A stretch of DNA of 64,000 bases from Neolewinella persica DSM 23188 (GTDB lineage: Bacteria > Bacteroidota > Bacteroidia > Chitinophagales > Saprospiraceae), in contig NZ_KB890428.1 of the NCBI RefSeq assembly GCF_000373105.1, positions 1 to 64,000 on the forward strand, given 5' to 3'. This document shows positions 1 through 64,000 of the stretch, piece by piece (position 1 is the first letter of the stretch; each line of letters opens with the position of its first letter). The notes beneath the pieces were generated by a model. The model was not told the origin of the DNA and ran no database searches. It saw nothing but the letters and a program-made list of their open reading frames with translations. The translations under genes and the position numbers were made by a program.

Positions 1-194
1 CTCATTGGTGGTGATCTCATTGATGTCCCGATCAATGTATGCCTGCAGGTCACGAATGGCACGACAGTAAGATTGGGTAGTACTTTCTGACCTTCCTTTC
101 AGCCAAAGGTGCTGTCTTTGGCGATCAATCGAGGATTGACAACTGGGATGATGGGCCAGGAACGCCAGGCTGCGGCGGAGCTTTTTTTAGCCAT
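1..194 (-). pseudogene. Tyrosine recombinase/integrase, N-terminal fragment with apparent frameshift, cut by window edge
   Basis: The minus strand carries a reading frame open from 186 to the left edge that reads like the SAM-like core-binding N-terminus of a tyrosine recombinase (WLKGRSESTTQSYCRAIRDL). It has no start codon of its own: a stop (187-189) precedes it. An ATG at 194-192 sits just upstream in another frame, separated by a run of seven A on the minus strand (182-188). One extra A would join M-A-K-K-K to the recombinase frame. Either a homopolymer slip (natural or sequencing) or a decayed gene. The catalytic domain lies outside the window, so the family is inferred from the N-terminal pattern only. 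Confidence 0.5.
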
Positions 195-261
195 TGTAAA
201 AGGAGTTTGATTTACTCCTAAGTTAGGGGTATTTTGCGGTAGCGGTTGGCGCGATAGCGGC

Positions 262-588
262 TTAGTTCAACATAATACCACCATCACCTGCTTTACAGGT
301 GTTTAATGTCAACTCGATGGTGTCTTTAATAATTCGATTATCCTGGCTGATATTCAAATTCCGAAGGTCCAGCAAAGTGTAATGAGAAGACGTCCACTTA
401 GGCTGATAGAAAGCTACGCCCCAATGCCCGTTTTCTTTTCGTTTAGATAGAAATTGTTGCCCCCAACCTTCACTTGATATCCTTTTTTGTAGTCCTGGGT
501 TGTTGATGTTCAACAAGTCTCTGTTCGTTTGATATTGTATCGAGACATCCCCGTCTAATAGCCAGCCGATCAATTCTTGTTCGCTCAT
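262..588 (-). CDS. Truncated prenyltransferase/squalene-cyclase-repeat-like protein
   Basis: 108 aa. The N-terminus (LLDGDVSIQYQTNRDLL, then WTSSHYTLLDLRNL) resembles a family of roughly 300-residue alpha/alpha-barrel proteins often annotated as prenyltransferase-like or, wrongly, as NifH-type nitrogen fixation proteins. The reading frame stops right after a GDGGI motif, about a third of the way into the usual protein, so this looks like a C-terminally truncated remnant. It starts inside the stop codon of the upstream MscS gene (ATGA overlap), so it was the last gene of that operon. The truncation lies next to a recombinase fragment, suggesting that insertion or deletion removed the rest. Function unknown; a functional short form cannot be excluded. 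Confidence 0.55.
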   Translation of the reverse strand: MSEQELIGWLLDGDVSIQYQTNRDLLNINNPGLQKRISSEGWGQQFLSKRKENGHWGVAFYQPKWTSSHYTLLDLRNLNISQDNRIIKDTIELTLNTCKAGDGGIMLN

Positions 589-1499
589 TTTTCTTCTTGT
601 GATGCTAACTTAACGGTCGGAATCTGCACAATCTCCAGCGTAACCGAGGCCAAACTGACCTTCCCCTCCGTCTCCCTAATCGCCTTTCCAATGGCATCGT
701 TCAGCAGGTGCTTGGTGTATCTTCTCTTTTTGTAGTCCACGATGTACCGAAGATTGAACTGGGCCCAATTGTCCGTCATGGTGATCGCAAGACTGGGCGC
801 TACCTGCGCATCCTCGATGTAATATTTATTCACGACCTCCTTCCATTTCGAAATGGATTCTTCGACGTAGGCGGATAGGGTTTTAGAGGCAATGTCGACC
901 ACAATTGACTTGGCTAACTCCAGATCAGACCCGTACTTGATCGGCAGGTTGAATTCATCCCAAACGAAGGGAAAATCCTGGGAATAATTATAGATTGGTC
1001 CCTTGAATACAAAGGCGTTGCTGATCTTCACAATCCGGCCACTGTAGTTGTCACTCGACACCCATTCGCCGATTTCCATCAAGGTGGTGTATATGCTGTC
1101 TATGTCAATTACGTCTCCCTTGATTCCGTTCAGCTCAATCCGATCTCCAGGCTTATAGACCTTTATAAAAAAGATGTAGAAAGATCCGGCGACGCTCAGA
1201 ATCAACTCCTGCAGCGTAATGGTTATTCCCGCCGTCAGCAAGCCAATAGCGAGGGTGAAATCCTTTATGTTGCCGGTGAAATAGGAGATGCTGAGCAGGA
1301 TGATCAATAAGTAGCCCAGCACCTCAACACCTTTTTGTGTTTTATACCGGACGTTGGCGTCTGGTAGGCGCTTTTTGATTACCCTTCGCAGGAAAGAGAT
1401 AACGATGATGACGGCAATTATCCATAGTGAATATTCCAGTATACTGGTGGCTACCGGGTGTTCGTTCAACCAGGACTGTATGTATTCAAGTATCTCCAT
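585..1499 (-). CDS. MscS-family small-conductance mechanosensitive channel
   Basis: 304 aa. Hydrophobic segments near residues 23-38, 57-75 and 81-113 are followed by the MscS beta domain, whose start KVYKPGDRIELNGIKGDV is characteristic. The third segment (AIGLLTAGITITLQELI) is the pore-lining helix type. The family forms heptameric inner-membrane channels that open on hypo-osmotic stress. The soluble C-terminal part is about 190 residues and ends in a charged tail. It follows the GNAT gene by 24 bp and overlaps the next gene by 4 bp, so it is probably co-transcribed with USP-1 and GNAT from the promoter near 3360. The family is secure; the physiological trigger is not shown by sequence. Confidence 0.9.
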   Translation of the reverse strand: MEILEYIQSWLNEHPVATSILEYSLWIIAVIIVISFLRRVIKKRLPDANVRYKTQKGVEVLGYLLIILLSISYFTGNIKDFTLAIGLLTAGITITLQELILSVAGSFYIFFIKVYKPGDRIELNGIKGDVIDIDSIYTTLMEIGEWVSSDNYSGRIVKISNAFVFKGPIYNYSQDFPFVWDEFNLPIKYGSDLELAKSIVVDIASKTLSAYVEESISKWKEVVNKYYIEDAQVAPSLAITMTDNWAQFNLRYIVDYKKRRYTKHLLNDAIGKAIRETEGKVSLASVTLEIVQIPTVKLASQEEK

Positions 1500-1523
1500 T
1501 ATTCTTTTAGCTAATCTCTTTTT

Positions 1524-2294
1524 TTAGAAAGCTTTTCCAAGGGCCTTGTCTAACCTGCTGTCCATACAAGCGCTAATGTCTGTTGTAACAAATTTTCCTT
1601 TGTAAAACAGGCTGAATATTGTTGCCGGGGTGGGAGCGGCCTGGGCCTCCTCCATGGTCTCCAACTTGATCAGTGTAACGGTTAGCCCCCTCTTTTCCGC
1701 TGCTTCGAGTAAGGAGTTTTTGGCGTGGAATTCAGCATAGGGACACCGATTGGAATAATAAACGACCAGCCCCTCTTTTATCGGGCATTCGCCACTGCGA
1801 ACGCTTGGGTTGAATACGGGATCCTTTGCTTCCGGGTGCAGTTTTATGGCCAGCAGGCTGAACCCACTGGAAGTCCTGTCCACCTCTGAAAACCCTTGCC
1901 GCAACAGCCATTTGGTATCACTCATGAAGTGAAACTTCTTGGTCCCAACCACCGTAACCAGACCGTCTTTACCCTGTTTTCTGGCATCGTCGAGGGCAGA
2001 TTGGAGCAACTTTTTCCCATACCCCTGTTTTTTGTATCTCCCGGAAACCCAAAAGCAGTTTAAATTCAGATAGTTATCGGCGGTGATGGGAATCCACGCC
2101 ACCTCCGCCGGCCCGTATTCGAGAAAGACCTTTGCCCGGGCGTCAATTCTTTTGAATACGTAACCATTGTTGAATTCTCTGCGAAGCCAATCTTTTTTAG
2201 CCTGGTAACTATCCGCACACTTCTTGTCGGAGATGGCACAGCAAATGTGTTCCCCCGATAGATTTTCTTTGTTGAGGTTGAATAATGGTTCCAT
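1524..2294 (-). CDS. GNAT N-acetyltransferase with C-terminal YoaP-like domain
   Basis: 256 aa. Residues about 15-150 form a GNAT domain: the acetyl-CoA loop QGYGKKLL lies at 90-97, preceded by the beta4 strand NLNCFWVSGRY. From about residue 172 a second region (GLVVYYSNRCPYAEF) resembles the YoaP-like thioredoxin-fold extension, with a single cysteine in NRCPY rather than a CXXC pair. The acceptor substrate is unknown. The gene begins 31 bp downstream of USP-1 and is 24 bp upstream of mscS, indicating one operon. Family assignment is firm; the role in stress is inferred from neighbours. Confidence 0.8.
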   Translation of the reverse strand: MEPLFNLNKENLSGEHICCAISDKKCADSYQAKKDWLRREFNNGYVFKRIDARAKVFLEYGPAEVAWIPITADNYLNLNCFWVSGRYKKQGYGKKLLQSALDDARKQGKDGLVTVVGTKKFHFMSDTKWLLRQGFSEVDRTSSGFSLLAIKLHPEAKDPVFNPSVRSGECPIKEGLVVYYSNRCPYAEFHAKNSLLEAAEKRGLTVTLIKLETMEEAQAAPTPATIFSLFYKGKFVTTDISACMDSRLDKALGKAF

Positions 2295-2325
2295 AGCCTC
2301 TTTCGCTTGCTGATGTTATATAAGG

Positions 2326-3186
2326 TTAATAATTACTGATTGGAACGACAAGTATTGGAATGGGAGAAATGTCCAGCACCGGAGCAACGCCGGACCTTAA
2401 GAAAAGGCGGCTAAATAATCCCCGTTTGCGGTGCCCCATAACCAACAGGTCCAGGTCGAATTCGGCAATGTAAGCTAATAATGATTCCGCGAGGTTAGCG
2501 GGTGGGAGTACGTCGAGATCAACGGAATAATCAGGAAAACCTGTTTTCAGGGAGGCTTTGAGAAGGTTCATTTTTTTAAGTGATTCTCTGTCGTCGTCGT
2601 GATGCTCAACGTGGACCAAACGCATCTTAGGCTTAAAAGCATCGATCAGGAAATCGGCCTTGTCACTTGTTTCCTGAAGTGGCTTAAAATCGTTGAAAGT
2701 TATGGATACTTTTTCAAGTGATGGCTGGTCGTGTCCTTGTGGGATGAGGAGGACTGGAACCTTTGCGTTGAGCGCAATAGATTTAGCAACACTGCCAAAC
2801 ATTGGCGTATTCGAACTCACCTTCCCGGATCCAACACCACCCATTACAATCAAGGCGGTATCGCCGTCATCACTCAGCTTGAGGATGGTGTCTACCGGCG
2901 AGCCGGTAACTTCCCTTGTTTTGATCTTTAGGAGCGGTTCGGTTTTCGTAGCCTTGTTTGCTGTAGCCTGGGTGGAGTTAAGGCGCAAGAACTCGTCCAG
3001 CTGGTGCTGAACGTTCATCTTAGTGGTCAGGTCTCCTTTTCTGACGGTGGGGTCTTCGCTGTGGCCATAGCCATCGTGTGCGTGAACGACTTCCAGTTCA
3101 AAGTCTAATCGCTTCGCCAGAAATTCGCCGTAGCGAAGCGCGCTGGCAGCAGTGTCTGAGAAGTCTGTAGGCAGGAGGATTTTCAT
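2326..3186 (-). CDS. Universal stress protein, two UspA domains (USP-1)
   Basis: 286 aa with tandem UspA folds. The first begins MKILLPTDFSDTAASALRYG and ends with the glycine-rich segment MGGVGSG...GSVAKSI and a final strand VPVLLIPQG. The second spans about 155-286 and ends DLLVMGHRKRG...PILVVPI. The glycine loop of domain 1 is close to, but not exactly, the ATP-binding G-x2-G-x9-G(S/T) pattern. First gene of a USP-GNAT-MscS-(truncated gene) operon. A -7-like element GATATTTG (minus strand, 3367-3360) lies 28 bp from the composite operator at 3391-3424, giving a leader of about 165 nt. One of seven USPs in this block. Confidence 0.93.
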   Translation of the reverse strand: MKILLPTDFSDTAASALRYGEFLAKRLDFELEVVHAHDGYGHSEDPTVRKGDLTTKMNVQHQLDEFLRLNSTQATANKATKTEPLLKIKTREVTGSPVDTILKLSDDGDTALIVMGGVGSGKVSSNTPMFGSVAKSIALNAKVPVLLIPQGHDQPSLEKVSITFNDFKPLQETSDKADFLIDAFKPKMRLVHVEHHDDDRESLKKMNLLKASLKTGFPDYSVDLDVLPPANLAESLLAYIAEFDLDLLVMGHRKRGLFSRLFLRSGVAPVLDISPIPILVVPISNY

Positions 3187-3359
3187 CTTTGATTTTTTTA
3201 TAAGGCATTTAAATACTTCTACTTCTTAACGCCCGCCGGAACTCATGCCAACGAAACCTGTCGGCCGGAACACTTCTGAACCAGTCCACCATCAGCGGAA
3301 ACAAACTATGCTTTGACCGGAAGCGGAATGATCAATTGGCTTCACGTGCGTTATTACCT

Positions 3360-3367
3360 CAAATATC
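3360..3367 (-). promoter_or_regulatory. -7 promoter element of USP-1 operon
   Basis: On the minus strand this reads GATATTTG, matching the A and TTTG of the Bacteroidota TAnnTTTG element. Its TTTG starts 28 bp from the edge of the operator dyad at 3391, the same spacing as at the other operator-promoter pairs in the window. The predicted leader to the USP-1 start is about 165 nt. Confidence 0.5.
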
Positions 3368-3390
3368 GGTACGGTAAACAGCGATTCAGC

Positions 3391-3424
3391 TGTTATAAAT
3401 CAGTGGTTCTCCTGATTAACATCA
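3391..3424. promoter_or_regulatory. Composite CRP/FNR-type operator between USP-1 and USP-2
   Basis: Two dyads: TGTTataaATCA (3391-3402) and TGATtaacATCA (3413-3424), 10 bp apart, centres 22 bp apart. Flanking -7-like elements lie at equal distance on both sides: GATATTTG on the minus strand for USP-1 and CAACTTTG (3448-3455) on the plus strand for USP-2, each with TTTG starting 28 bp from the dyad edge. The right dyad is a full TGAT-N4-ATCA palindrome. Probably bidirectional. Confidence 0.7.
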
Positions 3425-3479
3425 TGGAATCTTGTCAGCTGTTTTCGCAACTTTGGTGCATCACCAAATGATCGTTACC

Positions 3480-4373
3480 ATGCATTCCATCAATTCCATT
3501 CTAGTCCCGGTAGACTTCTCTAAAGTTTCCGCAAATGCCTTTCGTTACGCCCTCCGGCTGGCCGATTCCTTAGACGCCAGTATCGACCTACTGCACGCCG
3601 TTCCGTCGGACGACGGCAGCCTGATTTCTATGTCGCTGGCCGTTCAGCAGGTCGATCTCGCCAAAGAAAAATTGGAGAAGTTCTTTACGGAAGGAGTAAC
3701 GGCAGTATCCGGACACCTGAAACATGTGCCGGCCATCAGCCCATACGTTAAAATCGGCGGAATCCGTGCCGCTATTCGTAAGCACGTTGAAGCTGAAGAC
3801 AATAACCTCATCGTAATGGGTACCCACAGTGAAACCAAGGACCTGGAGGGATTCTTCGGCACCAATACTTCGCAACTGGTCAATAAGGCCCCTTGCCCCG
3901 TCCTCGTCGTTCCGGAAGGTTTTGCCTTCCAGCCGCTACAATCGGTTTGCTATGCCACCGACCTGTCCCACCTCGATGCCTTCCAGGCCGGCCACCTGCT
4001 CAGGACCCTGCGGGTCTTCGAGCCACGTCTGGATTTCGTCCACGTCAAGACGGGGAAAGGACAAAAAACGAATTTCAATATGGACTTGCTGCGGGAGGTA
4101 TTTGATCGCCCTAACACGGGGCTGGATACCCGCTTTCACGTCCTTGAAGACGACGATGTAGCGGAAGAAATATTTGAATTTGCCGAAGAAACCAAGGCCG
4201 ATCTCGTAGTTATGCACCGCCCGCGCCACTCCTGGATGAGTCGCTTGTTTGGCAAAAGCAACACGCGTGATGCCGTGCTGGAAGCAACCGTGCCCCTCCT
4301 GATTCTGCCGCTGGAAAAGAAGGATGAGGAAAAAGCTTTGGCGGACGTGGTTGCTCAACAATACTCAAAGTAG
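3480..4373 (+). CDS. Universal stress protein, two UspA domains (USP-2)
   Basis: 297 aa from the ATG at 3480, chosen because the UspA fold starts here (NSILVPVDFSKVSANAF) and because the predicted promoter (3448-3455) lies downstream of the longer in-frame start at 3432. Domain 1 ends with GTHS-x9-GTN, the ATP-binding pattern with serine in place of the second glycine. Domain 2 has VMHRPRHSWMSRLFGKSNTR. It is transcribed divergently from USP-1 and is followed 183 bp later by the phosphoketolase gene, with an inverted repeat pair in the gap. Likely part of the oxygen/redox-controlled set through the operator at 3391-3424. Confidence 0.92.
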   Translation: MHSINSILVPVDFSKVSANAFRYALRLADSLDASIDLLHAVPSDDGSLISMSLAVQQVDLAKEKLEKFFTEGVTAVSGHLKHVPAISPYVKIGGIRAAIRKHVEAEDNNLIVMGTHSETKDLEGFFGTNTSQLVNKAPCPVLVVPEGFAFQPLQSVCYATDLSHLDAFQAGHLLRTLRVFEPRLDFVHVKTGKGQKTNFNMDLLREVFDRPNTGLDTRFHVLEDDDVAEEIFEFAEETKADLVVMHRPRHSWMSRLFGKSNTRDAVLEATVPLLILPLEKKDEEKALADVVAQQYSK

Positions 4374-4438
4374 TCCAGGTTTTCTGATCAGGTGCTTGTG
4401 TTGGATCTAGGTTCCTATGCAAGCGCCTGACGTTTTTA

Positions 4439-4515
4439 GGCGGGGTCGCAGGTGCAAAGGAGGGTGAAGAACGGTTAGTGCTCTTTTACCTTCTCCTTGC
4501 ACCCGCGGCCCCGCC
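4439..4515. repeat. Dispersed intergenic repeat A, inverted pair
   Basis: Forward unit at 4439-4462 (GGCGGGGTCGCAGGTGCAAA...) and inverted unit at 4493-4515 (...TTGCACCCGCGGCCCCGCC). The two arms can form a stem of about 23-26 bp around a 30-nt loop. The arms are themselves flanked by an outer inverted pair built on CTGATCAGGTG / CACCTGATCAAG (about 4384 and 4517). Not followed by a U-tract, so not an ordinary terminator. Same unit recurs at 13 other intergenic loci. Confidence 0.8.
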
Positions 4516-4556
4516 CACCTGATCAAGTTAATTGAACAAGAAACTATCGCCTGATT

Positions 4557-6914
4557 ATGAACCTGACGAAAGCACAACTCAATAGAATTAACGCTTATTG
4601 GCGTGCCGCCAATTACCTGTCAGTTGGGCAGATGTATTTGCGGGATAATCCCCTTCTACGTAGTCCCTTGCAACGCAAACACCTCAAATCCGTACTGTTA
4701 GGGCACTGGGGAACTGCGCCGGGGCAGAATTTTATCTACGTTCACCTGAACCAGGTGATTAAACGACACGAACTGGAGATGATCTACCTCTCCGGCCCGG
4801 GTCACGCAGGGCAAGCCATGATCAGTTGCGCGTACCTGGAAGGGACGTACTCGGAAGTCTACCCGGATTGTTCGCAGGACGAGGCGGGCATGAAGCAACT
4901 CTGCGCCCAGTTTTCCTTTCCCGGAGGGGTGTCGAGCCACGTATCTCCGGAATGCCCTGGCTCCATCCACGAAGGTGGGGAACTCGGCTATTCCCTGAGC
5001 CATGCTTTTGGTGCTGCTTTTGACAATCCCAACCTGATTGTCGCCTGTGTGATTGGCGATGGGGAAGCCGAAACCGGACCATTAGCCACCGCCTGGCACG
5101 GAAATAAATTTCTTAATCCGCAGACCGACGGCGTGGTCCTGCCCATTTTGCACCTGAACGGTTATAAAATTGCTAATCCCACGATACTCGCACGCATGGA
5201 AAGCGAGGAACTGCACCAGTTGCTGGAAGGTTATGGCTGGAAACCCTATTTCGTGGAGGGCCACGAGCCTGAAGCGATGCACCGGCTCATGGCGGAAACA
5301 CTCGAAACGGTCGTTGAGGAAATTAACGCCATCAAGGACCTGACTTATGATGAAGCCCCACCGAGAAGGCCCCATTGGCCAATGATCGTATTACGGTCAC
5401 CTAAAGGCTGGACGGGCCCGGTCGAAGTCGAGGGCGTACCCCTCGAAGGTACTTTTCGTGCCCACCAGGTCCCCATCAAGGTAGAGGATGACAACGAAGA
5501 GGCCGCGCTGCACCAACTCGAAACCTGGATGAAGAGCTACCGCCCCGAAGAACTGTTCGACGAGCGGGGGACTCTGCTTCCAGAATTAGCCGCACTTGCA
5601 CCTACCGGGAAATTCCGGATGTCGGCCAGCCCGCACGCCAACGGCGGGTTGCTCCTTAAGGAGTTGGTACTGCCCGACTTCCGGGATTACGGCATTGCTG
5701 TACCTGCTCCCGGCAGTATCCGGGCCGCAGACACGGAAGTTTTAGGCGGCTTTCTGCGGGACATCATTGTCCTGAATGAAGCGGAACGTAACTTCCGCAT
5801 CTTTGGCCCGGACGAAACGCTCTCCAACCGCCTCAAGGCCGTTTTCGAAGTCACGAACCGGCAATGGATGCTGCCCATCGAGGCAAACGATGAGTTTCTG
5901 GCCCCGGAGGGCAGGGTAGTGGAGATGCTCAGCGAGCACCAGTGCCAGGGCTGGCTGGAAGGCTACCTGCTAACTGGGCGCCACGGACTATTCAACAGCT
6001 ACGAAGCCTTTATCCACGTGGTGGATTCTATGTTCAACCAGCACGCCAAGTGGCTCAAGATCACGGCGGAGTTGCCCTGGCGTAAGCCGATTGCTTCGCT
6101 CAATTACCTATTGGTGTCCCACGTCTGGCAGCAGGCGCACAACGGCTTCACCCACCAGGACCCGGGTTTTATTGACCACGTCGTCAACAAAAAAGCTTCC
6201 GTCGTACGGGTGTACCTGCCGCCCGACGCTAATTGCCTGCTTTCCGTCTGGGATCATTGTCAGCGCAGCAAAGACTACGTCAACGTAGTCGTTGCCAGTA
6301 AGTACCAGGCGCTGCAGTGGCTTCCGATGGAAGCCGCGGCGGAGCATTGTACCCGCGGCATCGGTATTTGGGAATGGGCCAGCGGTTCACCGGACCGCGC
6401 ACCGGACGTTGTTATGGCCTGCTGCGGTGACGCGCCTACGCTGGAAACCCTGGCGGCCGTCTCGATCTTGCGTCAACGGTTGCCCGAACTGAACGTCCGG
6501 GTAATCAACGTCGTAGATCTGATGAAGCTTCAATCCGCCTCGACCCACCCCCATGGCCTTCCCGCTGAGGAGTTTGACGCCCTCTTTACGTTAGACAAGC
6601 CCATTATTTTTGCTTTCCACGGTTACCCGTGGCTCATTCACCGACTGCTGTATCGGCGCAGTAATCATAATAACCTGCACGTCCATGGCTATCAGGAAGA
6701 AGGGACCATTACGACTTATTTTGACATGAAGGTGCTCAACGAACTAGATCGTTTTCACCTTGTGCTGGCGGTGCTGAAGCGGTTGCCCGCACTTGGAAAA
6801 GAGGGAACGGCCCTGGCTAAGGAGATGGAGGGTAAGCTGACCGAGCATCATCGGTACATTCGGGAGCATGGGGTGGATATGCCGGAGGTTTTGGGATGGA
6901 AGTGGTCTGACTAA
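4557..6914 (+). CDS. xfp: Xylulose-5-phosphate/fructose-6-phosphate phosphoketolase
   Basis: 785 aa, the usual length for the family. It cleaves xylulose-5-P or fructose-6-P with phosphate to acetyl phosphate plus glyceraldehyde-3-P or erythrose-4-P, using thiamine diphosphate. XFP_N covers about residues 1-365 with [27 protein letters not shown] and the ThDP/Mg motif [19 protein letters not shown]. The central and C-terminal XFP domains follow ([38 protein letters not shown] with the catalytic-region histidines). Cytoplasmic. It lies downstream of USP-2 with no clear promoter of its own in the gap, so co-regulation with USP-2 is plausible. No acetate kinase or phosphotransacetylase is encoded in the window. 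Confidence 0.96.
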
Positions 6915-6956
6915 ATCTACTCCCTTTCGGTCAGGAACTTAATTCTCCAACAAGCT

Positions 6957-7466
6957 CTAAGCCCGAATGTCTCGTTGCCGAAGTTTCTTTTTCAGCAGGG
7001 TTCTGGCCGCAAATATCCGGCTCTTAACGGTGCCTGTCGGTACCTGAATCCTTAAGGCTATTTCCCGGTAGCTCATTCCCTGGAAGTGTAACAGAAATGC
7101 ACGACGATGAATTTTGGGTAATTGGCTAATAAGCGCATAAGCGTCCTCCTGCTCAAGAATGCGCTCTGCCGTGTTTGGAACCGAAGCTTCGAGCAGCCAA
7201 CCATCCGGCACCTGATTTTTGGCAATGATTCTTTCTCGCCGCTTCTTACGGCGGTAATCTGAGATAAAAGTGTTGCGGATGATCCGCTTCACCCATGCCT
7301 TGAAATTCGTACCATGTTGGAAACTATCTCGATTTTTAAACACCTGGTAACTGACTTCCTGAAGTAAGTCCTGTGCACGATCTACATCTCGGGTAAGCGA
7401 GAGGGCGAACGATTGAAAATCTGAATAGTAGATTCGATTAAGCGAGCTGATTTCTTCGATAGTCAT
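6957..7466 (-). CDS. ECF-type RNA polymerase sigma factor
   Basis: 169 aa from the ATG at 7466. A longer in-frame start exists at 7535, but the predicted promoter (7520-7527) would then lie inside the gene, so the shorter form starting MTIEEISSLNRIYYSDF is preferred. Region 2 covers about 10-80 (ALSLTRDVDRAQDLLQEV; NFKAWVKRIIRNTFISDYRR). Region 4 is near the C-terminus (LPKIHRRAFLLHFQGMSYRE, then VPTGTVKSRIFAARTLLKKK). No anti-sigma gene is adjacent. It sits convergent with the phosphoketolase gene and is divergent from the CBS gene. A composite operator and promoter upstream suggest it is a downstream effector of the CRP/FNR-type control. Confidence 0.88.
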   Translation of the reverse strand: MTIEEISSLNRIYYSDFQSFALSLTRDVDRAQDLLQEVSYQVFKNRDSFQHGTNFKAWVKRIIRNTFISDYRRKKRRERIIAKNQVPDGWLLEASVPNTAERILEQEDAYALISQLPKIHRRAFLLHFQGMSYREIALRIQVPTGTVKSRIFAARTLLKKKLRQRDIRA

Positions 7467-7519
7467 GGCGTGTTGTTGAGATAATGCTACAGAAAATGTG
7501 GTTGGTTTTAATTGTTTAT

Positions 7520-7527
7520 CAAAATTG
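7520..7527 (-). promoter_or_regulatory. -7 promoter element of the sigma factor gene
   Basis: Reads CAATTTTG on the minus strand, matching TAnnTTTG except for the first base. Its TTTG begins exactly 28 bp from the edge of the operator dyad at 7551. It decides the sigma factor start at 7466 rather than 7535. Confidence 0.55.
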
Positions 7528-7550
7528 AGGTACAATTTTATTATTGGTAC

Positions 7551-7584
7551 TGACCAAATTCAATTTTAAGCATGATTTATATCA
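7551..7584. promoter_or_regulatory. Composite CRP/FNR-type operator for the sigma factor gene
   Basis: TGACcaaaTTCA (7551-7562) and perfect TGATttatATCA (7573-7584), separated by 10 bp. The -7 element of the leftward sigma factor gene is 28 bp from the left edge. No matching TTTG lies at that distance on the right, so this pair appears to act leftwards. An extra TTGGT-N4-ACCAA palindrome (7544-7557) overlaps its left edge. Confidence 0.65.
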
Positions 7585-7627
7585 ATTTTTCTGGTCAGGT
7601 ACTCAAAAATATAGGAAGTACTAATCT

Positions 7628-7661
7628 TGACCAGAATCACCATTCTCACTGATCCATGTCA
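7628..7661. promoter_or_regulatory. Composite CRP/FNR-type operator facing the CBS gene
   Basis: TGACcagaATCA (7628-7639) and TGATccatGTCA (7650-7661), separated by 10 bp; the arrangement as a whole is also palindromic. On the right, CATATTTG (7686-7693) gives TTTG 29 bp from the edge. No counterpart on the left. It therefore predicts a rightward transcript starting near 7700, about 285 nt before the CBS start codon. Confidence 0.62.
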
Positions 7662-7693
7662 CCAACGGGCAATGTCCTAAACGTCCATATTTG

Positions 7694-7986
7694 CCCATGA
7701 CGATCCTTTACTTTTTTTGTCTAAAATTCTCATTTCTTCATGAATAAGAGGCAGGTTTTTCCGGAAATCCTGTCGTGATATCGAGGCGTATACCAATTAT
7801 GAAGTGGTTTGGCAAATTGCACGGCGCTAAGCGCCTGCATAGCCTGCCGACCGAGAGCCAACCGTACCCCAAACCTTTACGGTGTGGGTGTAACCACCAG
7901 TATTTCTGCAATGAAAACAGTCTCTGGTGCTGGGTCATGTCAATCGTTATCCCTCCATCTTACTTTTCCAATTATAATTCAGTTCC
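7694..7986 (+). ncRNA. Possible long leader or small RNA ahead of the CBS gene
   Basis: About 290 bp with a predicted promoter at its left end (7686-7693) and no convincing ORF. Open frames here are short and compositionally random. It includes a small hairpin GGCGCTAAGCGCC near 7822 and paired segments around the CCAAACC/GGTGTGGG region near 7868-7890. It could be the 5' leader of the CBS mRNA, a separate small RNA, or simply unconserved spacer. Only transcription data would separate these. Confidence 0.25.
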
Positions 7987-8391
7987 ATGAATTTACTAGC
8001 TAAAATATCAACCCTGATGAGTACGGAACTCGTCACCGTGACCATTGATACACCCGTAGCCGTCGCATTGGGCTTGTTAAACAAGCATAATATCCACCAC
8101 TTGCCCGTCCTTGACCCGGAACGCAGATTAGTTGGCATGCTGAGTCACTCGGACTTTCTAAAATTGAATGACCGGGGGACGGGCCTGCACACGGTCAAAG
8201 AGATCATGACGCCTCACATTGCCAGCCTGGAACCGACAGACACGATCCGAACGGCTGCAAATCTATTCATGCTCAATAAATTTCACGCCCTACCGGTACA
8301 GGAGGGAGAAAAGTTAATCGGAATGCTGACAACACTGGATCTGATCCGGCTGATTGATGAAGAGGAGATCCGATTGGAGGACTATGTGTGA
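7987..8391 (+). CDS. CBS-domain pair protein
   Basis: 134 aa made of two CBS motifs and nothing else. CBS1 is about 7-60 (MSTELVTVTIDTPVAVALGL...RRLVGMLSHSDFLKL); CBS2 is about 73-130 (EIMTPHIASLEPTDTIRTA...EKLIGMLTTLDLIRLI). Stand-alone CBS pairs bind adenosine nucleotides (AMP, ATP, SAM, c-di-AMP in various members) and act as energy or nucleotide sensors. Cytoplasmic. The stop codon overlaps the operator used by the next gene (8389-8422). The ligand cannot be told from sequence. CBS pairs are frequent companions of USPs in hypoxia-type stress clusters. Confidence 0.88.
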   Translation: MNLLAKISTLMSTELVTVTIDTPVAVALGLLNKHNIHHLPVLDPERRLVGMLSHSDFLKLNDRGTGLHTVKEIMTPHIASLEPTDTIRTAANLFMLNKFHALPVQEGEKLIGMLTTLDLIRLIDEEEIRLEDYV

Positions 8392-8422
8392 TAAAGATCA
8401 ATTGTTTTGATGACCAATGCTA
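8389..8422. promoter_or_regulatory. Composite CRP/FNR-type operator for the OmpA-like gene
   Basis: Perfect TGATaaagATCA (8389-8400, overlapping the CBS stop codon) plus a degenerate partner TGACcaatGCTA (8411-8422), 10 bp apart. GTAGTTTG (8446-8453) places TTTG 28 bp from the right edge. The TTTG is part of a 13-bp palindrome TTTGTAATACAAA (8450-8462). The predicted transcript starts just before the lipoprotein start codon at 8476. Confidence 0.55.
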
Positions 8423-8475
8423 TTGACAAGAAGGCAGCTCCCGCCGTAGTTTGTAATACAAAACCACCTATGATT

Positions 8476-9384
8476 ATGCATAAATTTATTATTATCAGTT
8501 TCACCATTTTGGTGAGTCTTACCTCGTGTGTCAGCAAAAAGCAATACGATGAGTTACAGGCCAGCACTACGGCACGTCTTGCTCAGCAAGAGGAAACCAT
8601 AGTGAGGCACAACCAGGAAATTAATCGTTACGCTCAGCGCCTCGCCGATTGCGAGCGGCGTGAAGCCGTGGTACAAACCCAGGTGGAGAATGCCAATTCT
8701 CAGGTCCGGATTCGGGAGGAACAAATCGCCGATCTGAAAAAACAGCGCGATCAGCAGCTTACCCAGGTGGGTGACCTTACGGTATTAAGCCAAGGCGCTA
8801 ACCAGAATATTAACAATACGCTTAAGCAGTTGGAGACTAAGGACAAGTATATCCGCCTGCTCCAAAATGCCAAGTCCAAGGCGGATTCCATTAACCTTGC
8901 CCTGGCCATTAACCTCAAGAGTGTCCTCCGTGAAGGCATAGAGGACCAGGATGTTGAGATCAAGGTAGATAAGACTGTGGTCTACATCAACTTGTCCGAC
9001 AAGATGCTCTACAAAAGTGGGAGTTACGAAATCACCGAACGCGCCGGTGAAGTTCTGCAGAAAATTGCTACTATCGCTAAAAGCCGTCCTAGTCTGGACT
9101 TGATGGTGGAAGGTTACACGGATAACGTTAGAATTTCCAACAGCTGTATCAAGGACAATTGGGACCTCTCGGTTTTTCGTTCCACCTCTGTAGTCAAAGC
9201 CTTGCAAAATAACTACGGCATTGACCCCAACCGCCTTATTGCCTCCGGCCGTGGAGAGTATAACACCCTGGCCACCAATGATACGGCGGAGGGGCGTAGC
9301 ATCAACCGCCGTACGCGCATCATTCTATTACCTAAGCTGAATCAGTTCTATGACCTGCTTGATCCGACAAAGTTGCCGGAATAG
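8476..9384 (+). CDS. OmpA-family peptidoglycan-binding outer-membrane lipoprotein
   Basis: 302 aa from the ATG at 8476 (8470 is equally possible); the longer frame from 8407 begins before the predicted promoter. A lipoprotein signal ends in LVSLTSC, so the mature protein starts at Cys and is lipid-anchored. Residues about 25-140 are a charged, Gln/Glu-rich coiled coil (QQEETIVRHNQEINRYAQRL). The OmpA C-terminal domain occupies about 165-295 with DLMVEGYTDN, DNWDLSVFRSTSVVKAL and the arginine-rich GRSINRRTRI that contacts diaminopimelate. It probably tethers the outer membrane to peptidoglycan. It is placed under the composite operator at 8389. Confidence 0.9.
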   Translation: MHKFIIISFTILVSLTSCVSKKQYDELQASTTARLAQQEETIVRHNQEINRYAQRLADCERREAVVQTQVENANSQVRIREEQIADLKKQRDQQLTQVGDLTVLSQGANQNINNTLKQLETKDKYIRLLQNAKSKADSINLALAINLKSVLREGIEDQDVEIKVDKTVVYINLSDKMLYKSGSYEITERAGEVLQKIATIAKSRPSLDLMVEGYTDNVRISNSCIKDNWDLSVFRSTSVVKALQNNYGIDPNRLIASGRGEYNTLATNDTAEGRSINRRTRIILLPKLNQFYDLLDPTKLPE

Positions 9385-9423
9385 AGCGCTTAATAGCGCT
9401 GACGAAAGAGTTTATATAGAGAA

Positions 9424-9584
9424 CGCAAATCAAGCGCTAAAAAAGTACTTATCTGTTGAAACAGCTACGAAGTTCACCGTTGCGAAGTGAGTGATACTTG
9501 AGGTAGCCGATTACTCATTCAATTATTCTTTGAATTCCAAGCTACATGTGAAGTAGACAGGCTCACTTTAGCGCTTGATTCGCG
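9424..9584. repeat. MITE-like 161-bp element with 16-bp terminal inverted repeats
   Basis: Terminal arms CGCAAATCAAGCGCTA (9424-9439) and TAGCGCTTGATTCGCG (9569-9584) are inverted with one mismatch. The interior near 9470-9530 resembles repeat family B (GCGAAGTGAGTG, then CTACTCA..AATTATTCT-like text). No ORF. It fills the gap between the OmpA-like and histidine kinase genes, where no CRP/FNR-type dyad is seen. Confidence 0.5.
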
Positions 9585-9606
9585 TAGATAATACTAAAAG
9601 TGTTCC

Positions 9607-10809
9607 ATGCGTAGTACGCCAAAAAAAATGAGTGAGGAAGACAACCGCTGGCTAAAGGCTCTTTTTGAAATGGCCACGGATGGGATTGTGACGATTAGCC
9701 TGCAGGGTATCATTGAAAACGTTAACCTGGCCGTCTGTGAGCTATTCGGGTATAAAAGGGAAGAGTTGTGTGGTCAGAAGGTGAAAATGTTAATGGGGAA
9801 CCATGACCGAATGTACCACGATGAATACCTCGAACGGTACCAGCGTACCCGGGAACCTCACATCATTGGCATTGGCCGGGAAGTTACTGGCCGTCGAAAG
9901 AATGGGGAAGAATTCCCCTTGCGCCTGGCGATAAGCGAGGTTAAACTCGACGACCAGATCATTTATCTTGGTATGTTGCACGACCTGACCGATTATAAAC
10001 GAGCTCAGGAAAGGGTGGCGCAGCTCAACAGTGAACTGGAAACAAAGGTGCAAGACAGGACGGCCACGCTGCGCCGCAGAGAAAAGGAACTGCAACAAGC
10101 ACTCGGTAAGGAGCGAGAACTAAATGAGCTCAAGAGCCGCTTTCTGAGTATGGCCAGCCATGAGTTTAAAACTCCGTTGAGTACCATCCTCAGCTCGGTT
10201 GAGCTTATTGAGCATTACCGGGAAGCGCAACAGGAACGGAAGCGTGAAAAGCATATTGGTCGGATTAAGGATGCGGTAAACCAACTCATCGATGTACTGA
10301 ATGATTTTTTGTCTTTATCAAAGCTGGAACAAGGGAAGGTAGAAGTATCGCCCCGGGTGACCGACCTGCGGTCGATCATCTCAACCAGTGTGGAAAGCAG
10401 CGAGGGGCAGCTAAAGGAAGGCCAGCATGTGGTGCTTGATTTGGCCCCGGAACCTGGTCTTATTATGACGGACGCCAAGCTGTTGCGGCACGTGCTGGTC
10501 AACCTGATCTCGAACGCCGCTAAATATTCTTCGCCGGGAATGGGGATCACCATCGCCAGCGGGCGACGCGGGAAAGATTTTTTTATCAGTATTATTGATC
10601 AAGGTATCGGTATTCCCGCAGAAGATCAGGCTTATCTTTTTGATCGGTTTTTTCGCGCCCGTAACGTTGAAAACGTAAAAGGGACTGGACTGGGACTCAA
10701 TATTGTTAGCCATTATGTCCAGTTACTAGGGGGGAAGATCGAGTTTACGAGTGAGGTCGATTCGGGGTCGACTTTCACCATCGTGCTACCGGCAATAATT
10801 GATAAATAA
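9607..10809 (+). CDS. FixL-like PAS sensor histidine kinase
   Basis: 400 aa, no membrane segment, so cytoplasmic. A PAS domain (about 12-130), a coiled coil (about 130-175), HisKA with phospho-acceptor H185 (SMASHEFKTPLSTILSS) and an HATPase_c domain (NLISNAAKYSS; FDRFFRARN; GTGLGLNIV) follow in order. The PAS region YHDEYLERY...PHIIGIGREV aligns with rhizobial FixL: His71, Arg77, His85 and Arg91 correspond to haem ligand His200, Arg206, His214 and Arg220 of Bradyrhizobium FixL. That makes an O2-sensing haem PAS likely, though related non-haem PAS domains share part of this text. No response regulator is adjacent. No composite operator is visible upstream. Confidence 0.85.
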   Translation: MRSTPKKMSEEDNRWLKALFEMATDGIVTISLQGIIENVNLAVCELFGYKREELCGQKVKMLMGNHDRMYHDEYLERYQRTREPHIIGIGREVTGRRKNGEEFPLRLAISEVKLDDQIIYLGMLHDLTDYKRAQERVAQLNSELETKVQDRTATLRRREKELQQALGKERELNELKSRFLSMASHEFKTPLSTILSSVELIEHYREAQQERKREKHIGRIKDAVNQLIDVLNDFLSLSKLEQGKVEVSPRVTDLRSIISTSVESSEGQLKEGQHVVLDLAPEPGLIMTDAKLLRHVLVNLISNAAKYSSPGMGITIASGRRGKDFFISIIDQGIGIPAEDQAYLFDRFFRARNVENVKGTGLGLNIVSHYVQLLGGKIEFTSEVDSGSTFTIVLPAIIDK

Positions 10810-10882
10810 GGCTATTGGCAATACAACAATTCCCGTCATCTAAGATCAGGTGTAATGGATGGTCTTTCCCTGCTCCCTGATT

Positions 10883-10908
10883 CCTTTCCCTGCACCCGCG
10901 ACCTCGCC
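10883..10908 (-). repeat. Dispersed intergenic repeat A, single inverted unit
   Basis: Reads ...CTGCACCCGCGACCTCGCC on the plus strand, in the convergent gap between the histidine kinase and USP-3. One or two substitutions from the consensus. Confidence 0.65.
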
Positions 10909-10949
10909 ACCTTATTTCACTAACTTCTGACACAGGTCGGCCCGGTAGG

Positions 10950-11744
10950 TTAATAACTATCCTGTAAAATAAGTATAGGGATCGTGGCTGACCCGGTAAC
11001 TCTGCGGGCTACCGAACCCGTTGCCTTGTTGCCCAGTAAATGTTCTGCGCGGTGGGTGACGACGACGATATCTGCAGCTGTCAGGTCCGCAAATCCTACT
11101 ACGGCATTCCCGACGGGGTGATGTTCATCGACCTGGTAATAGAAGCGATATTCGACCCCCGTCAATAACCTCGCATATGCCTTGTCGGGCATCGCCCGCT
11201 CGGTAGACTGCAAATAATGAAACAGCAGTAATTGGGTCCGCTCAGAATCCAGTAATTGGAGTAGAGGGGACAGTTGACGTAAATTTCTGGGACATTCCTT
11301 GTCGGCGGCCAGCATAAAACGGCGTGGATATTTTACCGGAGCATAACTGGGAACCGCCAATATCGGGATCCGGGTATCTTCCATCAGGGAAGTTGTGGTG
11401 CTTCCCCAGGGATCGTCGGGTTGGAAGTGTTCGCCCTGACACCCCATTACAACCAGGTCACAGTCTCCGTCGTCAATAACTCGTCTTAAGGTAGGAACAA
11501 TGGCTCCTTCATAGAGGTACGCAGCAGTCGTGATCCCCCGTTGCCCGATGCTTTCGGCCAGTTCAGTTAGCTGCTTTTCCAATTCGGCAGCAGACGCTGT
11601 GTTATCCTTTGAACCTGACTTTGATGGGTCGAGAACGTACACCAGGCTGATTTTCGAATTCATTACTAACGCGATTTCTTCGGCATAGGCCAGGGCGCGG
11701 TCAGCTGGTTTACTGAAATCGATGCCTACTAATATATGTTTCAT
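10950..11744 (-). CDS. Universal stress protein, two UspA domains (USP-3)
   Basis: 264 aa, the shortest of the seven. Domain 1 starts MKHILVGIDFSKPADRALAYA and contains GCQG-x9-GSTT, an exact match to the ATP-binding pattern G-x2-G-x9-G(S/T); it ends IPILAVPSYA. Domain 2 (about 140-264) is more divergent but ends VVVTHRAEHLLGNKATGSVA and IPILILQ. It follows USP-4 by 57 bp with no TGA-N6-TCA dyad in the gap, so it is most likely the second gene of a USP-4/USP-3 operon driven from the promoter near 12717. Of the seven it and USP-5 have the cleanest nucleotide-binding motif. Confidence 0.92.
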   Translation of the reverse strand: MKHILVGIDFSKPADRALAYAEEIALVMNSKISLVYVLDPSKSGSKDNTASAAELEKQLTELAESIGQRGITTAAYLYEGAIVPTLRRVIDDGDCDLVVMGCQGEHFQPDDPWGSTTTSLMEDTRIPILAVPSYAPVKYPRRFMLAADKECPRNLRQLSPLLQLLDSERTQLLLFHYLQSTERAMPDKAYARLLTGVEYRFYYQVDEHHPVGNAVVGFADLTAADIVVVTHRAEHLLGNKATGSVARRVTGSATIPILILQDSY

Positions 11745-11801
11745 TTGTTGCTATTATTTTGTATGAAGTTGCCCGAAAATCAGATTACCACTTATTGGTT
11801 A

Positions 11802-12671
11802 TCAATCATCGTTGGCAGAAAAAGGGATGACCATCATCGGCACCTTCCCAACCTGAATAATTGATTTTAGATTTTTTTTGTCTAATAGGCGACTCCAAAA
11901 TCCCTGACGTTTGCCCCCGAGGACCAGCAGGTCAATCTGTTTGTCGTCCACGTATTGGGAAAGCTGATCGACAACATTCCCGGTGGGCAGCAGGTCGAAT
12001 TCATAACTAAAAGACGGAGCCTCTTTACCCGAGGTCAGCTCCATAAAGTCGTCTTCATTCTCCATTTCCTGCCGCCAGTCGGCTTTTTTGACGTGTACGA
12101 AGCGGACCTCGGGCTTCAATCTTTCGATGATACTCTTGGAAAACTGTCCGATACGGATGATCTCCTCCGCATCGTCAAAAGCGATCGCTATACGTTTGAC
12201 TACAATCTGGCTGTACCCTTTTGGAATCAGCATCACCGGACAGCCCCCTCGTAGGGCAACCGGTGTTGCCACGCTGCCGTATAAGCCTGGAGGATGTATG
12301 CCGGCTCCCGCACCAACTCCGCCCATGACAATAAAGGCGGTGGTGGCTTCCTTGCTTAATGACTTGATTTTGGTAGAGGCCATGCCTGAAAGGACGGACA
12401 GCCGTACTTCCGGAACAAAAGAGTTGGAGCCATGATTAGCTGAAAGTCCTGGATTTACGTTGGTCCTGGCAAACTGTGCAAGCCGATGGACAAGTTTCTC
12501 CTCGTCGCGCTTTTGTTCGGGGGTAGTTAAGCTATGCGCACCGCTTAAGACCAGGTCGGAAACGTGAACAATGCGGAGGTTGTAATTCATCATCTCCGCC
12601 AAATAGGTGCCGAATTTAGTGGCAATGGCAGCGGTTTCCGAAAAATCAACGGGTATAACGACATTTTTCAT
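11802..12671 (-). CDS. Universal stress protein, two UspA domains (USP-4)
   Basis: 289 aa from the ATG at 12671 (MKNVVIPVDFSETAAIATKFG). The longer start at 12716 falls within the predicted promoter, so it is rejected. Domain 1 ends with MGGVGAGAGIHPPGLYGSVA and CPVMLIPKGY; domain 2 ends LLVLGGKRQGFWSRLLDKKN and VPMMVIPF. The glycine loop is the MGGVGxG variant also found in USP-1, USP-6 and USP-7, which together form one subfamily distinct from USP-2, USP-3 and USP-5. First gene of an operon with USP-3, under the operator at 12745-12778. Confidence 0.92.
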   Translation of the reverse strand: MKNVVIPVDFSETAAIATKFGTYLAEMMNYNLRIVHVSDLVLSGAHSLTTPEQKRDEEKLVHRLAQFARTNVNPGLSANHGSNSFVPEVRLSVLSGMASTKIKSLSKEATTAFIVMGGVGAGAGIHPPGLYGSVATPVALRGGCPVMLIPKGYSQIVVKRIAIAFDDAEEIIRIGQFSKSIIERLKPEVRFVHVKKADWRQEMENEDDFMELTSGKEAPSFSYEFDLLPTGNVVDQLSQYVDDKQIDLLVLGGKRQGFWSRLLDKKNLKSIIQVGKVPMMVIPFSANDD

Positions 12672-12713
12672 CAGGGACAAATTTATGTAGTGAAATATCT
12701 CCACTAGCTTCTC

Positions 12714-12721
12714 CAAAGATC
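12714..12721 (-). promoter_or_regulatory. -7 promoter element of the USP-4/USP-3 operon
   Basis: Reads GATCTTTG on the minus strand (TTTG exact, A conserved). TTTG begins 28 bp from the operator edge at 12745. A nearly identical GATCTTTA stands at the same distance from the kinase operator at 20855. Confidence 0.5.
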
Positions 12722-12744
12722 AATACCAAAATGTAATGGACTTA

Positions 12745-12778
12745 TGACTTAGATCAGTATCTTCCTTGATCTTAGTCA
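12745..12778. promoter_or_regulatory. Composite CRP/FNR-type operator upstream of USP-4
   Basis: TGACttagATCA (12745-12756) and TGATcttaGTCA (12767-12778), 10 bp apart. The two dyads are mirror images, so the whole 36-bp block (12744-12779) is an inverted repeat with 13-bp arms and one mismatch. It could be misread as a terminator of the DUF6544 gene, but no U-tract follows on either strand. Confidence 0.68.
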
Positions 12779-12822
12779 TGCTCTTTTGTTTTCCCCCACT
12801 GCCAGGTAATAGTATGCGCTAT

Positions 12823-13920
12823 TTATCCTTGCTCCTGACCGGATTGATAATTTAAGTCATTTACCCGAACCTCCAGCCATCTCCACGGACCTTCCGGTAA
12901 GATCCAGGAGACCCGTACAACGACGGGTACCTCAACTCCGTCTAACGTGCCATGTTCAATCGCCTCGATGACCCACGGTATCCGTTTGGCATCGCTGTCC
13001 GATTCATAGTAGCGTTGCGCCGTAAATTTTTGAAATACCCCCGCTTCCGTGAAATGAAAGGTGCCACTTCCCTGGAGTCCATTTACCAGGATGGTGGCTT
13101 TGGCCGAAAGGTGATCTATCGGTTCCCAGGTAACGGAGGGGCCACGGGCGGCCATGGGGTACCACGCCATTTCGGCAAGGAATCGTTGTAGGGCTGCTTC
13201 ATCCGTCTTGGGGTTGTTTTCCGCACGGGCTACTGGGAACAGGGACCATAATTTCATCAGCGTTGAGCCGCTTCCCTCCGTAAACCTGTCTGTGCCGGAG
13301 ATGTAAGTGAATGCATTCATCCGCATATTTACGGTCCATTGGAAAGCTGGCGGATTTAGCGTTACTACTTGCTCAGCCGTAGCTGAATACCAGTTCTCTT
13401 GCGCTGGAGTTAGCTTCATCATTAGTTCCTGGCTCATCGATACCCAGGTTGGATAGCCGCGATCGAGTGCTCCACTGTTATTCAACCATTTTTTGACCGG
13501 AGCCGGTAGCTTATTGGTTGAGTTGTGCTGAAGCGGCGCCGCTCTGACTGCTGCGAGCATATCGTTTCGCAGGTGTGTATTTTTAGCGGTGAAGTTATTA
13601 TGGGCAAATCCCAGAATGATGGCTACCAGTAAAATCAAATTTGGCAGTGTTCCAAATTTAGCTTCCGCCCAGGAATCAATTATCAGGAATTGAGAAAATA
13701 GAACCGCTATACCGCCCACAATCCACCAAAAGGGAAATTGCGCCATCCATAGCACTACGGCAAGGAATAATAAAATGCTGGCGACTAGCCATAATGTTCC
13801 GGCGAGTGCTGACGGGGGTGTACTCAGAGGAGTTGATTTGGTTAGGGAGAATGCCTGCAGGAAACCCATGGAGTGGATGAGTGCATGGAGTAGAAGTATG
13901 ATTGCTATGACGTTTTTCAT
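12823..13920 (-). CDS. Membrane protein with DUF6544-like periplasmic region
   Basis: 365 aa. The N-terminal 110 residues hold about four hydrophobic segments (VIAIILLLHALIHSMGF; LWLVASILLFLAVVLWM; FWWIVGGIAVLFSQFLII; LPNLILLVAIILGFA). The rest is soluble and matches a conserved uncharacterised family (PVKKWLNNSGA; TPAQENWYSATAEQVVTLNPPAF; AEMAWYPMAA) that I recall as DUF6544/DUF6920. No known function. It is transcribed in the same direction as USP-4, 150 bp upstream of it, but the operator between them suggests separate control. Its own upstream region (13921-14128) shows no composite operator. Confidence 0.7.
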   Translation of the reverse strand: MKNVIAIILLLHALIHSMGFLQAFSLTKSTPLSTPPSALAGTLWLVASILLFLAVVLWMAQFPFWWIVGGIAVLFSQFLIIDSWAEAKFGTLPNLILLVAIILGFAHNNFTAKNTHLRNDMLAAVRAAPLQHNSTNKLPAPVKKWLNNSGALDRGYPTWVSMSQELMMKLTPAQENWYSATAEQVVTLNPPAFQWTVNMRMNAFTYISGTDRFTEGSGSTLMKLWSLFPVARAENNPKTDEAALQRFLAEMAWYPMAARGPSVTWEPIDHLSAKATILVNGLQGSGTFHFTEAGVFQKFTAQRYYESDSDAKRIPWVIEAIEHGTLDGVEVPVVVRVSWILPEGPWRWLEVRVNDLNYQSGQEQG

Positions 13921-14069
13921 GTCAAAGTACTTTAGACTGATTTTTTAGGTGTTAAAATTAATCTAACTGGTGGTGAGTGGCCCTGGTTTCTTTATGAGAG
14001 CTTATGCTGGCGCAAAGGAAAGTTTTAAGCAACTAAGCCTGCGTTGGCATCATTGCTCTTGAAAACTAT

Positions 14070-14092
14070 CTCTTGCACCCGCGACCGCGCCC
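14070..14092 (-). repeat. Dispersed intergenic repeat A, single inverted unit
   Basis: CTTGCACCCGCGACCGCGCC in the gap between DUF6544 and the ABC ATPase gene. A lone TGACtaaaTTCA at 14107-14118 nearby has no partner at 22 bp. Confidence 0.65.
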
Positions 14093-14128
14093 TGAAAACA
14101 CTATCCTGACTAAATTCACTCATTCATC

Positions 14129-14812
14129 TCATGAGGGCAAAATCCGTCCATCCTCCATCGTAATCACCCGATCCGTCCGGTCAGCAAAGTCCTGATCGTG
14201 GGTAACAATAAGTAGCGTAAGTCCCCGGGAAGTAGACAGGTTCCTAAAGATGGAGAGCACATTCTCTGCATTCTTACTGTCCAGATTCCCCGTAGGCTCG
14301 TCGCCCATGATGATACTCGGGGAGTTGATCAGCGCACGGGCGATGGCTACCCGTTGCTTTTCACCACCCGAAATTCGGGACGCCCGTTTTTCTGCCAGTT
14401 GCCCGATATCCAGCAGCTTCAATAAATCCATGGCCTCTTCCCGAATTTCTTCCTGGCTTTTTCGTGCGAGCTTGCGGGCAGGCAGCATTACGTTATCGAG
14501 TACCGAGAACTCATCGAGCAGGTAGTGAAATTGAAAGACAAAGCCGATATGCTCGTTGCGGACGGCAGAGAGCTCAACCGCAGGCAGCCCCGTCACCTTT
14601 CTGTCGTTAATGAAAAGCTCGCCGGTGTAGTCGGTATCCATCGTCGAGAGAATGTAGAGTAGGGTAGACTTACCACTGCCAGATTTTCCCATAACGGAAA
14701 CGAACTCCCCCCGCGTCACTTCGAAGGACACGTCCTTGATTACGTGAAATTCCGTTGGGTCATGAAAGTACTTGTTAATACCAGTAGCTCGAATAACGGA
14801 TTGGTTTTCCAT
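14129..14812 (-). CDS. ABC transporter ATP-binding protein, MacB/LolD type
   Basis: 227 aa, single NBD. Walker A GKSGSGKSTLL (about 42-52), Q-loop VFQFHYLLDEFS, signature ISGGEKQRVAIARAL, Walker B IIMGDEPTGNLDS and H-loop VTHDQDF are all intact. The EFVSVMGKSGSGKS and LDxxNAENV style is that of the MacB/LolD/FtsE class that works with FtsX-type permeases rather than pumping through its own channel. It starts 2 bp downstream of the permease gene, so adaptor, permease and ATPase form a tight three-gene operon. Substrate unknown. Confidence 0.92.
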   Translation of the reverse strand: MENQSVIRATGINKYFHDPTEFHVIKDVSFEVTRGEFVSVMGKSGSGKSTLLYILSTMDTDYTGELFINDRKVTGLPAVELSAVRNEHIGFVFQFHYLLDEFSVLDNVMLPARKLARKSQEEIREEAMDLLKLLDIGQLAEKRASRISGGEKQRVAIARALINSPSIIMGDEPTGNLDSKNAENVLSIFRNLSTSRGLTLLIVTHDQDFADRTDRVITMEDGRILPS

Positions 14813-14814
14813 AT

Positions 14815-16074
14815 TTATTTTCCTCTTAGGACGTCTACAGGATCCATTTTCATTGCTTTGTTTGCCGGTAAATAGCCAGCGAAGAAAGAGGCTACCAGCG
14901 CGAAAACGAACCCGATGATGAAGTAGGCCGGATCGAAGTTTACCGGGTAGGTAGTTATGGTTGGCAGCTGCTCGATCTCAAAGGGGGTATGGTCGATGAG
15001 GACGGATAAACCCCACCCCAGTAATACGCCCGATATTCCACCAAAAACCCCGATGGTCATGGCCTGTATCATAAATATCGTTTTTACTTCGCGGCCCGAA
15101 AACCCGGTGGCCTTAAGAATGGCAATGTCGTTCATCTTCTCCCGGATAAACATATTGAGGATATTGTAGATGCCAAATCCAGCTACCAGGAGGAGGGTCA
15201 CAGAGACTACGTAGGTAATAAGATTGCGGATGCTCGTTCCGGTATCGAACGAGGCGTTGGCCGTACCAATGTCAACTGCTTTGATGTTGAAAAGCTCCGC
15301 AAAACGCTTTGCAAGCGGTAAGGCTTTTTCAATGTCGTACAGTTTGACGTTCATGGAGGTGACGTAACTACTGCTTTCTCCCAATAATCGCCGCGCCGTA
15401 CCGATGTTTACGAAACTTTGGGTGTCGTCTATCTCCGAAAGGCCGCTCAGGTAAAGCCCTACGACTTTCAGCGAAAGCCTATTACCGGTGGGGCTGACCA
15501 GTTGTACCCGGCCATTGATGCCTGTACTTAGCTTTCGGGCAACGCCGTAGCCCAGGATGATGGCGTTGTCATCCCGCTCCAGCGCGTTAGTACTCCCTTC
15601 CACTATGTAGTCTTGCAGCGGGAAAAGCCTGGTTTCCTCCGCAACGTCAATACCAGCAACTACGCCGTTGAGGTCGAGAGCTCCCGCGCTGTAAAATACC
15701 TGGGAGCTCACCTGTGGGCTAACGCCCCGCACCTCGGGGTATGCACGAATACTCCTGATCATGGAAGGCGCGGCGGCAATGCGGATTTGCTGTTGTTTAG
15801 GCTTAATTGAGTGCACTACGAGTAGGTCGTTTTCGTACGCGGTGCTAAAACTCATTGGTTGTCTGGCCGAGGGGCCAACCTCTTTGTACAGGCGTATGTG
15901 GGGCGTTCGGTTAAGGGTTAAATCGTCGAGCAGCGTATTCAGCCCCGTCATGAAGGTACTCATGGTGATGAACATCCCAACGCCAAAGGTGACACCCAGG
16001 GCCGCAATGATGGACTGCTTAAGCCGGCTGAAGATGTGCTTACCCGCAATGTAAAATAATAGCTTTAAGTCCAT
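14815..16074 (-). CDS. ABC transporter permease, FtsX/MacB type
   Basis: 419 aa from the ATG at 16074 (MDLKLLFYIAGKHIFSRLKQ); a longer frame to 16173 would overlap the adaptor gene and adds an Arg/Ser-rich tail with no fold. TM1 is about 19-45. A periplasmic MacB-PCD-like domain spans about 50-270 (SPQVSSQVFYSAG; GINGRVQLVSPTGNRLSLKV). Three C-terminal TM helices form the FtsX domain (about 285-410; FIREKMNDIAILKATGFSGRE is the typical cytoplasmic coupling segment). It lies 1 bp from the adaptor gene. With the adaptor and ATPase it probably forms a MacAB-like tripartite exporter, but no TolC gene is here. Confidence 0.9.
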   Translation of the reverse strand: MDLKLLFYIAGKHIFSRLKQSIIAALGVTFGVGMFITMSTFMTGLNTLLDDLTLNRTPHIRLYKEVGPSARQPMSFSTAYENDLLVVHSIKPKQQQIRIAAAPSMIRSIRAYPEVRGVSPQVSSQVFYSAGALDLNGVVAGIDVAEETRLFPLQDYIVEGSTNALERDDNAIILGYGVARKLSTGINGRVQLVSPTGNRLSLKVVGLYLSGLSEIDDTQSFVNIGTARRLLGESSSYVTSMNVKLYDIEKALPLAKRFAELFNIKAVDIGTANASFDTGTSIRNLITYVVSVTLLLVAGFGIYNILNMFIREKMNDIAILKATGFSGREVKTIFMIQAMTIGVFGGISGVLLGWGLSVLIDHTPFEIEQLPTITTYPVNFDPAYFIIGFVFALVASFFAGYLPANKAMKMDPVDVLRGK

Positions 16075-16075
16075 C

Positions 16076-17155
16076 TTATTTCGTTTGGTAGACGACGGTG
16101 CTGGTGTCGAGCCCACTAATGATCTCCGTAAAGCGAAGGTCCGAGATGCCGGTCTCGACCCGACGGTTGCCATCCGGGGTGCTCACGAGCTTGTCTGGCC
16201 CGATAAGTTCCGTTGGCAGCGTCAGCACATTTTCCCGCCGCGAAATAATGATGTTGGCCTCGCCACTGAGCCCGTCGTAGAGGCGAGCGGGCGGAGAGGT
16301 GAAAACAGCTTCGGCGGTGAAGGTCTGCGACCGGCTGTCTTTGTGGGGAAGGATGCGGGTGACTTTGGCGTCGAAGGGCTGATCCCGGTAAGCATCGAGA
16401 ATTACGACCACCTTTTGTCCTTCATGCACGCGCGCGATGTCTACTTCGTCGATAAGCAATTCGATAACGAATTCATTTGTGCTGCCAATTCGAGCGACGG
16501 CTGTTTGCGTGGTGACGGACTCTCCCACTTCTTTCAGCACCTCGTAAATGGTGCCGGCGATCTCCGCTCGGGTAACGTACTCGCCAGCCCGCTGTCCGCT
16601 GATTTCTAATGCCGTACTGGCCAGGTCAACCTGATTCGCCAGCTCCCGACGGGTCCGGGCGTAAGCCCGTTGTAGTTCTCTGACCGTATTTTTGGCGGTG
16701 CGGAACTTCAACTCCATTGTTTCGAAGGCCTGCTTCGAGCCGATGTTCTGACGCCAAAGGCGGGACTGCCGCTCATAATTAATGGAGTCATTCACCAGGC
16801 CCAGTTTAGCGGTCATCAGGCGTTCTTCCATCTCTTGCAAAATGGCAGCCTCCCCCTGGTAACTATCCAGGGCGCTGATGTACAGTTGCCGGGCCTTCTT
16901 CCTTTCCAATTCCGCCTGCTGACTGCCGATGCGGAAAAGCTCGTCGCCCATATCAACAACGGCACCCTCTTCAAGGTGGCTACGGTCAATAATACCGTTT
17001 ACGGGGGAGTAAACCGTGTACGATTCCTTCGGCACAACCGTCGCGGTACCGTACACCGCTTCGGTGATGGTGGTGAGGCTGGGCCTGATGCCGGGCTCCG
17101 TTTTTGTGCAACTGCCAAGGGAAATAATTAGTAGCAGTAAAGGGAATAGCTTCAT
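16076..17155 (-). CDS. Periplasmic adaptor (HlyD/MacA-type) lipoprotein
   Basis: 359 aa. The N-terminus MKLFPLLLLIISLGSC is a lipoprotein signal with lipobox LGSC. A biotinyl-lipoyl-like half (SPVNGIIDRSHLEEGAVVDMG) is split by an alpha-hairpin of about residues 80-180 rich in charged residues. It then resumes (AEIAGTIYEVLKEVGESV) and is followed by the beta-barrel (EGQKVVVILDAYRDQPFDAKVTRI) and membrane-proximal domain (LTLPTELIG). It bridges an inner-membrane ABC permease to an outer-membrane channel. First gene of the adaptor-permease-ATPase operon; the SDR gene upstream ends 14 bp away and may also belong to the same transcript. Confidence 0.9.
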   Translation of the reverse strand: MKLFPLLLLIISLGSCTKTEPGIRPSLTTITEAVYGTATVVPKESYTVYSPVNGIIDRSHLEEGAVVDMGDELFRIGSQQAELERKKARQLYISALDSYQGEAAILQEMEERLMTAKLGLVNDSINYERQSRLWRQNIGSKQAFETMELKFRTAKNTVRELQRAYARTRRELANQVDLASTALEISGQRAGEYVTRAEIAGTIYEVLKEVGESVTTQTAVARIGSTNEFVIELLIDEVDIARVHEGQKVVVILDAYRDQPFDAKVTRILPHKDSRSQTFTAEAVFTSPPARLYDGLSGEANIIISRRENVLTLPTELIGPDKLVSTPDGNRRVETGISDLRFTEIISGLDTSTVVYQTK

Positions 17156-17169
17156 TGGTTGGTGGAGGT

Positions 17170-17931
17170 TTATCCTACGATCATCCCCCCGTCAATAACG
17201 TGGGTATTACCGGTAATGTACTTGCTTTCATCGCAACTCAGAAACAGGACCAAGTCAGCTACTTCTTCGGCGAGCGCATAGCGACCAAAGGGGATTTGTG
17301 CCAGGAAGCCATCCTTGGCCTGGTCCGGCGCTTCCGCGCTGAGTTGCCGTTCGATGTGTCGCATCATCTGGGTTTCCACCGGACCGGGATGGACGCTGTT
17401 CACCCGGATCTTTCGGTCGGAATTCTCCAGCGCGGCTACGCGCATGATACCTACTTCAGCGTGTTTGCTGGCGACGTAGGCGCCAAGACCAGCAAATCCC
17501 TGCAGGCCGGCGACCGAGGAGGTGATAACCATGCTTCCGCCGTCCCGCATTTTGGGCAGGACGTACTGGCAGCCCAGCCATACTCCTTTGATGTTGACGG
17601 CCATAATGCGGTCGAATTCGTCTTCCGGGTAGGTGGCTATCGGGCTCACCGTACCTTCGATTCCCGCATTGTTGAAGAAAACATCGATACCGCCAAAAGC
17701 GGACAGCGTGGCAGCGACGTACTTTTCTACTTCAGTCCTTTGAGAAACATCCGCCTGGCAATGTTGCAGGTTTGCCGTAGCCATTTCTGCCACTGCTTGT
17801 TTAAGCGCAGATGCGTCTTTATCGACGATCATGACTTTAGCCCCTTCTCGAAGAAACAACTTCGCAGTGGCAAGTCCAATACCATTTGCCCCTCCGGTTA
17901 TGATGGCGACTTTATCCTTTAGTCGTTGCAT
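17170..17931 (-). CDS. Short-chain dehydrogenase/reductase (SDR)
   Basis: 253 aa, classical SDR. Cofactor motif TGGANGIG (13-20), NNAG near residue 88, catalytic Ser in ITSSVAG, and Tyr/Lys in AYVASKHAE are all present. The aspartate at the end of beta2 (MIVDKD) points to NAD(H) preference. The C-terminal IDGGMIVG end is typical. Substrate cannot be assigned. It has the best promoter in the block: TAATTTTG on the minus strand (17969-17962), exactly 28 bp from the operator at 17993. It lies 14 bp ahead of the MacA-like gene, so the exporter may be read from this promoter. Confidence 0.92.
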   Translation of the reverse strand: MQRLKDKVAIITGGANGIGLATAKLFLREGAKVMIVDKDASALKQAVAEMATANLQHCQADVSQRTEVEKYVAATLSAFGGIDVFFNNAGIEGTVSPIATYPEDEFDRIMAVNIKGVWLGCQYVLPKMRDGGSMVITSSVAGLQGFAGLGAYVASKHAEVGIMRVAALENSDRKIRVNSVHPGPVETQMMRHIERQLSAEAPDQAKDGFLAQIPFGRYALAEEVADLVLFLSCDESKYITGNTHVIDGGMIVG

Positions 17932-17961
17932 GGCTATAAATTTTAAGGTTATTTAGCAAGA

Positions 17962-17969
17962 CAAAATTA
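17962..17969 (-). promoter_or_regulatory. -7 promoter element of the SDR (and possibly exporter) operon
   Basis: Reads TAATTTTG on the minus strand, a full match to TAnnTTTG. TTTG starts 28 bp from the operator edge at 17993; the SDR start codon follows about 30 nt later. Confidence 0.65.
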
Positions 17970-17992
17970 TCCCTGGTCGCTACTTCCGGTAT

Positions 17993-18026
17993 TGATAAAA
18001 GTCAGTGGGAGGATTGATTGCAATCA
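17993..18026. promoter_or_regulatory. Composite CRP/FNR-type operator between SDR and cupin genes
   Basis: TGATaaaaGTCA (17993-18004) and perfect TGATtgcaATCA (18015-18026), 10 bp apart. Symmetric promoters: TAATTTTG leftward (28 bp) and TAATTTCA rightward (18050-18057, its TTTG position also 28 bp). Likely bidirectional. Confidence 0.72.
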
Positions 18027-18077
18027 GTTGAAATCAGCCCTTGAAGCGCTAATTTCAAGCCAGAAAACAATCTTGAA

Positions 18078-18401
18078 ATGGACAATCAATCAGCTTATCC
18101 CACGGGCACTATTAAAAGCGTATTGCGGAAAATGAAGCAATCTTCAGGCCCCGTAACCGAAGAATTGCATGCCGTCGACGGTCTTTCTGTCATGGTGATT
18201 GGCCTTAACAGAGGGGAGCTTCTTGCTGATCACACAACCGACGTAAAAACCAGATTGATTGTACTTGACGGCTGTGTGCTCTACAATGATCCCATAGATA
18301 CGTTTCCGCTTTTTGATTATGATGAACATGAAATCCCCATCGGGGTAGTTCATTCTCTAACGGCTAATCGAAAAAGTATTTGTTTGCTGATCAAGGGATA
18401 G
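18078..18401 (+). CDS. Small cupin-fold protein
   Basis: 107 aa. The pattern GLNRGELLADHTTDVKTRLI followed by LDGCVLYNDP, DYDEHEIPIGVVHSLTANRK fits a single-domain cupin: a half-motif with His at the first metal position and a second His in VVHSL. The usual EGxxxF glycine-rich strand is degenerate, so metal binding is uncertain. Small stand-alone cupins of this size often serve as ligand or metal sensors or as isomerases. It is divergent from the SDR and shares its operator. It ends 22 bp before the converging KilA-N gene. Confidence 0.65.
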   Translation: MDNQSAYPTGTIKSVLRKMKQSSGPVTEELHAVDGLSVMVIGLNRGELLADHTTDVKTRLIVLDGCVLYNDPIDTFPLFDYDEHEIPIGVVHSLTANRKSICLLIKG

Positions 18402-18423
18402 ACGATGAGTTCGCCGGACTTCG

Positions 18424-19110
18424 TCATCCCTCTCCAAGAATAGTATGCCTAAGGATATCTTTATGGTAGCTATTTATTTTACCGTACCGGGCATCATGCA
18501 CTGTCCCTACAGCCATCCCCCGTTGATTACTTTCCCGTTTAGCTGCAATACCCCATTTTTTTGCTGATTCCAGTGGACAATCTACCTGATGTAAATGGCA
18601 GAATCCGGCAACGGTAAAGTAATCTTCTCCTGCACTAACCTGCTTTGCCTCGAGCTTCCGTAACCGCTCGTTTATCTGCTCCTTCTCCATCTCCGTAGCC
18701 GCTAATCTATCCTCCAACTGGCGAAGATGGTAATGATAGTCATCTTGTTGCCCAGAAAGCTCCGTTTGCCCTTTGGTCAGAAGTTCATGTATTCGCTCAT
18801 ATATCCATACTTCAAAATCGGGAGCCAACCATGCGGCAAATTTCAGCGCAAGTGGTTCGTTTACCCAGGTTCCTCTAAGCGCGGTATCTCCATGCCGTAC
18901 TATTCGTAACACCTCCTTGCTATTCCCTTTGGTTTCTTGACTATGGCGGAGAGCAAAGAGAAATTCCTGAGTTCCTTTGTTGCGTAAAAAGTCCGCTGGG
19001 CGTTTTCCGAAGGGCTTGGCCATCTCGGTTGCGTTAACCATCTTTTGCCCATCGATTAATTCGATTGTCACGATCTTTCCATCGTAATTGAATTTTCTAA
19101 TGTCCTTCAT
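18424..19110 (-). CDS. KilA-N domain protein
   Basis: 228 aa. Residues about 5-115 form a KilA-N domain (VNATEMAKPFGKRPADFLRN; TWVNEPLALKFAAWLAPDFE, IYERIHELL), a DNA-binding module found in phage and large-virus proteins and in some host genes. A coiled coil (about 125-155, LEDRLAATEMEKEQINERLR) precedes a C-terminal region (EDYFTVAGFCHLHQV...) that looks like a second small DNA-binding or antirepressor domain. No phage structural or integration genes surround it, so it is probably a solitary acquired regulator. It sits between the cupin and phosphotransferase genes with 141 bp of plain spacer upstream. Confidence 0.82.
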   Translation of the reverse strand: MKDIRKFNYDGKIVTIELIDGQKMVNATEMAKPFGKRPADFLRNKGTQEFLFALRHSQETKGNSKEVLRIVRHGDTALRGTWVNEPLALKFAAWLAPDFEVWIYERIHELLTKGQTELSGQQDDYHYHLRQLEDRLAATEMEKEQINERLRKLEAKQVSAGEDYFTVAGFCHLHQVDCPLESAKKWGIAAKRESNQRGMAVGTVHDARYGKINSYHKDILRHTILGEG

Positions 19111-19251
19111 GGCTGATTTTTGTTTAGCGTTAATAATTTTTATTATTCTATTCTCGCGCGGAGTGGCCGAGAAGCGGAGTGGCGCAGAAAAAACAGTGGC
19201 TTCATGAAAATGTCCAGTAGTATGGGATTGGGTATAGTTTTACCCCTTTTA

Positions 19252-20280
19252 TTAATTTGATGTTTCTTGATCGTATTCTTTTAATATTTCAACGTATTTA
19301 TGGTATAATTCATAGTGACGATTAAGCTGGTCTAGCAGAGTATCCGCGTGCGCTTCAATAGGTAAATTATCTATTTTGATCGCCGTTACTTTCAGACGGA
19401 CGTTTGCACGATAGCACTTGTAAAAATTGAATAGCCGCTCGTCCTCTTTCGTTACCATCGTGCGGTTTCCAGCCTGATAGCTGGTCGCGAAGCGTTGCGC
19501 CAGATCAGGTCGTCCGAAGGCTTCCAGGTCAACGCACAGAAAAGCAACCTCATCCAATACGTCAACTTTTCGAAAATCATCGTTGAATTCGATACAATCA
19601 AAAATAATCGGTTTGTCGTTTTCCAGAAAAATATTGCCTGCGTGCAGGTCTCCGTGTCCATCTACAGTAAAACCTAATATTCGCCGATAGTGGAATCTTT
19701 GATGGTGCCGACGCAGGAAGGACCTGGCTACTTTCAGGCTGTCCATAATTTCATCCATTTTACTTGTCCCAATGTGCCGCGTTAGTTCCTCCGAATAGTT
19801 GGCGATGTCACTAAAATCGTCCAGTGCTTTTATCGGGTTGAACAACGCTTTATCTGGTATAGAATCTTGATGAAATGCGGACAGTTTGTCAGCAATTGAG
19901 TCCATATGTTCTGGTTGGACCCTTTCATCTTTTAGCATCCTGGTCATTTCCCAATTGTGGGCAACTCGCTTCATTTTGATGGCAAAATCGATGGAGTCGA
20001 ACTGGTAGGCCCCAAATTCAAGCCCGCCTTCAGTTGCGTTTATAGCCACTACATCCTCGTATAGATCAGGGGCTAGCCGACGGTTAAGCATTAGCTCCCG
20101 TTCACAATAGAATTTTCGTTTAGCCAGCGTGGAAAAATCCAGAAAAGAGAAGAGTACGTCTTTCTTCATTTTATACACATTACCCGACGTCAAAAGCAGC
20201 CAGGAAATATGCGTTTCAATGAGCTCGGCGTCCTGCAGCAACGGATTATTCAGCAGTAATTCAATTTGTTGTTGGTTCAT
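19252..20280 (-). CDS. Aminoglycoside-phosphotransferase-fold kinase (COG2187-like)
   Basis: 342 aa. The catalytic loop DGHGDLHAGNIFLEN with the metal segment PIIFDCIEFND identifies the APH/choline kinase fold, and the N-terminal EQIELLLNNPLLQDAELIETHISWLLLT is typical of the COG2187 group. In many bacteria this group is fused to an AAA kinase domain as a bifunctional protein of about 500 residues. Here the ATP-binding part is a separate gene that overlaps its start by 20 bp. Substrate unknown; drug resistance is not implied. Second gene of the operon driven from about 20827. Confidence 0.82.
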   Translation of the reverse strand: MNQQQIELLLNNPLLQDAELIETHISWLLLTSGNVYKMKKDVLFSFLDFSTLAKRKFYCERELMLNRRLAPDLYEDVVAINATEGGLEFGAYQFDSIDFAIKMKRVAHNWEMTRMLKDERVQPEHMDSIADKLSAFHQDSIPDKALFNPIKALDDFSDIANYSEELTRHIGTSKMDEIMDSLKVARSFLRRHHQRFHYRRILGFTVDGHGDLHAGNIFLENDKPIIFDCIEFNDDFRKVDVLDEVAFLCVDLEAFGRPDLAQRFATSYQAGNRTMVTKEDERLFNFYKCYRANVRLKVTAIKIDNLPIEAHADTLLDQLNRHYELYHKYVEILKEYDQETSN

Positions 20281-20779
20281 GATTGATGAATTTTGCAGCC
20301 GTATCCACCAACGTTTCGAGCGAAGCCGTGTCGGTTTTTAAGTTCAGGTGATCCCCGCTTAAAGGCTCATAAAGCTTTTTGATCTTATTATACACGGACA
20401 TATCGGCTTCACTATATTGACGTTGTTTAGAAACTCGTTCTTTTATGGTTGCTTCCCCGGTTTGTAGTTCAATCCATTTGATGGGGCACTCCAGTCGTTG
20501 GGCTAAATCGGTATAAGCCTGGCGTAAATCTTTCAGATAGAGGGTTGCGTCTACGATTACGGTCGAACCGGCCTTCAGGAAGCCTTCGGTGCGTTCTTCC
20601 AGTTTTCTGTAGACCTTCGCTTTGTCTTCTGGTGAATACTTACCACGTAGCCCTATTTCCGCGCGGATAACGTCACTGTTCAAATGTTTTGCTCCCAGGT
20701 GAAGGGCCAATGCACGCGAAAAAGTAGATTTCCCCGTTCCCGGTAATCCGACTACCATAACTAATGCAGGAGCGACCAT
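20261..20779 (-). CDS. P-loop kinase (AAA/COG0645-like), partner of the APH-fold gene
   Basis: 172 aa. Walker A GLPGTGKSTFSRALA (11-25) is followed by LNSDVIRAEIGLRG and a polynucleotide-kinase-like body (TVIVDATYLKDLRQ style, seen here as STVIVDATLYLKDLRQ). Equivalent to the ATPase half of bifunctional COG2187/COG0645 proteins, but encoded separately and in the opposite order, with a 20-bp overlap. That suggests a fission or a re-ordered pair with translational coupling. Promoter GATCTTTA (minus, 20831-20824) is 28 bp from the operator at 20855. Confidence 0.8.
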   Translation of the reverse strand: MVAPALVMVVGLPGTGKSTFSRALALHLGAKHLNSDVIRAEIGLRGKYSPEDKAKVYRKLEERTEGFLKAGSTVIVDATLYLKDLRQAYTDLAQRLECPIKWIELQTGEATIKERVSKQRQYSEADMSVYNKIKKLYEPLSGDHLNLKTDTASLETLVDTAAKFINHEPTTN

Positions 20780-20854
20780 AATCAGGTGTTTTAAGGGTAA
20801 GGTAATGAGCTGTTTTTCCTTCTTAAAGATCGGAGGCTGTGGCTCATCAACGGC

Positions 20855-20888
20855 TGATGTAAATCAACTTTGGGGTTAATCTTTATCA
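20855..20888. promoter_or_regulatory. Composite CRP/FNR-type operator for the kinase pair
   Basis: Perfect TGATgtaaATCA (20855-20866) and TAATctttATCA (20877-20888, one mismatch), 10 bp apart. A -7-like GATCTTTA lies 28 bp to the left, toward the kinase genes; nothing fits on the right. Confidence 0.6.
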
Positions 20889-20898
20889 TTGATAAGTA

Positions 20899-20918
20899 GG
20901 GCGGGGCCGCAGGTGCAA
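20899..20918 (+). repeat. Dispersed intergenic repeat A, single unit
   Basis: GGGCGGGGCCGCAGGTGCAA, an exact consensus copy, lying between the two divergent operator pairs and only 3 bp from the one at 20922. Confidence 0.75.
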
Positions 20919-20921
20919 TAC

Positions 20922-20955
20922 TGAGTTAACTCATCACTGGCATTGATAACAATCA
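20922..20955. promoter_or_regulatory. Composite CRP/FNR-type operator for USP-5
   Basis: TGAGttaaCTCA (20922-20933) and TGATaacaATCA (20944-20955), both perfect palindromes, 10 bp apart. The position 28 bp to the right holds CACCTTGT (20979-20986), a weak -7 match. The USP-5 start codon is at 21009. Confidence 0.65.
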
Positions 20956-21008
20956 TGGGAATGGTCCTGTATTTTCCGCACCTTGTTCCCGGTTAAAATC
21001 CTTTGTCT

Positions 21009-21878
21009 ATGAATGCCGTAAAAAAAATCCTCGTCCCCGTGGACTTCAGTGACTTGGCCGCAGCGTCCTACCACTACGCGCTCCATCTCGCTGATGAACT
21101 CTCCGCTGCCATTCATCTTCTATACAGCAAGCCTTCCGTAAGGGGAGCAACCACTCATCCTGAAATATTTCAAGAGATGAATGGGGAATTATTTCGGAGG
21201 GCAGAAGAAAGGCTGGAATTGTTTCGGGAGGAGGGGATAGCAGTTACAAGAGCTGATCTGAAGAATTTGCCCACCGTTACGCGGGCAGTTAGTATTTTAA
21301 ACTTCAAGGACAGCATCAGGCAAGAAAGCGAGGAACACAAGGTTGATCTTATCCTGATCGGTACTCACGGTATACATGATAATTGGGACCGACTGTTCGG
21401 GACGAACGCGGCGTCTTTAGTTGGGAAAATTGAGACACCGATACTGATAATTCCAAATGGGGCGGAATTCCAGCCGTTCAAATCAATCTGCTTCGCCACC
21501 GATTTTGGCGACCACGACATTAAGAAAGCAACGTACCTGCATAAGGTGTTCTATCCTTTTTTGCCCCGGATGTATTTTCTACACGTGCAAAACCCGGGAG
21601 CGCCCGAACCACCGGAAGGCATCGATTTTTTTCGGCATGCGTATGAGCGACCCCGGCAAGTTATGGAAGCAACCTTCACTGTAGTCAATAACGAGGACGT
21701 TACTGACGGAATATTCGGGTATCTTCAAACCCAACCCCACGACTTACTGGTCATGGTAAAGCCCAATAGAGGATGGTGGAGCCGTCTTTTGTCCCACAGT
21801 GAAACCAGGGAGACTGCTGGCATAACTAATATCCCGTTGTTAATTCTGGGAGAGCGTGACTGGGAGATTCAGGATTAG
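21009..21878 (+). CDS. Universal stress protein, two UspA domains (USP-5)
   Basis: 289 aa from the ATG at 21009 (an in-frame TTG lies 6 bp upstream). Domain 1 starts KKILVPVDFSDLAAASYHYAL and carries GTHG-x9-GTNAASL, an exact ATP-binding motif; it ends TPILIIPNG. Domain 2 (about 155-289) ends LLVMVKPNRGWWSRLLSHSE, close in style to USP-2 (HRPRHSWMSRLFGKSN), so USP-2 and USP-5 look like a paralogous pair. Followed 51 bp later by an OsmC gene with no dyad between, suggesting a two-gene operon. Confidence 0.93.
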   Translation: MNAVKKILVPVDFSDLAAASYHYALHLADELSAAIHLLYSKPSVRGATTHPEIFQEMNGELFRRAEERLELFREEGIAVTRADLKNLPTVTRAVSILNFKDSIRQESEEHKVDLILIGTHGIHDNWDRLFGTNAASLVGKIETPILIIPNGAEFQPFKSICFATDFGDHDIKKATYLHKVFYPFLPRMYFLHVQNPGAPEPPEGIDFFRHAYERPRQVMEATFTVVNNEDVTDGIFGYLQTQPHDLLVMVKPNRGWWSRLLSHSETRETAGITNIPLLILGERDWEIQD

Positions 21879-21929
21879 CGGTCTGCCTCAGCTCAATTTT
21901 CATCCAAGTCCGAAGCAAAAAATAGATTT

Positions 21930-22328
21930 ATGCAGTACCTCCTTTCGGGAAACATCAACCCAAACCGGGAAGCAACTTTTACCATTAAGAAGAGAGAAAT
22001 AGTGTTTGGTGTCCGTAGTGACCAGGACGAGCTTCCAAATCCCGCTGAACTTTTACTAGGTGCTTTCGCGGCCTGTTGCCTGAAGAATGTCCAGCGTTTT
22101 TCTGAGCTTCTTGGCTTTGATTATACCGACGCAAGCATTGAAGTTATCGGTGAGCGACAGGAAAAGCCGACAAAAATAGTGGCCATTCGATACGTTATTA
22201 AGCTCAACAGTGTGGACGAAAAGCTGAACCTGAAGCTACTGCACAAAAACCTGCAAAAATTCGGAACGATCTATAATACGCTCAAAGATGTCTGTGATGT
22301 TTCCGGAGAACTTGTGTTATCGTCATGA
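21930..22328 (+). CDS. OsmC-family peroxiredoxin-like protein
   Basis: 132 aa, OsmC/Ohr fold. The first redox cysteine is in GAFAACCLKNVQRF and the second near the C-terminus in DVCDVSGEL. PNPAELLLGAFAACC is the family hallmark. Members reduce organic hydroperoxides with dihydrolipoyl or other dithiol donors. Cytoplasmic dimer by homology. The YhfA/OsmC-like subgroup is more likely than Ohr, but the distinction is not certain from sequence. Co-transcribed with USP-5, adding an oxidative-stress arm to the cluster. Confidence 0.87.
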   Translation: MQYLLSGNINPNREATFTIKKREIVFGVRSDQDELPNPAELLLGAFAACCLKNVQRFSELLGFDYTDASIEVIGERQEKPTKIVAIRYVIKLNSVDEKLNLKLLHKNLQKFGTIYNTLKDVCDVSGELVLSS

Positions 22329-22350
22329 GGACTGCTCTAAAATCGTTTTA

Positions 22351-22370
22351 TTGCACCTGCGGCCCCGCCC
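22351..22370 (-). repeat. Dispersed intergenic repeat A, single inverted unit
   Basis: TTGCACCTGCGGCCCCGCCC, an exact inverse consensus copy, 23 bp after the OsmC stop codon. Confidence 0.75.
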
Positions 22371-22407
22371 ATTTTCTCTTCCTTTGAGTTCCGAACAATA
22401 AACAGAC

Positions 22408-25245
22408 ATCAAAAAAGTACTTAAAATCATTGGCGAAGTTCTTCGTATTCGAAAAGGAGAATGGCTGGTCGTGGGGCTATTGCAGTTGCAGATATTTCTG
22501 ACAATTACGGTGCTTCTCATGGCTAAACCGGCAGCGACGGGTATTTTTTTGGCCTATTTCAGTGCAGACCAACTCCCATGGATGTACCTGCTGACCGCCG
22601 GAACGGCAGGCATTGTTTCCTTTCTCTATTCCCGGGCAATGGGACGTTACACTTTCCTCCGGGTGAATTTATGGACACTGGTTATTTGTCTGCTGAGTTT
22701 ACTCGGCTTCGCGGTCATCGAACCCCAGTCCGTTGGCCGCCAGGTAGTTGCCATTGGCTTATACACCTGGGTGGGCGTTTTTGGCGTTTTGGCCGCTTCT
22801 CAGTTCTGGATGATGGCCAACCTGGTCTTTGACGTACGGCAAGCAAAACGCCTGTTTGGATTGATCGGTGCGGGAGCAATTACCGGAGGCATCGCCGGTG
22901 GTTATTTAGCCTCCCTTTTGGCGGAAAACTACGGGATGAACGGATTGCTCTATGGGGCAACCCTCTTGCTCTTTCCCTGCTTGCCCATTAGCTGGTACCT
23001 GTGGAAACGCTTTGTGCCGGATATCGAGAAACGTCGCCCTCAGCGCATACATCAGAAGGAAGAGGTATCTCCCGCCCGGCTGATCATGGAGTCCCGGCAC
23101 CTGCAACTACTGTCTGGCATCATCGCCCTGAGCGTCATAACGGCAAAATTGGTCGAGTTTCAATTCAGCTCCTTCGCTGCTATGCACCTGGAAGGTGCGG
23201 CGGAATTGACCTCATTTTTCGGTTTCTGGTTCTCTACTTTCAACGTTATTGGGCTTACCCTTCAACTATTTTTTACCCATCGGCTTTTTCAACGCTTTGG
23301 GGTTGGGAATTCTCTGTCTTTATTGCCCGCCGGGCTCACCCTCGGTGCCGTGTTAATGTTCTTCTTTCCAGGCTTAAATATGGCAACGTTGAGCCGGTTG
23401 GTCGACGGCGGATTGAAGCAAAGTCTGCAGCGCGTAGGCATCGAGATGCTGTTTGTTCCGGTGAGTGCGGAAGTGAAACGCCGGGTTAAAACCTATCTCG
23501 ACGTTATGGTCGATACCGTAGCCGGTGGTTTAGGAGGCCTTTTGCTGTTACTACTGATCGACGGCTTTCAGCTGCCGTTAGCCAAAGTCAGCGTATTTAT
23601 CTTCTTCTTTTCCCTGGCGTGGCTTGCCTGTGTACTTCTAATGCGGTCCGAATATCTCAATACCTTTCGCAAAGAACTGCACCAGTTCCTGCCAGAGGCC
23701 AAGCCGGTCAAGCCGGTTACCAGTCATCGGGAATTGCTGAATGGTCTGTTTAAGATTCTTAACTGGCCGGGAAGGGTAATTCGGGAAGATCAATTACTGT
23801 TTGCCCTGTCCAGAAAGGAAATTACCGATCTGAAGGAGTTTAAACGCCCGCTCTTACGATTACTGACGCATCCTTCCACGGTGGTACGAGCCGAAGCCCT
23901 ACGCCAGTTGAGCAATTGGCAGTTGGTAAAGATTAAACTGAAGATGGATCGTTTTCTGAATGATCCCGATCCCGGGATTCGCACGGCAGCCTTAGAGTTT
24001 CTGATTAGTCATGACCTCGAAGGCTACGAAGCTCAGATCCGGGAGCAATTGAACACCGATGACCCTGCCATTTCGGGAAACCTGTTTCTTAAGCTGCTTG
24101 CCGAGTCCAGCGAAAACACAAACCTGAGGGAGCGCTGGGGACTGGACAATTATTTTGAACAACGAATAAGCAGTTTGGAAACCCTGCCTCCTGAGCATAA
24201 AATTGCCTGGAGACAAGTACTTCTTGAAGCTTCCGGTTTAATCCGCTCCCCGCTTGCAGATGATTTTATTCTTTCTTCTCTTTCCCATAAGGAGCCCACG
24301 TTGATCGCCTCGGCGATCCGGGTAGCGGGGAGTACCCAAAACCCCCTTTGGGTATTGCCACTAATTGGGTTTCTCTCAGAGGTACTATACCGTTCGCAGG
24401 CTAAAAAAGAATTGCTTGGTTATGGTGAAGACCTGATCGGTATACTCAATGGCCTGCTTGAAGAAAAGCTGCCAGATGTAAAGGACGCAAGACACTTGCC
24501 TGCTCTGCTCAAAGTAATGAATAGCCAAAATATCGCGCCATTACTTTTTGATTTGGTGGAGAAGTATTATCCCCGCGACCTGATTTTAAGGAAAGAAACT
24601 TTTCGGGCGTTCAATACGCTGAAGCGGAATTTCCCTAATTTGATTTTACCCAAAAAACGGATCAAGCGGTTACTTTTTCAGGAAATTTCTTTCATTCGTA
24701 TGGCGGAGGAAATCAGTGTGTTTCAGACCAGATTATCCCTTATTCCGGAACGTGAAGAAATCAATTCCGCCAGGAAAGGGCTTATTACCCTTTTGGCGAG
24801 GCGACAGCACGGTAACGTTAGTCGGTTGTTCCGGCTACTCGGTTTGCAGCACCCCGTAGGTGACATTATTCCGATCTACCGGGCACTTACTGAAAAAGGG
24901 GGCACGCACCGGGCGAGCGCCCTTGAACTGCTTGATAATTTGCTTAAGCCATCGCTGAGAAAACGGATTATCCCTTTGCTGGATCGCGTCTTCAACGGTA
25001 AAGCTCAGGATAGCGAATCTCCACTTAATGCGCGCGATTGGCGGCAACTCAAAACAGAGCAGCTTGAAAGCCTTGAGCGTTTGCTTGCCGGGAATGATCC
25101 CCGGTTGAAACTGGCCGTTATTTACCTGATTAGTCAGTTGGGTGACCCCAGGTATGCTCCCATGTTAAGGGCTCAATTGGACGATGCTGACCCGCGGGTA
25201 GCCGACTTGGCGCTTAGGACCCTGACCAGCTTAGGTAAAGCTTAA
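22408..25245 (+). CDS. ADP/ATP-translocase-like MFS membrane protein with C-terminal HEAT repeats
   Basis: About 924-945 aa. The first 400 residues contain about 11-12 hydrophobic segments in the NTT/MFS style (MYLLTAGTAGIVSFLYSRAM; LFGLIGAGAITGGIAGGYLA). From about 430 to the end, HEAT-like helix pairs recur (PSTVVRAEALRQLSNW; DPGIRTAALEFLISHD; DPRVADLALRTLTSLG). GTG at 22471 is the first standard start, but the frame is open back to 22402 and the extra residues (KKVLKIIGEVLRIRKGEWLV) look coding, since a GEW-type segment normally precedes TM1. The true start may be ATC at 22408 or ATT, or an ATG was lost. Transport substrate unknown. Confidence 0.75.
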   Translation: MKKVLKIIGEVLRIRKGEWLVVGLLQLQIFLTITVLLMAKPAATGIFLAYFSADQLPWMYLLTAGTAGIVSFLYSRAMGRYTFLRVNLWTLVICLLSLLGFAVIEPQSVGRQVVAIGLYTWVGVFGVLAASQFWMMANLVFDVRQAKRLFGLIGAGAITGGIAGGYLASLLAENYGMNGLLYGATLLLFPCLPISWYLWKRFVPDIEKRRPQRIHQKEEVSPARLIMESRHLQLLSGIIALSVITAKLVEFQFSSFAAMHLEGAAELTSFFGFWFSTFNVIGLTLQLFFTHRLFQRFGVGNSLSLLPAGLTLGAVLMFFFPGLNMATLSRLVDGGLKQSLQRVGIEMLFVPVSAEVKRRVKTYLDVMVDTVAGGLGGLLLLLLIDGFQLPLAKVSVFIFFFSLAWLACVLLMRSEYLNTFRKELHQFLPEAKPVKPVTSHRELLNGLFKILNWPGRVIREDQLLFALSRKEITDLKEFKRPLLRLLTHPSTVVRAEALRQLSNWQLVKIKLKMDRFLNDPDPGIRTAALEFLISHDLEGYEAQIREQLNTDDPAISGNLFLKLLAESSENTNLRERWGLDNYFEQRISSLETLPPEHKIAWRQVLLEASGLIRSPLADDFILSSLSHKEPTLIASAIRVAGSTQNPLWVLPLIGFLSEVLYRSQAKKELLGYGEDLIGILNGLLEEKLPDVKDARHLPALLKVMNSQNIAPLLFDLVEKYYPRDLILRKETFRAFNTLKRNFPNLILPKKRIKRLLFQEISFIRMAEEISVFQTRLSLIPEREEINSARKGLITLLARRQHGNVSRLFRLLGLQHPVGDIIPIYRALTEKGGTHRASALELLDNLLKPSLRKRIIPLLDRVFNGKAQDSESPLNARDWRQLKTEQLESLERLLAGNDPRLKLAVIYLISQLGDPRYAPMLRAQLDDADPRVADLALRTLTSLGKA

Positions 25246-25281
25246 ACCCGCGCTACTGGGCCGCTTGCTCCTCAGTTTATT

Positions 25282-25384
25282 CCTGGTACCTGCGGCCGCG
25301 CCACACCCGTCACCGTAATCGTCAGCGCTCCCATTATTTAATTCAAGAGGCATATCATCAGGGCGCGGACGCAGGATGCAAAGC
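25282..25384. repeat. Dispersed intergenic repeat A, inverted unit then forward unit
   Basis: Inverted unit 25282-25302 (GTACCTGCGGCCGCGCC) and forward unit 25361-25384 (GGGCGCGGACGCAGGATGCA). The order is opposite to that at 4439-4515. The forward unit belongs to the GGATGCAA sub-variant also seen at 34560. Lies in the convergent gap between the HEAT-repeat gene and the 201-aa gene. Confidence 0.68.
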
Positions 25385-25412
25385 AGAGATGAAAGCGCAA
25401 AGTATTTACCCG

Positions 25413-26018
25413 TTAATTGCCCTCTGAAGCCCCGATGCGCTCTTCTGCCAGGGTACTGCCCAAATGAGTTTTACCCGGTAACTCTGGCTCGTCACTATAG
25501 TCTAATGGCGCGAAACCAAGGGCATAGTTCAACCAAATTACTGCACGCTTGATGTCGAGCTCAGTGTTGAATAGCTCCGAAGCGGAACTGATCCCATCAA
25601 CCTCATCGTCCAGTATTGCGCTCCCGGAGCCTGATGTAGTAATGGCGAGTAGGGGGACCTTACCCCCAAGCGAATCCCTGAAGGCATGAACCATGCCGGG
25701 CGGACGCCCAATCTCCCAGGTGTGCAGCAGGATGCAGGCGTCCACCTCCCTTTCTGCCTGGTAGGTTGCGGCAGTCGTAAGGTCAATCACGTTAATGTAC
25801 ACTGGCTTATCTCGAAATGCCCTCACAATTCCAGCCGTGAGGCTGTCTTTATAGGCACTTTGCTGGGTTACGATCAGCAAATGCTTTTCCGACGAAGGTT
25901 CGTTTACTTCGTAAGGGGTTATCACTCCCATAGAGTAGGTGCCGAGGTACCAAAAACTGAATGCGGTAAACATAGCAATTAGGACGAGACCAAACTTGGT
26001 GCTTTTTCTAAGTTTCAT
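25413..26018 (-). CDS. Uncharacterised membrane-anchored protein, flavodoxin-like region
   Basis: 201 aa. One N-terminal hydrophobic anchor (about 8-30, FGLVLIAMFTAFSFWYLGTY). The exposed part alternates strands and helices (KHLLIVTQQSAYKDSLTAGI; VDACILLHTWEIGRPPG; VPLLAITTSGSGS) in a way that recalls a flavodoxin-like Rossmann layout, but I see no clear FMN loop. Not assigned to a family. It starts 44 bp after the USP-6 stop codon, so it is probably the third gene of the USP-7/USP-6 operon. It is distinct from its neighbours in not being a USP. Confidence 0.5.
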   Translation of the reverse strand: MKLRKSTKFGLVLIAMFTAFSFWYLGTYSMGVITPYEVNEPSSEKHLLIVTQQSAYKDSLTAGIVRAFRDKPVYINVIDLTTAATYQAEREVDACILLHTWEIGRPPGMVHAFRDSLGGKVPLLAITTSGSGSAILDDEVDGISSASELFNTELDIKRAVIWLNYALGFAPLDYSDEPELPGKTHLGSTLAEERIGASEGN

Positions 26019-26062
26019 GGCGGTTAAGGCTTTTCTATCAGCCCGGTTTTGGGCCGTTGGAT

Positions 26063-26929
26063 TCAGCGATTTGGAGGTAGCGGTACAATTAGTAAGGGGA
26101 CTTCGCAGGCTTTCATGATCGGCTTCACATTACTTCTTGTAAAGAGACCGTCCCACAGGTTCCTGACCTGGTGTCCGAGTACCAACATCCCGATTTCTTT
26201 TTTCTGTGCATAGTCGAGCAATCGACGGGGAACGGGCCCGGGAGGCAAAGCGTCGTAGCCAAAAGTATAACTTGGAAAACCGGGCCCCAACGCCAGGTCT
26301 AAAAACCTGTCGTCGTTATCCCATTCGGGTGATGCTTCGCCTCCTGCCACATGAACGAACCTCACCTCAGGCCGTAAGACCTTAATGATTCGCCGGACGA
26401 TCGTGCTCATGTGCTCGATTTCCCCGGCGTCCCCAAAGGCTATGGCCATACTTAAAACTGATGGATAGCCGTAGCCCGGAGGAAGTAAAATTGTCGGACA
26501 ACTACCCTGAAGGATAACGGCACTGGCAACTCCACCAAAAAGCCCCGGTGGGTTCTCCCGTTTACCTGAACCCACGCCACCCATTACTACTAATTCGGTA
26601 TCCTCTTCTTCACTTAATTCGCGGATTACGGGAGCGGGAAAACCTTCAAATACCTGCCTATTTATGGACGGTAGCGTTTCCAGGTTGCCCTGGAACGTTG
26701 CCAGGACTGGATGGGTGTGACGTTGGACGAAAAGCGCCAACTCGTTCTCCAGCCTTTCTTTTTCTTTCCGCAATGCTCCGGTTGAAACTGTTTGGGCAAA
26801 ACTGAATTTGGCGTCAAATACGTGGACGACCCGGAGGTCCAGGTCCATTACTTCAGCCAGGTAGGTCCCGAAGCGTAGTGCCGTGGCAGAAGTGTCGGAA
26901 AAGTCTACTGGTACTAGTATGTTTTTCAT
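26063..26929 (-). CDS. Universal stress protein, two UspA domains (USP-6)
   Basis: 288 aa. Domain 1 starts MKNILVPVDFSDTSATALRFG and contains MGGVGSGKRENPPGLFGGVA with CPTILLPPGYG; domain 2 ends MLVLGHQVRNLWDGLFTRSN and VPLLIVPLP. Same subfamily as USP-1, USP-4 and USP-7; its closest match by eye is USP-4 (PPGLFG versus PPGLYG). The final loop residue is GG rather than GS, so the nucleotide motif is slightly altered. Second gene of the operon, 23 bp after USP-7. Confidence 0.92.
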   Translation of the reverse strand: MKNILVPVDFSDTSATALRFGTYLAEVMDLDLRVVHVFDAKFSFAQTVSTGALRKEKERLENELALFVQRHTHPVLATFQGNLETLPSINRQVFEGFPAPVIRELSEEEDTELVVMGGVGSGKRENPPGLFGGVASAVILQGSCPTILLPPGYGYPSVLSMAIAFGDAGEIEHMSTIVRRIIKVLRPEVRFVHVAGGEASPEWDNDDRFLDLALGPGFPSYTFGYDALPPGPVPRRLLDYAQKKEIGMLVLGHQVRNLWDGLFTRSNVKPIMKACEVPLLIVPLPPNR

Positions 26930-26952
26930 GCTTATGGTTGTTGTTCTAATTA

Positions 26953-27816
26953 TTATTCAGTTAATGGTATGATTAGCATGGGGATACCACAGGACCCAAT
27001 AATGTCGGGGATTTCGGACCGTACCAGCAGGTTCATCAGGAATCCTCGTTTATGCCGGCCCAGGATTAGTAAATCAACTTTTTGTTCCAGCGAATAGTCG
27101 ATCAGCACGTTCGCAACGTCTCCCTCGGGTAACAGATCGAAGTCAACGGCATAATCAGGGAAGTTATTCTTGACCATTTTGCGGAAAAGCTCTAACTCCA
27201 TCATCTCTTCACTCAGGTCGTCCCGATACGCGACGTGCGTGAAGTGCATTGCCGGAGCAAGTGCTTTTCGCAGGAATTTGGATTTATCACTTAATTCAAC
27301 CAGTGTATTCACTTCATCAAAAGCAATGGCTGCATGCGTTATATTAGGGACGCCCGAATTCTGGGGAATCAGTAGCAGCGGACACTCCGCGCCCATAGCG
27401 ACCCCTTTGGCAACGCTACCGAAAACCGGCGTTACCCGGCTTGGAATGCCTGAACCGACGCCTCCCATAACGACCAGCGCGGTATCCTCTCGTTTACTGA
27501 GCTTCAACACCTGACCAATGGCCGTGCCTACTACTTCTCTGCACTTGATGAAGGGCAGCGTTTCGTCGTCGGCGTGTATTCCCGTAAAGGTCATTTGATC
27601 CGCATGAAGGCTGACGAATTTTTCGAGGCGCTCCCTGACCCGTGCCCGGATCCTGGCACTTCCTTTCTTGACTACAAAGGCCTCGTCGCCGTCGTAACCG
27701 TCGTGTACGTGAACTACTTCAAGGTCATAACCGGTAACGTCGGCCAGGTAGCAACCATATCGCAAGGCATCAGCCGAAGTACTGGAAAAATCTGTTGGAA
27801 CAATTATTTTATACAT
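26953..27816 (-). CDS. Universal stress protein, two UspA domains (USP-7)
   Basis: 287 aa from the ATG at 27816 (MYKIIVPTDFSSTSADALRYG); an in-frame ATG 9 bp earlier would leave only a few nt of leader. Domain 1 has MGGVGSGIPSRVTPVFGSVA and CPLLLIPQN; domain 2 ends LLILGRHKRGFLMNLLVRSE and IPMLIIPL. It is closest to USP-1 (shared VVHVHDGYxGxE and KGxxRIRARVRERL style), suggesting local duplication. First gene of a USP-7/USP-6/201-aa operon under the operator at 27869-27902, which it shares with the divergent metal ATPase. Confidence 0.92.
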   Translation of the reverse strand: MYKIIVPTDFSSTSADALRYGCYLADVTGYDLEVVHVHDGYDGDEAFVVKKGSARIRARVRERLEKFVSLHADQMTFTGIHADDETLPFIKCREVVGTAIGQVLKLSKREDTALVVMGGVGSGIPSRVTPVFGSVAKGVAMGAECPLLLIPQNSGVPNITHAAIAFDEVNTLVELSDKSKFLRKALAPAMHFTHVAYRDDLSEEMMELELFRKMVKNNFPDYAVDFDLLPEGDVANVLIDYSLEQKVDLLILGRHKRGFLMNLLVRSEIPDIIGSCGIPMLIIPLTE

Positions 27817-27868
27817 GGTACCCATGATTTGTTTCCTTAAAATTCAGTAAGAAAGCTTTAAAAAGCAG

Positions 27869-27902
27869 TGATGGAAATCATGGAGAATAGTGATTCTAGT
27901 CT
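27869..27902. promoter_or_regulatory. Composite CRP/FNR-type operator between USP-7 and the P1B ATPase
   Basis: Perfect TGATggaaATCA (27869-27880) and TGATtctaGTCT (27891-27902, one mismatch), 10 bp apart. Rightward, TATCTTTG (27927-27934) is an exact -7 element with TTTG 29 bp away. Leftward, GAATTTTA is 28 bp away (weaker). Confidence 0.7.
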
Positions 27903-27926
27903 ACGGAGCTAAAGACTATTGACCGT

Positions 27927-27934
27927 TATCTTTG
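27927..27934 (+). promoter_or_regulatory. -7 promoter element of the P1B ATPase gene
   Basis: TATCTTTG, a full match to TAnnTTTG, 29 bp from the operator edge at 27902. The ATPase start codon follows 35 nt later. Confidence 0.62.
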
Positions 27935-27968
27935 TGGGGAGGTAGGCGTTAAAAGCCATCGGTTAAGT

Positions 27969-30164
27969 ATGAATGATCTACAGGTTGAGATAAAGAGAAT
28001 TCGAACTCCCCGTGAAGCCAGGAGGGTCGAGCAAATTCTTAGTAGAAGGCCGGGAATCGTTTCCGTTTCCGCTTCAGCCGGCACCTTACAACTGAAGTGG
28101 GATGCCGAAAAAACCAATAAGTCGGCTGTTTTAAAGGACGTTGAAAAGTCTGGTGTTGAGATCCTTCATACGAAATCGAAAGACGAAGAAACTGAGTACC
28201 ACGATCATGAGCATATTCCGGCTTATCTCAGGTTTCTCGGGGAGAACACCGAGCTCTATTTTGCCATCACCAGTGGTGTATTCTGGGTTGCTGGGGTGGT
28301 ATCGGGTTTCATTTCCGGTATTCCGCCGAACATTCCGATGATCTTGTACATCATCGGTGGTTTCTTTGGCGGTTTTTTCACCTTCATTACTGCCGGACAA
28401 GACATCTTACGCGGGAAGTTTGAGATTGATTTCCTCATGCTTTTTGCCGCCGTAGGAGCAGGCGCCTTAGGGAAATGGGGAGAAGGTGCCCTTTTGCTGT
28501 TTTTATTCAGCCTGGGACACGCTTTGGAACATTATGCCATGAAGCGTGCCCGGAAATCTATCGCCGCACTATCAGACTTGACGCCTCCAGTGGCATTGGT
28601 CAAAAGAAATGGAGAGGTCGTCGAGGTTCCCGTCCAACAACTCGACTTGGGCGACATCATTGTGGTAAAACCAAATTCCATAATTGCTGCCGATGGGGTA
28701 GTGGTCATGGGGAATTCCGCCGTTAATCAGGCACCCATAACCGGTGAAAGTGTGCCGGTAGACAAACGCGCCCACAAAGAGTGGCGCCTGCAGGAAGAAG
28801 TCAGTAAACTATCTGCCGAACACCGGGTCTTCGCGGGCACCATCAATGGAAGCGGGGTCCTGGAAGTGAAAGTGCTGAAAAAATCAAAAGACAGTACCCT
28901 GGCACGTTTGATCACGTTGGTGAAGGAGGCTGAAACGCAGAAATCGCCTACTCAGCATCTGGCGGATAATTTTGAAAAATACTACGTCCCCATAGTTCTA
29001 CTGGTCGTACTGTTGCTTCTGGGGGCTTTTCTGGTGATCGATGAGACCTTCAAGCAAAGCTTCTATCGGGCCATGTCCGTATTGATCGCAGCGTCCCCCT
29101 GTGCGCTGGCCATTTCGACGCCGAGTGCTGTATTGGCGGGCATCGCCCGCGCCGCCCGGCAGGGCGTGCTGATCAAAGGTGGGCGCCCGCTGGAAGATCT
29201 GGGAGGACTCCAGGCCATTGCTTTTGATAAAACGGGCACGCTGACCGAAGGCAAGCCAACGCTTACCAACGCCATTCCTTTCGGAGACACGACCAAAGCC
29301 CACCTGCTCGAGGTCGCCGTTGCGGTGGAGGGCTTGAGCGACCACCCTTTAGCTGCCGCGATCGTAGCGGGAGGAGAGAAGGAATTGGGACGGACGGACA
29401 TCACCCCGGCGGGGAACCTTCAGGCATTAACTGCGCGGGGCATTCGCGCTGACTGGCGAGGAACCACCGTACACGTCGGTAACCGCAGACTATTCGAAGA
29501 GCTGACCGGGGAAAAAGTCCCCGCTGAGATCGACCGCGAAATGAGTCAACTCGAAACCGGAGGCCATACCGCCATGATCATCCACCAGGGAGATAAATAC
29601 CTTGGCATAATTTCGGTCATGGACGTTGCCCGCCCGGAGGCTATAGCCACACTGGCAGCGCTGAAAAAGATGGGCATTAAGCGCATGATTATGCTTACGG
29701 GCGACAACCAGAAGGTCGCCAATGCCATCGCCGAAAGCATCGGTATTACAGACCCGTTGGGAAGCTTACTGCCCGAAGAAAAGGTAAAGGCCATCGAACG
29801 ACTTAAGCTGGAGGTGGGAAACGTAGCCATGGTCGGAGATGGCGTCAATGATGCACCGGCAATGGCGCGAAGTACCGTTGGCATCGCCATGGGAGCGGCT
29901 GGCTCAGACGTAGCGCTGGAGACGGCCGACATCGCTCTGATGGCTGATAAATTGGATAATCTGCCTTTTGCCATTGGACTGAGCCGTAAGGCCAAACAGA
30001 TCATCAAGCAAAACTTAATCATCAGCCTTGGGATGGTGGCGATTCTGGTGCCGTTGACCATCGTTGGCGCCGTTGCTATCGGTCCCGCCGTTGTCGGGCA
30101 CGAAGGCTCCACGCTGGTGGTCGTACTTAATGCTTTGCGGTTGCTGCGGTATGAGCAAAAGTGA
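27969..30164 (+). CDS. P1B-4-type heavy-metal translocating ATPase
   Basis: 731 aa. In order: a degenerate N-terminal HMA-like fold without CXXC (about 1-65), membrane helices, actuator loop with TGES (PITGESVPVDK), the metal-site helix with SPC in place of CPC (AASPCALAISTPSAVLAG), phosphorylation site DKTGTLTEG, hinge MVGDGVNDAPA, and a final helix with HEGSTLVVVLNALRLL. The SPC plus HEG(S/G)T pair marks subgroup P1B-4 (CoaT/CtpD/PfeT type), which exports Co, Zn or Fe(II). The His-rich HDHEHIPAY (about 76) may be a metal-sensing site. Divergent from the USP-7 operon and sharing its operator, which hints at Fe(II) or metalloenzyme maintenance in low oxygen. Confidence 0.93.
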   Translation: MNDLQVEIKRIRTPREARRVEQILSRRPGIVSVSASAGTLQLKWDAEKTNKSAVLKDVEKSGVEILHTKSKDEETEYHDHEHIPAYLRFLGENTELYFAITSGVFWVAGVVSGFISGIPPNIPMILYIIGGFFGGFFTFITAGQDILRGKFEIDFLMLFAAVGAGALGKWGEGALLLFLFSLGHALEHYAMKRARKSIAALSDLTPPVALVKRNGEVVEVPVQQLDLGDIIVVKPNSIIAADGVVVMGNSAVNQAPITGESVPVDKRAHKEWRLQEEVSKLSAEHRVFAGTINGSGVLEVKVLKKSKDSTLARLITLVKEAETQKSPTQHLADNFEKYYVPIVLLVVLLLLGAFLVIDETFKQSFYRAMSVLIAASPCALAISTPSAVLAGIARAARQGVLIKGGRPLEDLGGLQAIAFDKTGTLTEGKPTLTNAIPFGDTTKAHLLEVAVAVEGLSDHPLAAAIVAGGEKELGRTDITPAGNLQALTARGIRADWRGTTVHVGNRRLFEELTGEKVPAEIDREMSQLETGGHTAMIIHQGDKYLGIISVMDVARPEAIATLAALKKMGIKRMIMLTGDNQKVANAIAESIGITDPLGSLLPEEKVKAIERLKLEVGNVAMVGDGVNDAPAMARSTVGIAMGAAGSDVALETADIALMADKLDNLPFAIGLSRKAKQIIKQNLIISLGMVAILVPLTIVGAVAIGPAVVGHEGSTLVVVLNALRLLRYEQK

Positions 30165-30192
30165 ATAATCGAATAATGGAAGGAGAGAATAG

Positions 30193-30275
30193 GCTACCGC
30201 TGTTACCGTTCTCTGCGCTGCGCTTGCTCACTAAAGGCGAACGAGCAAAGCGAAGTGAGTGGAGCTTGCGGCAGC
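30193..30275. repeat. Repeat family B palindrome, copy 1
   Basis: GCTACCGCTGTTACCGTTCT... to ...GCTTGCGGCAGC, about 83 bp with internal pairing GCTTGCTC / GAGCAAAGC. It is enclosed by perfect 12-bp arms AAGGAGAGAATA (30180-30191) and TATTCTCTCCTT (30284-30295). About 80% alike to the inverted copy at 35484-35565. It lies next to a repeat A pair. Confidence 0.6.
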
Positions 30276-30303
30276 TACTCAATTATTCTCTCCTTCACTT
30301 TTA

Positions 30304-30385
30304 GGGCGCGGTCGCAGGTGCTAAGAAGGTTTTGGAGGAGCATAGCTTGCCATCAATCTTTCCCTTGCACCTGCGGCCCCGCCCC
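30304..30385. repeat. Dispersed intergenic repeat A, inverted pair
   Basis: Forward unit 30304-30329 (GGGCGCGGTCGCAGGTGCTA) and inverted unit 30361-30385 (CTTGCACCTGCGGCCCCGCC) in the convergent gap between the P1B ATPase and the DNA-repair-type ATPase. Confidence 0.75.
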
Positions 30386-30447
30386 AGTCATGTCGGCACT
30401 CGAATTACCGCTTAGAACTCTTTCCCTCAATGCCTTTAATGGTGAGA

Positions 30448-33400
30448 TCACCCCACCAGCCCCAACAAATAAACCGCCCCGATAAACTCCCGGTTAGTTC
30501 CCTCAATCTCCGTCTGCCCGGCGCTGGAGTAGAACTGCTCCCGCAGGTGCCGCAGGCACCCCTCCAAAGCATGCAGTGCCAGCACCATCACCCGGAGGTG
30601 CTCATACTGCTGGACGTCCGTCGTCTGCAGCTTGGCTAAGCGGGCGCCGCGCAGCGGCTGGTTATTGACGAAGTGGTCGTAAAGGTCAAAGAAGTTGGCG
30701 GGGGAGTATCCCTGGAAATCCCGCAGGCGACGCAGGGCAACTTTGGCGGCTTCCTCCGGGCCAAAGATGGTCTCCGGAGAAGCTTCGCCCCGAAAAAAGG
30801 CGTCGATCTGGTGACGGAGGTTGTCCCGCTTAACCTTCTCGTCTGCCTTGGGCAAGAGCAGGAAGTCCAGGAACTTCCTGGCCAGCTCTCTGGCCCTGGT
30901 TTTGGGGTCTTCGCTCAGTTCCCGGTAGCCAAAGTAGTTCCGCGCCAGATCCCGCATCGTCAGTAGGTTATTCTTGCGGGGGGCGTGCAGATCGTCGTAG
31001 TAAGTACGTTCGATGGCGTGGGGCGCATAGTCGTATTCCACCACTTCAATGCGTGACCAGAAATCTGCCGTAAAGGGCTCGTCATCCTGGCGGTAGATGG
31101 CCCCAAGGTTGGCGGCGGCGCAGAGCAGGATATTGTCGCCGATCTTGTAGGCCGTACCGTCGGGTGCCAGGAACACGTCACTCCCCGCAAAGAAGGGGTT
31201 CAGCGATTTCCGCAGGGCCTCTGGCCACTCCTTGATCTCTTCGATATTGATCAGGCTATTTGGTGTAGTGATGGCTTTGGTAAAGCCCGCAGGAGTGGTG
31301 TAGGGGCCGTTTTCTCCGAATTTTATGGCCGTTACCAGACTGTTCTTAGTCTGCCATTTATCCGAGGCGTGCTCGAAGTACTCCCGGTTCATGACGGCGG
31401 CGACAAACTTGAGAAAGGCACTCTTTCCCGTACTTGGCGGCCCGGACAGCAGAATGATTCCCGCACCCGTAGTTAGCTGTAGCTTAGCCTTAATGATAAA
31501 CTCCCGGAGCTTCTCCTGAAAGTAGGGGGTCTCATCAATAAACTCTGGCGTAATAACCGGGACATTTCGCGACCGCTTCCGCTCCAGGTCCTCCCGGTAT
31601 TTCTTTTCCAATACACAGCGCAGGCCTTTTTTACTGGCTTCGCCCTCCGGCAGCAGCTCCTTCAGCAGTTCAGGTTTGAACTGCGGAAAGTCGGCGGCTT
31701 GCTTCAGGCCATTGGCCATCTCCCACAGCGCGTTACAAAGCTCATAGCTGTTCTCTTGGGCAACGTAGTAATCATAAGCCGCAAAGAAGTCCTGCTGTTG
31801 GCTCCCGCTGATCTCGAAGGCTCGGCCGCTGCGAAGGTTGTCCGTAGTGGTGGGGAGGTAAACCTCTTTGTCCGTGTTGCGAATAAACGTAGCGGCGTAA
31901 ATATCCGGCTGGCCCTTCTTTTCGATGACCTCCAGGTCCCACTTGGGAAAGGTTTGTAAGCTGGACTCCAGGTCAACAAACAGGTCCGGGTCATTCTGGA
32001 TGAAGGCGTACTTTCCTTCAAAGGCGACCATCCGCTCCATGTCCTCCCGGTTGCGTTCCAGGATACGGCGTTCGAGTCGCTGGCGCAGTTCCCGCGCCAA
32101 CCTGACGTCGTTGAACTGGGTTTCGATCCGCCCCGTGTCCTTCAGAATGTCCTGATAGGCAGCTGTCTTGGCAAGTTCCAAATCCGAAAAGCTCCCCGAA
32201 TGGTTGCCTACGAAGAAATCGATACTCTCCTGCACCATCTGTGCCAGCTGTAGTTTGGCAGCGTTGACCTCGGCATTTTTACGATCCTGTTCCTGCTTGA
32301 GGATGGAACGTCGCAGGTTCACCGCCTTATGCAGTCTGTTCTGGATGCCGGCAGGTGACAGGCGCTGCTCACTGGCGATGCTCTGCAACACGAAGGGCTG
32401 CTTCAGCAAGCTCATCAACTCTACCGAGGCGGGGTGGGTGGCCAGCAGATTCTCCAGTTGGCGAAATTCGTGGGTGTTGGTAATGGCCAACTCTATTTGC
32501 TCAATTTCACGGGTGATGAACTCCTGCAGGCTGTTGCCATCTTTGGCGATCTGCTCGGAAAAAGCGGCGTTCATCTCCCGTTGGATGATCCGGAATTCGG
32601 TGATGACTTCCGCTACGCCCTCACCCGTCGTCATGCCGTCCAACTCGTCGGAGGCTGCCCTGATGCCATTGATGATGTCGCGGTAGGCCGCTGGATCTTC
32701 GATGCTGTCCATCGCGGCGCGGTAGCCGCGCGCTTTTTCGATGAGCTGCTGTGCTCTGGTGGTTTCTACCAGGCCGCGGACCCGCCGCTCTACGGGCCGG
32801 ACGATGTTATTGATGGTGCTCTGCAGCCGTCGGCCAACTAAAAGTATTCCCTCCCGCTCCGCCACCTGTGTCAGCTCTTCTCCAATATTGGTGCGGGCAA
32901 TCGCAATTTTTTCCCGAACGTCCAGCAACCTTTCATAATCCTGCCCGGCGTCCGCCAGCAGGTGTTCGATATTGGTTTCGAAATCGTACCGGGCCACTTC
33001 TACTGCGGAGGGAAGTTGGTCTGCTTTTTCCGGTAAAGCATCGGCTATCGGGCGTGCATAATTGGTTTTGGTAAAAAGGCTTTCCCCCTTAAAGAACTGA
33101 GATAAGTTTTTGAAGGCGGTGGCAAAATTGGCCTCGTCTTCCGGTAATTCCAGGTCGGGAGCGTTGGTTCGAACCTTCACCAGGGTTTTCTTCATTGACT
33201 CCCGGCCTACCACGCTACCCATAGCGTCAAGTTGGAAGCCCGGAGCGAACTTACCCAGTTCAGCGATCTCTGCAACTTCAGGCTGTGTGATGTCGTAAAC
33301 GGTAATGATGCCGTCGCTTCCCTGGGCGAAGAGGGTAGCGAGGTTTTCATCGGCCCTGACCAGATTAGCAGACTTGGTCAGCTTGATGGTTTGTGACCAT

Positions 33401-34371
33401 TTTCCCGGAACTACAGACCGATGGGTATTGATGATGGTTACTTCATTACTGGAAATTAGGGCAACGATCAGGTTTGGGTCACCGGCCAACAGGTGGTAGC
33501 AATTCTGGTAGAGGTCGACCTTCAGAAGGTTGTTCGTATTGTCGAGCAGACTGTCGATCTCAAGCAATCCGTCACTGTGCGTCAGCTGGTAACGATCGGT
33601 GTTGAAGGTGGTCTCGTAGCCATCTGCGGTAAAGAAATCCTGGATGTCCTTACTCCGGAAAACCAGTGCTTGCTCGAGCTGTTTGGGGTTGTTTGTCCTG
33701 GTAATGAGCCACCGCGATGTTGGTAGCAGTATTCCTTCAGTATCCCTCGTTTCGATCAGCACCGCCATACCACTGCGCTTATTCAGGGTCGTAATGATGA
33801 TGTTCCCAATCGGGGTAAGGTGAACGTAGCCATTACTTCCCTGCAACTTGGTGCCAAGGTAGCCGTTCAGGAAGTCTTTAAAATGCTGGAATTCGCCAAC
33901 GATGATACTTTTGAAATCCTCAGAATTGCCCCTGAAATTATACTGTGCTTTGAATCGTCGTTCATCCGCTTTGGTAGTTTCAAGCCCAAATTTCTTTCGT
34001 AATCCTGCTGAGAGGCTCTTTCCGCCCGCTTCGTAAACTTCGTCGATAATTTCCCGGAATTTATCCGGGTTATTCATTTCAAGCGTTGAGCTTCCGCGTA
34101 GATTTTTCATTACGCTGTCGGTACTCTCCCGGTCGAGTTCCGGATAATGATCCGGCAGGTAATGGTCGACGTCAATCAATCTGCCCCGGGTATTGTAGAA
34201 GCTCAGCGCCGGACTGTTTTCGTATTCAACGACCACAATATCATCGTCCGCCGCTTCGCCGTGCAACAAGTGAATTTCACGGATGGGCAGGTTCCTTACT
34301 TCAAGGTGCGGGTCGGCTTCAAAATGATCGGAAAGAAGCTGAAATTTAAACTGTTCTATTAAGGTGGACAT
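30448..34371 (-). CDS. Large DNA-repair-ATPase-family AAA protein
   Basis: 1307 aa from the ATG at 34371 (an in-frame TTG is 21 bp upstream). The block ITTLNKRSGMAVLIETRDTE, SRWLITRTNNPKQLEQALVF, FTADGYETTFNTDRYQLTHS and SVVGRESMKKTLVKVRTNAP is that of proteins annotated 'DNA repair ATPase'. A long charged, coiled-coil middle (about 440-800) follows. The C-terminal AAA region has Walker A GPPSTGKS near residue 975, then NIEEIKEWP and a sensor-like ILLCAAANLG. As I recall, homologues run to about 1600 residues, so this one has a shorter N-terminus. Repair function is a database name, not proven. Both flanks carry repeats A and B. Confidence 0.75.
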   Translation of the reverse strand: MSTLIEQFKFQLLSDHFEADPHLEVRNLPIREIHLLHGEAADDDIVVVEYENSPALSFYNTRGRLIDVDHYLPDHYPELDRESTDSVMKNLRGSSTLEMNNPDKFREIIDEVYEAGGKSLSAGLRKKFGLETTKADERRFKAQYNFRGNSEDFKSIIVGEFQHFKDFLNGYLGTKLQGSNGYVHLTPIGNIIITTLNKRSGMAVLIETRDTEGILLPTSRWLITRTNNPKQLEQALVFRSKDIQDFFTADGYETTFNTDRYQLTHSDGLLEIDSLLDNTNNLLKVDLYQNCYHLLAGDPNLIVALISSNEVTIINTHRSVVPGKWSQTIKLTKSANLVRADENLATLFAQGSDGIITVYDITQPEVAEIAELGKFAPGFQLDAMGSVVGRESMKKTLVKVRTNAPDLELPEDEANFATAFKNLSQFFKGESLFTKTNYARPIADALPEKADQLPSAVEVARYDFETNIEHLLADAGQDYERLLDVREKIAIARTNIGEELTQVAEREGILLVGRRLQSTINNIVRPVERRVRGLVETTRAQQLIEKARGYRAAMDSIEDPAAYRDIINGIRAASDELDGMTTGEGVAEVITEFRIIQREMNAAFSEQIAKDGNSLQEFITREIEQIELAITNTHEFRQLENLLATHPASVELMSLLKQPFVLQSIASEQRLSPAGIQNRLHKAVNLRRSILKQEQDRKNAEVNAAKLQLAQMVQESIDFFVGNHSGSFSDLELAKTAAYQDILKDTGRIETQFNDVRLARELRQRLERRILERNREDMERMVAFEGKYAFIQNDPDLFVDLESSLQTFPKWDLEVIEKKGQPDIYAATFIRNTDKEVYLPTTTDNLRSGRAFEISGSQQQDFFAAYDYYVAQENSYELCNALWEMANGLKQAADFPQFKPELLKELLPEGEASKKGLRCVLEKKYREDLERKRSRNVPVITPEFIDETPYFQEKLREFIIKAKLQLTTGAGIILLSGPPSTGKSAFLKFVAAVMNREYFEHASDKWQTKNSLVTAIKFGENGPYTTPAGFTKAITTPNSLINIEEIKEWPEALRKSLNPFFAGSDVFLAPDGTAYKIGDNILLCAAANLGAIYRQDDEPFTADFWSRIEVVEYDYAPHAIERTYYDDLHAPRKNNLLTMRDLARNYFGYRELSEDPKTRARELARKFLDFLLLPKADEKVKRDNLRHQIDAFFRGEASPETIFGPEEAAKVALRRLRDFQGYSPANFFDLYDHFVNNQPLRGARLAKLQTTDVQQYEHLRVMVLALHALEGCLRHLREQFYSSAGQTEIEGTNREFIGAVYLLGLVG

Positions 34372-34439
34372 AGGATGTTGGGTGTTGGACAAAGCTACTA
34401 TTTTCAGGAGAATAATTGAATGGGTGAATAATTGAATAA

Positions 34440-34520
34440 GCTACCGCAGAACCGTTCGCTTCGCTGCGCTTACTCACCCTGGCGAAAGAGCGAAGCGAAT
34501 TGAGTGGTTACAGCGGCAGC
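34440..34520. repeat. Repeat family B palindrome, copy 2
   Basis: GCTACCGCAGAACCGTTCGC ... to ...ACAGCGGCAGC, 81 bp, with TTCGCTTCGCTGCGC pairing to GAGCGAAGCGAA. It sits just upstream of the DNA-repair-type ATPase gene and 40 bp from a repeat A unit. Confidence 0.55.
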
Positions 34521-34559
34521 ACTACGAGACTACTGAACTATCTACTACAAGACTAATCA

Positions 34560-34587
34560 GGGCGCGGCCGCAGGATGCAAAGAAAGG
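34560..34587 (+). repeat. Dispersed intergenic repeat A, single unit
   Basis: GGGCGCGGCCGCAGGATGCA..., GGATGCAA sub-variant, in the divergent gap between the DNA-repair-type ATPase and MarC genes. Confidence 0.7.
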
Positions 34588-34708
34588 ATAACCAAGCAAT
34601 GCACTTACCTTCGCATTAAACTTTGCCCTCCAACGAAACGTTGGTGCCTTTTCGCCTACTGCTTAGTCTGTAAAAGCAAACAGATTTAATCAGCCAAATA
34701 CGAATCTA

Positions 34709-35335
34709 TTGCTAACCTTCTTTCTAGCCACCCTTGGCTCCCTTTTTTCAGTCGTTAACCCCCTCGGCGCAGTGCCCATTTATCTCACCCTTACGTCGGA
34801 CATGACGGCAAAGGTCAGGGAGTTGATGGCGCGTAAAACTGCCATGTGGTTTCTGCTTATCCTGGTGGTATTCTTCTTCGCCGGCACCTTTATTCTGGAA
34901 TTTTTCGGCATCAGCCTGAACGCCCTCCGCATTGCCGGAGGCCTCATCATCGTGAATAGTGGCTATGGACTACTGAACAGCAAGTTCGAAGAGCGGCGCA
35001 TCAGCCATGAAATCGAAGAAGAGGCCCAGGAAGCTGATGACATCAGCTTCACGCCCATGGCGATGCCAATGCTTTCTGGTCCGGGTAGTATTTCTCTGCT
35101 CATCAGCCTGTTTGCACAGCAAAGTGAGTGGGTTAGCCGTGGACTCATCATTGGCGTTATTGCCGTGATGGCGGGGTTGATCTGGCTGGTCCTGCACTTC
35201 GCACCAAATTTGTTCCGCCTGCTTGGCCGGGGCGGCCTTGCCGCCCTCAGCCGGATCATGGGCTTCCTCGTCATGGCTATCGGTATCGAAATGTTGATTG
35301 CTGGTGTGGTGAGCTTGGTCAGAAGTATGATCTAG
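34709..35335 (+). CDS. MarC-family integral membrane protein
   Basis: 208 aa with about six hydrophobic segments. The first, FFLATLGSLFSVVNPLGAVP, carries the family's NP-GAxP motif. FGISLNALRIAGGLIIVNSGY and PMAMPMLSGPGSISLLI are also typical of MarC/YchE proteins. The start is a TTG at 34709, giving the standard N-terminus; no ATG is available in frame upstream. Cytoplasmic-membrane protein of unknown function (the multiple-antibiotic-resistance name is historical). It is divergent from the large ATPase with repeats A and B between. Confidence 0.87.
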   Translation: MLTFFLATLGSLFSVVNPLGAVPIYLTLTSDMTAKVRELMARKTAMWFLLILVVFFFAGTFILEFFGISLNALRIAGGLIIVNSGYGLLNSKFEERRISHEIEEEAQEADDISFTPMAMPMLSGPGSISLLISLFAQQSEWVSRGLIIGVIAVMAGLIWLVLHFAPNLFRLLGRGGLAALSRIMGFLVMAIGIEMLIAGVVSLVRSMI

Positions 35336-35404
35336 CAGGCTTGTTTCCGGGGCTTCTGGCCTTGAAATGAGATGAGTTGAAGGCCGGGTAAACCATGCCT
35401 TGAT

Positions 35405-35431
35405 CCTTTCTTTGCACCTGCGGCCCCGCCC
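35405..35431 (-). repeat. Dispersed intergenic repeat A, single inverted unit
   Basis: CTTTCTTTGCACCTGCGGCC then CCGCC, 70 bp downstream of marC and directly before a repeat B copy. Confidence 0.75.
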
Positions 35432-35483
35432 TAGTAGTGAATGAGAGAATAATGGAACAATGGAATGAGGGAATAATGGAATG

Positions 35484-35565
35484 GCTTCCGCACATGCCAC
35501 TCACTTCGCTGTGCTTGTTCGCTATGGTGAGCAAGCACAGCGTCGCGAACGGTAACAGCGGCAGC
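35484..35565. repeat. Repeat family B palindrome, copy 3 (inverted orientation)
   Basis: GCTTCCGCACATGCCACTCA ... to ...GGTAACAGCGGCAGC. Read on the minus strand it aligns along its full length with copy 1. Strong inner stem GCTGTGCTTG / CAAGCACAGC. Flanks are AATGGAATG-type and CATTCACTCATTC-type low-complexity arms (35441-35608). Confidence 0.6.
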
Positions 35566-35633
35566 CATTCACTCATTCGTTCATTCACTATTCGCCCATT
35601 CACTTATTGCAATACATCCCGTAGCTTACGGCC

Positions 35634-36779
35634 ATGAAAACGCCCTGCCTGATATTTGCGCTGCTGTTCGTCCTTGGTAGCTTTCCCACTTGTTCCGTAA
35701 ATCTCCCCACTGATAAAGATGGAGATCAGGACACTGTTTCCGCCTACGTTGGCAGCTATACGCGCGACGAAGGTTGGGTAAACGGTAAAGGCAGTGGTGT
35801 AACTGAAATCGATGTCCGCGTCAGTACCGGCCGTATTCTGGAACAACGCGAAATTTCCGATATCACGAATGCCTCCTTTGTCGTTGAATCTGCCGATGAG
35901 CGCTACCTCTATGTCGTCAGCGAACTGTCGCGGGAAGATGAACCGACGGGCTTTATCCACGTGCTTGACGTTGAAAATAACTATAAGGAAATTTCCAAAA
36001 TTCCTACCGACGGAAAAGCGCCTTGTCACATCGAACTTGACAATACCGGTAATTACGTCATCACGACCAATTACGTTGGTGGCGTTTCGAAAATGTATCG
36101 CCGGCAGACAGACGGGACTCTGCTGCCCATTGATCGCTTTGATGCATCAAGTACTGGTCGGTCTTCTCACCTTCACTCGGCCCAATTCTCTCCCGATAAC
36201 CGGATTGTCGCGATCGCCGACCTCGGCCTCGATCAAATCAATTTATTTTACCTCGATACCGCCAACGGCCAACTGATACCACACAAACAGGGCTCCGTCA
36301 AGCTGGCCGATAAGGCAGGCCCCAGGCACATGGTCTGGTCCGGTAACGGGAAATTTCTTTACGTCATCAATGAGCTGAACAGTACCATAAACGTCCTGGG
36401 TTACGATGAAAAGCCGGACCGGTTCACTATCCTTCAAACCATTCCCACTCTTCCCGCGGGTTGGACGGGGAATAACTCGACGGCAGATATCCACCTGCAC
36501 CCCAACGGAAAATTTCTCTACGGTTCTAACCGTGGCCATAATAGCATCGCCGGCTTCCTCGTCGACCAAAAAACCGGCCTGCTGACGGCCAAGGGCCATG
36601 AGTCCACCCGCGGCGATGCACCCCGAAATTTCAGCCTGAGCCCTGATGGCCGCTTCCTCTATGCTGCCAACCAAAACAGCAGCACAATTACGGTCTTTAG
36701 CCTGAACGAGAAGAGCGGGCAGCTTACCTATATGGAACAGGGCTTTGTAACTGGGACACCGGTTTGTATTGAGTTTTAG
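35634..36779 (+). CDS. Lactonase-family beta-propeller lipoprotein (6-phosphogluconolactonase-like)
   Basis: 381 aa. The signal MKTPCLIFALLFVLGSFPTC ends in a plausible lipobox (FPTC). The mature protein is a seven-bladed propeller of the lactonase/Pgl type: AYVGSYTRDEGWVNG opens it, and NASFVVESADERYLYVVSE, PCHIELDNTGNYVITTNYVG, SSHLHSAQFSPDNR and ADIHLHPNGKFLYGSNRGHN are the recurring blades. Homologues hydrolyse 6-phosphogluconolactone or other lactones. As an exported lipoprotein this one more likely acts on an external lactone or merely binds. A nested inverted repeat follows the gene. Confidence 0.87.
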   Translation: MKTPCLIFALLFVLGSFPTCSVNLPTDKDGDQDTVSAYVGSYTRDEGWVNGKGSGVTEIDVRVSTGRILEQREISDITNASFVVESADERYLYVVSELSREDEPTGFIHVLDVENNYKEISKIPTDGKAPCHIELDNTGNYVITTNYVGGVSKMYRRQTDGTLLPIDRFDASSTGRSSHLHSAQFSPDNRIVAIADLGLDQINLFYLDTANGQLIPHKQGSVKLADKAGPRHMVWSGNGKFLYVINELNSTINVLGYDEKPDRFTILQTIPTLPAGWTGNNSTADIHLHPNGKFLYGSNRGHNSIAGFLVDQKTGLLTAKGHESTRGDAPRNFSLSPDGRFLYAANQNSSTITVFSLNEKSGQLTYMEQGFVTGTPVCIEF

Positions 36780-36794
36780 GGCTAGAGAAGGAAT

Positions 36795-36857
36795 AACCAT
36801 TAAGGATTTCTCTTCTGCTGCTAAGCAGCTCTTAATACCTAATTGTCCTTAATGGTT
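36795..36857. terminator. Nested inverted repeat between lactonase and rtcB genes
   Basis: AACCATTAAGGA (36795-36806) pairs perfectly with TCCTTAATGGTT (36846-36857). Inside, GCTGCTAAGCAGC forms a second stem. The structure starts 15 bp after the lactonase stop codon. No U-tract follows, so it is either a weak terminator/processing site or a small palindromic element. Confidence 0.4.
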
Positions 36858-36904
36858 CCAATCTCCGCAACTTCCGCCAGTTGCCACAACGTTCTCTCCC
36901 CGTC

Positions 36905-38305
36905 ATGTCAAAAAAACTCCGCACCAAAGACCTCGTGAAGCTCGGGTGGCCCAAACGGGCCGCGGGCCTGGCCATTACGGTTCTTTCCGCCAGCTTCAAG
37001 CGAGAAGCTGAAGAATGGCGGATGGCAACGCTAAGCAACCTTCTGGCACATCCGGACAGCTTCGTTGATGATGAGAAATGGGGTGGGGTGGCACTGGCTT
37101 TGGGTGGTACCCCTGCCGTCGCTACGGCTAGCTACCACAAACCTGAAGTAAGGAAGTCACCGGGTGACTTCACGATTTTTGATAGCGATGCAGGCATTGC
37201 CCCCAATGCGGTCCAGCAATTATACGACGCTATGCGGCTGCCGGTGGCCGCAGCCGGTGCGCTGATGCCAGATGCTCACCAGGGCTACGGGCTGCCAATT
37301 GGTGGTGTGCTGGCAACAGTGGGCTCCGTTATTCCGTACGGTGTAGGGGTAGACATTGGTTGCCGAATGTGCCTGTCTGTCTTTGACCTTCCAGGAGAAC
37401 TGGCCGACAACGATCAGTCTCGTTTAGCCAGCATCCTGACCACCCAGACCGCCTTTGGGCTACAGTCGCAGGATCGGCCTAATGACCATCCGGTATTAGC
37501 GGATGAAACCTTTACGTATTTGCCAAAAGCGAAGGAATTGCTGGGCAAAGCAGCAAAGCAACTTGGGTCCAGCGGAGGCGGAAATCACTTCGTTGAATTC
37601 GGTAAGGTGACCCTGCCGGAACATAACGCTTTCAACCGCCCGGCAGGTAACTACCTGGCGCTGCTTTCCCATTCCGGTTCCCGGGGTATGGGCGCGAAAC
37701 TCGCACTTCATTATACGGACCTGGCCATGAAGGAATGTCGTTTGCCCAAAGCCCTGAAGAGCCTGGCCTGGCTTGATCTGCGCCACGATGCCGGCCGGGA
37801 ATACTGGGCAGCGATGACGCTGGCCGGAGATTACGCTTCTGCCTGCCACGATGACATCCATGCCCGAATTAGTAAGTCGTTGGGAGAACGCGCCATCGTC
37901 CGCGTAGAGAACCACCATAATTTTGCCTGGAAAGACACGTTACCTGATGGCCGGCAGGTCATCGTACACCGCAAAGGGGCCACCCCCGCAGCAAAAGGAG
38001 AATTAGGCATCATTCCCGGTTCCATGGCGGACCCCGGTTACATCGTTCGTGGACTGGGTAACCCCGCGTCGCTCAATTCCGCCAGCCATGGTGCCGGGAG
38101 GCATATGTCCCGCTCCGATGCGAAGAACGGAATTACTCCATCTTCACTAAAAACTTTGCTGCAGGAACGAAATGTTCACCTGATTGGGGGTGGGGTAGAT
38201 GAGGCACCTACGGCTTATAAAGATATTCGCAAGGTCATTGCCGGACAGGCGGAGTTGGTGGAAGTCCTGGGGGAGTTTATTCCTCGGGTGGTTCGGATGG
38301 CTTAG
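36905..38305 (+). CDS. rtcB: RtcB-family RNA ligase
   Basis: 466 aa from the ATG at 36905 (an in-frame TTG lies 24 bp upstream). RtcB joins 2',3'-cyclic phosphate or 3'-phosphate RNA ends to 5'-OH ends with GTP and Mn. Metal and GMP motifs are all present: MPDAHQGYGLPIGG, GVGVDIGCRM (metal Cys), GSSGGGNHFVEFG, HSGSRGMGAKLA, ENHHNFAW, HRKGATPAAKGELGIIPGS, and the guanylylated His in NSASHGAGRHMSR. No archease gene is adjacent. In bacteria the role is usually RNA repair under stress. It is not linked to an RtcR regulator here. Confidence 0.93.
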   Translation: MSKKLRTKDLVKLGWPKRAAGLAITVLSASFKREAEEWRMATLSNLLAHPDSFVDDEKWGGVALALGGTPAVATASYHKPEVRKSPGDFTIFDSDAGIAPNAVQQLYDAMRLPVAAAGALMPDAHQGYGLPIGGVLATVGSVIPYGVGVDIGCRMCLSVFDLPGELADNDQSRLASILTTQTAFGLQSQDRPNDHPVLADETFTYLPKAKELLGKAAKQLGSSGGGNHFVEFGKVTLPEHNAFNRPAGNYLALLSHSGSRGMGAKLALHYTDLAMKECRLPKALKSLAWLDLRHDAGREYWAAMTLAGDYASACHDDIHARISKSLGERAIVRVENHHNFAWKDTLPDGRQVIVHRKGATPAAKGELGIIPGSMADPGYIVRGLGNPASLNSASHGAGRHMSRSDAKNGITPSSLKTLLQERNVHLIGGGVDEAPTAYKDIRKVIAGQAELVEVLGEFIPRVVRMA

Positions 38306-38405
38306 AATCGGGCAGTACCGGTCCGCTAGGAAATGACCTGATAGTTAAGGGGGACCGGACTCACTCACCAATGATTTATTACAAGGGACAAGATTCGGAC
38401 AGAAA

Positions 38406-38430
38406 GGCGCGGGCGCAGGTGCAAAGAAAG
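38406..38430 (+). repeat. Dispersed intergenic repeat A, single unit
   Basis: GGCGCGGGCGCAGGTGCAAA..., 100 bp after rtcB. The rest of the 390-bp gap to the next gene has a weak CCGGTCC/GGACCGG pair near 38318-38358 and no convincing ORF. Confidence 0.7.
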
Positions 38431-38695
38431 ATTTGAAAAGCAAGGGTTGTCGGCAACGAAAATAAAGGGTATCAATTAATCCAGCGGTTACTTCCCTGAC
38501 CTCCATGCTTTGTTGCAGAAGGAGTGAAACAACCAGTTTGTATTTCGAATAGCTTTTCAACCACTTAAAAAATCTTCACCCAAAATTGATTTTTAGCGAT
38601 GAGTTTATCTACTTTTGGATAAACACCTCCAGATGATTTGGGCCGTACTTAGTCCGAAGTGATAATATTTTAGCCTTCTTAAACACCCTTTTAAC

Positions 38696-41233
38696 ATGCC
38701 TTATTACTTCTTACTCCTAGCAGTGATGCTTGGTTCCTTTAGCCTTACTGCCCAAGAAGAAACTTTTCGTAAATACTACGGACAGGACGAATCCTATTCC
38801 CGCGAAATACCTACAAACGTTGCCTCAATCGGTGACGAGCTGGCAGTGATTGGTGTCCGGGAAAACCTGGAAAGCAGATCCTTTGATATTGCCTTCTGGT
38901 TTTTTGAACCGGAAAACCTTACTTTGCTGGACAGTCTGACCTGGACGCAGCCAGGAGAACAGCAAATCGCGGATATTTACCCAGGCCCCGATGGTGGTGT
39001 CCTGATCCATTATTACGAATCGTATCGGGGATCCTCAAGCCAGGTTTTTGCCTACTTCGGCCCGGATAGACAGCTGAGTTGGAAAAAAGAATTGACGGGT
39101 ACCAACCCGCTGCTGCGAATTTCTTCTCTTTCTTTCAAAAGCCCTTCTGAACTGGTGTTCAGTGTGTGGGGAAACAATAATATAACGCCCGCACTTTTCT
39201 TCTTTTCCGCTACGGATGGAGTGACAAATCAGGTTCAATTTCCAGCGAACGGGTTGACCGTTACGAGTGTAGAACGACAGTCAGATGGCCGTCTGCTGGT
39301 CGGAGGGCAAGAGCTTGGAGTCAACTACCTGATGCTCCTGAATACTGAAGGAGAAGAAGTATGGCGGACAAATATTCCACGTACCACCGCTGCTCCACTG
39401 TTTTATGCCGATGGTTACTTGAACCTCAAAGGCGCGCACTGGCTGCGAGATGATGATAGGATCGTCGTAACGGGAAGGCATACTGACGGATTATACGTTA
39501 CCGTGTTAGACACTACCGGGAGTCTGTTGCACGACGAGCTAATCATCACTGAGCCTAGTAGGTCGTTTTTTGAACAAACCACCTGGATAAGTAAGGATAG
39601 TTTGTTTATTTCTTCATCGATAGAAGGGGAATATGCCTTCGTTACGTTTGATGAATTTAGAATGGAATCCTTCCGGATAAGTGTAAATGATCCTGAAGAC
39701 CTGATAAGAAGAGGGACTTATTTCAGCCCCGTAACAAAGCGCTTGTATTCAACCTATCACAACCGGAGTCCATTTGCTGTTCGGGACATTTTTCTGCAGC
39801 GCATAGTACCAACAACGGGTACCTCTAAACAAGTGGTTTATGGTACGCCCTGGTATCAGGCCTCTGAATTTTCAATCGGGCTCACGTTGTTGCCGGAAGG
39901 TGGGTATATGATGTTGGCGGATTGGGCAAGGGGGTATGGCCAGTCGGTACCAACAATGGTAGAAGTAGACCGTGAGGGCAATTTGGTCCGACTTACTCCC
40001 CTGGCAGATGACGACGACTGGTTTGGTGTGTACAGTGAGCCGACGGCTGACAATAACGTGCGCATTAGCTTTCGCCAGGATGACAGTCTGGTAGTTAATC
40101 ATTACACTACTTCAGGGGAGTTACTACAGCATTATTCTTTTCCTGTCTTTAATAACGAGATATTTTCCATTGACCCGGTAGCCACACAGAAAACGGAACA
40201 GGGGGAATTATGGATCGTGGATGCGCTTGACGGAAGCTTTTTCCAAGGCCTCTCCAGCGTAATCCAACGTACTGACGGAGAAGGAGGAGTAGTCGATACC
40301 TTATTCTTTCCCGAAGTCTATACGGATTCTGAAACAACTGGCTTATTCAAAGGTCATGGAGCCGAAGAATTGATCTATTCCGGGCAAGATTCCGACGGAA
40401 CTTCGATACTTATTACCAGCCTACACACAATTTCTGGCGAAAAGAACTGGCAAACCAGGCTTGGTCTAGATGATACGGACAGAATTTACGCTAGTGACGT
40501 CGTTGCCCTTCCCAATGGAAGGTATGGGGTCGCCGTGTTGAGTGATCCGGTATTCAATGGTGAATCGATAGAGAGTTATATCTTCTTTTCTCTTTTGAAT
40601 GCCTCGGGGCAAGAAATTCTAAGGGATACCATTGATAGCTCCACTAACTATAAATATGATCCTTTACTTCACCTCACTGAAAACGGTCGGTTACTGCTGG
40701 CCTGGGGCGATAGGCGTGACGTTGCTATAAACGAAGAGCAAGTCTATACCACAGAAATAAGAGCCCTCGACCCAGTATCCGGTAGTGTTCTTGACACTAT
40801 TTTTCACTACAGCCCGGAAGGACTATCTCTAAGTCCGAACAAATTAACCTCCTTGCCGGATGGCCGTATCGTAATGTATGGTCACGGTTTTGAACCGGGT
40901 GGTAATACGTCGAGGCAGCTTTTTTTACTCGTTATTGGGGAAGAGGGGACAATTGTTACGGCCCCCGGAATTCCTCCGCTATCGATGAAGGTTGATGTTT
41001 TTCCTAATCCGGCTACCACGGTTATGCAGGTGAAAGTGGATGACGGGGATTGGGAACAGCTTTCCTTGCGGCTGATAGACGGGCAAGGAAGGATTTTATA
41101 TTACTCAGCAGCAAGGCGTGGCACTCAATTTAACGAAGAAATAAACGTAAGGCACCTTACTTCAGGTCTTTACTACTTACACCTGCAGGATGAAAAAGGA
41201 CGTCAGGTTTTTCGTAAAGTAGTTAAGCAATGA
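38696..41233 (+). CDS. Secreted protein with type IX secretion C-terminal sorting domain
   Basis: 845 aa. A signal peptide (MPYYFLLLAVMLGSFSLTAQ) leads into a long region of short beta-strand repeats with Asp/Gly turns (EGGYMMLADWARGY; DGRIVMYGHGFEPGG) that looks like a WD/PQQ-type propeller. No catalytic motif was recognised. The last 80 residues form a T9SS type A sorting domain: KVDVFPNPATTVMQVKVD, LRLIDGQGRILY, HLTSGLYYLHLQDEKGRQVF. The protein is therefore exported by Sec, then by T9SS, and probably displayed on the surface or released. Single gene; a hairpin follows its stop codon. Confidence 0.85.
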   Translation: MPYYFLLLAVMLGSFSLTAQEETFRKYYGQDESYSREIPTNVASIGDELAVIGVRENLESRSFDIAFWFFEPENLTLLDSLTWTQPGEQQIADIYPGPDGGVLIHYYESYRGSSSQVFAYFGPDRQLSWKKELTGTNPLLRISSLSFKSPSELVFSVWGNNNITPALFFFSATDGVTNQVQFPANGLTVTSVERQSDGRLLVGGQELGVNYLMLLNTEGEEVWRTNIPRTTAAPLFYADGYLNLKGAHWLRDDDRIVVTGRHTDGLYVTVLDTTGSLLHDELIITEPSRSFFEQTTWISKDSLFISSSIEGEYAFVTFDEFRMESFRISVNDPEDLIRRGTYFSPVTKRLYSTYHNRSPFAVRDIFLQRIVPTTGTSKQVVYGTPWYQASEFSIGLTLLPEGGYMMLADWARGYGQSVPTMVEVDREGNLVRLTPLADDDDWFGVYSEPTADNNVRISFRQDDSLVVNHYTTSGELLQHYSFPVFNNEIFSIDPVATQKTEQGELWIVDALDGSFFQGLSSVIQRTDGEGGVVDTLFFPEVYTDSETTGLFKGHGAEELIYSGQDSDGTSILITSLHTISGEKNWQTRLGLDDTDRIYASDVVALPNGRYGVAVLSDPVFNGESIESYIFFSLLNASGQEILRDTIDSSTNYKYDPLLHLTENGRLLLAWGDRRDVAINEEQVYTTEIRALDPVSGSVLDTIFHYSPEGLSLSPNKLTSLPDGRIVMYGHGFEPGGNTSRQLFLLVIGEEGTIVTAPGIPPLSMKVDVFPNPATTVMQVKVDDGDWEQLSLRLIDGQGRILYYSAARRGTQFNEEINVRHLTSGLYYLHLQDEKGRQVFRKVVKQ

Positions 41234-41240
41234 TTTTGGC

Positions 41241-41268
41241 GAGGGGGAGGTATCAGATTGCCTCCCTC
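41241..41268 (+). terminator. Terminator-like hairpin after the T9SS gene
   Basis: GAGGGGGAGG, 10-nt loop, CCTCCCTC, then AAGAACTTTTG. Only a short T run follows, 7 bp past the stem, so termination is plausible but not strong. Confidence 0.45.
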
Positions 41269-41391
41269 AAGAACTTTTGTGTAATTTCTAACGGCTATAA
41301 GCCGGTGCTCTGGCACAAGAGGAATAGTATATAATCGGTTAAGTTGGCATTCGTAAGGTTCTTTCCCGATGTAACGCGTTGAGTCTTTGGT

Positions 41392-42663
41392 TTATCGCCG
41401 GTTAAAAAACCGCTGCAACAATGACCGGGATTCCGTAATAATACTAGCCTCTCCCTCCATCAAAGGACCAGCTTTAAGCTTGTTCCCGTTCGTGGTCTGT
41501 AGCTCATTGGGGAAGGTTACTTCCACGGCCGTTATGCCGCCGCTGGATAGTTGTCCGATGCTGGCGACCAGGCCCTCAACGGAGCCATACTCAAGGTGTG
41601 GGTAACTATCGAAGCGTACGAGTACCCTTTGTCCTTCCTTCACTGCCCCGGAACCTCTGTTCGGCAAGTCGATCCGGCCAATGATGCCACCGGCGTTTGC
41701 GGGAATGATGGTGCCAATATTGTCGCCACGTAGCAATGGTTGACCCTGCCGTACTTGGCGGTCAAAGAGCACCATGCCATCTACCGGACTGACGATGGTG
41801 TAATTGTCCTCCCAGCCAGAAACCGCAGCTTCCAGCCCATCAAAAGCATTACGCAAGGCTTCACCAGCCTGCAGCAAAGTACTGGGTAATCCTCCACGGT
41901 AGCTTTCAATCTGGTTGCGCATCAATTCGATATCGAAGCTGGCGGCACGGACCTCGCTGCGACTTGCATTGAGGTTATCTTCGGTGTTTTCTACCTGGCG
42001 ACGAACCGTATTTAGTTTCTCCCGATTGTCTACGCCGTCACTGTTCAATTGTTCTTCCCGAATGAGCAGCGCCCGGTTTCGGGTGAGTTCATCCTCGATG
42101 CGTGATTGCTGTTGCCGCTGTCCCCGGATGAATCGTTCCTGGCTGATAATTCTGGTTTCAAGTTCCCGGGTCGTCAGGCCATCCAGCCGGCGATCCTTCA
42201 GGTTCTTGTAAATCTCCTGTTTCTCCTGCAGCTCGTATACAGCTTCCTGTATCTCTCCCAGGTTCCAGGCAGGAGGGATGTTGAAGGCGGCTAACCCCAT
42301 GTCGGAATGATCCTGATTGCCGTCGAGCTTTTCGGCCAATTCAAAAATATCCCCAAAGTCGGCAAGGCTTTTGTTCACCATCAAAACTTCTTTAGCCTTT
42401 ACGGAGTCCTCGTGATGTACCAACATCCGGTCGATGGTGAAATCTCTTGGGGCCCTCAAAGGACGAGGTGGGTCTATGGTCGTCAGGGTAAGGTCTCCGG
42501 TAACGGTATCGGGGTAGGTGTATACTGAACTAAGCAACACCAGCACTAATATGCATACGATTAGAAAAATCGTACCGTAGAGGGTAAGCCAGGAAGGTGG
42601 TCTGTTGATGATCTCTTCCATGTCCTGACTGCGAGGAGCATATTGCCAATCTTGTTTGGTCAT
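41392..42663 (-). CDS. HlyD-family secretion protein, partner of the C39 exporter
   Basis: 423 aa from the ATG at 42663 (MTKQDWQYAPRSQDMEEIIN). The upstream in-frame extension is just the translated 7-bp repeat, so it is rejected. One N-terminal membrane helix (about 30-52, LYGTIFLIVCILVLVLLSSV), then a lipoyl-like half (PRPLRAPRDFTIDRMLVHHE), a long coiled coil (about 120-270, QSRIEDELTRNRALLIREEQ) and the second half with beta-barrel (YTIVSPVDGMVLFDRQVRQG; GQRVLVRFDSYPHLEYGSVE). It links the C39 ABC exporter to the outer membrane. The tandem repeat lies directly upstream of its start codon. Confidence 0.87.
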   Translation of the reverse strand: MTKQDWQYAPRSQDMEEIINRPPSWLTLYGTIFLIVCILVLVLLSSVYTYPDTVTGDLTLTTIDPPRPLRAPRDFTIDRMLVHHEDSVKAKEVLMVNKSLADFGDIFELAEKLDGNQDHSDMGLAAFNIPPAWNLGEIQEAVYELQEKQEIYKNLKDRRLDGLTTRELETRIISQERFIRGQRQQQSRIEDELTRNRALLIREEQLNSDGVDNREKLNTVRRQVENTEDNLNASRSEVRAASFDIELMRNQIESYRGGLPSTLLQAGEALRNAFDGLEAAVSGWEDNYTIVSPVDGMVLFDRQVRQGQPLLRGDNIGTIIPANAGGIIGRIDLPNRGSGAVKEGQRVLVRFDSYPHLEYGSVEGLVASIGQLSSGGITAVEVTFPNELQTTNGNKLKAGPLMEGEASIITESRSLLQRFFNRR

Positions 42664-42666
42664 AAC

Positions 42667-42743
42667 AGGTTGCAGGTTACAGGTTGCAGGTTGCAAGTTG
42701 CAAGTTGCGGGTTGCAAGTTGCGGGTTGCAAGTTACAGGTTCC
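42667..42743. repeat. 7-bp tandem repeat (AGGTTGC), 11 units
   Basis: Eleven consecutive 7-bp units: AGGTTGC, AGGTTAC, AAGTTGC, GGGTTGC and AAGTTAC variants, ending AGGTTCC. It begins 4 bp upstream of the HlyD gene's start codon, so it occupies that gene's 5' leader. Two hairpins follow in the same gap: GGGCGTCCGCGAGGGGCGCCC (around 42773) and CCGTCGGGGCGAAGCCTCGACGG (around 42816). Confidence 0.85.
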
Positions 42744-42915
42744 TCATTAATTCCCCAATGTGGAATGATATGGGCGTCCGCGAGGGGCGCCCGTACAATG
42801 ATTATTGGTTAAAACCGTCGGGGCGAAGCCTCGACGGCCTGATAGGACCCATTTTGTAAGCTCGCGCCTCGCGGTCGCAATCACATAAGTTAATGTAAGG
42901 AATTGCTGGTATTTC

Positions 42916-45111
42916 CTAATTTCCCAGTAAAGTTTGATTACGCACCAACCGGAAGTAATTAGACCTGGTTTTCATCAGCTCCTTGTGGCTGCCCTGCTCA
43001 ACGACGACTCCGTCGTTAAGTACAACAATATGGTCTGCCCGCTCAAAAGTGGAGTGGCGGTGGGCGACGATTACAATGGTAGCATCCTTCAAATACTCAA
43101 ACAGCTCATCCATGATGGTTACCTCCGTAAAGGCATTGAGCCCGGTGGTTGCTTCATCAAGGAATAGGTATTTCGGCTGGTGGTAAATGGCGCGAGCGAT
43201 CAGTAATCGTTGCTGCTGCCCCCGGCTCAAACCTACCCCGGATTCACCGATCATGGTCCCGTAGCCGTTAGGTAAACGGTCGATGAATCGCTCGATCTGG
43301 GAAATCTTTACGGCCTTAATGAGCCTTTCCTGGTCTATGTATTCTTCACCAAGGGCAATGTTCCTGGCAATGGTGTCACTGAAAATGTACCCGTCCTGTG
43401 AAACAACCCCGGAAAGTGATCGCCAAAAGGTTTTATTGAGGGTAGCTAGGTTGGTCCCCCCCACCAGGATCTCCCCGGAAGTGGGTTGATAAAAGCCCTG
43501 TAGTAGTTTGAGTAAAGTTGATTTTCCACTGCCCGAAGTCCCGACGATCGCGGTAATTTTTCCCGCAGGAATTTCCGTATCGATACCGCTCAACACCTGT
43601 GGTGCATTCGGGAGATTATAGTGGAAATCTACGTTGTGAAGTTTCAGGCTGCCGTCTCCGGGTATAATGCTGAGTCGGTGCGTGGCATCTTGTTCGTCGG
43701 CTTTGTTGTGGATTTCGTTCATCCGCTCCAGGCTGATCATACTCTCCCGGTAACCTCTGATAAATTCGGTGAAGTCCTCAATTGGGCTATCAAGTTGAGC
43801 AAGAATATAATGGATGGCTACCAAGGTACCGATGGTAAGGTCTCCCTTAAGTACTGCAGTAGCGGCCACCAGTGTAATGAGCAGGTTCTTGATTTGGTTA
43901 ATGGCCGTACCGCCGGTCCGTTGCCATTGGTCAATGGTGCTAAGTCGGACGCGGGTCCGGTACTGTCCGGAGCGTTTGCGCTCCCAGGCCCAACGCTTCT
44001 GTCGGGACGCATTGCCCTGCTTGATCTCCTGGATACCGTCGATGATCTCCATAAGCTGCTCTTTACCGGCAGCACTCTGCTCAAACAGCTTGAAATCGAG
44101 GTCGCGCTTACGACTCTCTTGCCACGACACCCAGAGAATGTTGACAATAGTTCCCAACAGGAATATGGCGAAAAGTGCGGTGCTCCAGAGGGCAAGGACG
44201 ATGGCGAAAGCAACAAAGTTGATCAGGCTGAAAACCCGTACCAAGGTAGGGCCCGTCAGAAAGTTTTGGAGCCGTTCGTGGTCGTTGATGCGCTGCAGAA
44301 GATCGCCCCGGCTGCGGCTGTCAAAGAACTCCAGCGGTAATTTGGTAAGCTTTTGAATGTAATCACTCACCAGGCCCACATTAACCCGGCCACCGATGTG
44401 CAACATGATGTATCGGCGCAATGCGCCGAGTAGGGTAGTAGAGAGCATCAACACGCCCTGAGCTATGACAACAAGGACAATGAAGTTGTAATCGACGTGG
44501 ACAATGCCGAAGTCGACCATATTCTTCAACAGGTAAGGCATCAGAACCTGGAGCATGCTGGCCAAAAGAAGGCCGGCGGCAAACTGCCACAAGAGATTGC
44601 TGTAGTTGCTGAAGTATTCCAGTACGTATTTCAGGCTGCTCTTATCGATGCCCTCACGATCTTTAGCGAAGAAGTCCGGCGTAGTCTCCAGCACCAGGAC
44701 GTTGCCGGTCTGCACGCCGTTTTCACCCTGAGTAGTCGCCCAGTGCCGCTGGATCTGTTCCCGGCTAAAGGCTTGTTTGCCGAAGACAGGGTCTGGGTCG
44801 GCGATAAGAAAACGCCCCTTTCTGGCCTTATGCAGCACCACAAAATGCTCCTCGTTCCAGGGCAGGATACAGGGGAGTGGGATTTCATGTTCGAGTTGGT
44901 CGACAGTAACGGGCAGGGCCAGTGTTTGCAGGCCAATACTTTCCGCACCTTCACTGATGCCCAAAAGGCTTACGCCTTCGCGGCTGATCCGGGTCTTCTC
45001 CCGCAAGTGCTCAAGGCTGTAGTACCGGCCATAGTGACGGGCTACCATACGCAGACACGCTGCGCCACAGTCCATTTCTTCCAGCTGTTGATAATAGGTA
45101 AAGCCGAGCAT
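42916..45111 (-). CDS. Peptidase C39-domain ABC exporter (bacteriocin/peptide type)
   Basis: 731 aa. An N-terminal C39 peptidase (about 1-145) has catalytic Cys15 in EEMDCGAACLRM, His near 107 in EEHFVVLHK, and Asp in IADPDP. Six TM helices follow (about 170-450). The NBD has Walker A GTSGSGKSTLL, signature GLSRGQQQR and Walker B YLFLDEATTGLN; the D-loop Asp is replaced by Asn. Such exporters cut double-glycine leader peptides while secreting them. The HlyD partner gene lies downstream, separated by the tandem repeat. I could not identify a GG-leader precursor peptide in or near the locus. Confidence 0.93.
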   Translation of the reverse strand: MLGFTYYQQLEEMDCGAACLRMVARHYGRYYSLEHLREKTRISREGVSLLGISEGAESIGLQTLALPVTVDQLEHEIPLPCILPWNEEHFVVLHKARKGRFLIADPDPVFGKQAFSREQIQRHWATTQGENGVQTGNVLVLETTPDFFAKDREGIDKSSLKYVLEYFSNYSNLLWQFAAGLLLASMLQVLMPYLLKNMVDFGIVHVDYNFIVLVVIAQGVLMLSTTLLGALRRYIMLHIGGRVNVGLVSDYIQKLTKLPLEFFDSRSRGDLLQRINDHERLQNFLTGPTLVRVFSLINFVAFAIVLALWSTALFAIFLLGTIVNILWVSWQESRKRDLDFKLFEQSAAGKEQLMEIIDGIQEIKQGNASRQKRWAWERKRSGQYRTRVRLSTIDQWQRTGGTAINQIKNLLITLVAATAVLKGDLTIGTLVAIHYILAQLDSPIEDFTEFIRGYRESMISLERMNEIHNKADEQDATHRLSIIPGDGSLKLHNVDFHYNLPNAPQVLSGIDTEIPAGKITAIVGTSGSGKSTLLKLLQGFYQPTSGEILVGGTNLATLNKTFWRSLSGVVSQDGYIFSDTIARNIALGEEYIDQERLIKAVKISQIERFIDRLPNGYGTMIGESGVGLSRGQQQRLLIARAIYHQPKYLFLDEATTGLNAFTEVTIMDELFEYLKDATIVIVAHRHSTFERADHIVVLNDGVVVEQGSHKELMKTRSNYFRLVRNQTLLGN

Positions 45112-45157
45112 AAGTATACAAATATAAGGTGTTTGTTGTCAATTAGTTGAGTGGGGT

Positions 45158-45399
45158 GGGCGGGGTCGCAGGTGCAAGGAGAATTAATGGCGGGGAATGG
45201 TTCAAAACACCTGCTTTCCGGTTGATGGCAGAGAGTATTCGGTATCGGTAAAGTATGTCCCGCACCAGTAATAAACCCGTCTCTCCGCCTTAAAGCGAAG
45301 ACGTTGCGGAAGCATATACCCCATACTAAGCTGAGCTCAGGACGACAATGCACCCTTCCTTTGCTCCAAATCCGGTCCCTGAACCTGCGACCCCGCCCT
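45158..45399. repeat. Dispersed intergenic repeat A pair enclosing about 190 bp
   Basis: Forward unit 45158-45183 (GGGCGGGGTCGCAGGTGCAA...) and inverted unit 45377-45399 (...GAACCTGCGACCCCGCCC). They bracket a 190-bp segment with no ORF, in the divergent gap between the C39 exporter and TfoX-N genes. The whole block looks like a small element with terminal inverted repeats. Confidence 0.68.
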
Positions 45400-45523
45400 A
45401 ATGTTGTTTTACTCATCCATAATTTTCCTTTTATGTATTTGTAGTGTCCCAATTACCTCGCTGTATATTTCCCCGCAAATTATACGACGACTTCCTTTCC
45501 CCGATAACACAATCAATTATCCC

Positions 45524-45892
45524 ATGCCCTACGATCACCTCGTTGCCGATCGCATCCGAAACCTCCTTACTGCACGGGGTGTAGCGTTTACCGACAAGTC
45601 GATGATGGGCGGACGGCTCTTTCAGGTTGACGAGAAAATGCTCTGCGGCATCCACACCGATAAAAAGCATGGAGATGACCTCCTGATGGCCCGAATAGGG
45701 GAGCAAGCCTACCCGGCTGAAATTGAAAAGGATGTGACGTTGCCAATGGATTTCACCGGCCGGCCAATGCGCGGTTATATTTTCGTTGTCCGTGAAGGCT
45801 TTACCGACGATGATTCGCTGGGTTATTGGCTGGATCTTTGCCTGGCGTTTAATCCGCTGGCGAAAGCTAGTAAGAAAAGGAAAAAAAAGTGA
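45524..45892 (+). CDS. TfoX N-terminal-domain family protein
   Basis: 122 aa from the ATG at 45524; the frame upstream is not conserved-looking and begins at 45401. MPYDHLVADRIRNLLTARGV, KSMMGGRLFQVDEKMLCGIH and RPMRGYIFVVREGFTDDDSL match the TfoX N-terminal domain, with the typical MMGG segment. The C-terminal competence half of TfoX is missing, as is usual for stand-alone members. Function in Bacteroidota unknown. The last residues are a basic tail (KASKKRKKK). Confidence 0.83.
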   Translation: MPYDHLVADRIRNLLTARGVAFTDKSMMGGRLFQVDEKMLCGIHTDKKHGDDLLMARIGEQAYPAEIEKDVTLPMDFTGRPMRGYIFVVREGFTDDDSLGYWLDLCLAFNPLAKASKKRKKK

Positions 45893-45913
45893 TGGGCCGC
45901 GTACCTTAGCCCC

Positions 45914-48607
45914 ATGAAGCCAAGGCAGTCGCAAAACCTGAAGATCTCAACCAATTCAACTAAAAACGCGCAGCGTTTTCAAAAAATCTCTCCCGTAGGC
46001 CGCCGAACGGTTGCCAGGGGGGGCCTTGCCGCAGTCCTTTCTATTTTTATAATTGCCATCCTTCCGGCCCAAACGACCTCCGATAACTTCGAAGACGGCG
46101 ATCTCCTCAATCCCGGGTGGTTTGGCGATACCGGCGATTTTATGGTCTCTGATGGCCGCCTTCGCCTGATGGCAGACGGGGCAGGGGAGTCGGTACTCAA
46201 CCTACGCCTTCCCCCCAGCAGAAATACACAGGCGGATTCTTTCCGGCTTGAATTTTTGGTCGACATGGATTTCGCCCCTTCAGCAAGTAATTTTAGTAAA
46301 ATCGACCTCTACAGGGAAAGTTCCATTGGCGGAATCTCCCAGACCGGCGCCTTCCTCCAACTCGGCGGAATTACGGGAGACCAGGACGCGTTAACCGGAA
46401 GCATTTTCGAAGGGGATGTAGGATCAGGCAGCTTTGATGGAACGCCTGGCGCGCTCGGTCAGAGCCCGGCGATCGCACGGCTGATGATCACTTTCAACCC
46501 AGAGAACGGCTACCAATTTTTTGCCGATTACACGGGTGGTAGAGATTTTCAATTGGAAGGGACGATTCCGGTGCTGAGCGACTTGAGGTTCGACCTCCTG
46601 CGCATCACCTGCGTTTACACGGCTTCCCGCTCCGACAAATTCAGTTTCGACGACCTCAACTACCAGGTTTTCTTGCCCGCTGATGAGACGGCTCCCACAC
46701 TTGCCAATGCTTTCGTAATTGATGAAGACGAAGTGGTGCTCAGGTTTTCAGAAAGACTGGCAGATGTGCCAACTGACGACCCCAATAATTATGCTACCTC
46801 ACTTACGGGAAATTCTATCGCTTCTGCTACTCCGTCGGGCACGACTGTACGGTTACGATTTACGCAACCTTTTCCATTGCGTGAGGACTTTACCGTTACC
46901 GTTAGCCGTTCGGTTGATGAAGCAGGGAATGAAGCCAACAACCTCGTTGCCAACTTGCGCTACGATCCTACGGTTGCCCCCCGGCCTGGAAATCTTGTCA
47001 TCACCGAGTTCATGGCGGATCCATCTCCTCAGGTTGGGCTGCCCAACGCCGAATATATCGAGATTCATAATCCGACGGATACCTCGGTTAACCTGGAAGG
47101 CATCATGATTGCCAGTGGCGGAACGCCAGTAGAATTTAGTGGCGTTGCAAGTTTAGAACCTGGAGCATACATTGTTTTGGTGGATATGGATGACGTGGCA
47201 GATTTTCAGGCGCTCAGCATTCCTATTCTTGCCATTAATGGCCTTCCTTCCCTGACCAACGGCGGTGATGAAATTGCCTTAAGCTACCGGAGTACGACCC
47301 TGCAGACACTCACTTATACCGACGGTTGGTACAATGACCCTGAGCGTGACGAAGGGGGCTATAGCCTGGAGTTTGTTGGTGGCGAGGACGCAGGATGCAA
47401 TGCAAGTTGGCGGGCAAGCATTGACGCGTCCGGCGGCACGCCGGGCCGGGCCAACTCCGTTGCCGGAATGCCGGCTGATGACCAGGCGCCGATGATCACC
47501 GAGGTAGACATTAGTGTCTTTGGCATTACACTCACTTTCGATGAGGCACTCGTCCAGGATCAAATTACGCCAGCCCTTTTTAGTGCAGATAATGGCCTGA
47601 CGATATTCAACGTTGTCTTCTTCGATGACCGGCAGATTTTCCTCTCTGCTGACGTTCAGGAAGGTATTATCTACACCCTCACGATGTTGTCAGACTTTAG
47701 TGACTGTGGTGGAAACTTCCCCAACGACAACCTTGTGCTTCAACTCGCCATTCCCGGCGAACCGGCTGCGGGAGACGTCGTCATCAACGAAGTCTTGTTT
47801 AATCCCGCTTCTGGTGGCGCCGACTTTCTTGAGTTGTTCAACTGCTCCGACAAAGTTTTTCAAATCCGGGATTGGACCCTGACAAATGACCAATCCACCA
47901 CCTCTTCGGGGCAAAGGACTGTTTCCGTAAGCCGGCTCTTCCTGCCCGGGGAGTACCTTACCTTTTCTCCTGATCCTGAATCCATCATCTCCACATTTCT
48001 GGAGGTGGACGCAACCTTGCTGATCGACCAGACCTTGCCGACGATGCCAGATGACGAAGGAAACATCACCGTCGCTTCTGCGGCGGGCATTGTCCTCGAT
48101 GCCTTTAATTATACGGAAGATTTTCACTCTACGCTACTGAGCCCCAACGATGGCGTCAGCCTGGAGCGCTTGCGCAAGCAGGGTAATACACAGGATGGAG
48201 CAAATTGGTACAGCGCTGCCTCTTCCGAAAATTTTGGTACGCCGACGCGCCCGAACTCTCAAAAGCGTGATGCTTTACCGGTAGCCGGGGAGACCATTTT
48301 CAGCCTGGTAAACACCACCTTCAGCCCCAACGGTGATAGCTTCGAAGATTTCCTCGAATTGCAGTACCAGACTGATCGTAGCGGCTTTGTTGCCCGCATT
48401 CGGATCATGGATGCACAGGGGAGGTTGATTCGTACGCTGCGTCAAACGGAGTTGTTGGGTGCCTCCGGCACCCTGCTTTGGGACGGTGCCAACGACGATG
48501 GCCGTAAGGCTAAGGCTGGTCTCTACGTCTTGCTGGCTGAGTTGGTCAACCCGGATGGAGAGGTAAAGGAGGAAAAACTTGTAGGTGTGCTCGCAGGAGA
48601 GCGGTAG
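45914..48607 (+). CDS. Secreted protein with lamin-tail and Ig-like domains, T9SS-type C-terminus
   Basis: 897 aa. A hydrophobic signal segment lies at about 37-52 after a basic stretch (RRTVARGGLAAVLSIFIIAI). Then a LamG-like beta domain (about 60-250), an Ig-like SbsA-type repeat (ETAPTLANAFVIDEDEVVLR), a lamin-tail domain (NLVITEFMADPSPQVGLPNA...YIEIHNP), a second Ig-like repeat and a second lamin-tail domain (DVVINEVLFNPASGGADFLE). The C-terminus (TTFSPNGDSFEDFLELQY...LLWDGANDDGRKAKAGLYVL) is the FlgD/CHU_C-like end of T9SS-exported gliding-type proteins. Probably cell surface. An adhesive or structural role is inferred. Confidence 0.83.
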   Translation: MKPRQSQNLKISTNSTKNAQRFQKISPVGRRTVARGGLAAVLSIFIIAILPAQTTSDNFEDGDLLNPGWFGDTGDFMVSDGRLRLMADGAGESVLNLRLPPSRNTQADSFRLEFLVDMDFAPSASNFSKIDLYRESSIGGISQTGAFLQLGGITGDQDALTGSIFEGDVGSGSFDGTPGALGQSPAIARLMITFNPENGYQFFADYTGGRDFQLEGTIPVLSDLRFDLLRITCVYTASRSDKFSFDDLNYQVFLPADETAPTLANAFVIDEDEVVLRFSERLADVPTDDPNNYATSLTGNSIASATPSGTTVRLRFTQPFPLREDFTVTVSRSVDEAGNEANNLVANLRYDPTVAPRPGNLVITEFMADPSPQVGLPNAEYIEIHNPTDTSVNLEGIMIASGGTPVEFSGVASLEPGAYIVLVDMDDVADFQALSIPILAINGLPSLTNGGDEIALSYRSTTLQTLTYTDGWYNDPERDEGGYSLEFVGGEDAGCNASWRASIDASGGTPGRANSVAGMPADDQAPMITEVDISVFGITLTFDEALVQDQITPALFSADNGLTIFNVVFFDDRQIFLSADVQEGIIYTLTMLSDFSDCGGNFPNDNLVLQLAIPGEPAAGDVVINEVLFNPASGGADFLELFNCSDKVFQIRDWTLTNDQSTTSSGQRTVSVSRLFLPGEYLTFSPDPESIISTFLEVDATLLIDQTLPTMPDDEGNITVASAAGIVLDAFNYTEDFHSTLLSPNDGVSLERLRKQGNTQDGANWYSAASSENFGTPTRPNSQKRDALPVAGETIFSLVNTTFSPNGDSFEDFLELQYQTDRSGFVARIRIMDAQGRLIRTLRQTELLGASGTLLWDGANDDGRKAKAGLYVLLAELVNPDGEVKEEKLVGVLAGER

Positions 48608-48610
48608 TGT

Positions 48611-48668
48611 TGGTTCCCCGGTAGGTATGCCGGATGATGGATCCACCGGCATAACTTCCGGAGAACCG
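48611..48668. terminator. Bidirectional hairpin between convergent genes
   Basis: Outer pairing GGTTCCCCGG / CCGGAGAACC and perfect inner pairing TATGCCGG (48627-48634) / CCGGCATA (48645-48652). It lies between the lamin-tail gene and the M14 gene, which converge. No long U-tract. Confidence 0.45.
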
Positions 48669-48689
48669 GGACTACTCCGAGCTGATGTG

Positions 48690-49922
48690 TTAACGCGCTA
48701 ACAACAGATCGATCATTGCTTCTGCTGAGACCTGCCCCTTGCGTTGCACAAAATCCCGTTCCGTTTTGTCACCGATTTCATAAGTGATACCAACTGCTCC
48801 GAACTGGGTGTTGAACCAACCGGATGTTGTGGGTGGGCCAATTGGCCGGGGAGCGTCGTTGACCCTGAAGTCGCCACCTATTCGCCGTTCGACTTCCGCC
48901 AGCCAGGCATCCTTATAACCAGGCATTTTAGTCTTTACGGTTTCGTCGGGCGTATAATAAACGTCATAGTAAGTAGAATGAAAGTCCATCCCCAGGATCA
49001 CGTCACCTTTTTCACTATTGACAGCCCGCACTACGTGTCGGCTCACTGCACGGGTTTCCGGCTGTCGATACTGTGCCCAATCCCGGTTAAGGTCCACACC
49101 ACCGGTATTGTGTCGCCAGTGGCCCAGGTCCACTCCGTCAGGGTTGATGAGCGGATAGATCAAAACGCGATAACGGTTCAAAAATTCATTCGTCTTTTCA
49201 TAATTAAGCATCCCGTCCAAGAATCCCTTTAAGGCCAAATAACCAGTTACCTCCGGAGGGTGCTGTCGGCTGAAGAGAACGATGGTTTCCCGTCCTTTCG
49301 GATCGCCCCGATGAACGTCCAGGTAGGGTATTGTCCGGCCAAGACGTGATTTTCCCGCCTCAGCGTACGCTACGCCAGGGGTCTGTGCCAGGCCCTTCAT
49401 CCAAACGTCTACGTGGCCGCTATTGATGACTTCCTGCCCCGCCAGATAAACCTGGTCCCCTGCTTTCAGGGACATATTCAAGTAGACACCAGTAGAGTCT
49501 CCCTGGTAAGTCAGGTTTTCGGTGGGGAGTAGTTGCCAATTCTCCAGATCGGTACTTATTTTAGGATCATACCGATGGCGAGCGGTGCCATAATTGAGCA
49601 AAATCGTGAAGCTCACGTCTTTCTCCGCCTTGATCCGAAAAGCATACCAGGGGCTGGGGTTAATCGGAGCATTCTCCGAAAGGATCATTGCTTCGAATTC
49701 ATTTCCCTCGACACCATTGAGTTCTACCAGTCGGGCCCCGTCGAAAAGGTTATCAAACGTAAGGCCAACTGCCGGAAACTCGTAGGCCTTTTTTTCCTGC
49801 ATATTGATGGGCCGCGTCGTGGTATCGACTGGAACAGGAAAGTCGTAGGTGGAGGGCTTGATGGTACAACCCGTCAGCCCCAATAGGACAAACAGTAGTA
49901 TGGGAAAGTAGGGAAAATGCAT
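48690..49922 (-). CDS. M14-family zinc carboxypeptidase lipoprotein
   Basis: 410 aa. The signal FPILLFVLLGLTGC is a lipoprotein signal. An N-terminal beta domain (about 30-190) precedes the M14 peptidase. Zinc ligands: His and Glu in SRQHPPEVTGY and His in ILGMDFHSTYYDVY; the catalytic Glu is in GAVGITYEIGDKTE. The substrate Arg/Asn region reads HNTGGVDLNRDW. Members remove C-terminal residues from peptides or act on peptidoglycan. As a surface or periplasmic lipoprotein it may process nutrient peptides near the susCD pair. Confidence 0.9.
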   Translation of the reverse strand: MHFPYFPILLFVLLGLTGCTIKPSTYDFPVPVDTTTRPINMQEKKAYEFPAVGLTFDNLFDGARLVELNGVEGNEFEAMILSENAPINPSPWYAFRIKAEKDVSFTILLNYGTARHRYDPKISTDLENWQLLPTENLTYQGDSTGVYLNMSLKAGDQVYLAGQEVINSGHVDVWMKGLAQTPGVAYAEAGKSRLGRTIPYLDVHRGDPKGRETIVLFSRQHPPEVTGYLALKGFLDGMLNYEKTNEFLNRYRVLIYPLINPDGVDLGHWRHNTGGVDLNRDWAQYRQPETRAVSRHVVRAVNSEKGDVILGMDFHSTYYDVYYTPDETVKTKMPGYKDAWLAEVERRIGGDFRVNDAPRPIGPPTTSGWFNTQFGAVGITYEIGDKTERDFVQRKGQVSAEAMIDLLLAR

Positions 49923-49978
49923 AACTACAACTTAATTATGTGCGAAATGATGAATGTCTGAAGAGATATACAGTACGC

Positions 49979-50719
49979 TTAATTTGCGCTACTTTGGTCT
50001 ACGAATTGGAGTAGCCGAACCACATCGGCCGGGTTGTCGCTATCAATTTTTTCTTGCTTGACAAACTTTCCGGCGGGACTTTTCTTATTGATACCCAGTA
50101 AATCCATCAGTTGCCCCCGATTACGGATGGCCTCTTTAGTACCTCCTTCAAAAGCGATAAATAGTTGTTGCTTTTTCTTTAGCGTGCGTTTAGCCTCCCG
50201 TGTGTCGAACATGTTCTTATTAGGCGGGTCCTGCCATTCAGAACTGTGATGCCCAATTAGTGAATGATTGGTAGAGCGGTAATAAACCTGGAAAATTTTC
50301 ATTCCTAACTTGTCTCTAAAAACAGCAAAGTAGTCGTCGCCAAGTTGAGCTTCCGCTACCATCGTATTATAGATTTCGTAAATCCCATCGTCGGTTTTAA
50401 TCTCGAATTTCTGATCTAACAGGCGGTAACGCCCCTCCAATTCAACGGTTCCTCCTGTGACGAGGCGGAGTACTAAGCTATCCCACTCGGTCCGGTAGTA
50501 AGCTTTTTTAGGATCTAATTCCATTAAGGGTGGCGGGGTGCTGACATAGAAAGCTCCGCCCTTAATGAGCCTGTTGACCGGGGCATTATCGTTGATGAAG
50601 CTGCGTTTACTCTCGTCCGTAGCTGAGGTTTGTTCGGAGATGTCTTCCAGTTTTTCTTCCTGGCAATAAGCGGCGGAGAGAAAAAGTAAACAGCAGGTAA
50701 GTAGGAGGTAGCGGATCAT
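49979..50719 (-). CDS. Uncharacterised exported protein
   Basis: 246 aa from the ATG at 50719, chosen because the signal peptide MIRYLLLTCCLLFLSAAYCQ starts there; the frame upstream to 50803 is not signal-like. The mature part has a beta-rich centre (GTVELEGRYRLLDQKFEIKT; DDYFAVFRDKLGMKIFQVYY) and a helical, lysine-rich C-terminus (EAKRTLKKKQQLFIAFEGGT). It resembles Bacteroidota periplasmic proteins of unknown function; I do not recognise a named family. It lies 104 bp downstream of susD in the same direction, so it may be the third gene of the susCD operon. Confidence 0.65.
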   Translation of the reverse strand: MIRYLLLTCCLLFLSAAYCQEEKLEDISEQTSATDESKRSFINDNAPVNRLIKGGAFYVSTPPPLMELDPKKAYYRTEWDSLVLRLVTGGTVELEGRYRLLDQKFEIKTDDGIYEIYNTMVAEAQLGDDYFAVFRDKLGMKIFQVYYRSTNHSLIGHHSSEWQDPPNKNMFDTREAKRTLKKKQQLFIAFEGGTKEAIRNRGQLMDLLGINKKSPAGKFVKQEKIDSDNPADVVRLLQFVDQSSAN

Positions 50720-50823
50720 AATCTTGTAATATTGAAAATATAAGATAGAAAATAAAAACGGACCCGAATGCGAGAGCAGACGGGTCCGTGAGTAAGCCTT
50801 CACTTTAAACGTGATTGGTGGAC

Positions 50824-52152
50824 CTACATATTAATCGGCGTAGGGTCATCAAGCGTCTTTAAGCCCGGGTAGCTGCTGTTGGAAGAACGTTCTACAGAGG
50901 GGTAAATGAAGCGCTGAACCGGCTCGTCCCGGCCGTCAAGGTCGGTACCAATCAGGTTATCGGTGCGGATAATGTCATAGAAAGTCGGCAATCCAAAGAC
51001 ACTGACGAATTTCTCAAGCATGATGGCCTTGAGCAGGGCAGCGTCGTCTGCAAAGTCACTAGCTTCGAAGTCGATATAGTCATCAGTTCCCATGAGACCA
51101 TCCCAGTAGTTACGGGCATTGTTCAGGGCAGTAATCGCTTTGCCGTTGGCTCCGGTACGCTGAGCTGCCTCGGCGATGATGAGTTGCACCTCTGGGTAGC
51201 TGATAACTGGGTAGTCCCGATCAGCAGCGAAGAGACCGCCAGGGTTGGTGTTCAAGCGATCGAATCCACCAGCGGTGTACTGGTAAAATAAGCGGCGGTT
51301 AGTGTCATTGGTCTTGGGGCCAGTCCTGGATACGTCGGTAGTATCAGACAGTACGCGTGAGAGGAAGCTACCATCAAAAGTCAGGTAATCAGAACGCTGC
51401 TCGGCCTCGAACTGGAAGAAGAGGTTCTCAGCAAAGTTTACGGTTGAATGGATGATACTGGGCTCATCGTCAGGTTCATCGAAAGAAGCTTCTGCAGCGG
51501 TAAGGGCACCGGGGTAATCTTTCATGCTTAGCTTATAGCGAGCTTCCAGTGCCTTGGCCATCTCGGCCCAGGTACAACCACCAGTAAGTACGGAGTTACC
51601 CCCGCTAATGGACAAAGCTCCTGCTTTACCGCCACCCGTGTTTAGTAGAGCAATGGCACCAGTAATTACGGATGCCTGGCTATCATAAGCCGGGTCTGGA
51701 AAATCCGTAGCGTTGTCTGCTTCTGAAAAAGGTACGTCACCAAAGAGCAAGGCTGCTTCTGCTGCGTAAAAGCCCTCCATGATAGTGGCAATCCCCTCAA
51801 AACCAGTAGCGCCTTCAGCGGCTGCTTTAGCCTTGGCACCGCGGGCGGGAGCAAGACCATCACGGTACAGTTCATTCCAGGTGGCATCAAAGTCAGAATC
51901 ATCTACACCGTAGTTGTCCTGGGTGATGTACTGGCGATCTGAACCAGTGAACTGATCGGTCCACATGCCGGCAATACGCGCAGGCTCAGCCTCCTGAACG
52001 GAGGCTACGTTGAGGACAGCATGGTTTACCAGCAGCGCAGTGCTGATGTCGGTAAACTCGTTGGGGTCGATGTTGAGGTCTTCGACAAAGCTTTCACAGC
52101 CGAAGGCACCGGCGACTAGGCCAGCTAACGCAATTGTGCGAAATAGTTTCAT
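50824..52152 (-). CDS. SusD/RagB-family surface lipoprotein
   Basis: 442 aa. Lipoprotein signal ending GLVAGAFGC. ESFVEDLNIDPNEFTDISTA is the usual SusD opening, and TPR-like helices follow (EGIATIMEGFYAAEAALLFG; TWAEMAKALEARYKLSMKDY). The C-terminal RYPSVERSSNSSYP-like end appears as FIYPSVERSSNSSYPGL. It caps the paired SusC channel on the outer membrane and binds the substrate. It starts 123 bp downstream of susC. The SusD-like 2 subfamily (peptide or unknown substrate) seems closer than starch-type SusD. Confidence 0.92.
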   Translation of the reverse strand: MKLFRTIALAGLVAGAFGCESFVEDLNIDPNEFTDISTALLVNHAVLNVASVQEAEPARIAGMWTDQFTGSDRQYITQDNYGVDDSDFDATWNELYRDGLAPARGAKAKAAAEGATGFEGIATIMEGFYAAEAALLFGDVPFSEADNATDFPDPAYDSQASVITGAIALLNTGGGKAGALSISGGNSVLTGGCTWAEMAKALEARYKLSMKDYPGALTAAEASFDEPDDEPSIIHSTVNFAENLFFQFEAEQRSDYLTFDGSFLSRVLSDTTDVSRTGPKTNDTNRRLFYQYTAGGFDRLNTNPGGLFAADRDYPVISYPEVQLIIAEAAQRTGANGKAITALNNARNYWDGLMGTDDYIDFEASDFADDAALLKAIMLEKFVSVFGLPTFYDIIRTDNLIGTDLDGRDEPVQRFIYPSVERSSNSSYPGLKTLDDPTPINM

Positions 52153-52275
52153 TTATTTATATTTTAGCTTGTTCGGTATTCAATTACCATCCCGCAGGCG
52201 GGACCGGAGATCGGGCGGGAAATCACTTGCTTTAAAGAGCAAGCCGGCTTTCCCGCCCGGTCGGTAAGTGTTGAT

Positions 52276-55200
52276 TTAGAAACCGAATTTGAGGTTAAAG
52301 AGAACAGAACGGGTACCGGGGTTGGTAAAGTAGTGGAGACCACGACCTTTAGAAGCACCGGTAAGGTTGGTGTCGGGATCAGCACCTTCGAAGGCGGTCC
52401 ACAGAATCAGGTTACGACCGGTGATGCCAACGGAGACGTTGCTAAGACCAATTCCACTAAGTGCTTTAGCAGGTAGTGCGTAGCTGATGGTTGCTTCACG
52501 CAGACGAGTCCAGGAGCCATCTTCGATGAATTGCTCACCTACTGCACCAAAACCGCCACCGTTGTCGAGGTACCACTCAGCATCTGCCGCTACGGGGCCG
52601 GCACCAAAGTCAACGATGTTGCCGCGGAAAGGCGTACCCGCCGGGATGATCTCACCGGTGAAGGTGGTCAGGTCCTGGGTAGGAGTTGAAATGTTTGCAG
52701 TTTCCGGGTCGATACCGAAGTAAGTTAATACACCTTTAGTACCGTTCCACATGTCCTGGCCCTGAGCGGTCTCAAAAAGAACACTGGCAGAAAAACTTTT
52801 GTAGGAAAACTCGGTACCGAGGCCACCACGCCAATCCGGGTTTGGATCACCAATTACACCCTGAGTGGACGCGTTGAAGGGGAAACCTTCTTCGTTGGTC
52901 GCCAGGCTACCGTCGGCGTTACGTTCCCAACGACCACCGTAGAGGGCGCCGAATGGAGAACCTTCCACTACTGCAGAAGAGGTAGAAGTGAAACCATTAA
53001 GGATGTAGCGGCTTACACCTGGTAGTGCTTCAACCTGGTTCTTATTGGTCGTGAAATTGGTGAAAACGCGCAAGTTAACGTCCTTCTTTTGGATGACATT
53101 GAAGTAAGCGTCAACTTCCAAACCGCGGTTGCTGATCTCGGCTGCATTGGCGTAGATCGTAGAGAAGCCAGAGCTGGGTGGAGCTTCGAGTGGCAGGATA
53201 CCATCGGTCGTATTACGGTCGTAAACGGTCAGGTTCAGTCCGGCACGGTTCTGAAGGAAGCGCAGGTCAACACCGAATTCAATTTCGGTTACACGTTCGA
53301 TCGTCAGATCAGGGTTACCCTGAGTACCACTACGGTTGAAGGTACCTCCATAGTTCGCACCGTCCAGCACATCACCCCAACCTGGGGAGCCAGCGGAAGA
53401 GGCAGAGAAGGTGTTACGGTTCTGATAAAGACCGGGCTCAATACCTACCTGGCCGTAGCTAGCGCGGACCTTGGCGAAACTAACGCCTTTGGTACGGTCA
53501 TCTAATACCTTGTAGCCAATGGACGCAGATGGAAAGAAGAAAATTTCGTCCTGAATGGCAGCGGTACGTTCAGCACGACCACTCAGCTCAACGAGCAGGT
53601 TGTCAGCGATAGTAGCGTTCAATACACCGAACACACCATTCTTACGGTTCCGGCTCTGGTACTGATCAGCATCCTGGTTAGGACCGGTAGCGTTTTCCAG
53701 AATGAACTCCTGGTTAGGTGAGTTGAAAAGCAGGTTTACTGCAGAACCACTCAGGCGTTGATATTCGTTGTCGAATAGGTTATAACCAAAGGTATAGTCG
53801 AGGTTAAAGCCGTCAGAAATGTTACTGTTACCATTCAGGATCAGGAATAGGTTTTGAGTCTTCTCGGTGATCTCATCACGGAAAAGGCCACCTTGCCCCC
53901 AGTCACCTGCAGAATTCACAGGGTAAATAGTACGACGCTCATCGGTGTAGTAATCAAGACCGTAGCGAGCGGTAGCCGTCAGGTTAGGACGGATCTTCCA
54001 GTTTACTTCAGGAGAGACCAGGAAGCGCTCTACGATGTTAGGATTCTGCTGTACGTTGGTTGTCCAGCCCGGGTTGTTGTAAGTTGGGCGAGCATCACCA
54101 AGGTAACGGCGGTAGCCACGATGGCCGGGGCGGGAGATGCCGTTGGCTCCGGTGTAAACGCCAGAGTAATCGGTATTGTCAAAATCGGGAGAGCCACGCA
54201 AGTAGCCGAGGTAAAGACCATTCAGGTTAGACCCTGTCTGGATACGCTCCGACTGGATGCCAGAGTAACTGGTGTTGACGCGGATGTTGAGGTTATCGAT
54301 CATGTCGAAGTCCTGGTTGATCCGAACGGTGGTCCGCTTGTAGTCCGAGTTACCGCGCATGATACCTTCCTGGTCAAGACGGCTCAAGCTGAAGTAGGTG
54401 TTGCTGTGGTCTCCACGGTAGTTTACGCTCAAGTTGGCGTCCGAGGTCCAACCGTTCTGGAATACCTGGTCGCGGTTTACGTCGTTGTAAATGGTACGGT
54501 CACCCTTGGTGGTGATGGGACGGTAAACTGTGCCAGTTTGGTCGCCAGTAAAGAAGGCACCGCCCTCAGTTACAACATCTGTTCCACTACGATCTGAAAT
54601 ACGGTCACCCCAACTGAGGCTGGTATTGTTTACGTAACTACCGAAAGCAGCGCCCGTAATGGGGTTACCCTGGCCGAAGACATCCTGCTTCTCGTATTCC
54701 TTGTTGATGACATCAGAGGCATAAGAGTAGCCACCGCTCACGCTGAAGCGCTTACCTGCTGTTTTACCACGCTTGGTTTTAATGACGAGTACACCGTTGG
54801 CTGCACCGGTACCGTAAACGGCAGCGGCGGAAGCGCCTTTAAGTACGGTGATGCTCTCGATGTCATCAGGGTTGATGTCATTGAGGCGGCTCTGCTGAAC
54901 AACGCCTGCAGTGCTGTTACCAACGGATGAGTTAGAGATCGGCACACCGTCAAGAATGATCAGTGGAGAAGCGTCACCCAAAACCGTGTTCTGACCACGA
55001 ATCTGGATGTAGGCACCGGCACCGGGGTCACCGGAGTTACGGGTGATGGTTACACCAGAAGTCTTACCAGCAAGACCCTGAACAACGCCCGTTTCACCGG
55101 AGCGATTCAATACGTCGGTTTCGATCAGCGTGGCAGACGAGAGGTCGTCGTCACGCCTGCGCTCAATACCAAGGGCGGTAACTACGATCTCTCCCAGTTG

Positions 55201-55494
55201 CTGGGCATTTTCTTCCAGCACAATATCATACGTCGTTTTACCAGCTACGATTGGTACATCTTGAGTAGTGTAACCAGTATAGCTGACAACGAGTTGCTCG
55301 GAGTTTGCTGGAATGTTGATGCTGAATTTACCATCAATGTCAGTGACGGTTCCGGAAGTCGTACCCTTTACGAGTATTGAGGCACCGATCAGCATTTCAC
55401 CGGAGCCGTCCTTGACGACGCCGGAAATGGACTGGGCAACAGCAACGCTGAAGCCAAGACAGACCATGACAATTATAAATAAGAATCTTCTCAT
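52276..55494 (-). CDS. SusC/RagA-family TonB-dependent outer-membrane transporter
   Basis: 1072 aa from the ATG at 55494 (MRRFLFIIVMVCLGFSVAVA, a clean signal peptide); the 40-residue extension to 55614 is not signal-like. The order is a carboxypeptidase-D-like beta domain (QSISGVVKDGSGEMLIGASI), plug with the SusC signature (PLIILDGVPISNS; VLKGASAAAVYGTGAANGVL), and a 22-strand barrel with C-terminal aromatic end (NPGTRSVLFNLKFGF). Imports an oligomer via TonB together with SusD. There is no glycoside hydrolase, sulfatase, anti-sigma or hybrid two-component gene nearby, so the substrate is not a predicted polysaccharide. Confidence 0.94.
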   Translation of the reverse strand: MRRFLFIIVMVCLGFSVAVAQSISGVVKDGSGEMLIGASILVKGTTSGTVTDIDGKFSINIPANSEQLVVSYTGYTTQDVPIVAGKTTYDIVLEENAQQLGEIVVTALGIERRRDDDLSSATLIETDVLNRSGETGVVQGLAGKTSGVTITRNSGDPGAGAYIQIRGQNTVLGDASPLIILDGVPISNSSVGNSTAGVVQQSRLNDINPDDIESITVLKGASAAAVYGTGAANGVLVIKTKRGKTAGKRFSVSGGYSYASDVINKEYEKQDVFGQGNPITGAAFGSYVNNTSLSWGDRISDRSGTDVVTEGGAFFTGDQTGTVYRPITTKGDRTIYNDVNRDQVFQNGWTSDANLSVNYRGDHSNTYFSLSRLDQEGIMRGNSDYKRTTVRINQDFDMIDNLNIRVNTSYSGIQSERIQTGSNLNGLYLGYLRGSPDFDNTDYSGVYTGANGISRPGHRGYRRYLGDARPTYNNPGWTTNVQQNPNIVERFLVSPEVNWKIRPNLTATARYGLDYYTDERRTIYPVNSAGDWGQGGLFRDEITEKTQNLFLILNGNSNISDGFNLDYTFGYNLFDNEYQRLSGSAVNLLFNSPNQEFILENATGPNQDADQYQSRNRKNGVFGVLNATIADNLLVELSGRAERTAAIQDEIFFFPSASIGYKVLDDRTKGVSFAKVRASYGQVGIEPGLYQNRNTFSASSAGSPGWGDVLDGANYGGTFNRSGTQGNPDLTIERVTEIEFGVDLRFLQNRAGLNLTVYDRNTTDGILPLEAPPSSGFSTIYANAAEISNRGLEVDAYFNVIQKKDVNLRVFTNFTTNKNQVEALPGVSRYILNGFTSTSSAVVEGSPFGALYGGRWERNADGSLATNEEGFPFNASTQGVIGDPNPDWRGGLGTEFSYKSFSASVLFETAQGQDMWNGTKGVLTYFGIDPETANISTPTQDLTTFTGEIIPAGTPFRGNIVDFGAGPVAADAEWYLDNGGGFGAVGEQFIEDGSWTRLREATISYALPAKALSGIGLSNVSVGITGRNLILWTAFEGADPDTNLTGASKGRGLHYFTNPGTRSVLFNLKFGF

Positions 55495-56050
55495 TGTTAG
55501 TATGATTAGTTGATTAACTAGGTTCAAATAGTAGCGTAAATAATTGGTCGGAGCCACGCCCGCCAAATTCTCGGTTGGTTTAAAAAAAATGCCTTTTCTT
55601 AGGGAGAGGGCCATAAACAGAGCAGCTCCCTATGGCGTGCAAATGCACGATAGCGGCTGAAGAATTGATGGAAGAGTGAAGTATTTAGTCTCAAATCTAA
55701 AGGCCTGAAGTCAATGAAATCCCTAAGTTTTATCGTAATAGTTTTACAACTGTTAGTAAAACGTTAAGGCTAAGTTAATCAATTCCACTGTTTGAACAAA
55801 CTTAATTTTATGCAGCGGCCTAAATCCCCGTTCTTTTTTACGACGCCTTAGGTTAGTAAAGTTCAATTCCCCGGCTATCCGCGTTCCCCTAAGGCTTGTG
55901 GTTGCGACACAGCTATATAACCTTTCCTTATACCTGCGTCAGCGCCCGATCTTGCTTTGAGAATTCAGGATAGTCAAGTTCTTACTTAGCTGGAACCCTT
56001 GCCTCAAATACTCCTTTGCAACGTACCCCCCTGTCCACTATCTTCGCCCC
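55495..56050. other. Long intergenic region upstream of susC
   Basis: 556 bp between divergent susC and xth. CAAATAGTA at 55525-55533 reads TACTATTTG on the minus strand and could be a -7 element, with no clear -33 partner. An inverted pair GCCTTAGG (55845-55852) / CCTAAGGC (55888-55895) and a small GTTTG/CAAAC hairpin near 55790 are present. One repeat A unit lies at 55921-55947. No TGA-N6-TCA dyad and no ORF. Confidence 0.5.
55921..55947 (-). repeat. Dispersed intergenic repeat A, single diverged unit
   Basis: CCTTATACCTGCGTCAGCGC, the most diverged copy in the window, in the susC-xth gap. Confidence 0.55.
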
Positions 56051-56821
56051 ATGCGCATAGTAACCTATAATGTAAACGGCATCCGTGCCGCTCTGAAAAA
56101 AGATCTGGCCGGTTGGGCCGCTGATACGAATATTGATGTCCTCTGCCTTCAGGAAACGAAAGCTCACCCAGAACAGGTGGACATGACTGAGCTGGAAGCC
56201 GCCGGCTTCGCCCATGCACAGTGGCACAGCGCCACGAGCAAAAAAGGCTACAGTGGGGTACTGACCCTAAGTAAAACCATTCCTGATCTGGTGCAGGCTG
56301 GCATCGGTATGGAAGATTATGATCGTGAGGGTAGGGTAGTACGAACCGACTTTGGCGACCTGACTATCTTTAACTGCTACTTTCCGAACGGGGGACAAGG
56401 CGAAGAACGGCAAAGCTTCAAGTATCGATTCCTGGATGACTTTCTTAGCTATATCATCGAGTTAAGAAAATCGCGGCCTAATATTCTGGTCGTTGGTGAT
56501 TACAATATTGCACACGAAGAAATCGACATCCATAACCCAAAAAGCAATATGAATACCTCCGGCTTTCTCCGTCCGGAACGAGATTGGATGACAAAGTGGT
56601 TCGCGGAATCCGGCCTCGTAGATACCTTCCGGCATCTCCACCCCGAAACTGAGGCTTACAGCTGGTGGAGCTACCGCGCCAACGCCCGAAACAACAATAA
56701 AGGCTGGCGGATCGATTACCTGAGCCTAAATGAGGAAATCATCGATCGGGTAAAATCAGTAGACCATTTCAAAGACGCCGTACACTCTGACCATTGCGCG
56801 ATTTTGCTGGAGCTTGAGTAG
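56051..56821 (+). CDS. xth: Exodeoxyribonuclease III
   Basis: 256 aa, EEP-fold AP endonuclease/3'-5' exonuclease of base-excision repair. Conserved motifs: NVNGIRAALKKD, LCLQETKA (metal Glu), NCYFPNGGQG, VVGDYNIAHEEIDIHNPK (catalytic Asp/Asn), WWSYRANARNNNKGWRIDYL and the terminal SDHCAILLEL. Full length for the family (about 255 residues). Single gene; a 161-bp inverted-repeat element starts at its stop codon. Confidence 0.95.
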   Translation: MRIVTYNVNGIRAALKKDLAGWAADTNIDVLCLQETKAHPEQVDMTELEAAGFAHAQWHSATSKKGYSGVLTLSKTIPDLVQAGIGMEDYDREGRVVRTDFGDLTIFNCYFPNGGQGEERQSFKYRFLDDFLSYIIELRKSRPNILVVGDYNIAHEEIDIHNPKSNMNTSGFLRPERDWMTKWFAESGLVDTFRHLHPETEAYSWWSYRANARNNNKGWRIDYLSLNEEIIDRVKSVDHFKDAVHSDHCAILLELE

Positions 56822-56978
56822 TGAGCAGTGTACAGCTTTGCTCGGCTGCTACGCAGTTCGGTGTACTTACAGAGGATAGAAAGGAGGACGCAAAGAGGTC
56901 CTTCGGAACGCTATGGAAGACGGATCTTCCTTCAAAGAACGCATGCGAGCAATCAGGTGCGGCAGCACTGCCCACTAC
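56818..56978. repeat. 161-bp element with 13-bp terminal inverted repeats
   Basis: Arms GTAGTGAGCAGTG (56818-56830, overlapping the xth stop codon) and CACTGCCCACTAC (56966-56978) pair with one mismatch. No ORF inside. Same overall length as the inverted-repeat element at 9424-9584, though the sequences differ. Confidence 0.45.
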
Positions 56979-57109
56979 CCACTACTCCCTTACCCACTAA
57001 AAATGGCCTATCCGTTTCCATAAAGTGGCCCCCCTCATTTTCCTTAAACGGGTTGCTTTACTAGTCCAATTCGATCTATGTTTGTTGTCACAACAGAAAC
57101 CAACGCAGC

Positions 57110-58234
57110 ATGGATCGCATTTTTTTGGATAATTCCGCCACTACTCCCATTGATCCTGAGGTATTAGTAGCGATGACAGAGGTCATGGCGAAGAACTATG
57201 GTAACCCCTCCAGCATCCACGCTGAAGGCCGGCAGGCCAGAGCACTCATTGAGCAGGCGCGTAAAACAGTGGCCAATACGCTGAATTGCAGTATTGGTGA
57301 AATCTTCTTTACCTCCGGTGGTACCGAAGCCAATAATATGGCGCTGAAAAACAGTGTTCGTGATCTGGGCATAACTCGAATCATTTCTTCTCCGCTGGAA
57401 CATCACTGCGTGCTCCACAGTCTGGACGCCATCTGTGAAAGTGGTAATACTGCCGTTGAAATGGTACGCATAGATGCGCGTGGAAACGTAGACTTAATCG
57501 ACCTGGAACAGCGGCTGGCGGCTTCTTCCGAGAAGACCCTGGTTAGCCTTATGCACGCTAACAACGAGATCGGGAATATGCTGCCTTTAGAAAAAGTAGC
57601 CGCCTTGTGTGAATCCGCCGGCGCACTGTTCCACTGTGATACCGTTCAAACGATGGGCTACTTTCCCATTGACCTGGATACCACCCGGGTTAACTTCCTA
57701 TCCGGTTCGGCCCATAAGTTCTATGGCCCTAAAGGTGTGGGCTTTGTTTACATAAACAACGATAACATCATCAAGCCCTACCTGAATGGTGGTGCGCAGG
57801 AACGCAATATGCGCGGTGGCACGGAGAACATCTACGGCATTGTTGGGCTGGCAGCCGCGCTGAAAATGGCCGTTGCTGAACAGGAAGAACGTGCCGCCAA
57901 GATCAGGACATTAAAAGAACACTTCCGTTCCTCTTTGCTGGAGAAATATCCCTCGGTAACCTTTAATGGTGATACTGAGAATGGCCATTACAAAGTACTG
58001 AGCGTGAGCTTTCCAGAATCCCCAAAAGGCGATCTCCTCCTGATGAACCTCGATCTGAACGGTATTTCCGCCAGTGGTGGTTCGGCCTGTTCCAGCGGAA
58101 TTGACGTAGGTAGCCACGTAATCGCCCACCTGCATCCGGACAGTAAAAGACATACGGTACGTTTCTCTTTCAGCCATCATAATACCATAGCGGAAGTCGA
58201 TTATGTGGTAGAGAAGCTGGAGGGGATGCTGTAG
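57110..58234 (+). CDS. Cysteine desulfurase (NifS/IscS family)
   Basis: 374 aa, PLP-dependent fold-type I aminotransferase. FLDNSATTPIDPEV opens it; PLP contacts are FTSGGTEANNMAL and HCDTVQTMGY; the Schiff-base lysine is in SGSAHKFYGPKG. The catalytic cysteine lies in SGGSACSSGIDVGS, the long IscS/NifS-type loop, so it likely supplies sulfur for Fe-S cluster or thio-cofactor assembly. It is about 30 residues shorter than E. coli IscS, as is common for the group-I NifS-like enzymes of Bacteroidota. No isc or suf scaffold gene is adjacent. Confidence 0.93.
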   Translation: MDRIFLDNSATTPIDPEVLVAMTEVMAKNYGNPSSIHAEGRQARALIEQARKTVANTLNCSIGEIFFTSGGTEANNMALKNSVRDLGITRIISSPLEHHCVLHSLDAICESGNTAVEMVRIDARGNVDLIDLEQRLAASSEKTLVSLMHANNEIGNMLPLEKVAALCESAGALFHCDTVQTMGYFPIDLDTTRVNFLSGSAHKFYGPKGVGFVYINNDNIIKPYLNGGAQERNMRGGTENIYGIVGLAAALKMAVAEQEERAAKIRTLKEHFRSSLLEKYPSVTFNGDTENGHYKVLSVSFPESPKGDLLLMNLDLNGISASGGSACSSGIDVGSHVIAHLHPDSKRHTVRFSFSHHNTIAEVDYVVEKLEGML

Positions 58235-58349
58235 TTAGTTTTTAGGTATCAGGATATAGTGATCAGTATTCAGGGTTCAGTTGTAACTGGCTCTGAATGC
58301 TACATACTGAGCACTGAGTACTAAACCCTTAATCCTGAAAACTCCCCTG
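58235..58349. repeat. Imperfect CAGTAxTCAG-type palindromic spacer
   Basis: 115 bp of related short words (ATCAGTATTCAGG, CTGAATGCTACATACTGAGC, CTGAGTACT) arranged in both orientations, allowing several weak stems. It separates the convergent desulfurase and thioesterase genes. Possibly a degraded palindromic element; no coding potential. Confidence 0.3.
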
Positions 58350-58871
58350 CTACCCAAAAAGCTCTTTCAGGTTAGCAGCATTCGCAGGTTTCATTCTCCC
58401 GGCCAGGACCAGTCGCAACTCCCGTCGGCGAAGGGCCGCTTCAAAACGTTGTTCTTCAATTTCAGAGAGCGGAACTACTTCTGGAACCGGAACCGGGGAT
58501 CCATTGTCTTTGTCCAGGGCGACGAAGGTGAAATAAGCGTGGTGTGTGCGTCTGGGATTCATGCCCTGCATGGTTGCCGCAGTGGCCTGTACGTATACTT
58601 CCAGGCTGGTGTTGAATGCCCGGGTCACGGTAGCTTCCAACGTCACAACTTCCCCGTTACGGATGGGGGACCCGAAGGCAACATTGTCGACCGAAGCAGT
58701 CACTACCGGTTTGGCACAGTGTTTTCCTGCACAAATAGCACAGGCGATGTCCATCCAACGCAGCATATTCCCACCCATCAGGTTATTTTGTGGGTTGGTG
58801 TCGTTGGGCATTACCAACTCGGACATGATTGTACGGCTTTCTTCGATTTTCTTTGGGGCGGGTCGGGACAT
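58350..58871 (-). CDS. Acyl-CoA thioesterase, hotdog fold
   Basis: 173 aa from the ATG at 58871 (MSRPAPKKIEESRTIMSELV); the extension to 58952 lacks family likeness. The motif MPNDTNPQNNLMGGNMLRWM with the catalytic Asp in MDIACAICA, then PVVTASVDNVAFGSPIRNGE, identifies the YciA/BACH type hexameric thioesterases that hydrolyse acyl-CoA to free acid and CoA. The C-terminal 40 residues are charged and helical. Cytoplasmic. Single gene. Confidence 0.9.
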   Translation of the reverse strand: MSRPAPKKIEESRTIMSELVMPNDTNPQNNLMGGNMLRWMDIACAICAGKHCAKPVVTASVDNVAFGSPIRNGEVVTLEATVTRAFNTSLEVYVQATAATMQGMNPRRTHHAYFTFVALDKDNGSPVPVPEVVPLSEIEEQRFEAALRRRELRLVLAGRMKPANAANLKELFG

Positions 58872-59094
58872 CTGGTTTGATTGCTTCTGTGAAGGGTTTA
58901 CTAATGCGAATGCGGCTGCAAAGAAAGGACTATTTGGCGGGTTCTCCCTCATTTCTATTGAACGGATACAAGCGCTGTTGGCAAACAGAATCTTAACCTG
59001 CGAATTTCAATTTCAGGTACCAGGAAATGGGCCAACGCTAAAAGCTGCGCCGACAAGTTTTAGTTTAGATAATGTAGAGCTAAGATTGAAGCCG

Positions 59095-59499
59095 TTACCG
59101 AAGCATAACCCCCGGACGGTCGAGAACGGGTACTACCTTTAAAGCCTGCGGACTGATCTCACCAGCTTGAAAGACATAACGCTTATCCAGCATTACCTCT
59201 CCCTCATTAAAACTGATCCAGTACTCATTTTTGAGGTCAAAAAGCTCGCGTTGAATCGGTTCTACCTTTAAAAAGGAATTTGGCATAATGATCTGATGGA
59301 AGTGGCGGAGTACGGTCGTGGTCTTATCGCTTCCGTTAATTTCTCCATAACCCTGGCTGGTAATCAGAACACTCTCCATGGGCTCGGTGCGGAGGTTTAC
59401 GATATAGGTGTCCCACAATTCCTCTTCAGTACCATTATCGCGAGGTACTACTGCTACAATAATGTCCTGGACTTCGGGTGTGGTGATATCTTTGTTCAT
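59095..59499 (-). CDS. Conserved Bacteroidota protein of unknown function
   Basis: 134 aa, all-beta character with hydrophobic/charged alternation (DIIVAVVPRDNGTEEELWDT; SVLITSQGYGEINGSDKTTT; FLKVEPIQRELFDLKNEYWI; KRYVFQAGEISPQALKVVPV). It belongs to a short family common in Bacteroidota that is sometimes mislabelled as a phenylalanyl-tRNA synthetase subunit; it has no synthetase motif. No signal peptide. Function unknown. Confidence 0.6.
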   Translation of the reverse strand: MNKDITTPEVQDIIVAVVPRDNGTEEELWDTYIVNLRTEPMESVLITSQGYGEINGSDKTTTVLRHFHQIIMPNSFLKVEPIQRELFDLKNEYWISFNEGEVMLDKRYVFQAGEISPQALKVVPVLDRPGVMLR

Positions 59500-59607
59500 A
59501 AGGCAATATGTTCAGTAGGCATGTGAGATTGCCCGCGAAGATAAGGACTTCCTTGTTAAGAAACTCAGTATTAGTGGTTAAGAAAAGGTTACCGGATAAC
59601 CGTTTTT

Positions 59608-59627
59608 CGGGCGCGAACGCAGGTGCA
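59608..59627 (+). repeat. Dispersed intergenic repeat A, single unit
   Basis: CGGGCGCGAACGCAGGTGCA in the 296-bp gap upstream of the unknown beta protein. The same gap has a perfect hairpin GCCCCC-TCA-GGGGGC at 59772-59786, 9 bp past the stop codon of the isomerase-like gene. Confidence 0.65.
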
Positions 59628-59771
59628 CAGTAAGACTAAAAAGCAAAGTAAGTAGCGTAAACCCCGCTTTTCTATTGGTGCATTTTGCGGAAGGAAAAGA
59701 TTAGGCTTTATTGACAATAATGTAGAGGCAAATACCAGCCTTGGCGTCTTTATCAGGGTTTAGCTGGGGTC

Positions 59772-59786
59772 GCCCCCTCAGGGGGC
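59772..59786. terminator. Short GC hairpin after the isomerase-like gene
   Basis: GCCCCC, loop TCA, GGGGGC. It lies 9 bp past the stop codon of the leftward gene. On that strand no U-tract follows, so it may act as an RNA 3'-end stabiliser rather than an intrinsic terminator. Confidence 0.4.
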
Positions 59787-59795
59787 ATTCTTTCA

Positions 59796-60740
59796 TTAAC
59801 CTTGTAAGAAGATCAGGCTCTTCTCTGCACTGGCCAGGCTTCCTGTGTCGTAGTTGCCATCCTGCTCCACCATACAGTATGCTACGCCGAGTTCTTTGCC
59901 GTACCGCATCAGTTCTTTGATGGGCATTTCGCCGTCGGGCAGTTCCTCGTAGGCGTTGCCGGGTACGTCGTCCAACCGGGTGACGACGGGTGTGCCCGGA
60001 TGAAGTTGCTTAAGGTGAAGAAGCTCGAGGCGGTTGGAGATTCTTTCCATGGTCTTGCGCGCATCCTGCCCGGCGATCTGTGCCCAGAAAAGATCTAGCT
60101 CGAAGGGGACAAGGTCGCCATCCATCCGATCCAACAGCAAGTCAAAACCTGTGGTACCCTCAATTGGGTCCCATTCAAAATTGTGGTTGTGGTAGGCCAT
60201 CTGGAGGCCACTCTGCTTGGCTCTCAGGCCAGCTTCGTTGAGGTCATCGGCCAGTTTTCGCCAATCATCGCCACTGGTCCGTTCTTCCGGGCGGAGGTAG
60301 CCGAATACCAGGTGGCTCAGCCCGGCTTCGCCAGCCTGGTCCAGTACCTCGTTGAACTCGAAGGGCGTATCATCCGGGGTGTACTGCCAGCCGCCAGTTA
60401 CGGTGTTCCAATTAATAAAGGAACTGTGGACCTTAAGGCCGAGGTCGTCGCAGACGGGCTTTAGTTCACCCAGTAGACGGGTATCTCCAAATTCAACCTG
60501 GTAGTAGCCAAGTTCCTTCAGGGTCTTCAGTGTCCCGTGAGGATCTTTTTCCATTTGATCGCGGACGGTCCAGAGTTGAATGCCGATGGTGTCTAGGTAG
60601 GGCAGGGTAGATTCGGGCATTTCTTCGGGAGTTTTTTTCGTTGTTGTCTTATTTGTTGTGTTCCCACAACCAAGTAGTGGCAGGCCGGCGGCAGCGATGA
60701 TGGAATTGCGGAGGAATATCCGGCGGGAGTTGGTTAGCAT
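59796..60740 (-). CDS. Exported sugar phosphate isomerase/epimerase-like TIM-barrel lipoprotein
   Basis: 314 aa. The N-terminus MLTNSRRIFLRNSIIAAAG has a Tat-like RRxFLR motif followed by lipobox LLGC, so it is probably Tat-exported and lipid-anchored. The body is an AP-endonuclease-2/xylose-isomerase-like barrel (DTIGIQLWTVRDQMEKDPHG; GLSHLVFGYLRPEE; MAYHNHNFEWDP; FELDLFWAQIAGQDARKTME; LLHLKQLHPG), with metal-binding His/Glu/Asp typical of the fold. Likely a sugar epimerase or isomerase of unknown substrate. 156 bp from the futalosine hydrolase gene, same direction. Confidence 0.85.
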   Translation of the reverse strand: MLTNSRRIFLRNSIIAAAGLPLLGCGNTTNKTTTKKTPEEMPESTLPYLDTIGIQLWTVRDQMEKDPHGTLKTLKELGYYQVEFGDTRLLGELKPVCDDLGLKVHSSFINWNTVTGGWQYTPDDTPFEFNEVLDQAGEAGLSHLVFGYLRPEERTSGDDWRKLADDLNEAGLRAKQSGLQMAYHNHNFEWDPIEGTTGFDLLLDRMDGDLVPFELDLFWAQIAGQDARKTMERISNRLELLHLKQLHPGTPVVTRLDDVPGNAYEELPDGEMPIKELMRYGKELGVAYCMVEQDGNYDTGSLASAEKSLIFLQG

Positions 60741-60864
60741 GGTGACTTTGTCTCGTGTTCGTCAGCCGAAAGTAGGAATTTATTAATTGAGTTCCAGACC
60801 TCCGAATCCGGCAAATGATCGCAGGACCCGGAGATCCGGAACCATTTCCCTTTGCTCCTTTAAT

Positions 60865-60891
60865 CTCTTCCCCGGCACCTGCGGCCCCGCC
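60865..60891 (-). repeat. Dispersed intergenic repeat A, single inverted unit
   Basis: CCCCGGCACCTGCGGCCCCG then CC, directly 3' of the futalosine hydrolase stop codon (5 bp). Confidence 0.7.
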
Positions 60892-60896
60892 TGATT

Positions 60897-61580
60897 CTAG
60901 ACCTGAATAAACGCCTTCAGTAGTTGTTGTAACGCTTCATTTAATGCGGTGATCGCTTCCTTCATTTTCCAGGCTTCCCGATTCCGCACCTCAACATAGT
61001 TACTGATTGCCCGTAGTTGCAATGGCGCTACTCCGGACTGCAAACAAGCGTAGAAAAATGCGGCTCCTTCCATGCTCTCGACCCGGGCTTCCGGAAACCG
61101 ACTCCGAAGCCGGGATATGCCGGCAGCTGAACCACTTACTCGATTCACCGAAATGCCTGCGACATCGTCGAAAGGTAAGGAGGCCAATCCTTCTGGAATT
61201 TCAAGTTCCTCCCTGCGGTTAAATGGTCTGCCGGGAGGCAAACCGATCTCCCCAAGACTAAGATGCGTCCCATCCGGAGCTTCCGCCCCTAAATCACCAA
61301 AACGCTCAGAGGTGACGCGGACGACCTGGCCCAACGCAAGCCCCGGGTCAATCGCGCCGCCAACACCCGCCTGAATGGCCAATTGAGGTAACGGGCCATT
61401 CCCGAATCGGTGGCCAAGGGTATAGGCCGTAGCGGTGAGTCCGACTCCGGTAAATAAAACCTCCAATGAAACCGTACCGAAATGCAGGATATTACCTTCC
61501 TCTCTCTCGGCCCTGGCCCTCAGCCAGTTTATGGTAGGTTCCGTTTCGAAGAGGGTGGCGGAAATTAACAGGATTTTCAT
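60897..61580 (-). CDS. mqnB: Futalosine hydrolase
   Basis: 227 aa, nucleoside phosphorylase fold (MTAN-like). It cleaves futalosine to dehypoxanthine futalosine and hypoxanthine in the alternative menaquinone pathway. IQAGVGGAIDPGLALGQVVR, the ribose-binding SMEGAAFFYACLQSGV and the MqnB-type ISNYVEVRN (Asn in place of the MTAN catalytic Asp) are seen. Its presence implies menaquinone synthesis by the futalosine route. Other mqn genes are not in the window. Confidence 0.88.
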   Translation of the reverse strand: MKILLISATLFETEPTINWLRARAEREEGNILHFGTVSLEVLFTGVGLTATAYTLGHRFGNGPLPQLAIQAGVGGAIDPGLALGQVVRVTSERFGDLGAEAPDGTHLSLGEIGLPPGRPFNRREELEIPEGLASLPFDDVAGISVNRVSGSAAGISRLRSRFPEARVESMEGAAFFYACLQSGVAPLQLRAISNYVEVRNREAWKMKEAITALNEALQQLLKAFIQV

Positions 61581-61598
61581 GGGGGTAAGTTACGGAGT

Positions 61599-61684
61599 TC
61601 GCTTCGCTCCCGTTGCAGGGCGCCTTTGGCGCGTTGCAGGGGTCGCTTCGCTCCCGTTGCAGTACGCCTTCGGCGCGTTGCAGG
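61599..61684. repeat. Two tandem 42-bp copies with internal hairpins
   Basis: Copies at 61599-61640 and 61643-61684, each running TCGCTTCGCTCCCGTTGCAG, then a GCGCC/GGCGC hairpin, then GTTGCAGG. Period 44 bp. Followed at 61688 by CTACCGC and CTCACTTCGCTCG words that echo repeat family B. Confidence 0.6.
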
Positions 61685-61782
61685 TTGCAGCTACCGCACT
61701 AGGAAGCTCACTTCGCTCGTGCGATATTTTTGAAAAAAATCCTGGAATAATTTGGCTGAATTGCCTGTGGCAATTTTTTTTG

Positions 61783-61944
61783 TGCAACTCCTGCAACTCC
61801 TGCAACTCCTGCAACTCCTGCAACTCCTGCAACTCCTGCAACTCCTGCAACTCCTGCAACTCCTGCAACTCCTGCAACTCCTGCAACTCCTGCAACTCCT
61901 GCAACTCCTGCAACTCCTGCAACTCCTGCAACTCCTGCAACTCC
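61783..61944. repeat. 9-bp minisatellite (TGCAACTCC), 18 perfect units, abutting the DUF2254 stop codon
   Basis: Eighteen identical TGCAACTCC units with no interruption. On the minus strand the units follow the DUF2254 stop codon without a gap and keep its reading frame. Read through, they would encode (ELQ)n, a coiled-coil-like heptad-poor helix, ending in a further 60 residues. Longest perfect repeat in the window. Confidence 0.95.
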
Positions 61945-63299
61945 TACTTCACCCCAGTTTCCGATAAGTGAGCGTCCAGTAAAAATTCAGTGTCTTTGAG
62001 CATGTGTCTCAGTTCCTGACGGGCGGCAAAAGCTTCACGGGCCAATACCCGGCGGTCGGCAGAATTGATGATGTTGTTGCCGGCATCTTCCAATAGTGCT
62101 TGTATCTCTATAATAATGGTTTGTTGGAAAGTCTCGTTTTTCCCTACTCCACCAAGTAGATGAAACAGCATTTGTAAAAGCCTTCGCATGACCAGCACGT
62201 CCTGTTTACAATATTGCCGAAGCTCTTGCATGACTGCTACCAGTACCTCTTCAAACGTATTTACTTTCAGCCAGACTTCTCCTCCACCTTCCTCCCCGCA
62301 AAATTTATTGTACTTCGGTAGGTTCATCAGCCGGCCCATTAGCCCGGTTAGCCGGTCCATCACGTCAATGGCGGTGCCGGGGTCATTGATTCCCGGAGAC
62401 ATGGCCCTTACGGCAATTTCGGTCAGGAGTCTGATGGGCGGCAAATACCAATTGTTGAATTTCTGGCTGATTGGAGAAACTGCCTCCATTACCTTGTTTA
62501 TTTGTTCCTCATCCAGCTCTTGCTCACTTAGTAATAAAGGGTTATTCATTGGGACAAACTGCCCCTTTGCCGTTCCGATGTAAAAGCGGGAACCGTAATC
62601 TTTGGCAAGCCTGGACAACTGATGATGATTTACCGTACCGACAAAACCTCCAATGGGAGAAGGGATCGCGTACCAATCTTGCAGGTTTTCGGGCAGCTCG
62701 GCGGTCGTAAAGTCATCGTTATGTATCGCTTTTTCTATCGCTGTTAATCCTTCTCCGTAAACCTCCTCTATGATGTGAGATACCTGGATTTTGTTAGAGA
62801 TGGTAGTGACGAAGTAGAGAAAAAAGACAAGGCAAAGCACTCCTAAAACGATACATAAGAGTACGGATAAATTAGGCACGAATCCGTTGTCGTCTTCCCG
62901 GATACTGAGCAACACAATGATGCTTAAAATGATGGTGGCGAGGTAGAACCCCATCACAAATTGCAAGGCCCTGCTGCCGGTGAACATTGGTAACAAACGC
63001 GGACTGTAGCTGTTGGCTACCTGACTGAACAAGGTCATCATCTGGGTGAAAGTGAAAACCATCAGGGTAATTACTCCGCCAATTAATATACCGAGAATAG
63101 CCCTTGCCGTATCCTGGCTGCTAATGACTACCGCTGGCAGGTTTTCAGAGATCTCTGCGCTGATCTCGGTGTTCAATTCCAGGGAAAACAAACCGAAGCC
63201 CAATAACATCGCGATGATCATCATCGGCAAAGGAAGAAAGGCGAGGCTGTCGAAGGCATTTCTAACCCACCCGAGGAAAAAGCGATAAATGCGTTGCAT
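61944..63299 (-). CDS. DUF2254 membrane protein
   Basis: 451 aa. Four hydrophobic segments in the first 165 residues (LPLPMMIIAMLLGFGLFSLE; AILGILIGGVITLMVFTFTQ; FVMGFYLATIILSIIVLL; LSVLLCIVLGVLCLVFFLYF). The typical DUF2254 block AMSPGINDPGTAIDVMDRLT lies near residue 310. The C-terminal third is helical. Function unknown; members are widespread in the cytoplasmic membrane. The stop codon shares its last base with the minisatellite that follows. Promoter not obvious upstream. Confidence 0.9.
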   Translation of the reverse strand: MQRIYRFFLGWVRNAFDSLAFLPLPMMIIAMLLGFGLFSLELNTEISAEISENLPAVVISSQDTARAILGILIGGVITLMVFTFTQMMTLFSQVANSYSPRLLPMFTGSRALQFVMGFYLATIILSIIVLLSIREDDNGFVPNLSVLLCIVLGVLCLVFFLYFVTTISNKIQVSHIIEEVYGEGLTAIEKAIHNDDFTTAELPENLQDWYAIPSPIGGFVGTVNHHQLSRLAKDYGSRFYIGTAKGQFVPMNNPLLLSEQELDEEQINKVMEAVSPISQKFNNWYLPPIRLLTEIAVRAMSPGINDPGTAIDVMDRLTGLMGRLMNLPKYNKFCGEEGGGEVWLKVNTFEEVLVAVMQELRQYCKQDVLVMRRLLQMLFHLLGGVGKNETFQQTIIIEIQALLEDAGNNIINSADRRVLAREAFAARQELRHMLKDTEFLLDAHLSETGVK

Positions 63300-63390
63300 A
63301 ATGTAAGGTTAGCGGTTCTTTCCTTTAAGGCAGGTTGTTGTCATCGTGTTCGATCACCGGATATTTAGGCTTTGGGTATCGTCAAATGAC

Positions 63391-64000
63391 CTACTTAGAA
63401 GTATCCAAAAATACACCAATACTAAATGATGGTGCCGCAGCGATAATACGACCACTCAAAGCCGTAGCCGCGCCAGCGCTAATTCCTATCTTGGAGGTTA
63501 CGTAAATGTTGATCTCCCCGCCCAGACTAAGGTATTCAGCATTATTGCTGAAGATGCTGGTGGAGGAGACAGTTTCGGCGGTTTCACCGTTCATAAACGA
63601 TTTGCTGCCTGCCAGGCGGCCGATGAGCCAGACGCGCTGGTCGGCCAGCCCGTAGCCGGCTTCGAGTCCGTATCGGAATTCGTCGCTGAACCCGTTGCTA
63701 CGGTTATTTATGCCGAGGGATGCCGTAGCGTACAGGTCTTTGGTCAAACTTTTACCCGCACTTAAGGTAAGCATTTGGTTGAATTCTCCGTCTCCGGTTT
63801 GCAGGTTCATCTGCTCCCCTCCGGCGGATTCTCCCAGCGGAAGTCCGAGGGTCAGCGTTGCTGAAACAGGCAGTGTTGATCCTGGCTTGTTGAGGGCATA
63901 ACGCAGGGCAATATCCGTATCCCCCAGGCCACCGATGGCTTCTCCGGGAATAATCACGTTACCCCGTGTGCCAGATAGTTGATTGTTAATCACGTTGCGA
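63391..64000 (-). CDS. Outer-membrane beta-barrel-like protein, N-terminus beyond window
   Basis: At least 203 aa; open to the right edge, and the only in-frame start codon in the window (GTG at 63993) is too close to the edge to accept. Alternating strands with Gly/Asn turns (DIALRYALNKPGSTLPVSAT; FGYGLADQRVWLIGR-like text; GGEINIYVTSKIGISAGAAT) and a C-terminal FSIGVFLDTSK suggest a small beta-barrel of the porin or 'transporter' type that ends in an aromatic strand. No signal peptide is visible because the start is missing. Family not resolved. Confidence 0.6.
   Translation of the reverse strand, partial: RNVINNQLSGTRGNVIIPGEAIGGLGDTDIALRYALNKPGSTLPVSATLTLGLPLGESAGGEQMNLQTGDGEFNQMLTLSAGKSLTKDLYATASLGINNRSNGFSDEFRYGLEAGYGLADQRVWLIGRLAGSKSFMNGETAETVSSTSIFSNNAEYLSLGGEINIYVTSKIGISAGAATALSGRIIAAAPSFSIGVFLDTSK

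Follow-up and report, generated by a model that had tools for sequence, protein, structure and literature searches.

Paired TGA-N6-TCA operators at 22-bp spacing are probable targets of a FixL-like kinase and a receiver-CRP fusion in Neolewinella persica

Nine paired operators, each made of two TGA-N6-TCA dyads with centers 22 bp apart and 34 bp long in total, lie in a 64,000-nucleotide stretch of Neolewinella persica DSM 23188 (GCF_000373105.1, contig NZ_KB890428.1, positions 1..64,000 of the forward strand; the window). We consider it quite probable that an oxygen-responsive two-component system uses these pairs as its operators: a FixL-like kinase would signal to a receiver-CRP/FNR fusion (REC-Crp) for class II activation of microoxic and stress genes. 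The genome encodes such a REC-Crp beside a FixL-like heme-PAS kinase, adjoining cbb3-oxidase genes on contig C30.

A sequence-only reading of the window had claimed nine 34-bp paired sites, and we find all nine (Table 1). Both dyads are perfect at five (7551, 7628, 12745, 17993, and 20922), three have one mismatch (3391, 20855, and 27869), and one has two (8389). They are intergenic as claimed, except at 8389, where the first TGA serves as the stop codon for the CBS gene (7987-8391). Scanning spacings of 14-44 bp in the window, we find five perfect and three one-mismatch pairs at 22 bp. Elsewhere the maximum is a single perfect pair (at 27 bp) or two pairs with one mismatch (at 44 bp); no rival spacing competes with 22 bp in the window. 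Allowing up to two mismatches gives 11 pairs at 22 bp, and the two beyond the earlier list (10178 and 53804), both within ORFs, look like chance. Performing the proposed genome-wide scan, we obtained nine perfect pairs: five in the window, three on C30, and one on C46. The operator set extends beyond the 64-kb window on these two contigs. With at most one mismatch, the genome has 37 pairs versus 9 control matches (controls in the genome scans were reversed patterns). That background, together with a short and degenerate motif, might suggest chance or repeat-derived similarity. However, the window holds eight pairs with at most one mismatch, while 100 dinucleotide shuffles gave a mean of 0.09 and a maximum of 1. 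Shuffles, reversed patterns, other spacings, and independent genomes all oppose a chance origin, which we reject as practically negligible.

Table 1. Paired operators and neighboring genes in the window.
Feature	Position	Strand	Remark
USP gene	2326..3186	-	Pfam Usp
Paired operator, 1 mismatch	3391..3424		between divergent USP genes; TTTG at offset 27 both sides
USP gene	3432..4373	+	Usp match 3495-3914; listed ORF start upstream of likely ATG
Phosphoketolase (XFP)	4557..6914	+	possibly part of USP operon
ECF-type sigma factor	6957..7535	-	
Perfect paired operator	7551..7584		left TTTG, offset 27, towards ECF sigma ORF 6957-7535(-)
Perfect paired operator	7628..7661		right TTTG, offset 28; upstream of CBS gene 7987-8391(+)
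CBS-domain protein	7987..8391	+	similar gene beside C30 regulator locus
Paired operator, 2 mismatches	8389..8422		right TTTG, offset 27, towards OmpA-domain gene
OmpA-domain protein	8407..9384	+	
Second FixL-like PAS histidine kinase	9607..10809	+	no receiver gene alongside
USP gene	10950..11744	-	
USP gene	11802..12716	-	
Perfect paired operator	12745..12778		left TTTG, offset 27, towards USP gene 11802-12716(-)
Short-chain dehydrogenase (SDR)	17170..17931	-	
Perfect paired operator	17993..18026		SDR gene left (TTTG, offset 27), 107-aa ORF right
107-aa ORF	18078..18401	+	no Pfam match at E<=0.001
APH-like protein	19252..20280	-	weak, under Pfam cut-off
AAA_33 ATPase/kinase	20261..20779	-	
Paired operator, 1 mismatch	20855..20888		left TTTA, offset 27, towards AAA_33/APH-like gene pair
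Perfect paired operator	20922..20955		upstream of USP gene 21003(+); exact TTTG absent
USP gene	21003..21878	+	
OsmC-like protein	21930..22328	+	
USP gene	26063..26929	-	
USP gene	26953..27825	-	
Paired operator, 1 mismatch	27869..27902		USP gene left (TTTA); P-type ATPase gene right (TTTG, offset 28)
P-type cation ATPase	27969..30164	+	

Among the neighboring genes, the phosphoketolase and OsmC genes probably share operons with the stress-set genes. The H...R stretch, which in the C30 paralogue aligns to FixL, is retained in the kinase at 9607..10809(+). The cupin proposed for the 107-aa ORF at 18078..18401 finds no backing in Pfam (no match at E<=0.001).

The TTTG-like -7 element was also reproduced. 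In eight of 18 directions, as had been claimed, an exact TTTG begins 28-29 bp outward from the edge of the pair, at offset 27 (the 28th base) in six and offset 28 in two; the other 48 offsets (10-59) of the same 18 directions hold four occurrences in total. The listed start of the ECF sigma ORF (6957-7535) lies upstream of its TTTG, and thus the true start must be further in. We extended this to REC-Crp loci of relatives (the best 80 of 583, with L130 and L150 titled as proteobacterial MAGs). Flanks of perfect pairs there carry TTTG exactly at offset 27 in 46 of 140, with a mean count per offset of 1.8 over 66 offsets, peak included. A perfect dyad with TTTG at offset 27 occurs 99 times at these loci versus 6-15 times at each other offset from 20 to 35. 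A second dyad with at most one mismatch accompanies 60 of these 99 at 22 bp, 13 at 23 bp, and no more than five at any other spacing; 26 have no such partner at 22 or 23 bp. Since, in addition, some dyads in regions of genomes G060 and G021 have TTTG at offset 27 but stand alone with no good partner, pairing is not universal. In promoters chosen for TTTG at offset 27, the matrix shows TA before TTTG and no clear -33 TTG box.

The distance from activator site to -7 element is therefore fixed, as in class II activators. The sequence-only reading had placed two sites at about -42 and -64, and two dyads roughly two turns apart with a class-II-like proximal dyad find support in the sequence. One regulator could instead read the whole 34-bp element otherwise, e.g. 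as a tetramer or a repressor, and the partner at 22 or 23 bp of 73 of the 99 dyads in TTTG register at REC-Crp loci would suit it. We regard this as very unlikely, because the fixed TTTG distance and the TA without clear TTG box (in promoters selected for TTTG) are what class II activation predicts, and three-dyad arrays at a 22-bp period (six versus at most three at any other period from 14 to 30) fit repeated dimers.

The C30 locus offers the best candidate for the reader. Perfect or one-mismatch pairs at C30:58266, 65298, and 69163 flank adjacent CBS/cbb3/ATPase/radical-SAM genes. REC-Crp comprises the Pfam domains Response_reg, cNMP_binding, and HTH_Crp, which place it in the CRP/FNR superfamily. 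Aligning 20 homologues, we find D11, D54, and K106 of the receiver invariant, as befits a response regulator, and E315 and R319 of the recognition helix kept. In classical CRP, an Arg and a Glu hold cAMP. These contact residues are replaced in the REC-Crp of N. persica, which departs from classical CRP in this respect, and 19 of the 20 homologues have no Arg in the four residues before the conserved Ala (the exception is L055). The N-terminus is a receiver domain with no FNR-type cysteine cluster, setting the protein apart from FNR (Fe-S), and the cNMP_binding and HTH_Crp output differs from FixJ (LuxR/GerE-type HTH) and DosR/DevR (NarL-type). Most likely, then, the regulator is neither CRP nor FNR in the classical sense. 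The earlier expectation of one CRP/FNR-type dimeric regulator thus holds for the family, but the best candidate is a receiver-CRP fusion beside a FixL-like kinase; given this anatomy, the switch is likely to be phosphorylation and not the binding of a ligand. The PAS domain of the C30 kinase matches that of B. japonicum FixL at E 2.3e-29 with the H and R of FixL aligned, and at the sequence level the kinase has what defines FixL, a heme PAS with proximal His and FG-loop Arg plus HisKA/HATPase. An AlphaFold model of the homologue L081 (pLDDT 81.7) gave Foldseek matches to CRP/FNR structures; TM-scores over the whole chain were low (about 0.3/0.45). This model adds little information beyond the CRP fold.

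We also checked conservation in relatives, as had been suggested. The 198 Chitinophagales genomes contain 736 perfect 22-bp pairs versus 19 control matches. With REC-Crp counted as present at E<=1e-40, genomes averaged 4.9 perfect pairs with it (n=126) versus 1.6 without it (n=72), a comparison of genomes related by descent, for which p-values overstate independence. A perfect pair is absent from nine of the 126, and 26 of the 72 still have two or more. Pairs cluster at REC-Crp genes: the best 80 of 583 loci have 70 perfect pairs at 22 bp, 13 at 23 bp, and at most three at every other spacing from 12 to 60 bp, and 65 of the 70 are mostly intergenic in DNA that is 88% ORFs. Eighteen of these 80 loci, some of them short, lack pairs even when one mismatch is allowed. 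The paired architecture is widespread in Bacteroidota. Its spacing, which had been called invariant, is 22 bp in most cases; pairs at 23 bp form a genuine minority in other genomes and were not found in that of N. persica. We rejected the view that 23-bp pairs are noise, as they number 121 sites in 70 of the 198 genomes versus 20 control matches (hand count). A kinase gene lies directly upstream of REC-Crp on the same strand in 68 of the best 80 of 583 loci. That all these partners are FixL was likewise rejected: a FixL-signature regular expression matched 16 of 68 and the aligned table shows several PAS types, in a tally that is not clean (the H/R column of the table picks up non-FixL PAS domains too, and in some rows a wrong segment is aligned). 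The congener G143, which gave no REC-Crp match, also lacks perfect pairs, yet retains two ordinary CRP paralogues; this apparent natural loss supports REC-Crp as the reader of the pairs. A CcoNO match is missing in G143 and also in G068 and G192. The latter two keep REC-Crp and pairs, and thus cbb3 is not an obligatory target.

The above observations raise the question of whether a stand-alone FNR/CRP protein, sensing oxygen or a ligand, reads the operators while REC-Crp is merely linked to them. FNR-type proteins (match E<=1e-44, query start <=17, open frame under 300 aa) occur in 51 of the 198 genomes, a count that misses diverged or truncated genes (e.g. a 199-aa match at a contig edge in G146), and the eight sequences inspected among these have the cysteine cluster. 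Such a protein is present in 34 genomes without REC-Crp, 19 of them with two or more pairs, and eight of ten stand-alone loci examined have a pair with at most one mismatch within their 2-3.6 kb of DNA. The N. persica genome itself holds six HTH_Crp matches besides REC-Crp, one of which (C8:104931) has an E..SR helix. However, it has no FNR-type match at E<=1e-30, and four of the six have a Q-type helix, as do the two proteins that G143 keeps with no perfect pair. Moreover, the 109 genomes with REC-Crp and no FNR-type protein average 5.04 pairs, and pairs are concentrated at REC-Crp genes. We consider this explanation unlikely for N. persica. As pair-bearing genomes without REC-Crp often carry a stand-alone FNR-type protein, the operator may outlive its sensor. 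A receiver-specific cause of the 22-bp spacing is not favored, since FNR-type-only genomes have the same spacing; contact between CRP bodies is therefore at least as likely.

With REC-Crp as the favored reader, we propose that at low oxygen the heme-PAS histidine kinase would phosphorylate its receiver domain, and two REC-Crp dimers would bind the two dyads. The proximal dimer, near -41.5 and directly upstream of a TAnnTTTG promoter with no visible -33 TTG box, would activate, and the distal dimer near -64 would bind cooperatively. Predicted respiratory targets are the cbb3 oxidase genes, a ccoI-like ATPase, and a hemN-like gene, with the kinase gene itself a putative target in many relatives; USP, CBS, cation ATPase, and ECF sigma genes would form the stress targets. 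The stress regulon of the sequence-only reading survives as the USP/CBS island but was too narrow, the core being microoxic respiration. Taken together, the targets suggest a microoxic regulon that includes a stress arm resembling that of DosR.

Little seems to have been described of how free-living Bacteroidota control genes by oxygen. In a Flavobacterium transcriptome, cbb3 was strongly induced at low O2, and the main text of that article mentions neither Fnr nor Crp (PMC9723704). Many genomes can now be searched for the candidate regulator, the operator grammar, and the listed targets, and operator geometry here is apparently more conserved than the sensor. For the widest reading we judge the chances even: a Bacteroidota-wide code of dyad - 22 bp - dyad - TAnnTTTG would mark microoxic promoters, read by a kinase (FixL-type in N. 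persica) and a fused FixJ/FixK-like protein. Its geometry would have persisted while sensors were exchanged (heme-PAS kinase, other kinases, FNR-type protein), with cooperative dimer-dimer contact at 22 bp as the conserved core of the switch.

Known systems share parts of this arrangement. CRP/FNR homologues near MalR in a Saprospiraceae MAG, tied to the MalR motif, are of the same protein family and from the same bacterial family as our host, and the words 'receiver' and 'tandem' do not occur in the main text of that article (PMC8510549). Our literature search, which covered sources other than subscription journals and preprints, found no description of the regulon, in line with the earlier claim that it is undescribed. 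FNR/ANR use TGA-N6-TCA-type sites at the class II position, like the operators here, and an FNR-type protein seems to accompany the same paired operator in other Chitinophagales genomes. In REC-Crp, unlike FNR/ANR, a receiver takes the place of the N-terminal cysteine cluster, and most of the sites are in fixed pairs. The DosR regulon contains USP, CBS, a cation ATPase, and an AAA/APH protein, similar to the genes here. DosR/DevR of mycobacteria is a hypoxia two-component regulator that binds closely packed sites cooperatively, the proximal one over the -35 element (PMC3029386). DevR is a NarL-type response regulator, whereas the output domain here is CRP/FNR and the motif TGA-N6-TCA. FixL-FixJ-FixK targets include cbb3, fixGHI-type genes, and hemN, in common with the predicted regulon, and FixJ is a receiver with a LuxR-type HTH. 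This system of Alphaproteobacteria (PMC4999443) resembles ours in its heme-PAS kinase, receiver, and CRP/FNR-type activator. However, FixJ and FixK form a transcriptional cascade of two distinct proteins, while here receiver and CRP are one protein and a Bacteroidota -7 element follows operators paired at 22 bp; FixL, FixJ, and FixK would in effect be reduced to two proteins.

Scanning the window for two TGA-N6-TCA dyads with centres 14-44 bp apart, we find eight pairs at 22 bp, five of them perfect (mismatch-free) and three with one mismatch; no other spacing in this range has more than one perfect pair. The invariant 22-bp spacing proposed in the sequence-only reading is borne out in the window, and all nine of its sites were recovered at their coordinates. 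Shuffled DNA gave a mean of 0.09 matches, against the eight observed. The TTTG placed by that reading 28 or 29 bp from the dyad edge is exact at offset 27 (the 28th base from the pair edge) in 6, and at offset 28 in 2, of the 18 directions leading from the window sites; the remaining offsets of 10-59 hold it 4 times in total. A full-genome scan, also proposed there, returned 37 pairs with at most one mismatch, compared with nine matches of the reversed-pattern control. The observation is confirmed, and is stronger than could be told from the sequence-only reading. Nine pairs in the genome are perfect: five in the window, three on contig C30 and one on contig C46.

Paired operators, regulatory genes and related features
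Feature	Position	Context
Operator half-site	window 8389-8391	first half-site of an operator; also the CBS gene stop codon
AAA_33 and APH-like gene pair	window 19252-20779	under a predicted paired operator
Kinase gene	window 9607-10809	second FixL-like kinase, in the USP island; no adjoining receiver gene
CRP-type gene	C16:68152 (L012)	just beyond the window; Q-type recognition helix; similar protein encoded on C11
Perfect pair	C46	adjoins USP genes
C30 locus, first part		REC-Crp, PAS kinase, perfect pair, CBS protein, DsbD_2 protein
C30 locus, middle		after DsbD_2: FixH, FixG-type, FixP-type, fused COX1-FixO protein, one-mismatch pair
C30 locus, end		heavy-metal P-type ATPase, radical SAM protein, perfect pair, Mrp-like NTPase
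Third perfect C30 pair	C30 26365	between cation ATPase and sulfatase genes, 29 kb away
Three-dyad arrays (relatives)	L085 3113, L094 7628, L129 11060, L158 8670, L197 3795, L237 4017	22-bp period
Lone dyads (relatives)	L195 9491, L196 10663	TTTG at offset 27; genomes with REC-Crp and no perfect pairs

The AAA_33 and APH-like pair resembles a mycobacterial DosR-regulon gene in make-up. On C30, the P-type ATPase and the radical SAM protein are, by resemblance, putative CcoI and HemN. Genes like those of this locus are typical targets of FixK/ANR-type regulators.

Among seven HTH_Crp proteins in the genome, the C30 member is a receiver-cNMP_binding-HTH_Crp fusion (REC-Crp), the candidate regulator. 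Aligning 20 homologues, we find D11, D54 and K106 of the receiver invariant; the recognition helix retains the Glu and Arg by which CRP/FNR proteins read TGA. At the CRP positions whose Arg and Glu bind cAMP, the N. persica protein has other residues, and this Arg, read off the alignment, is absent in 19 of the 20 homologues, which suggests that the receiver has taken over the role of the ligand. The C30 kinase matches the FixL heme domain (E 2.3e-29), aligning with the axial His and FG-loop Arg of FixL. Its close paralogue in the window, which keeps this His/Arg stretch, may feed the same REC-Crp.

We find REC-Crp in 126 of the 198 genomes searched from the order; these 198 together hold 736 perfect pairs versus 19 control matches. 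Genomes with REC-Crp average 4.9 perfect pairs versus 1.6 in those without (Mann-Whitney p 1.3e-12, ignoring kinship). The spacing is also conserved in relatives, as the sequence-only reading would have it: the best 80 of 583 relatives' loci with REC-Crp, nearly all with Bacteroidota titles (Saprospiraceae, Chitinophagaceae, Dyadobacter, Hymenobacter, Pontibacter, Daejeonella and others), hold 70 perfect pairs at 22 bp, 13 at 23 bp and at most three at any other spacing. A kinase gene lies immediately upstream of REC-Crp in 68 of these 80, and many partner kinases are not FixL-like. Pairs in relatives' loci precede kinase, ccoI-like, ccoNO, hemN-like, CBS and USP genes. TTTG stands at a single fixed distance from the pairs; promoters selected for this TTTG also carry the TA of TAnnTTTG and no clear TTG box. 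Across 104 loci, three-dyad arrays with an exact 22-bp period number six, versus at most three at any other period of 14-30.

Of five relatives within the genus, four retain REC-Crp along with pairs, again at hemN-like, ccoI-like, ccoNO, USP, phosphoketolase and ECF/OsmC genes. The fifth (G143) shows no REC-Crp, perfect pair or CcoNO match, and retains two ordinary CRP paralogues plus a weak third match. A CcoNO match is also absent from two of the four with REC-Crp.

At least two pairs occur in 26 genomes lacking REC-Crp, and 19 of these encode a stand-alone FNR-type protein. The eight such sequences examined carry an N-terminal cysteine cluster, and a pair with at most one mismatch lies near the gene, not always upstream, in eight of ten stand-alone loci. 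FNR-type-only genomes average 2.44 pairs (n=34; at most one pair in 15), and genomes with neither protein 0.87 (n=38). The operator thus seems common to sensors of two types, an argument against a 22-bp distance that is set by the receiver alone. Against a strict association stand nine REC-Crp genomes without any perfect pair, seven genomes with at least two pairs and neither regulator (five of them less than 90% complete), and lineages with single instead of paired dyads.

The earlier interpretation is correct in outline, although a different type of regulator, a receiver-CRP fusion with replaced cAMP residues, is probably involved, and "stress regulon" is too narrow for a regulon that would include cbb3-type genes. 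In the preferred reading of the sequence anatomy, low O2 would switch on the kinase, which would phosphorylate REC-Crp; two dimers would then bind 22 bp apart, and the proximal one would recruit RNA polymerase, the promoter itself lacking a -33 box. DevR of mycobacteria offers a precedent: its cooperative binding at a second nearby site requires a part outside the DNA-binding domain (PMC3029386).
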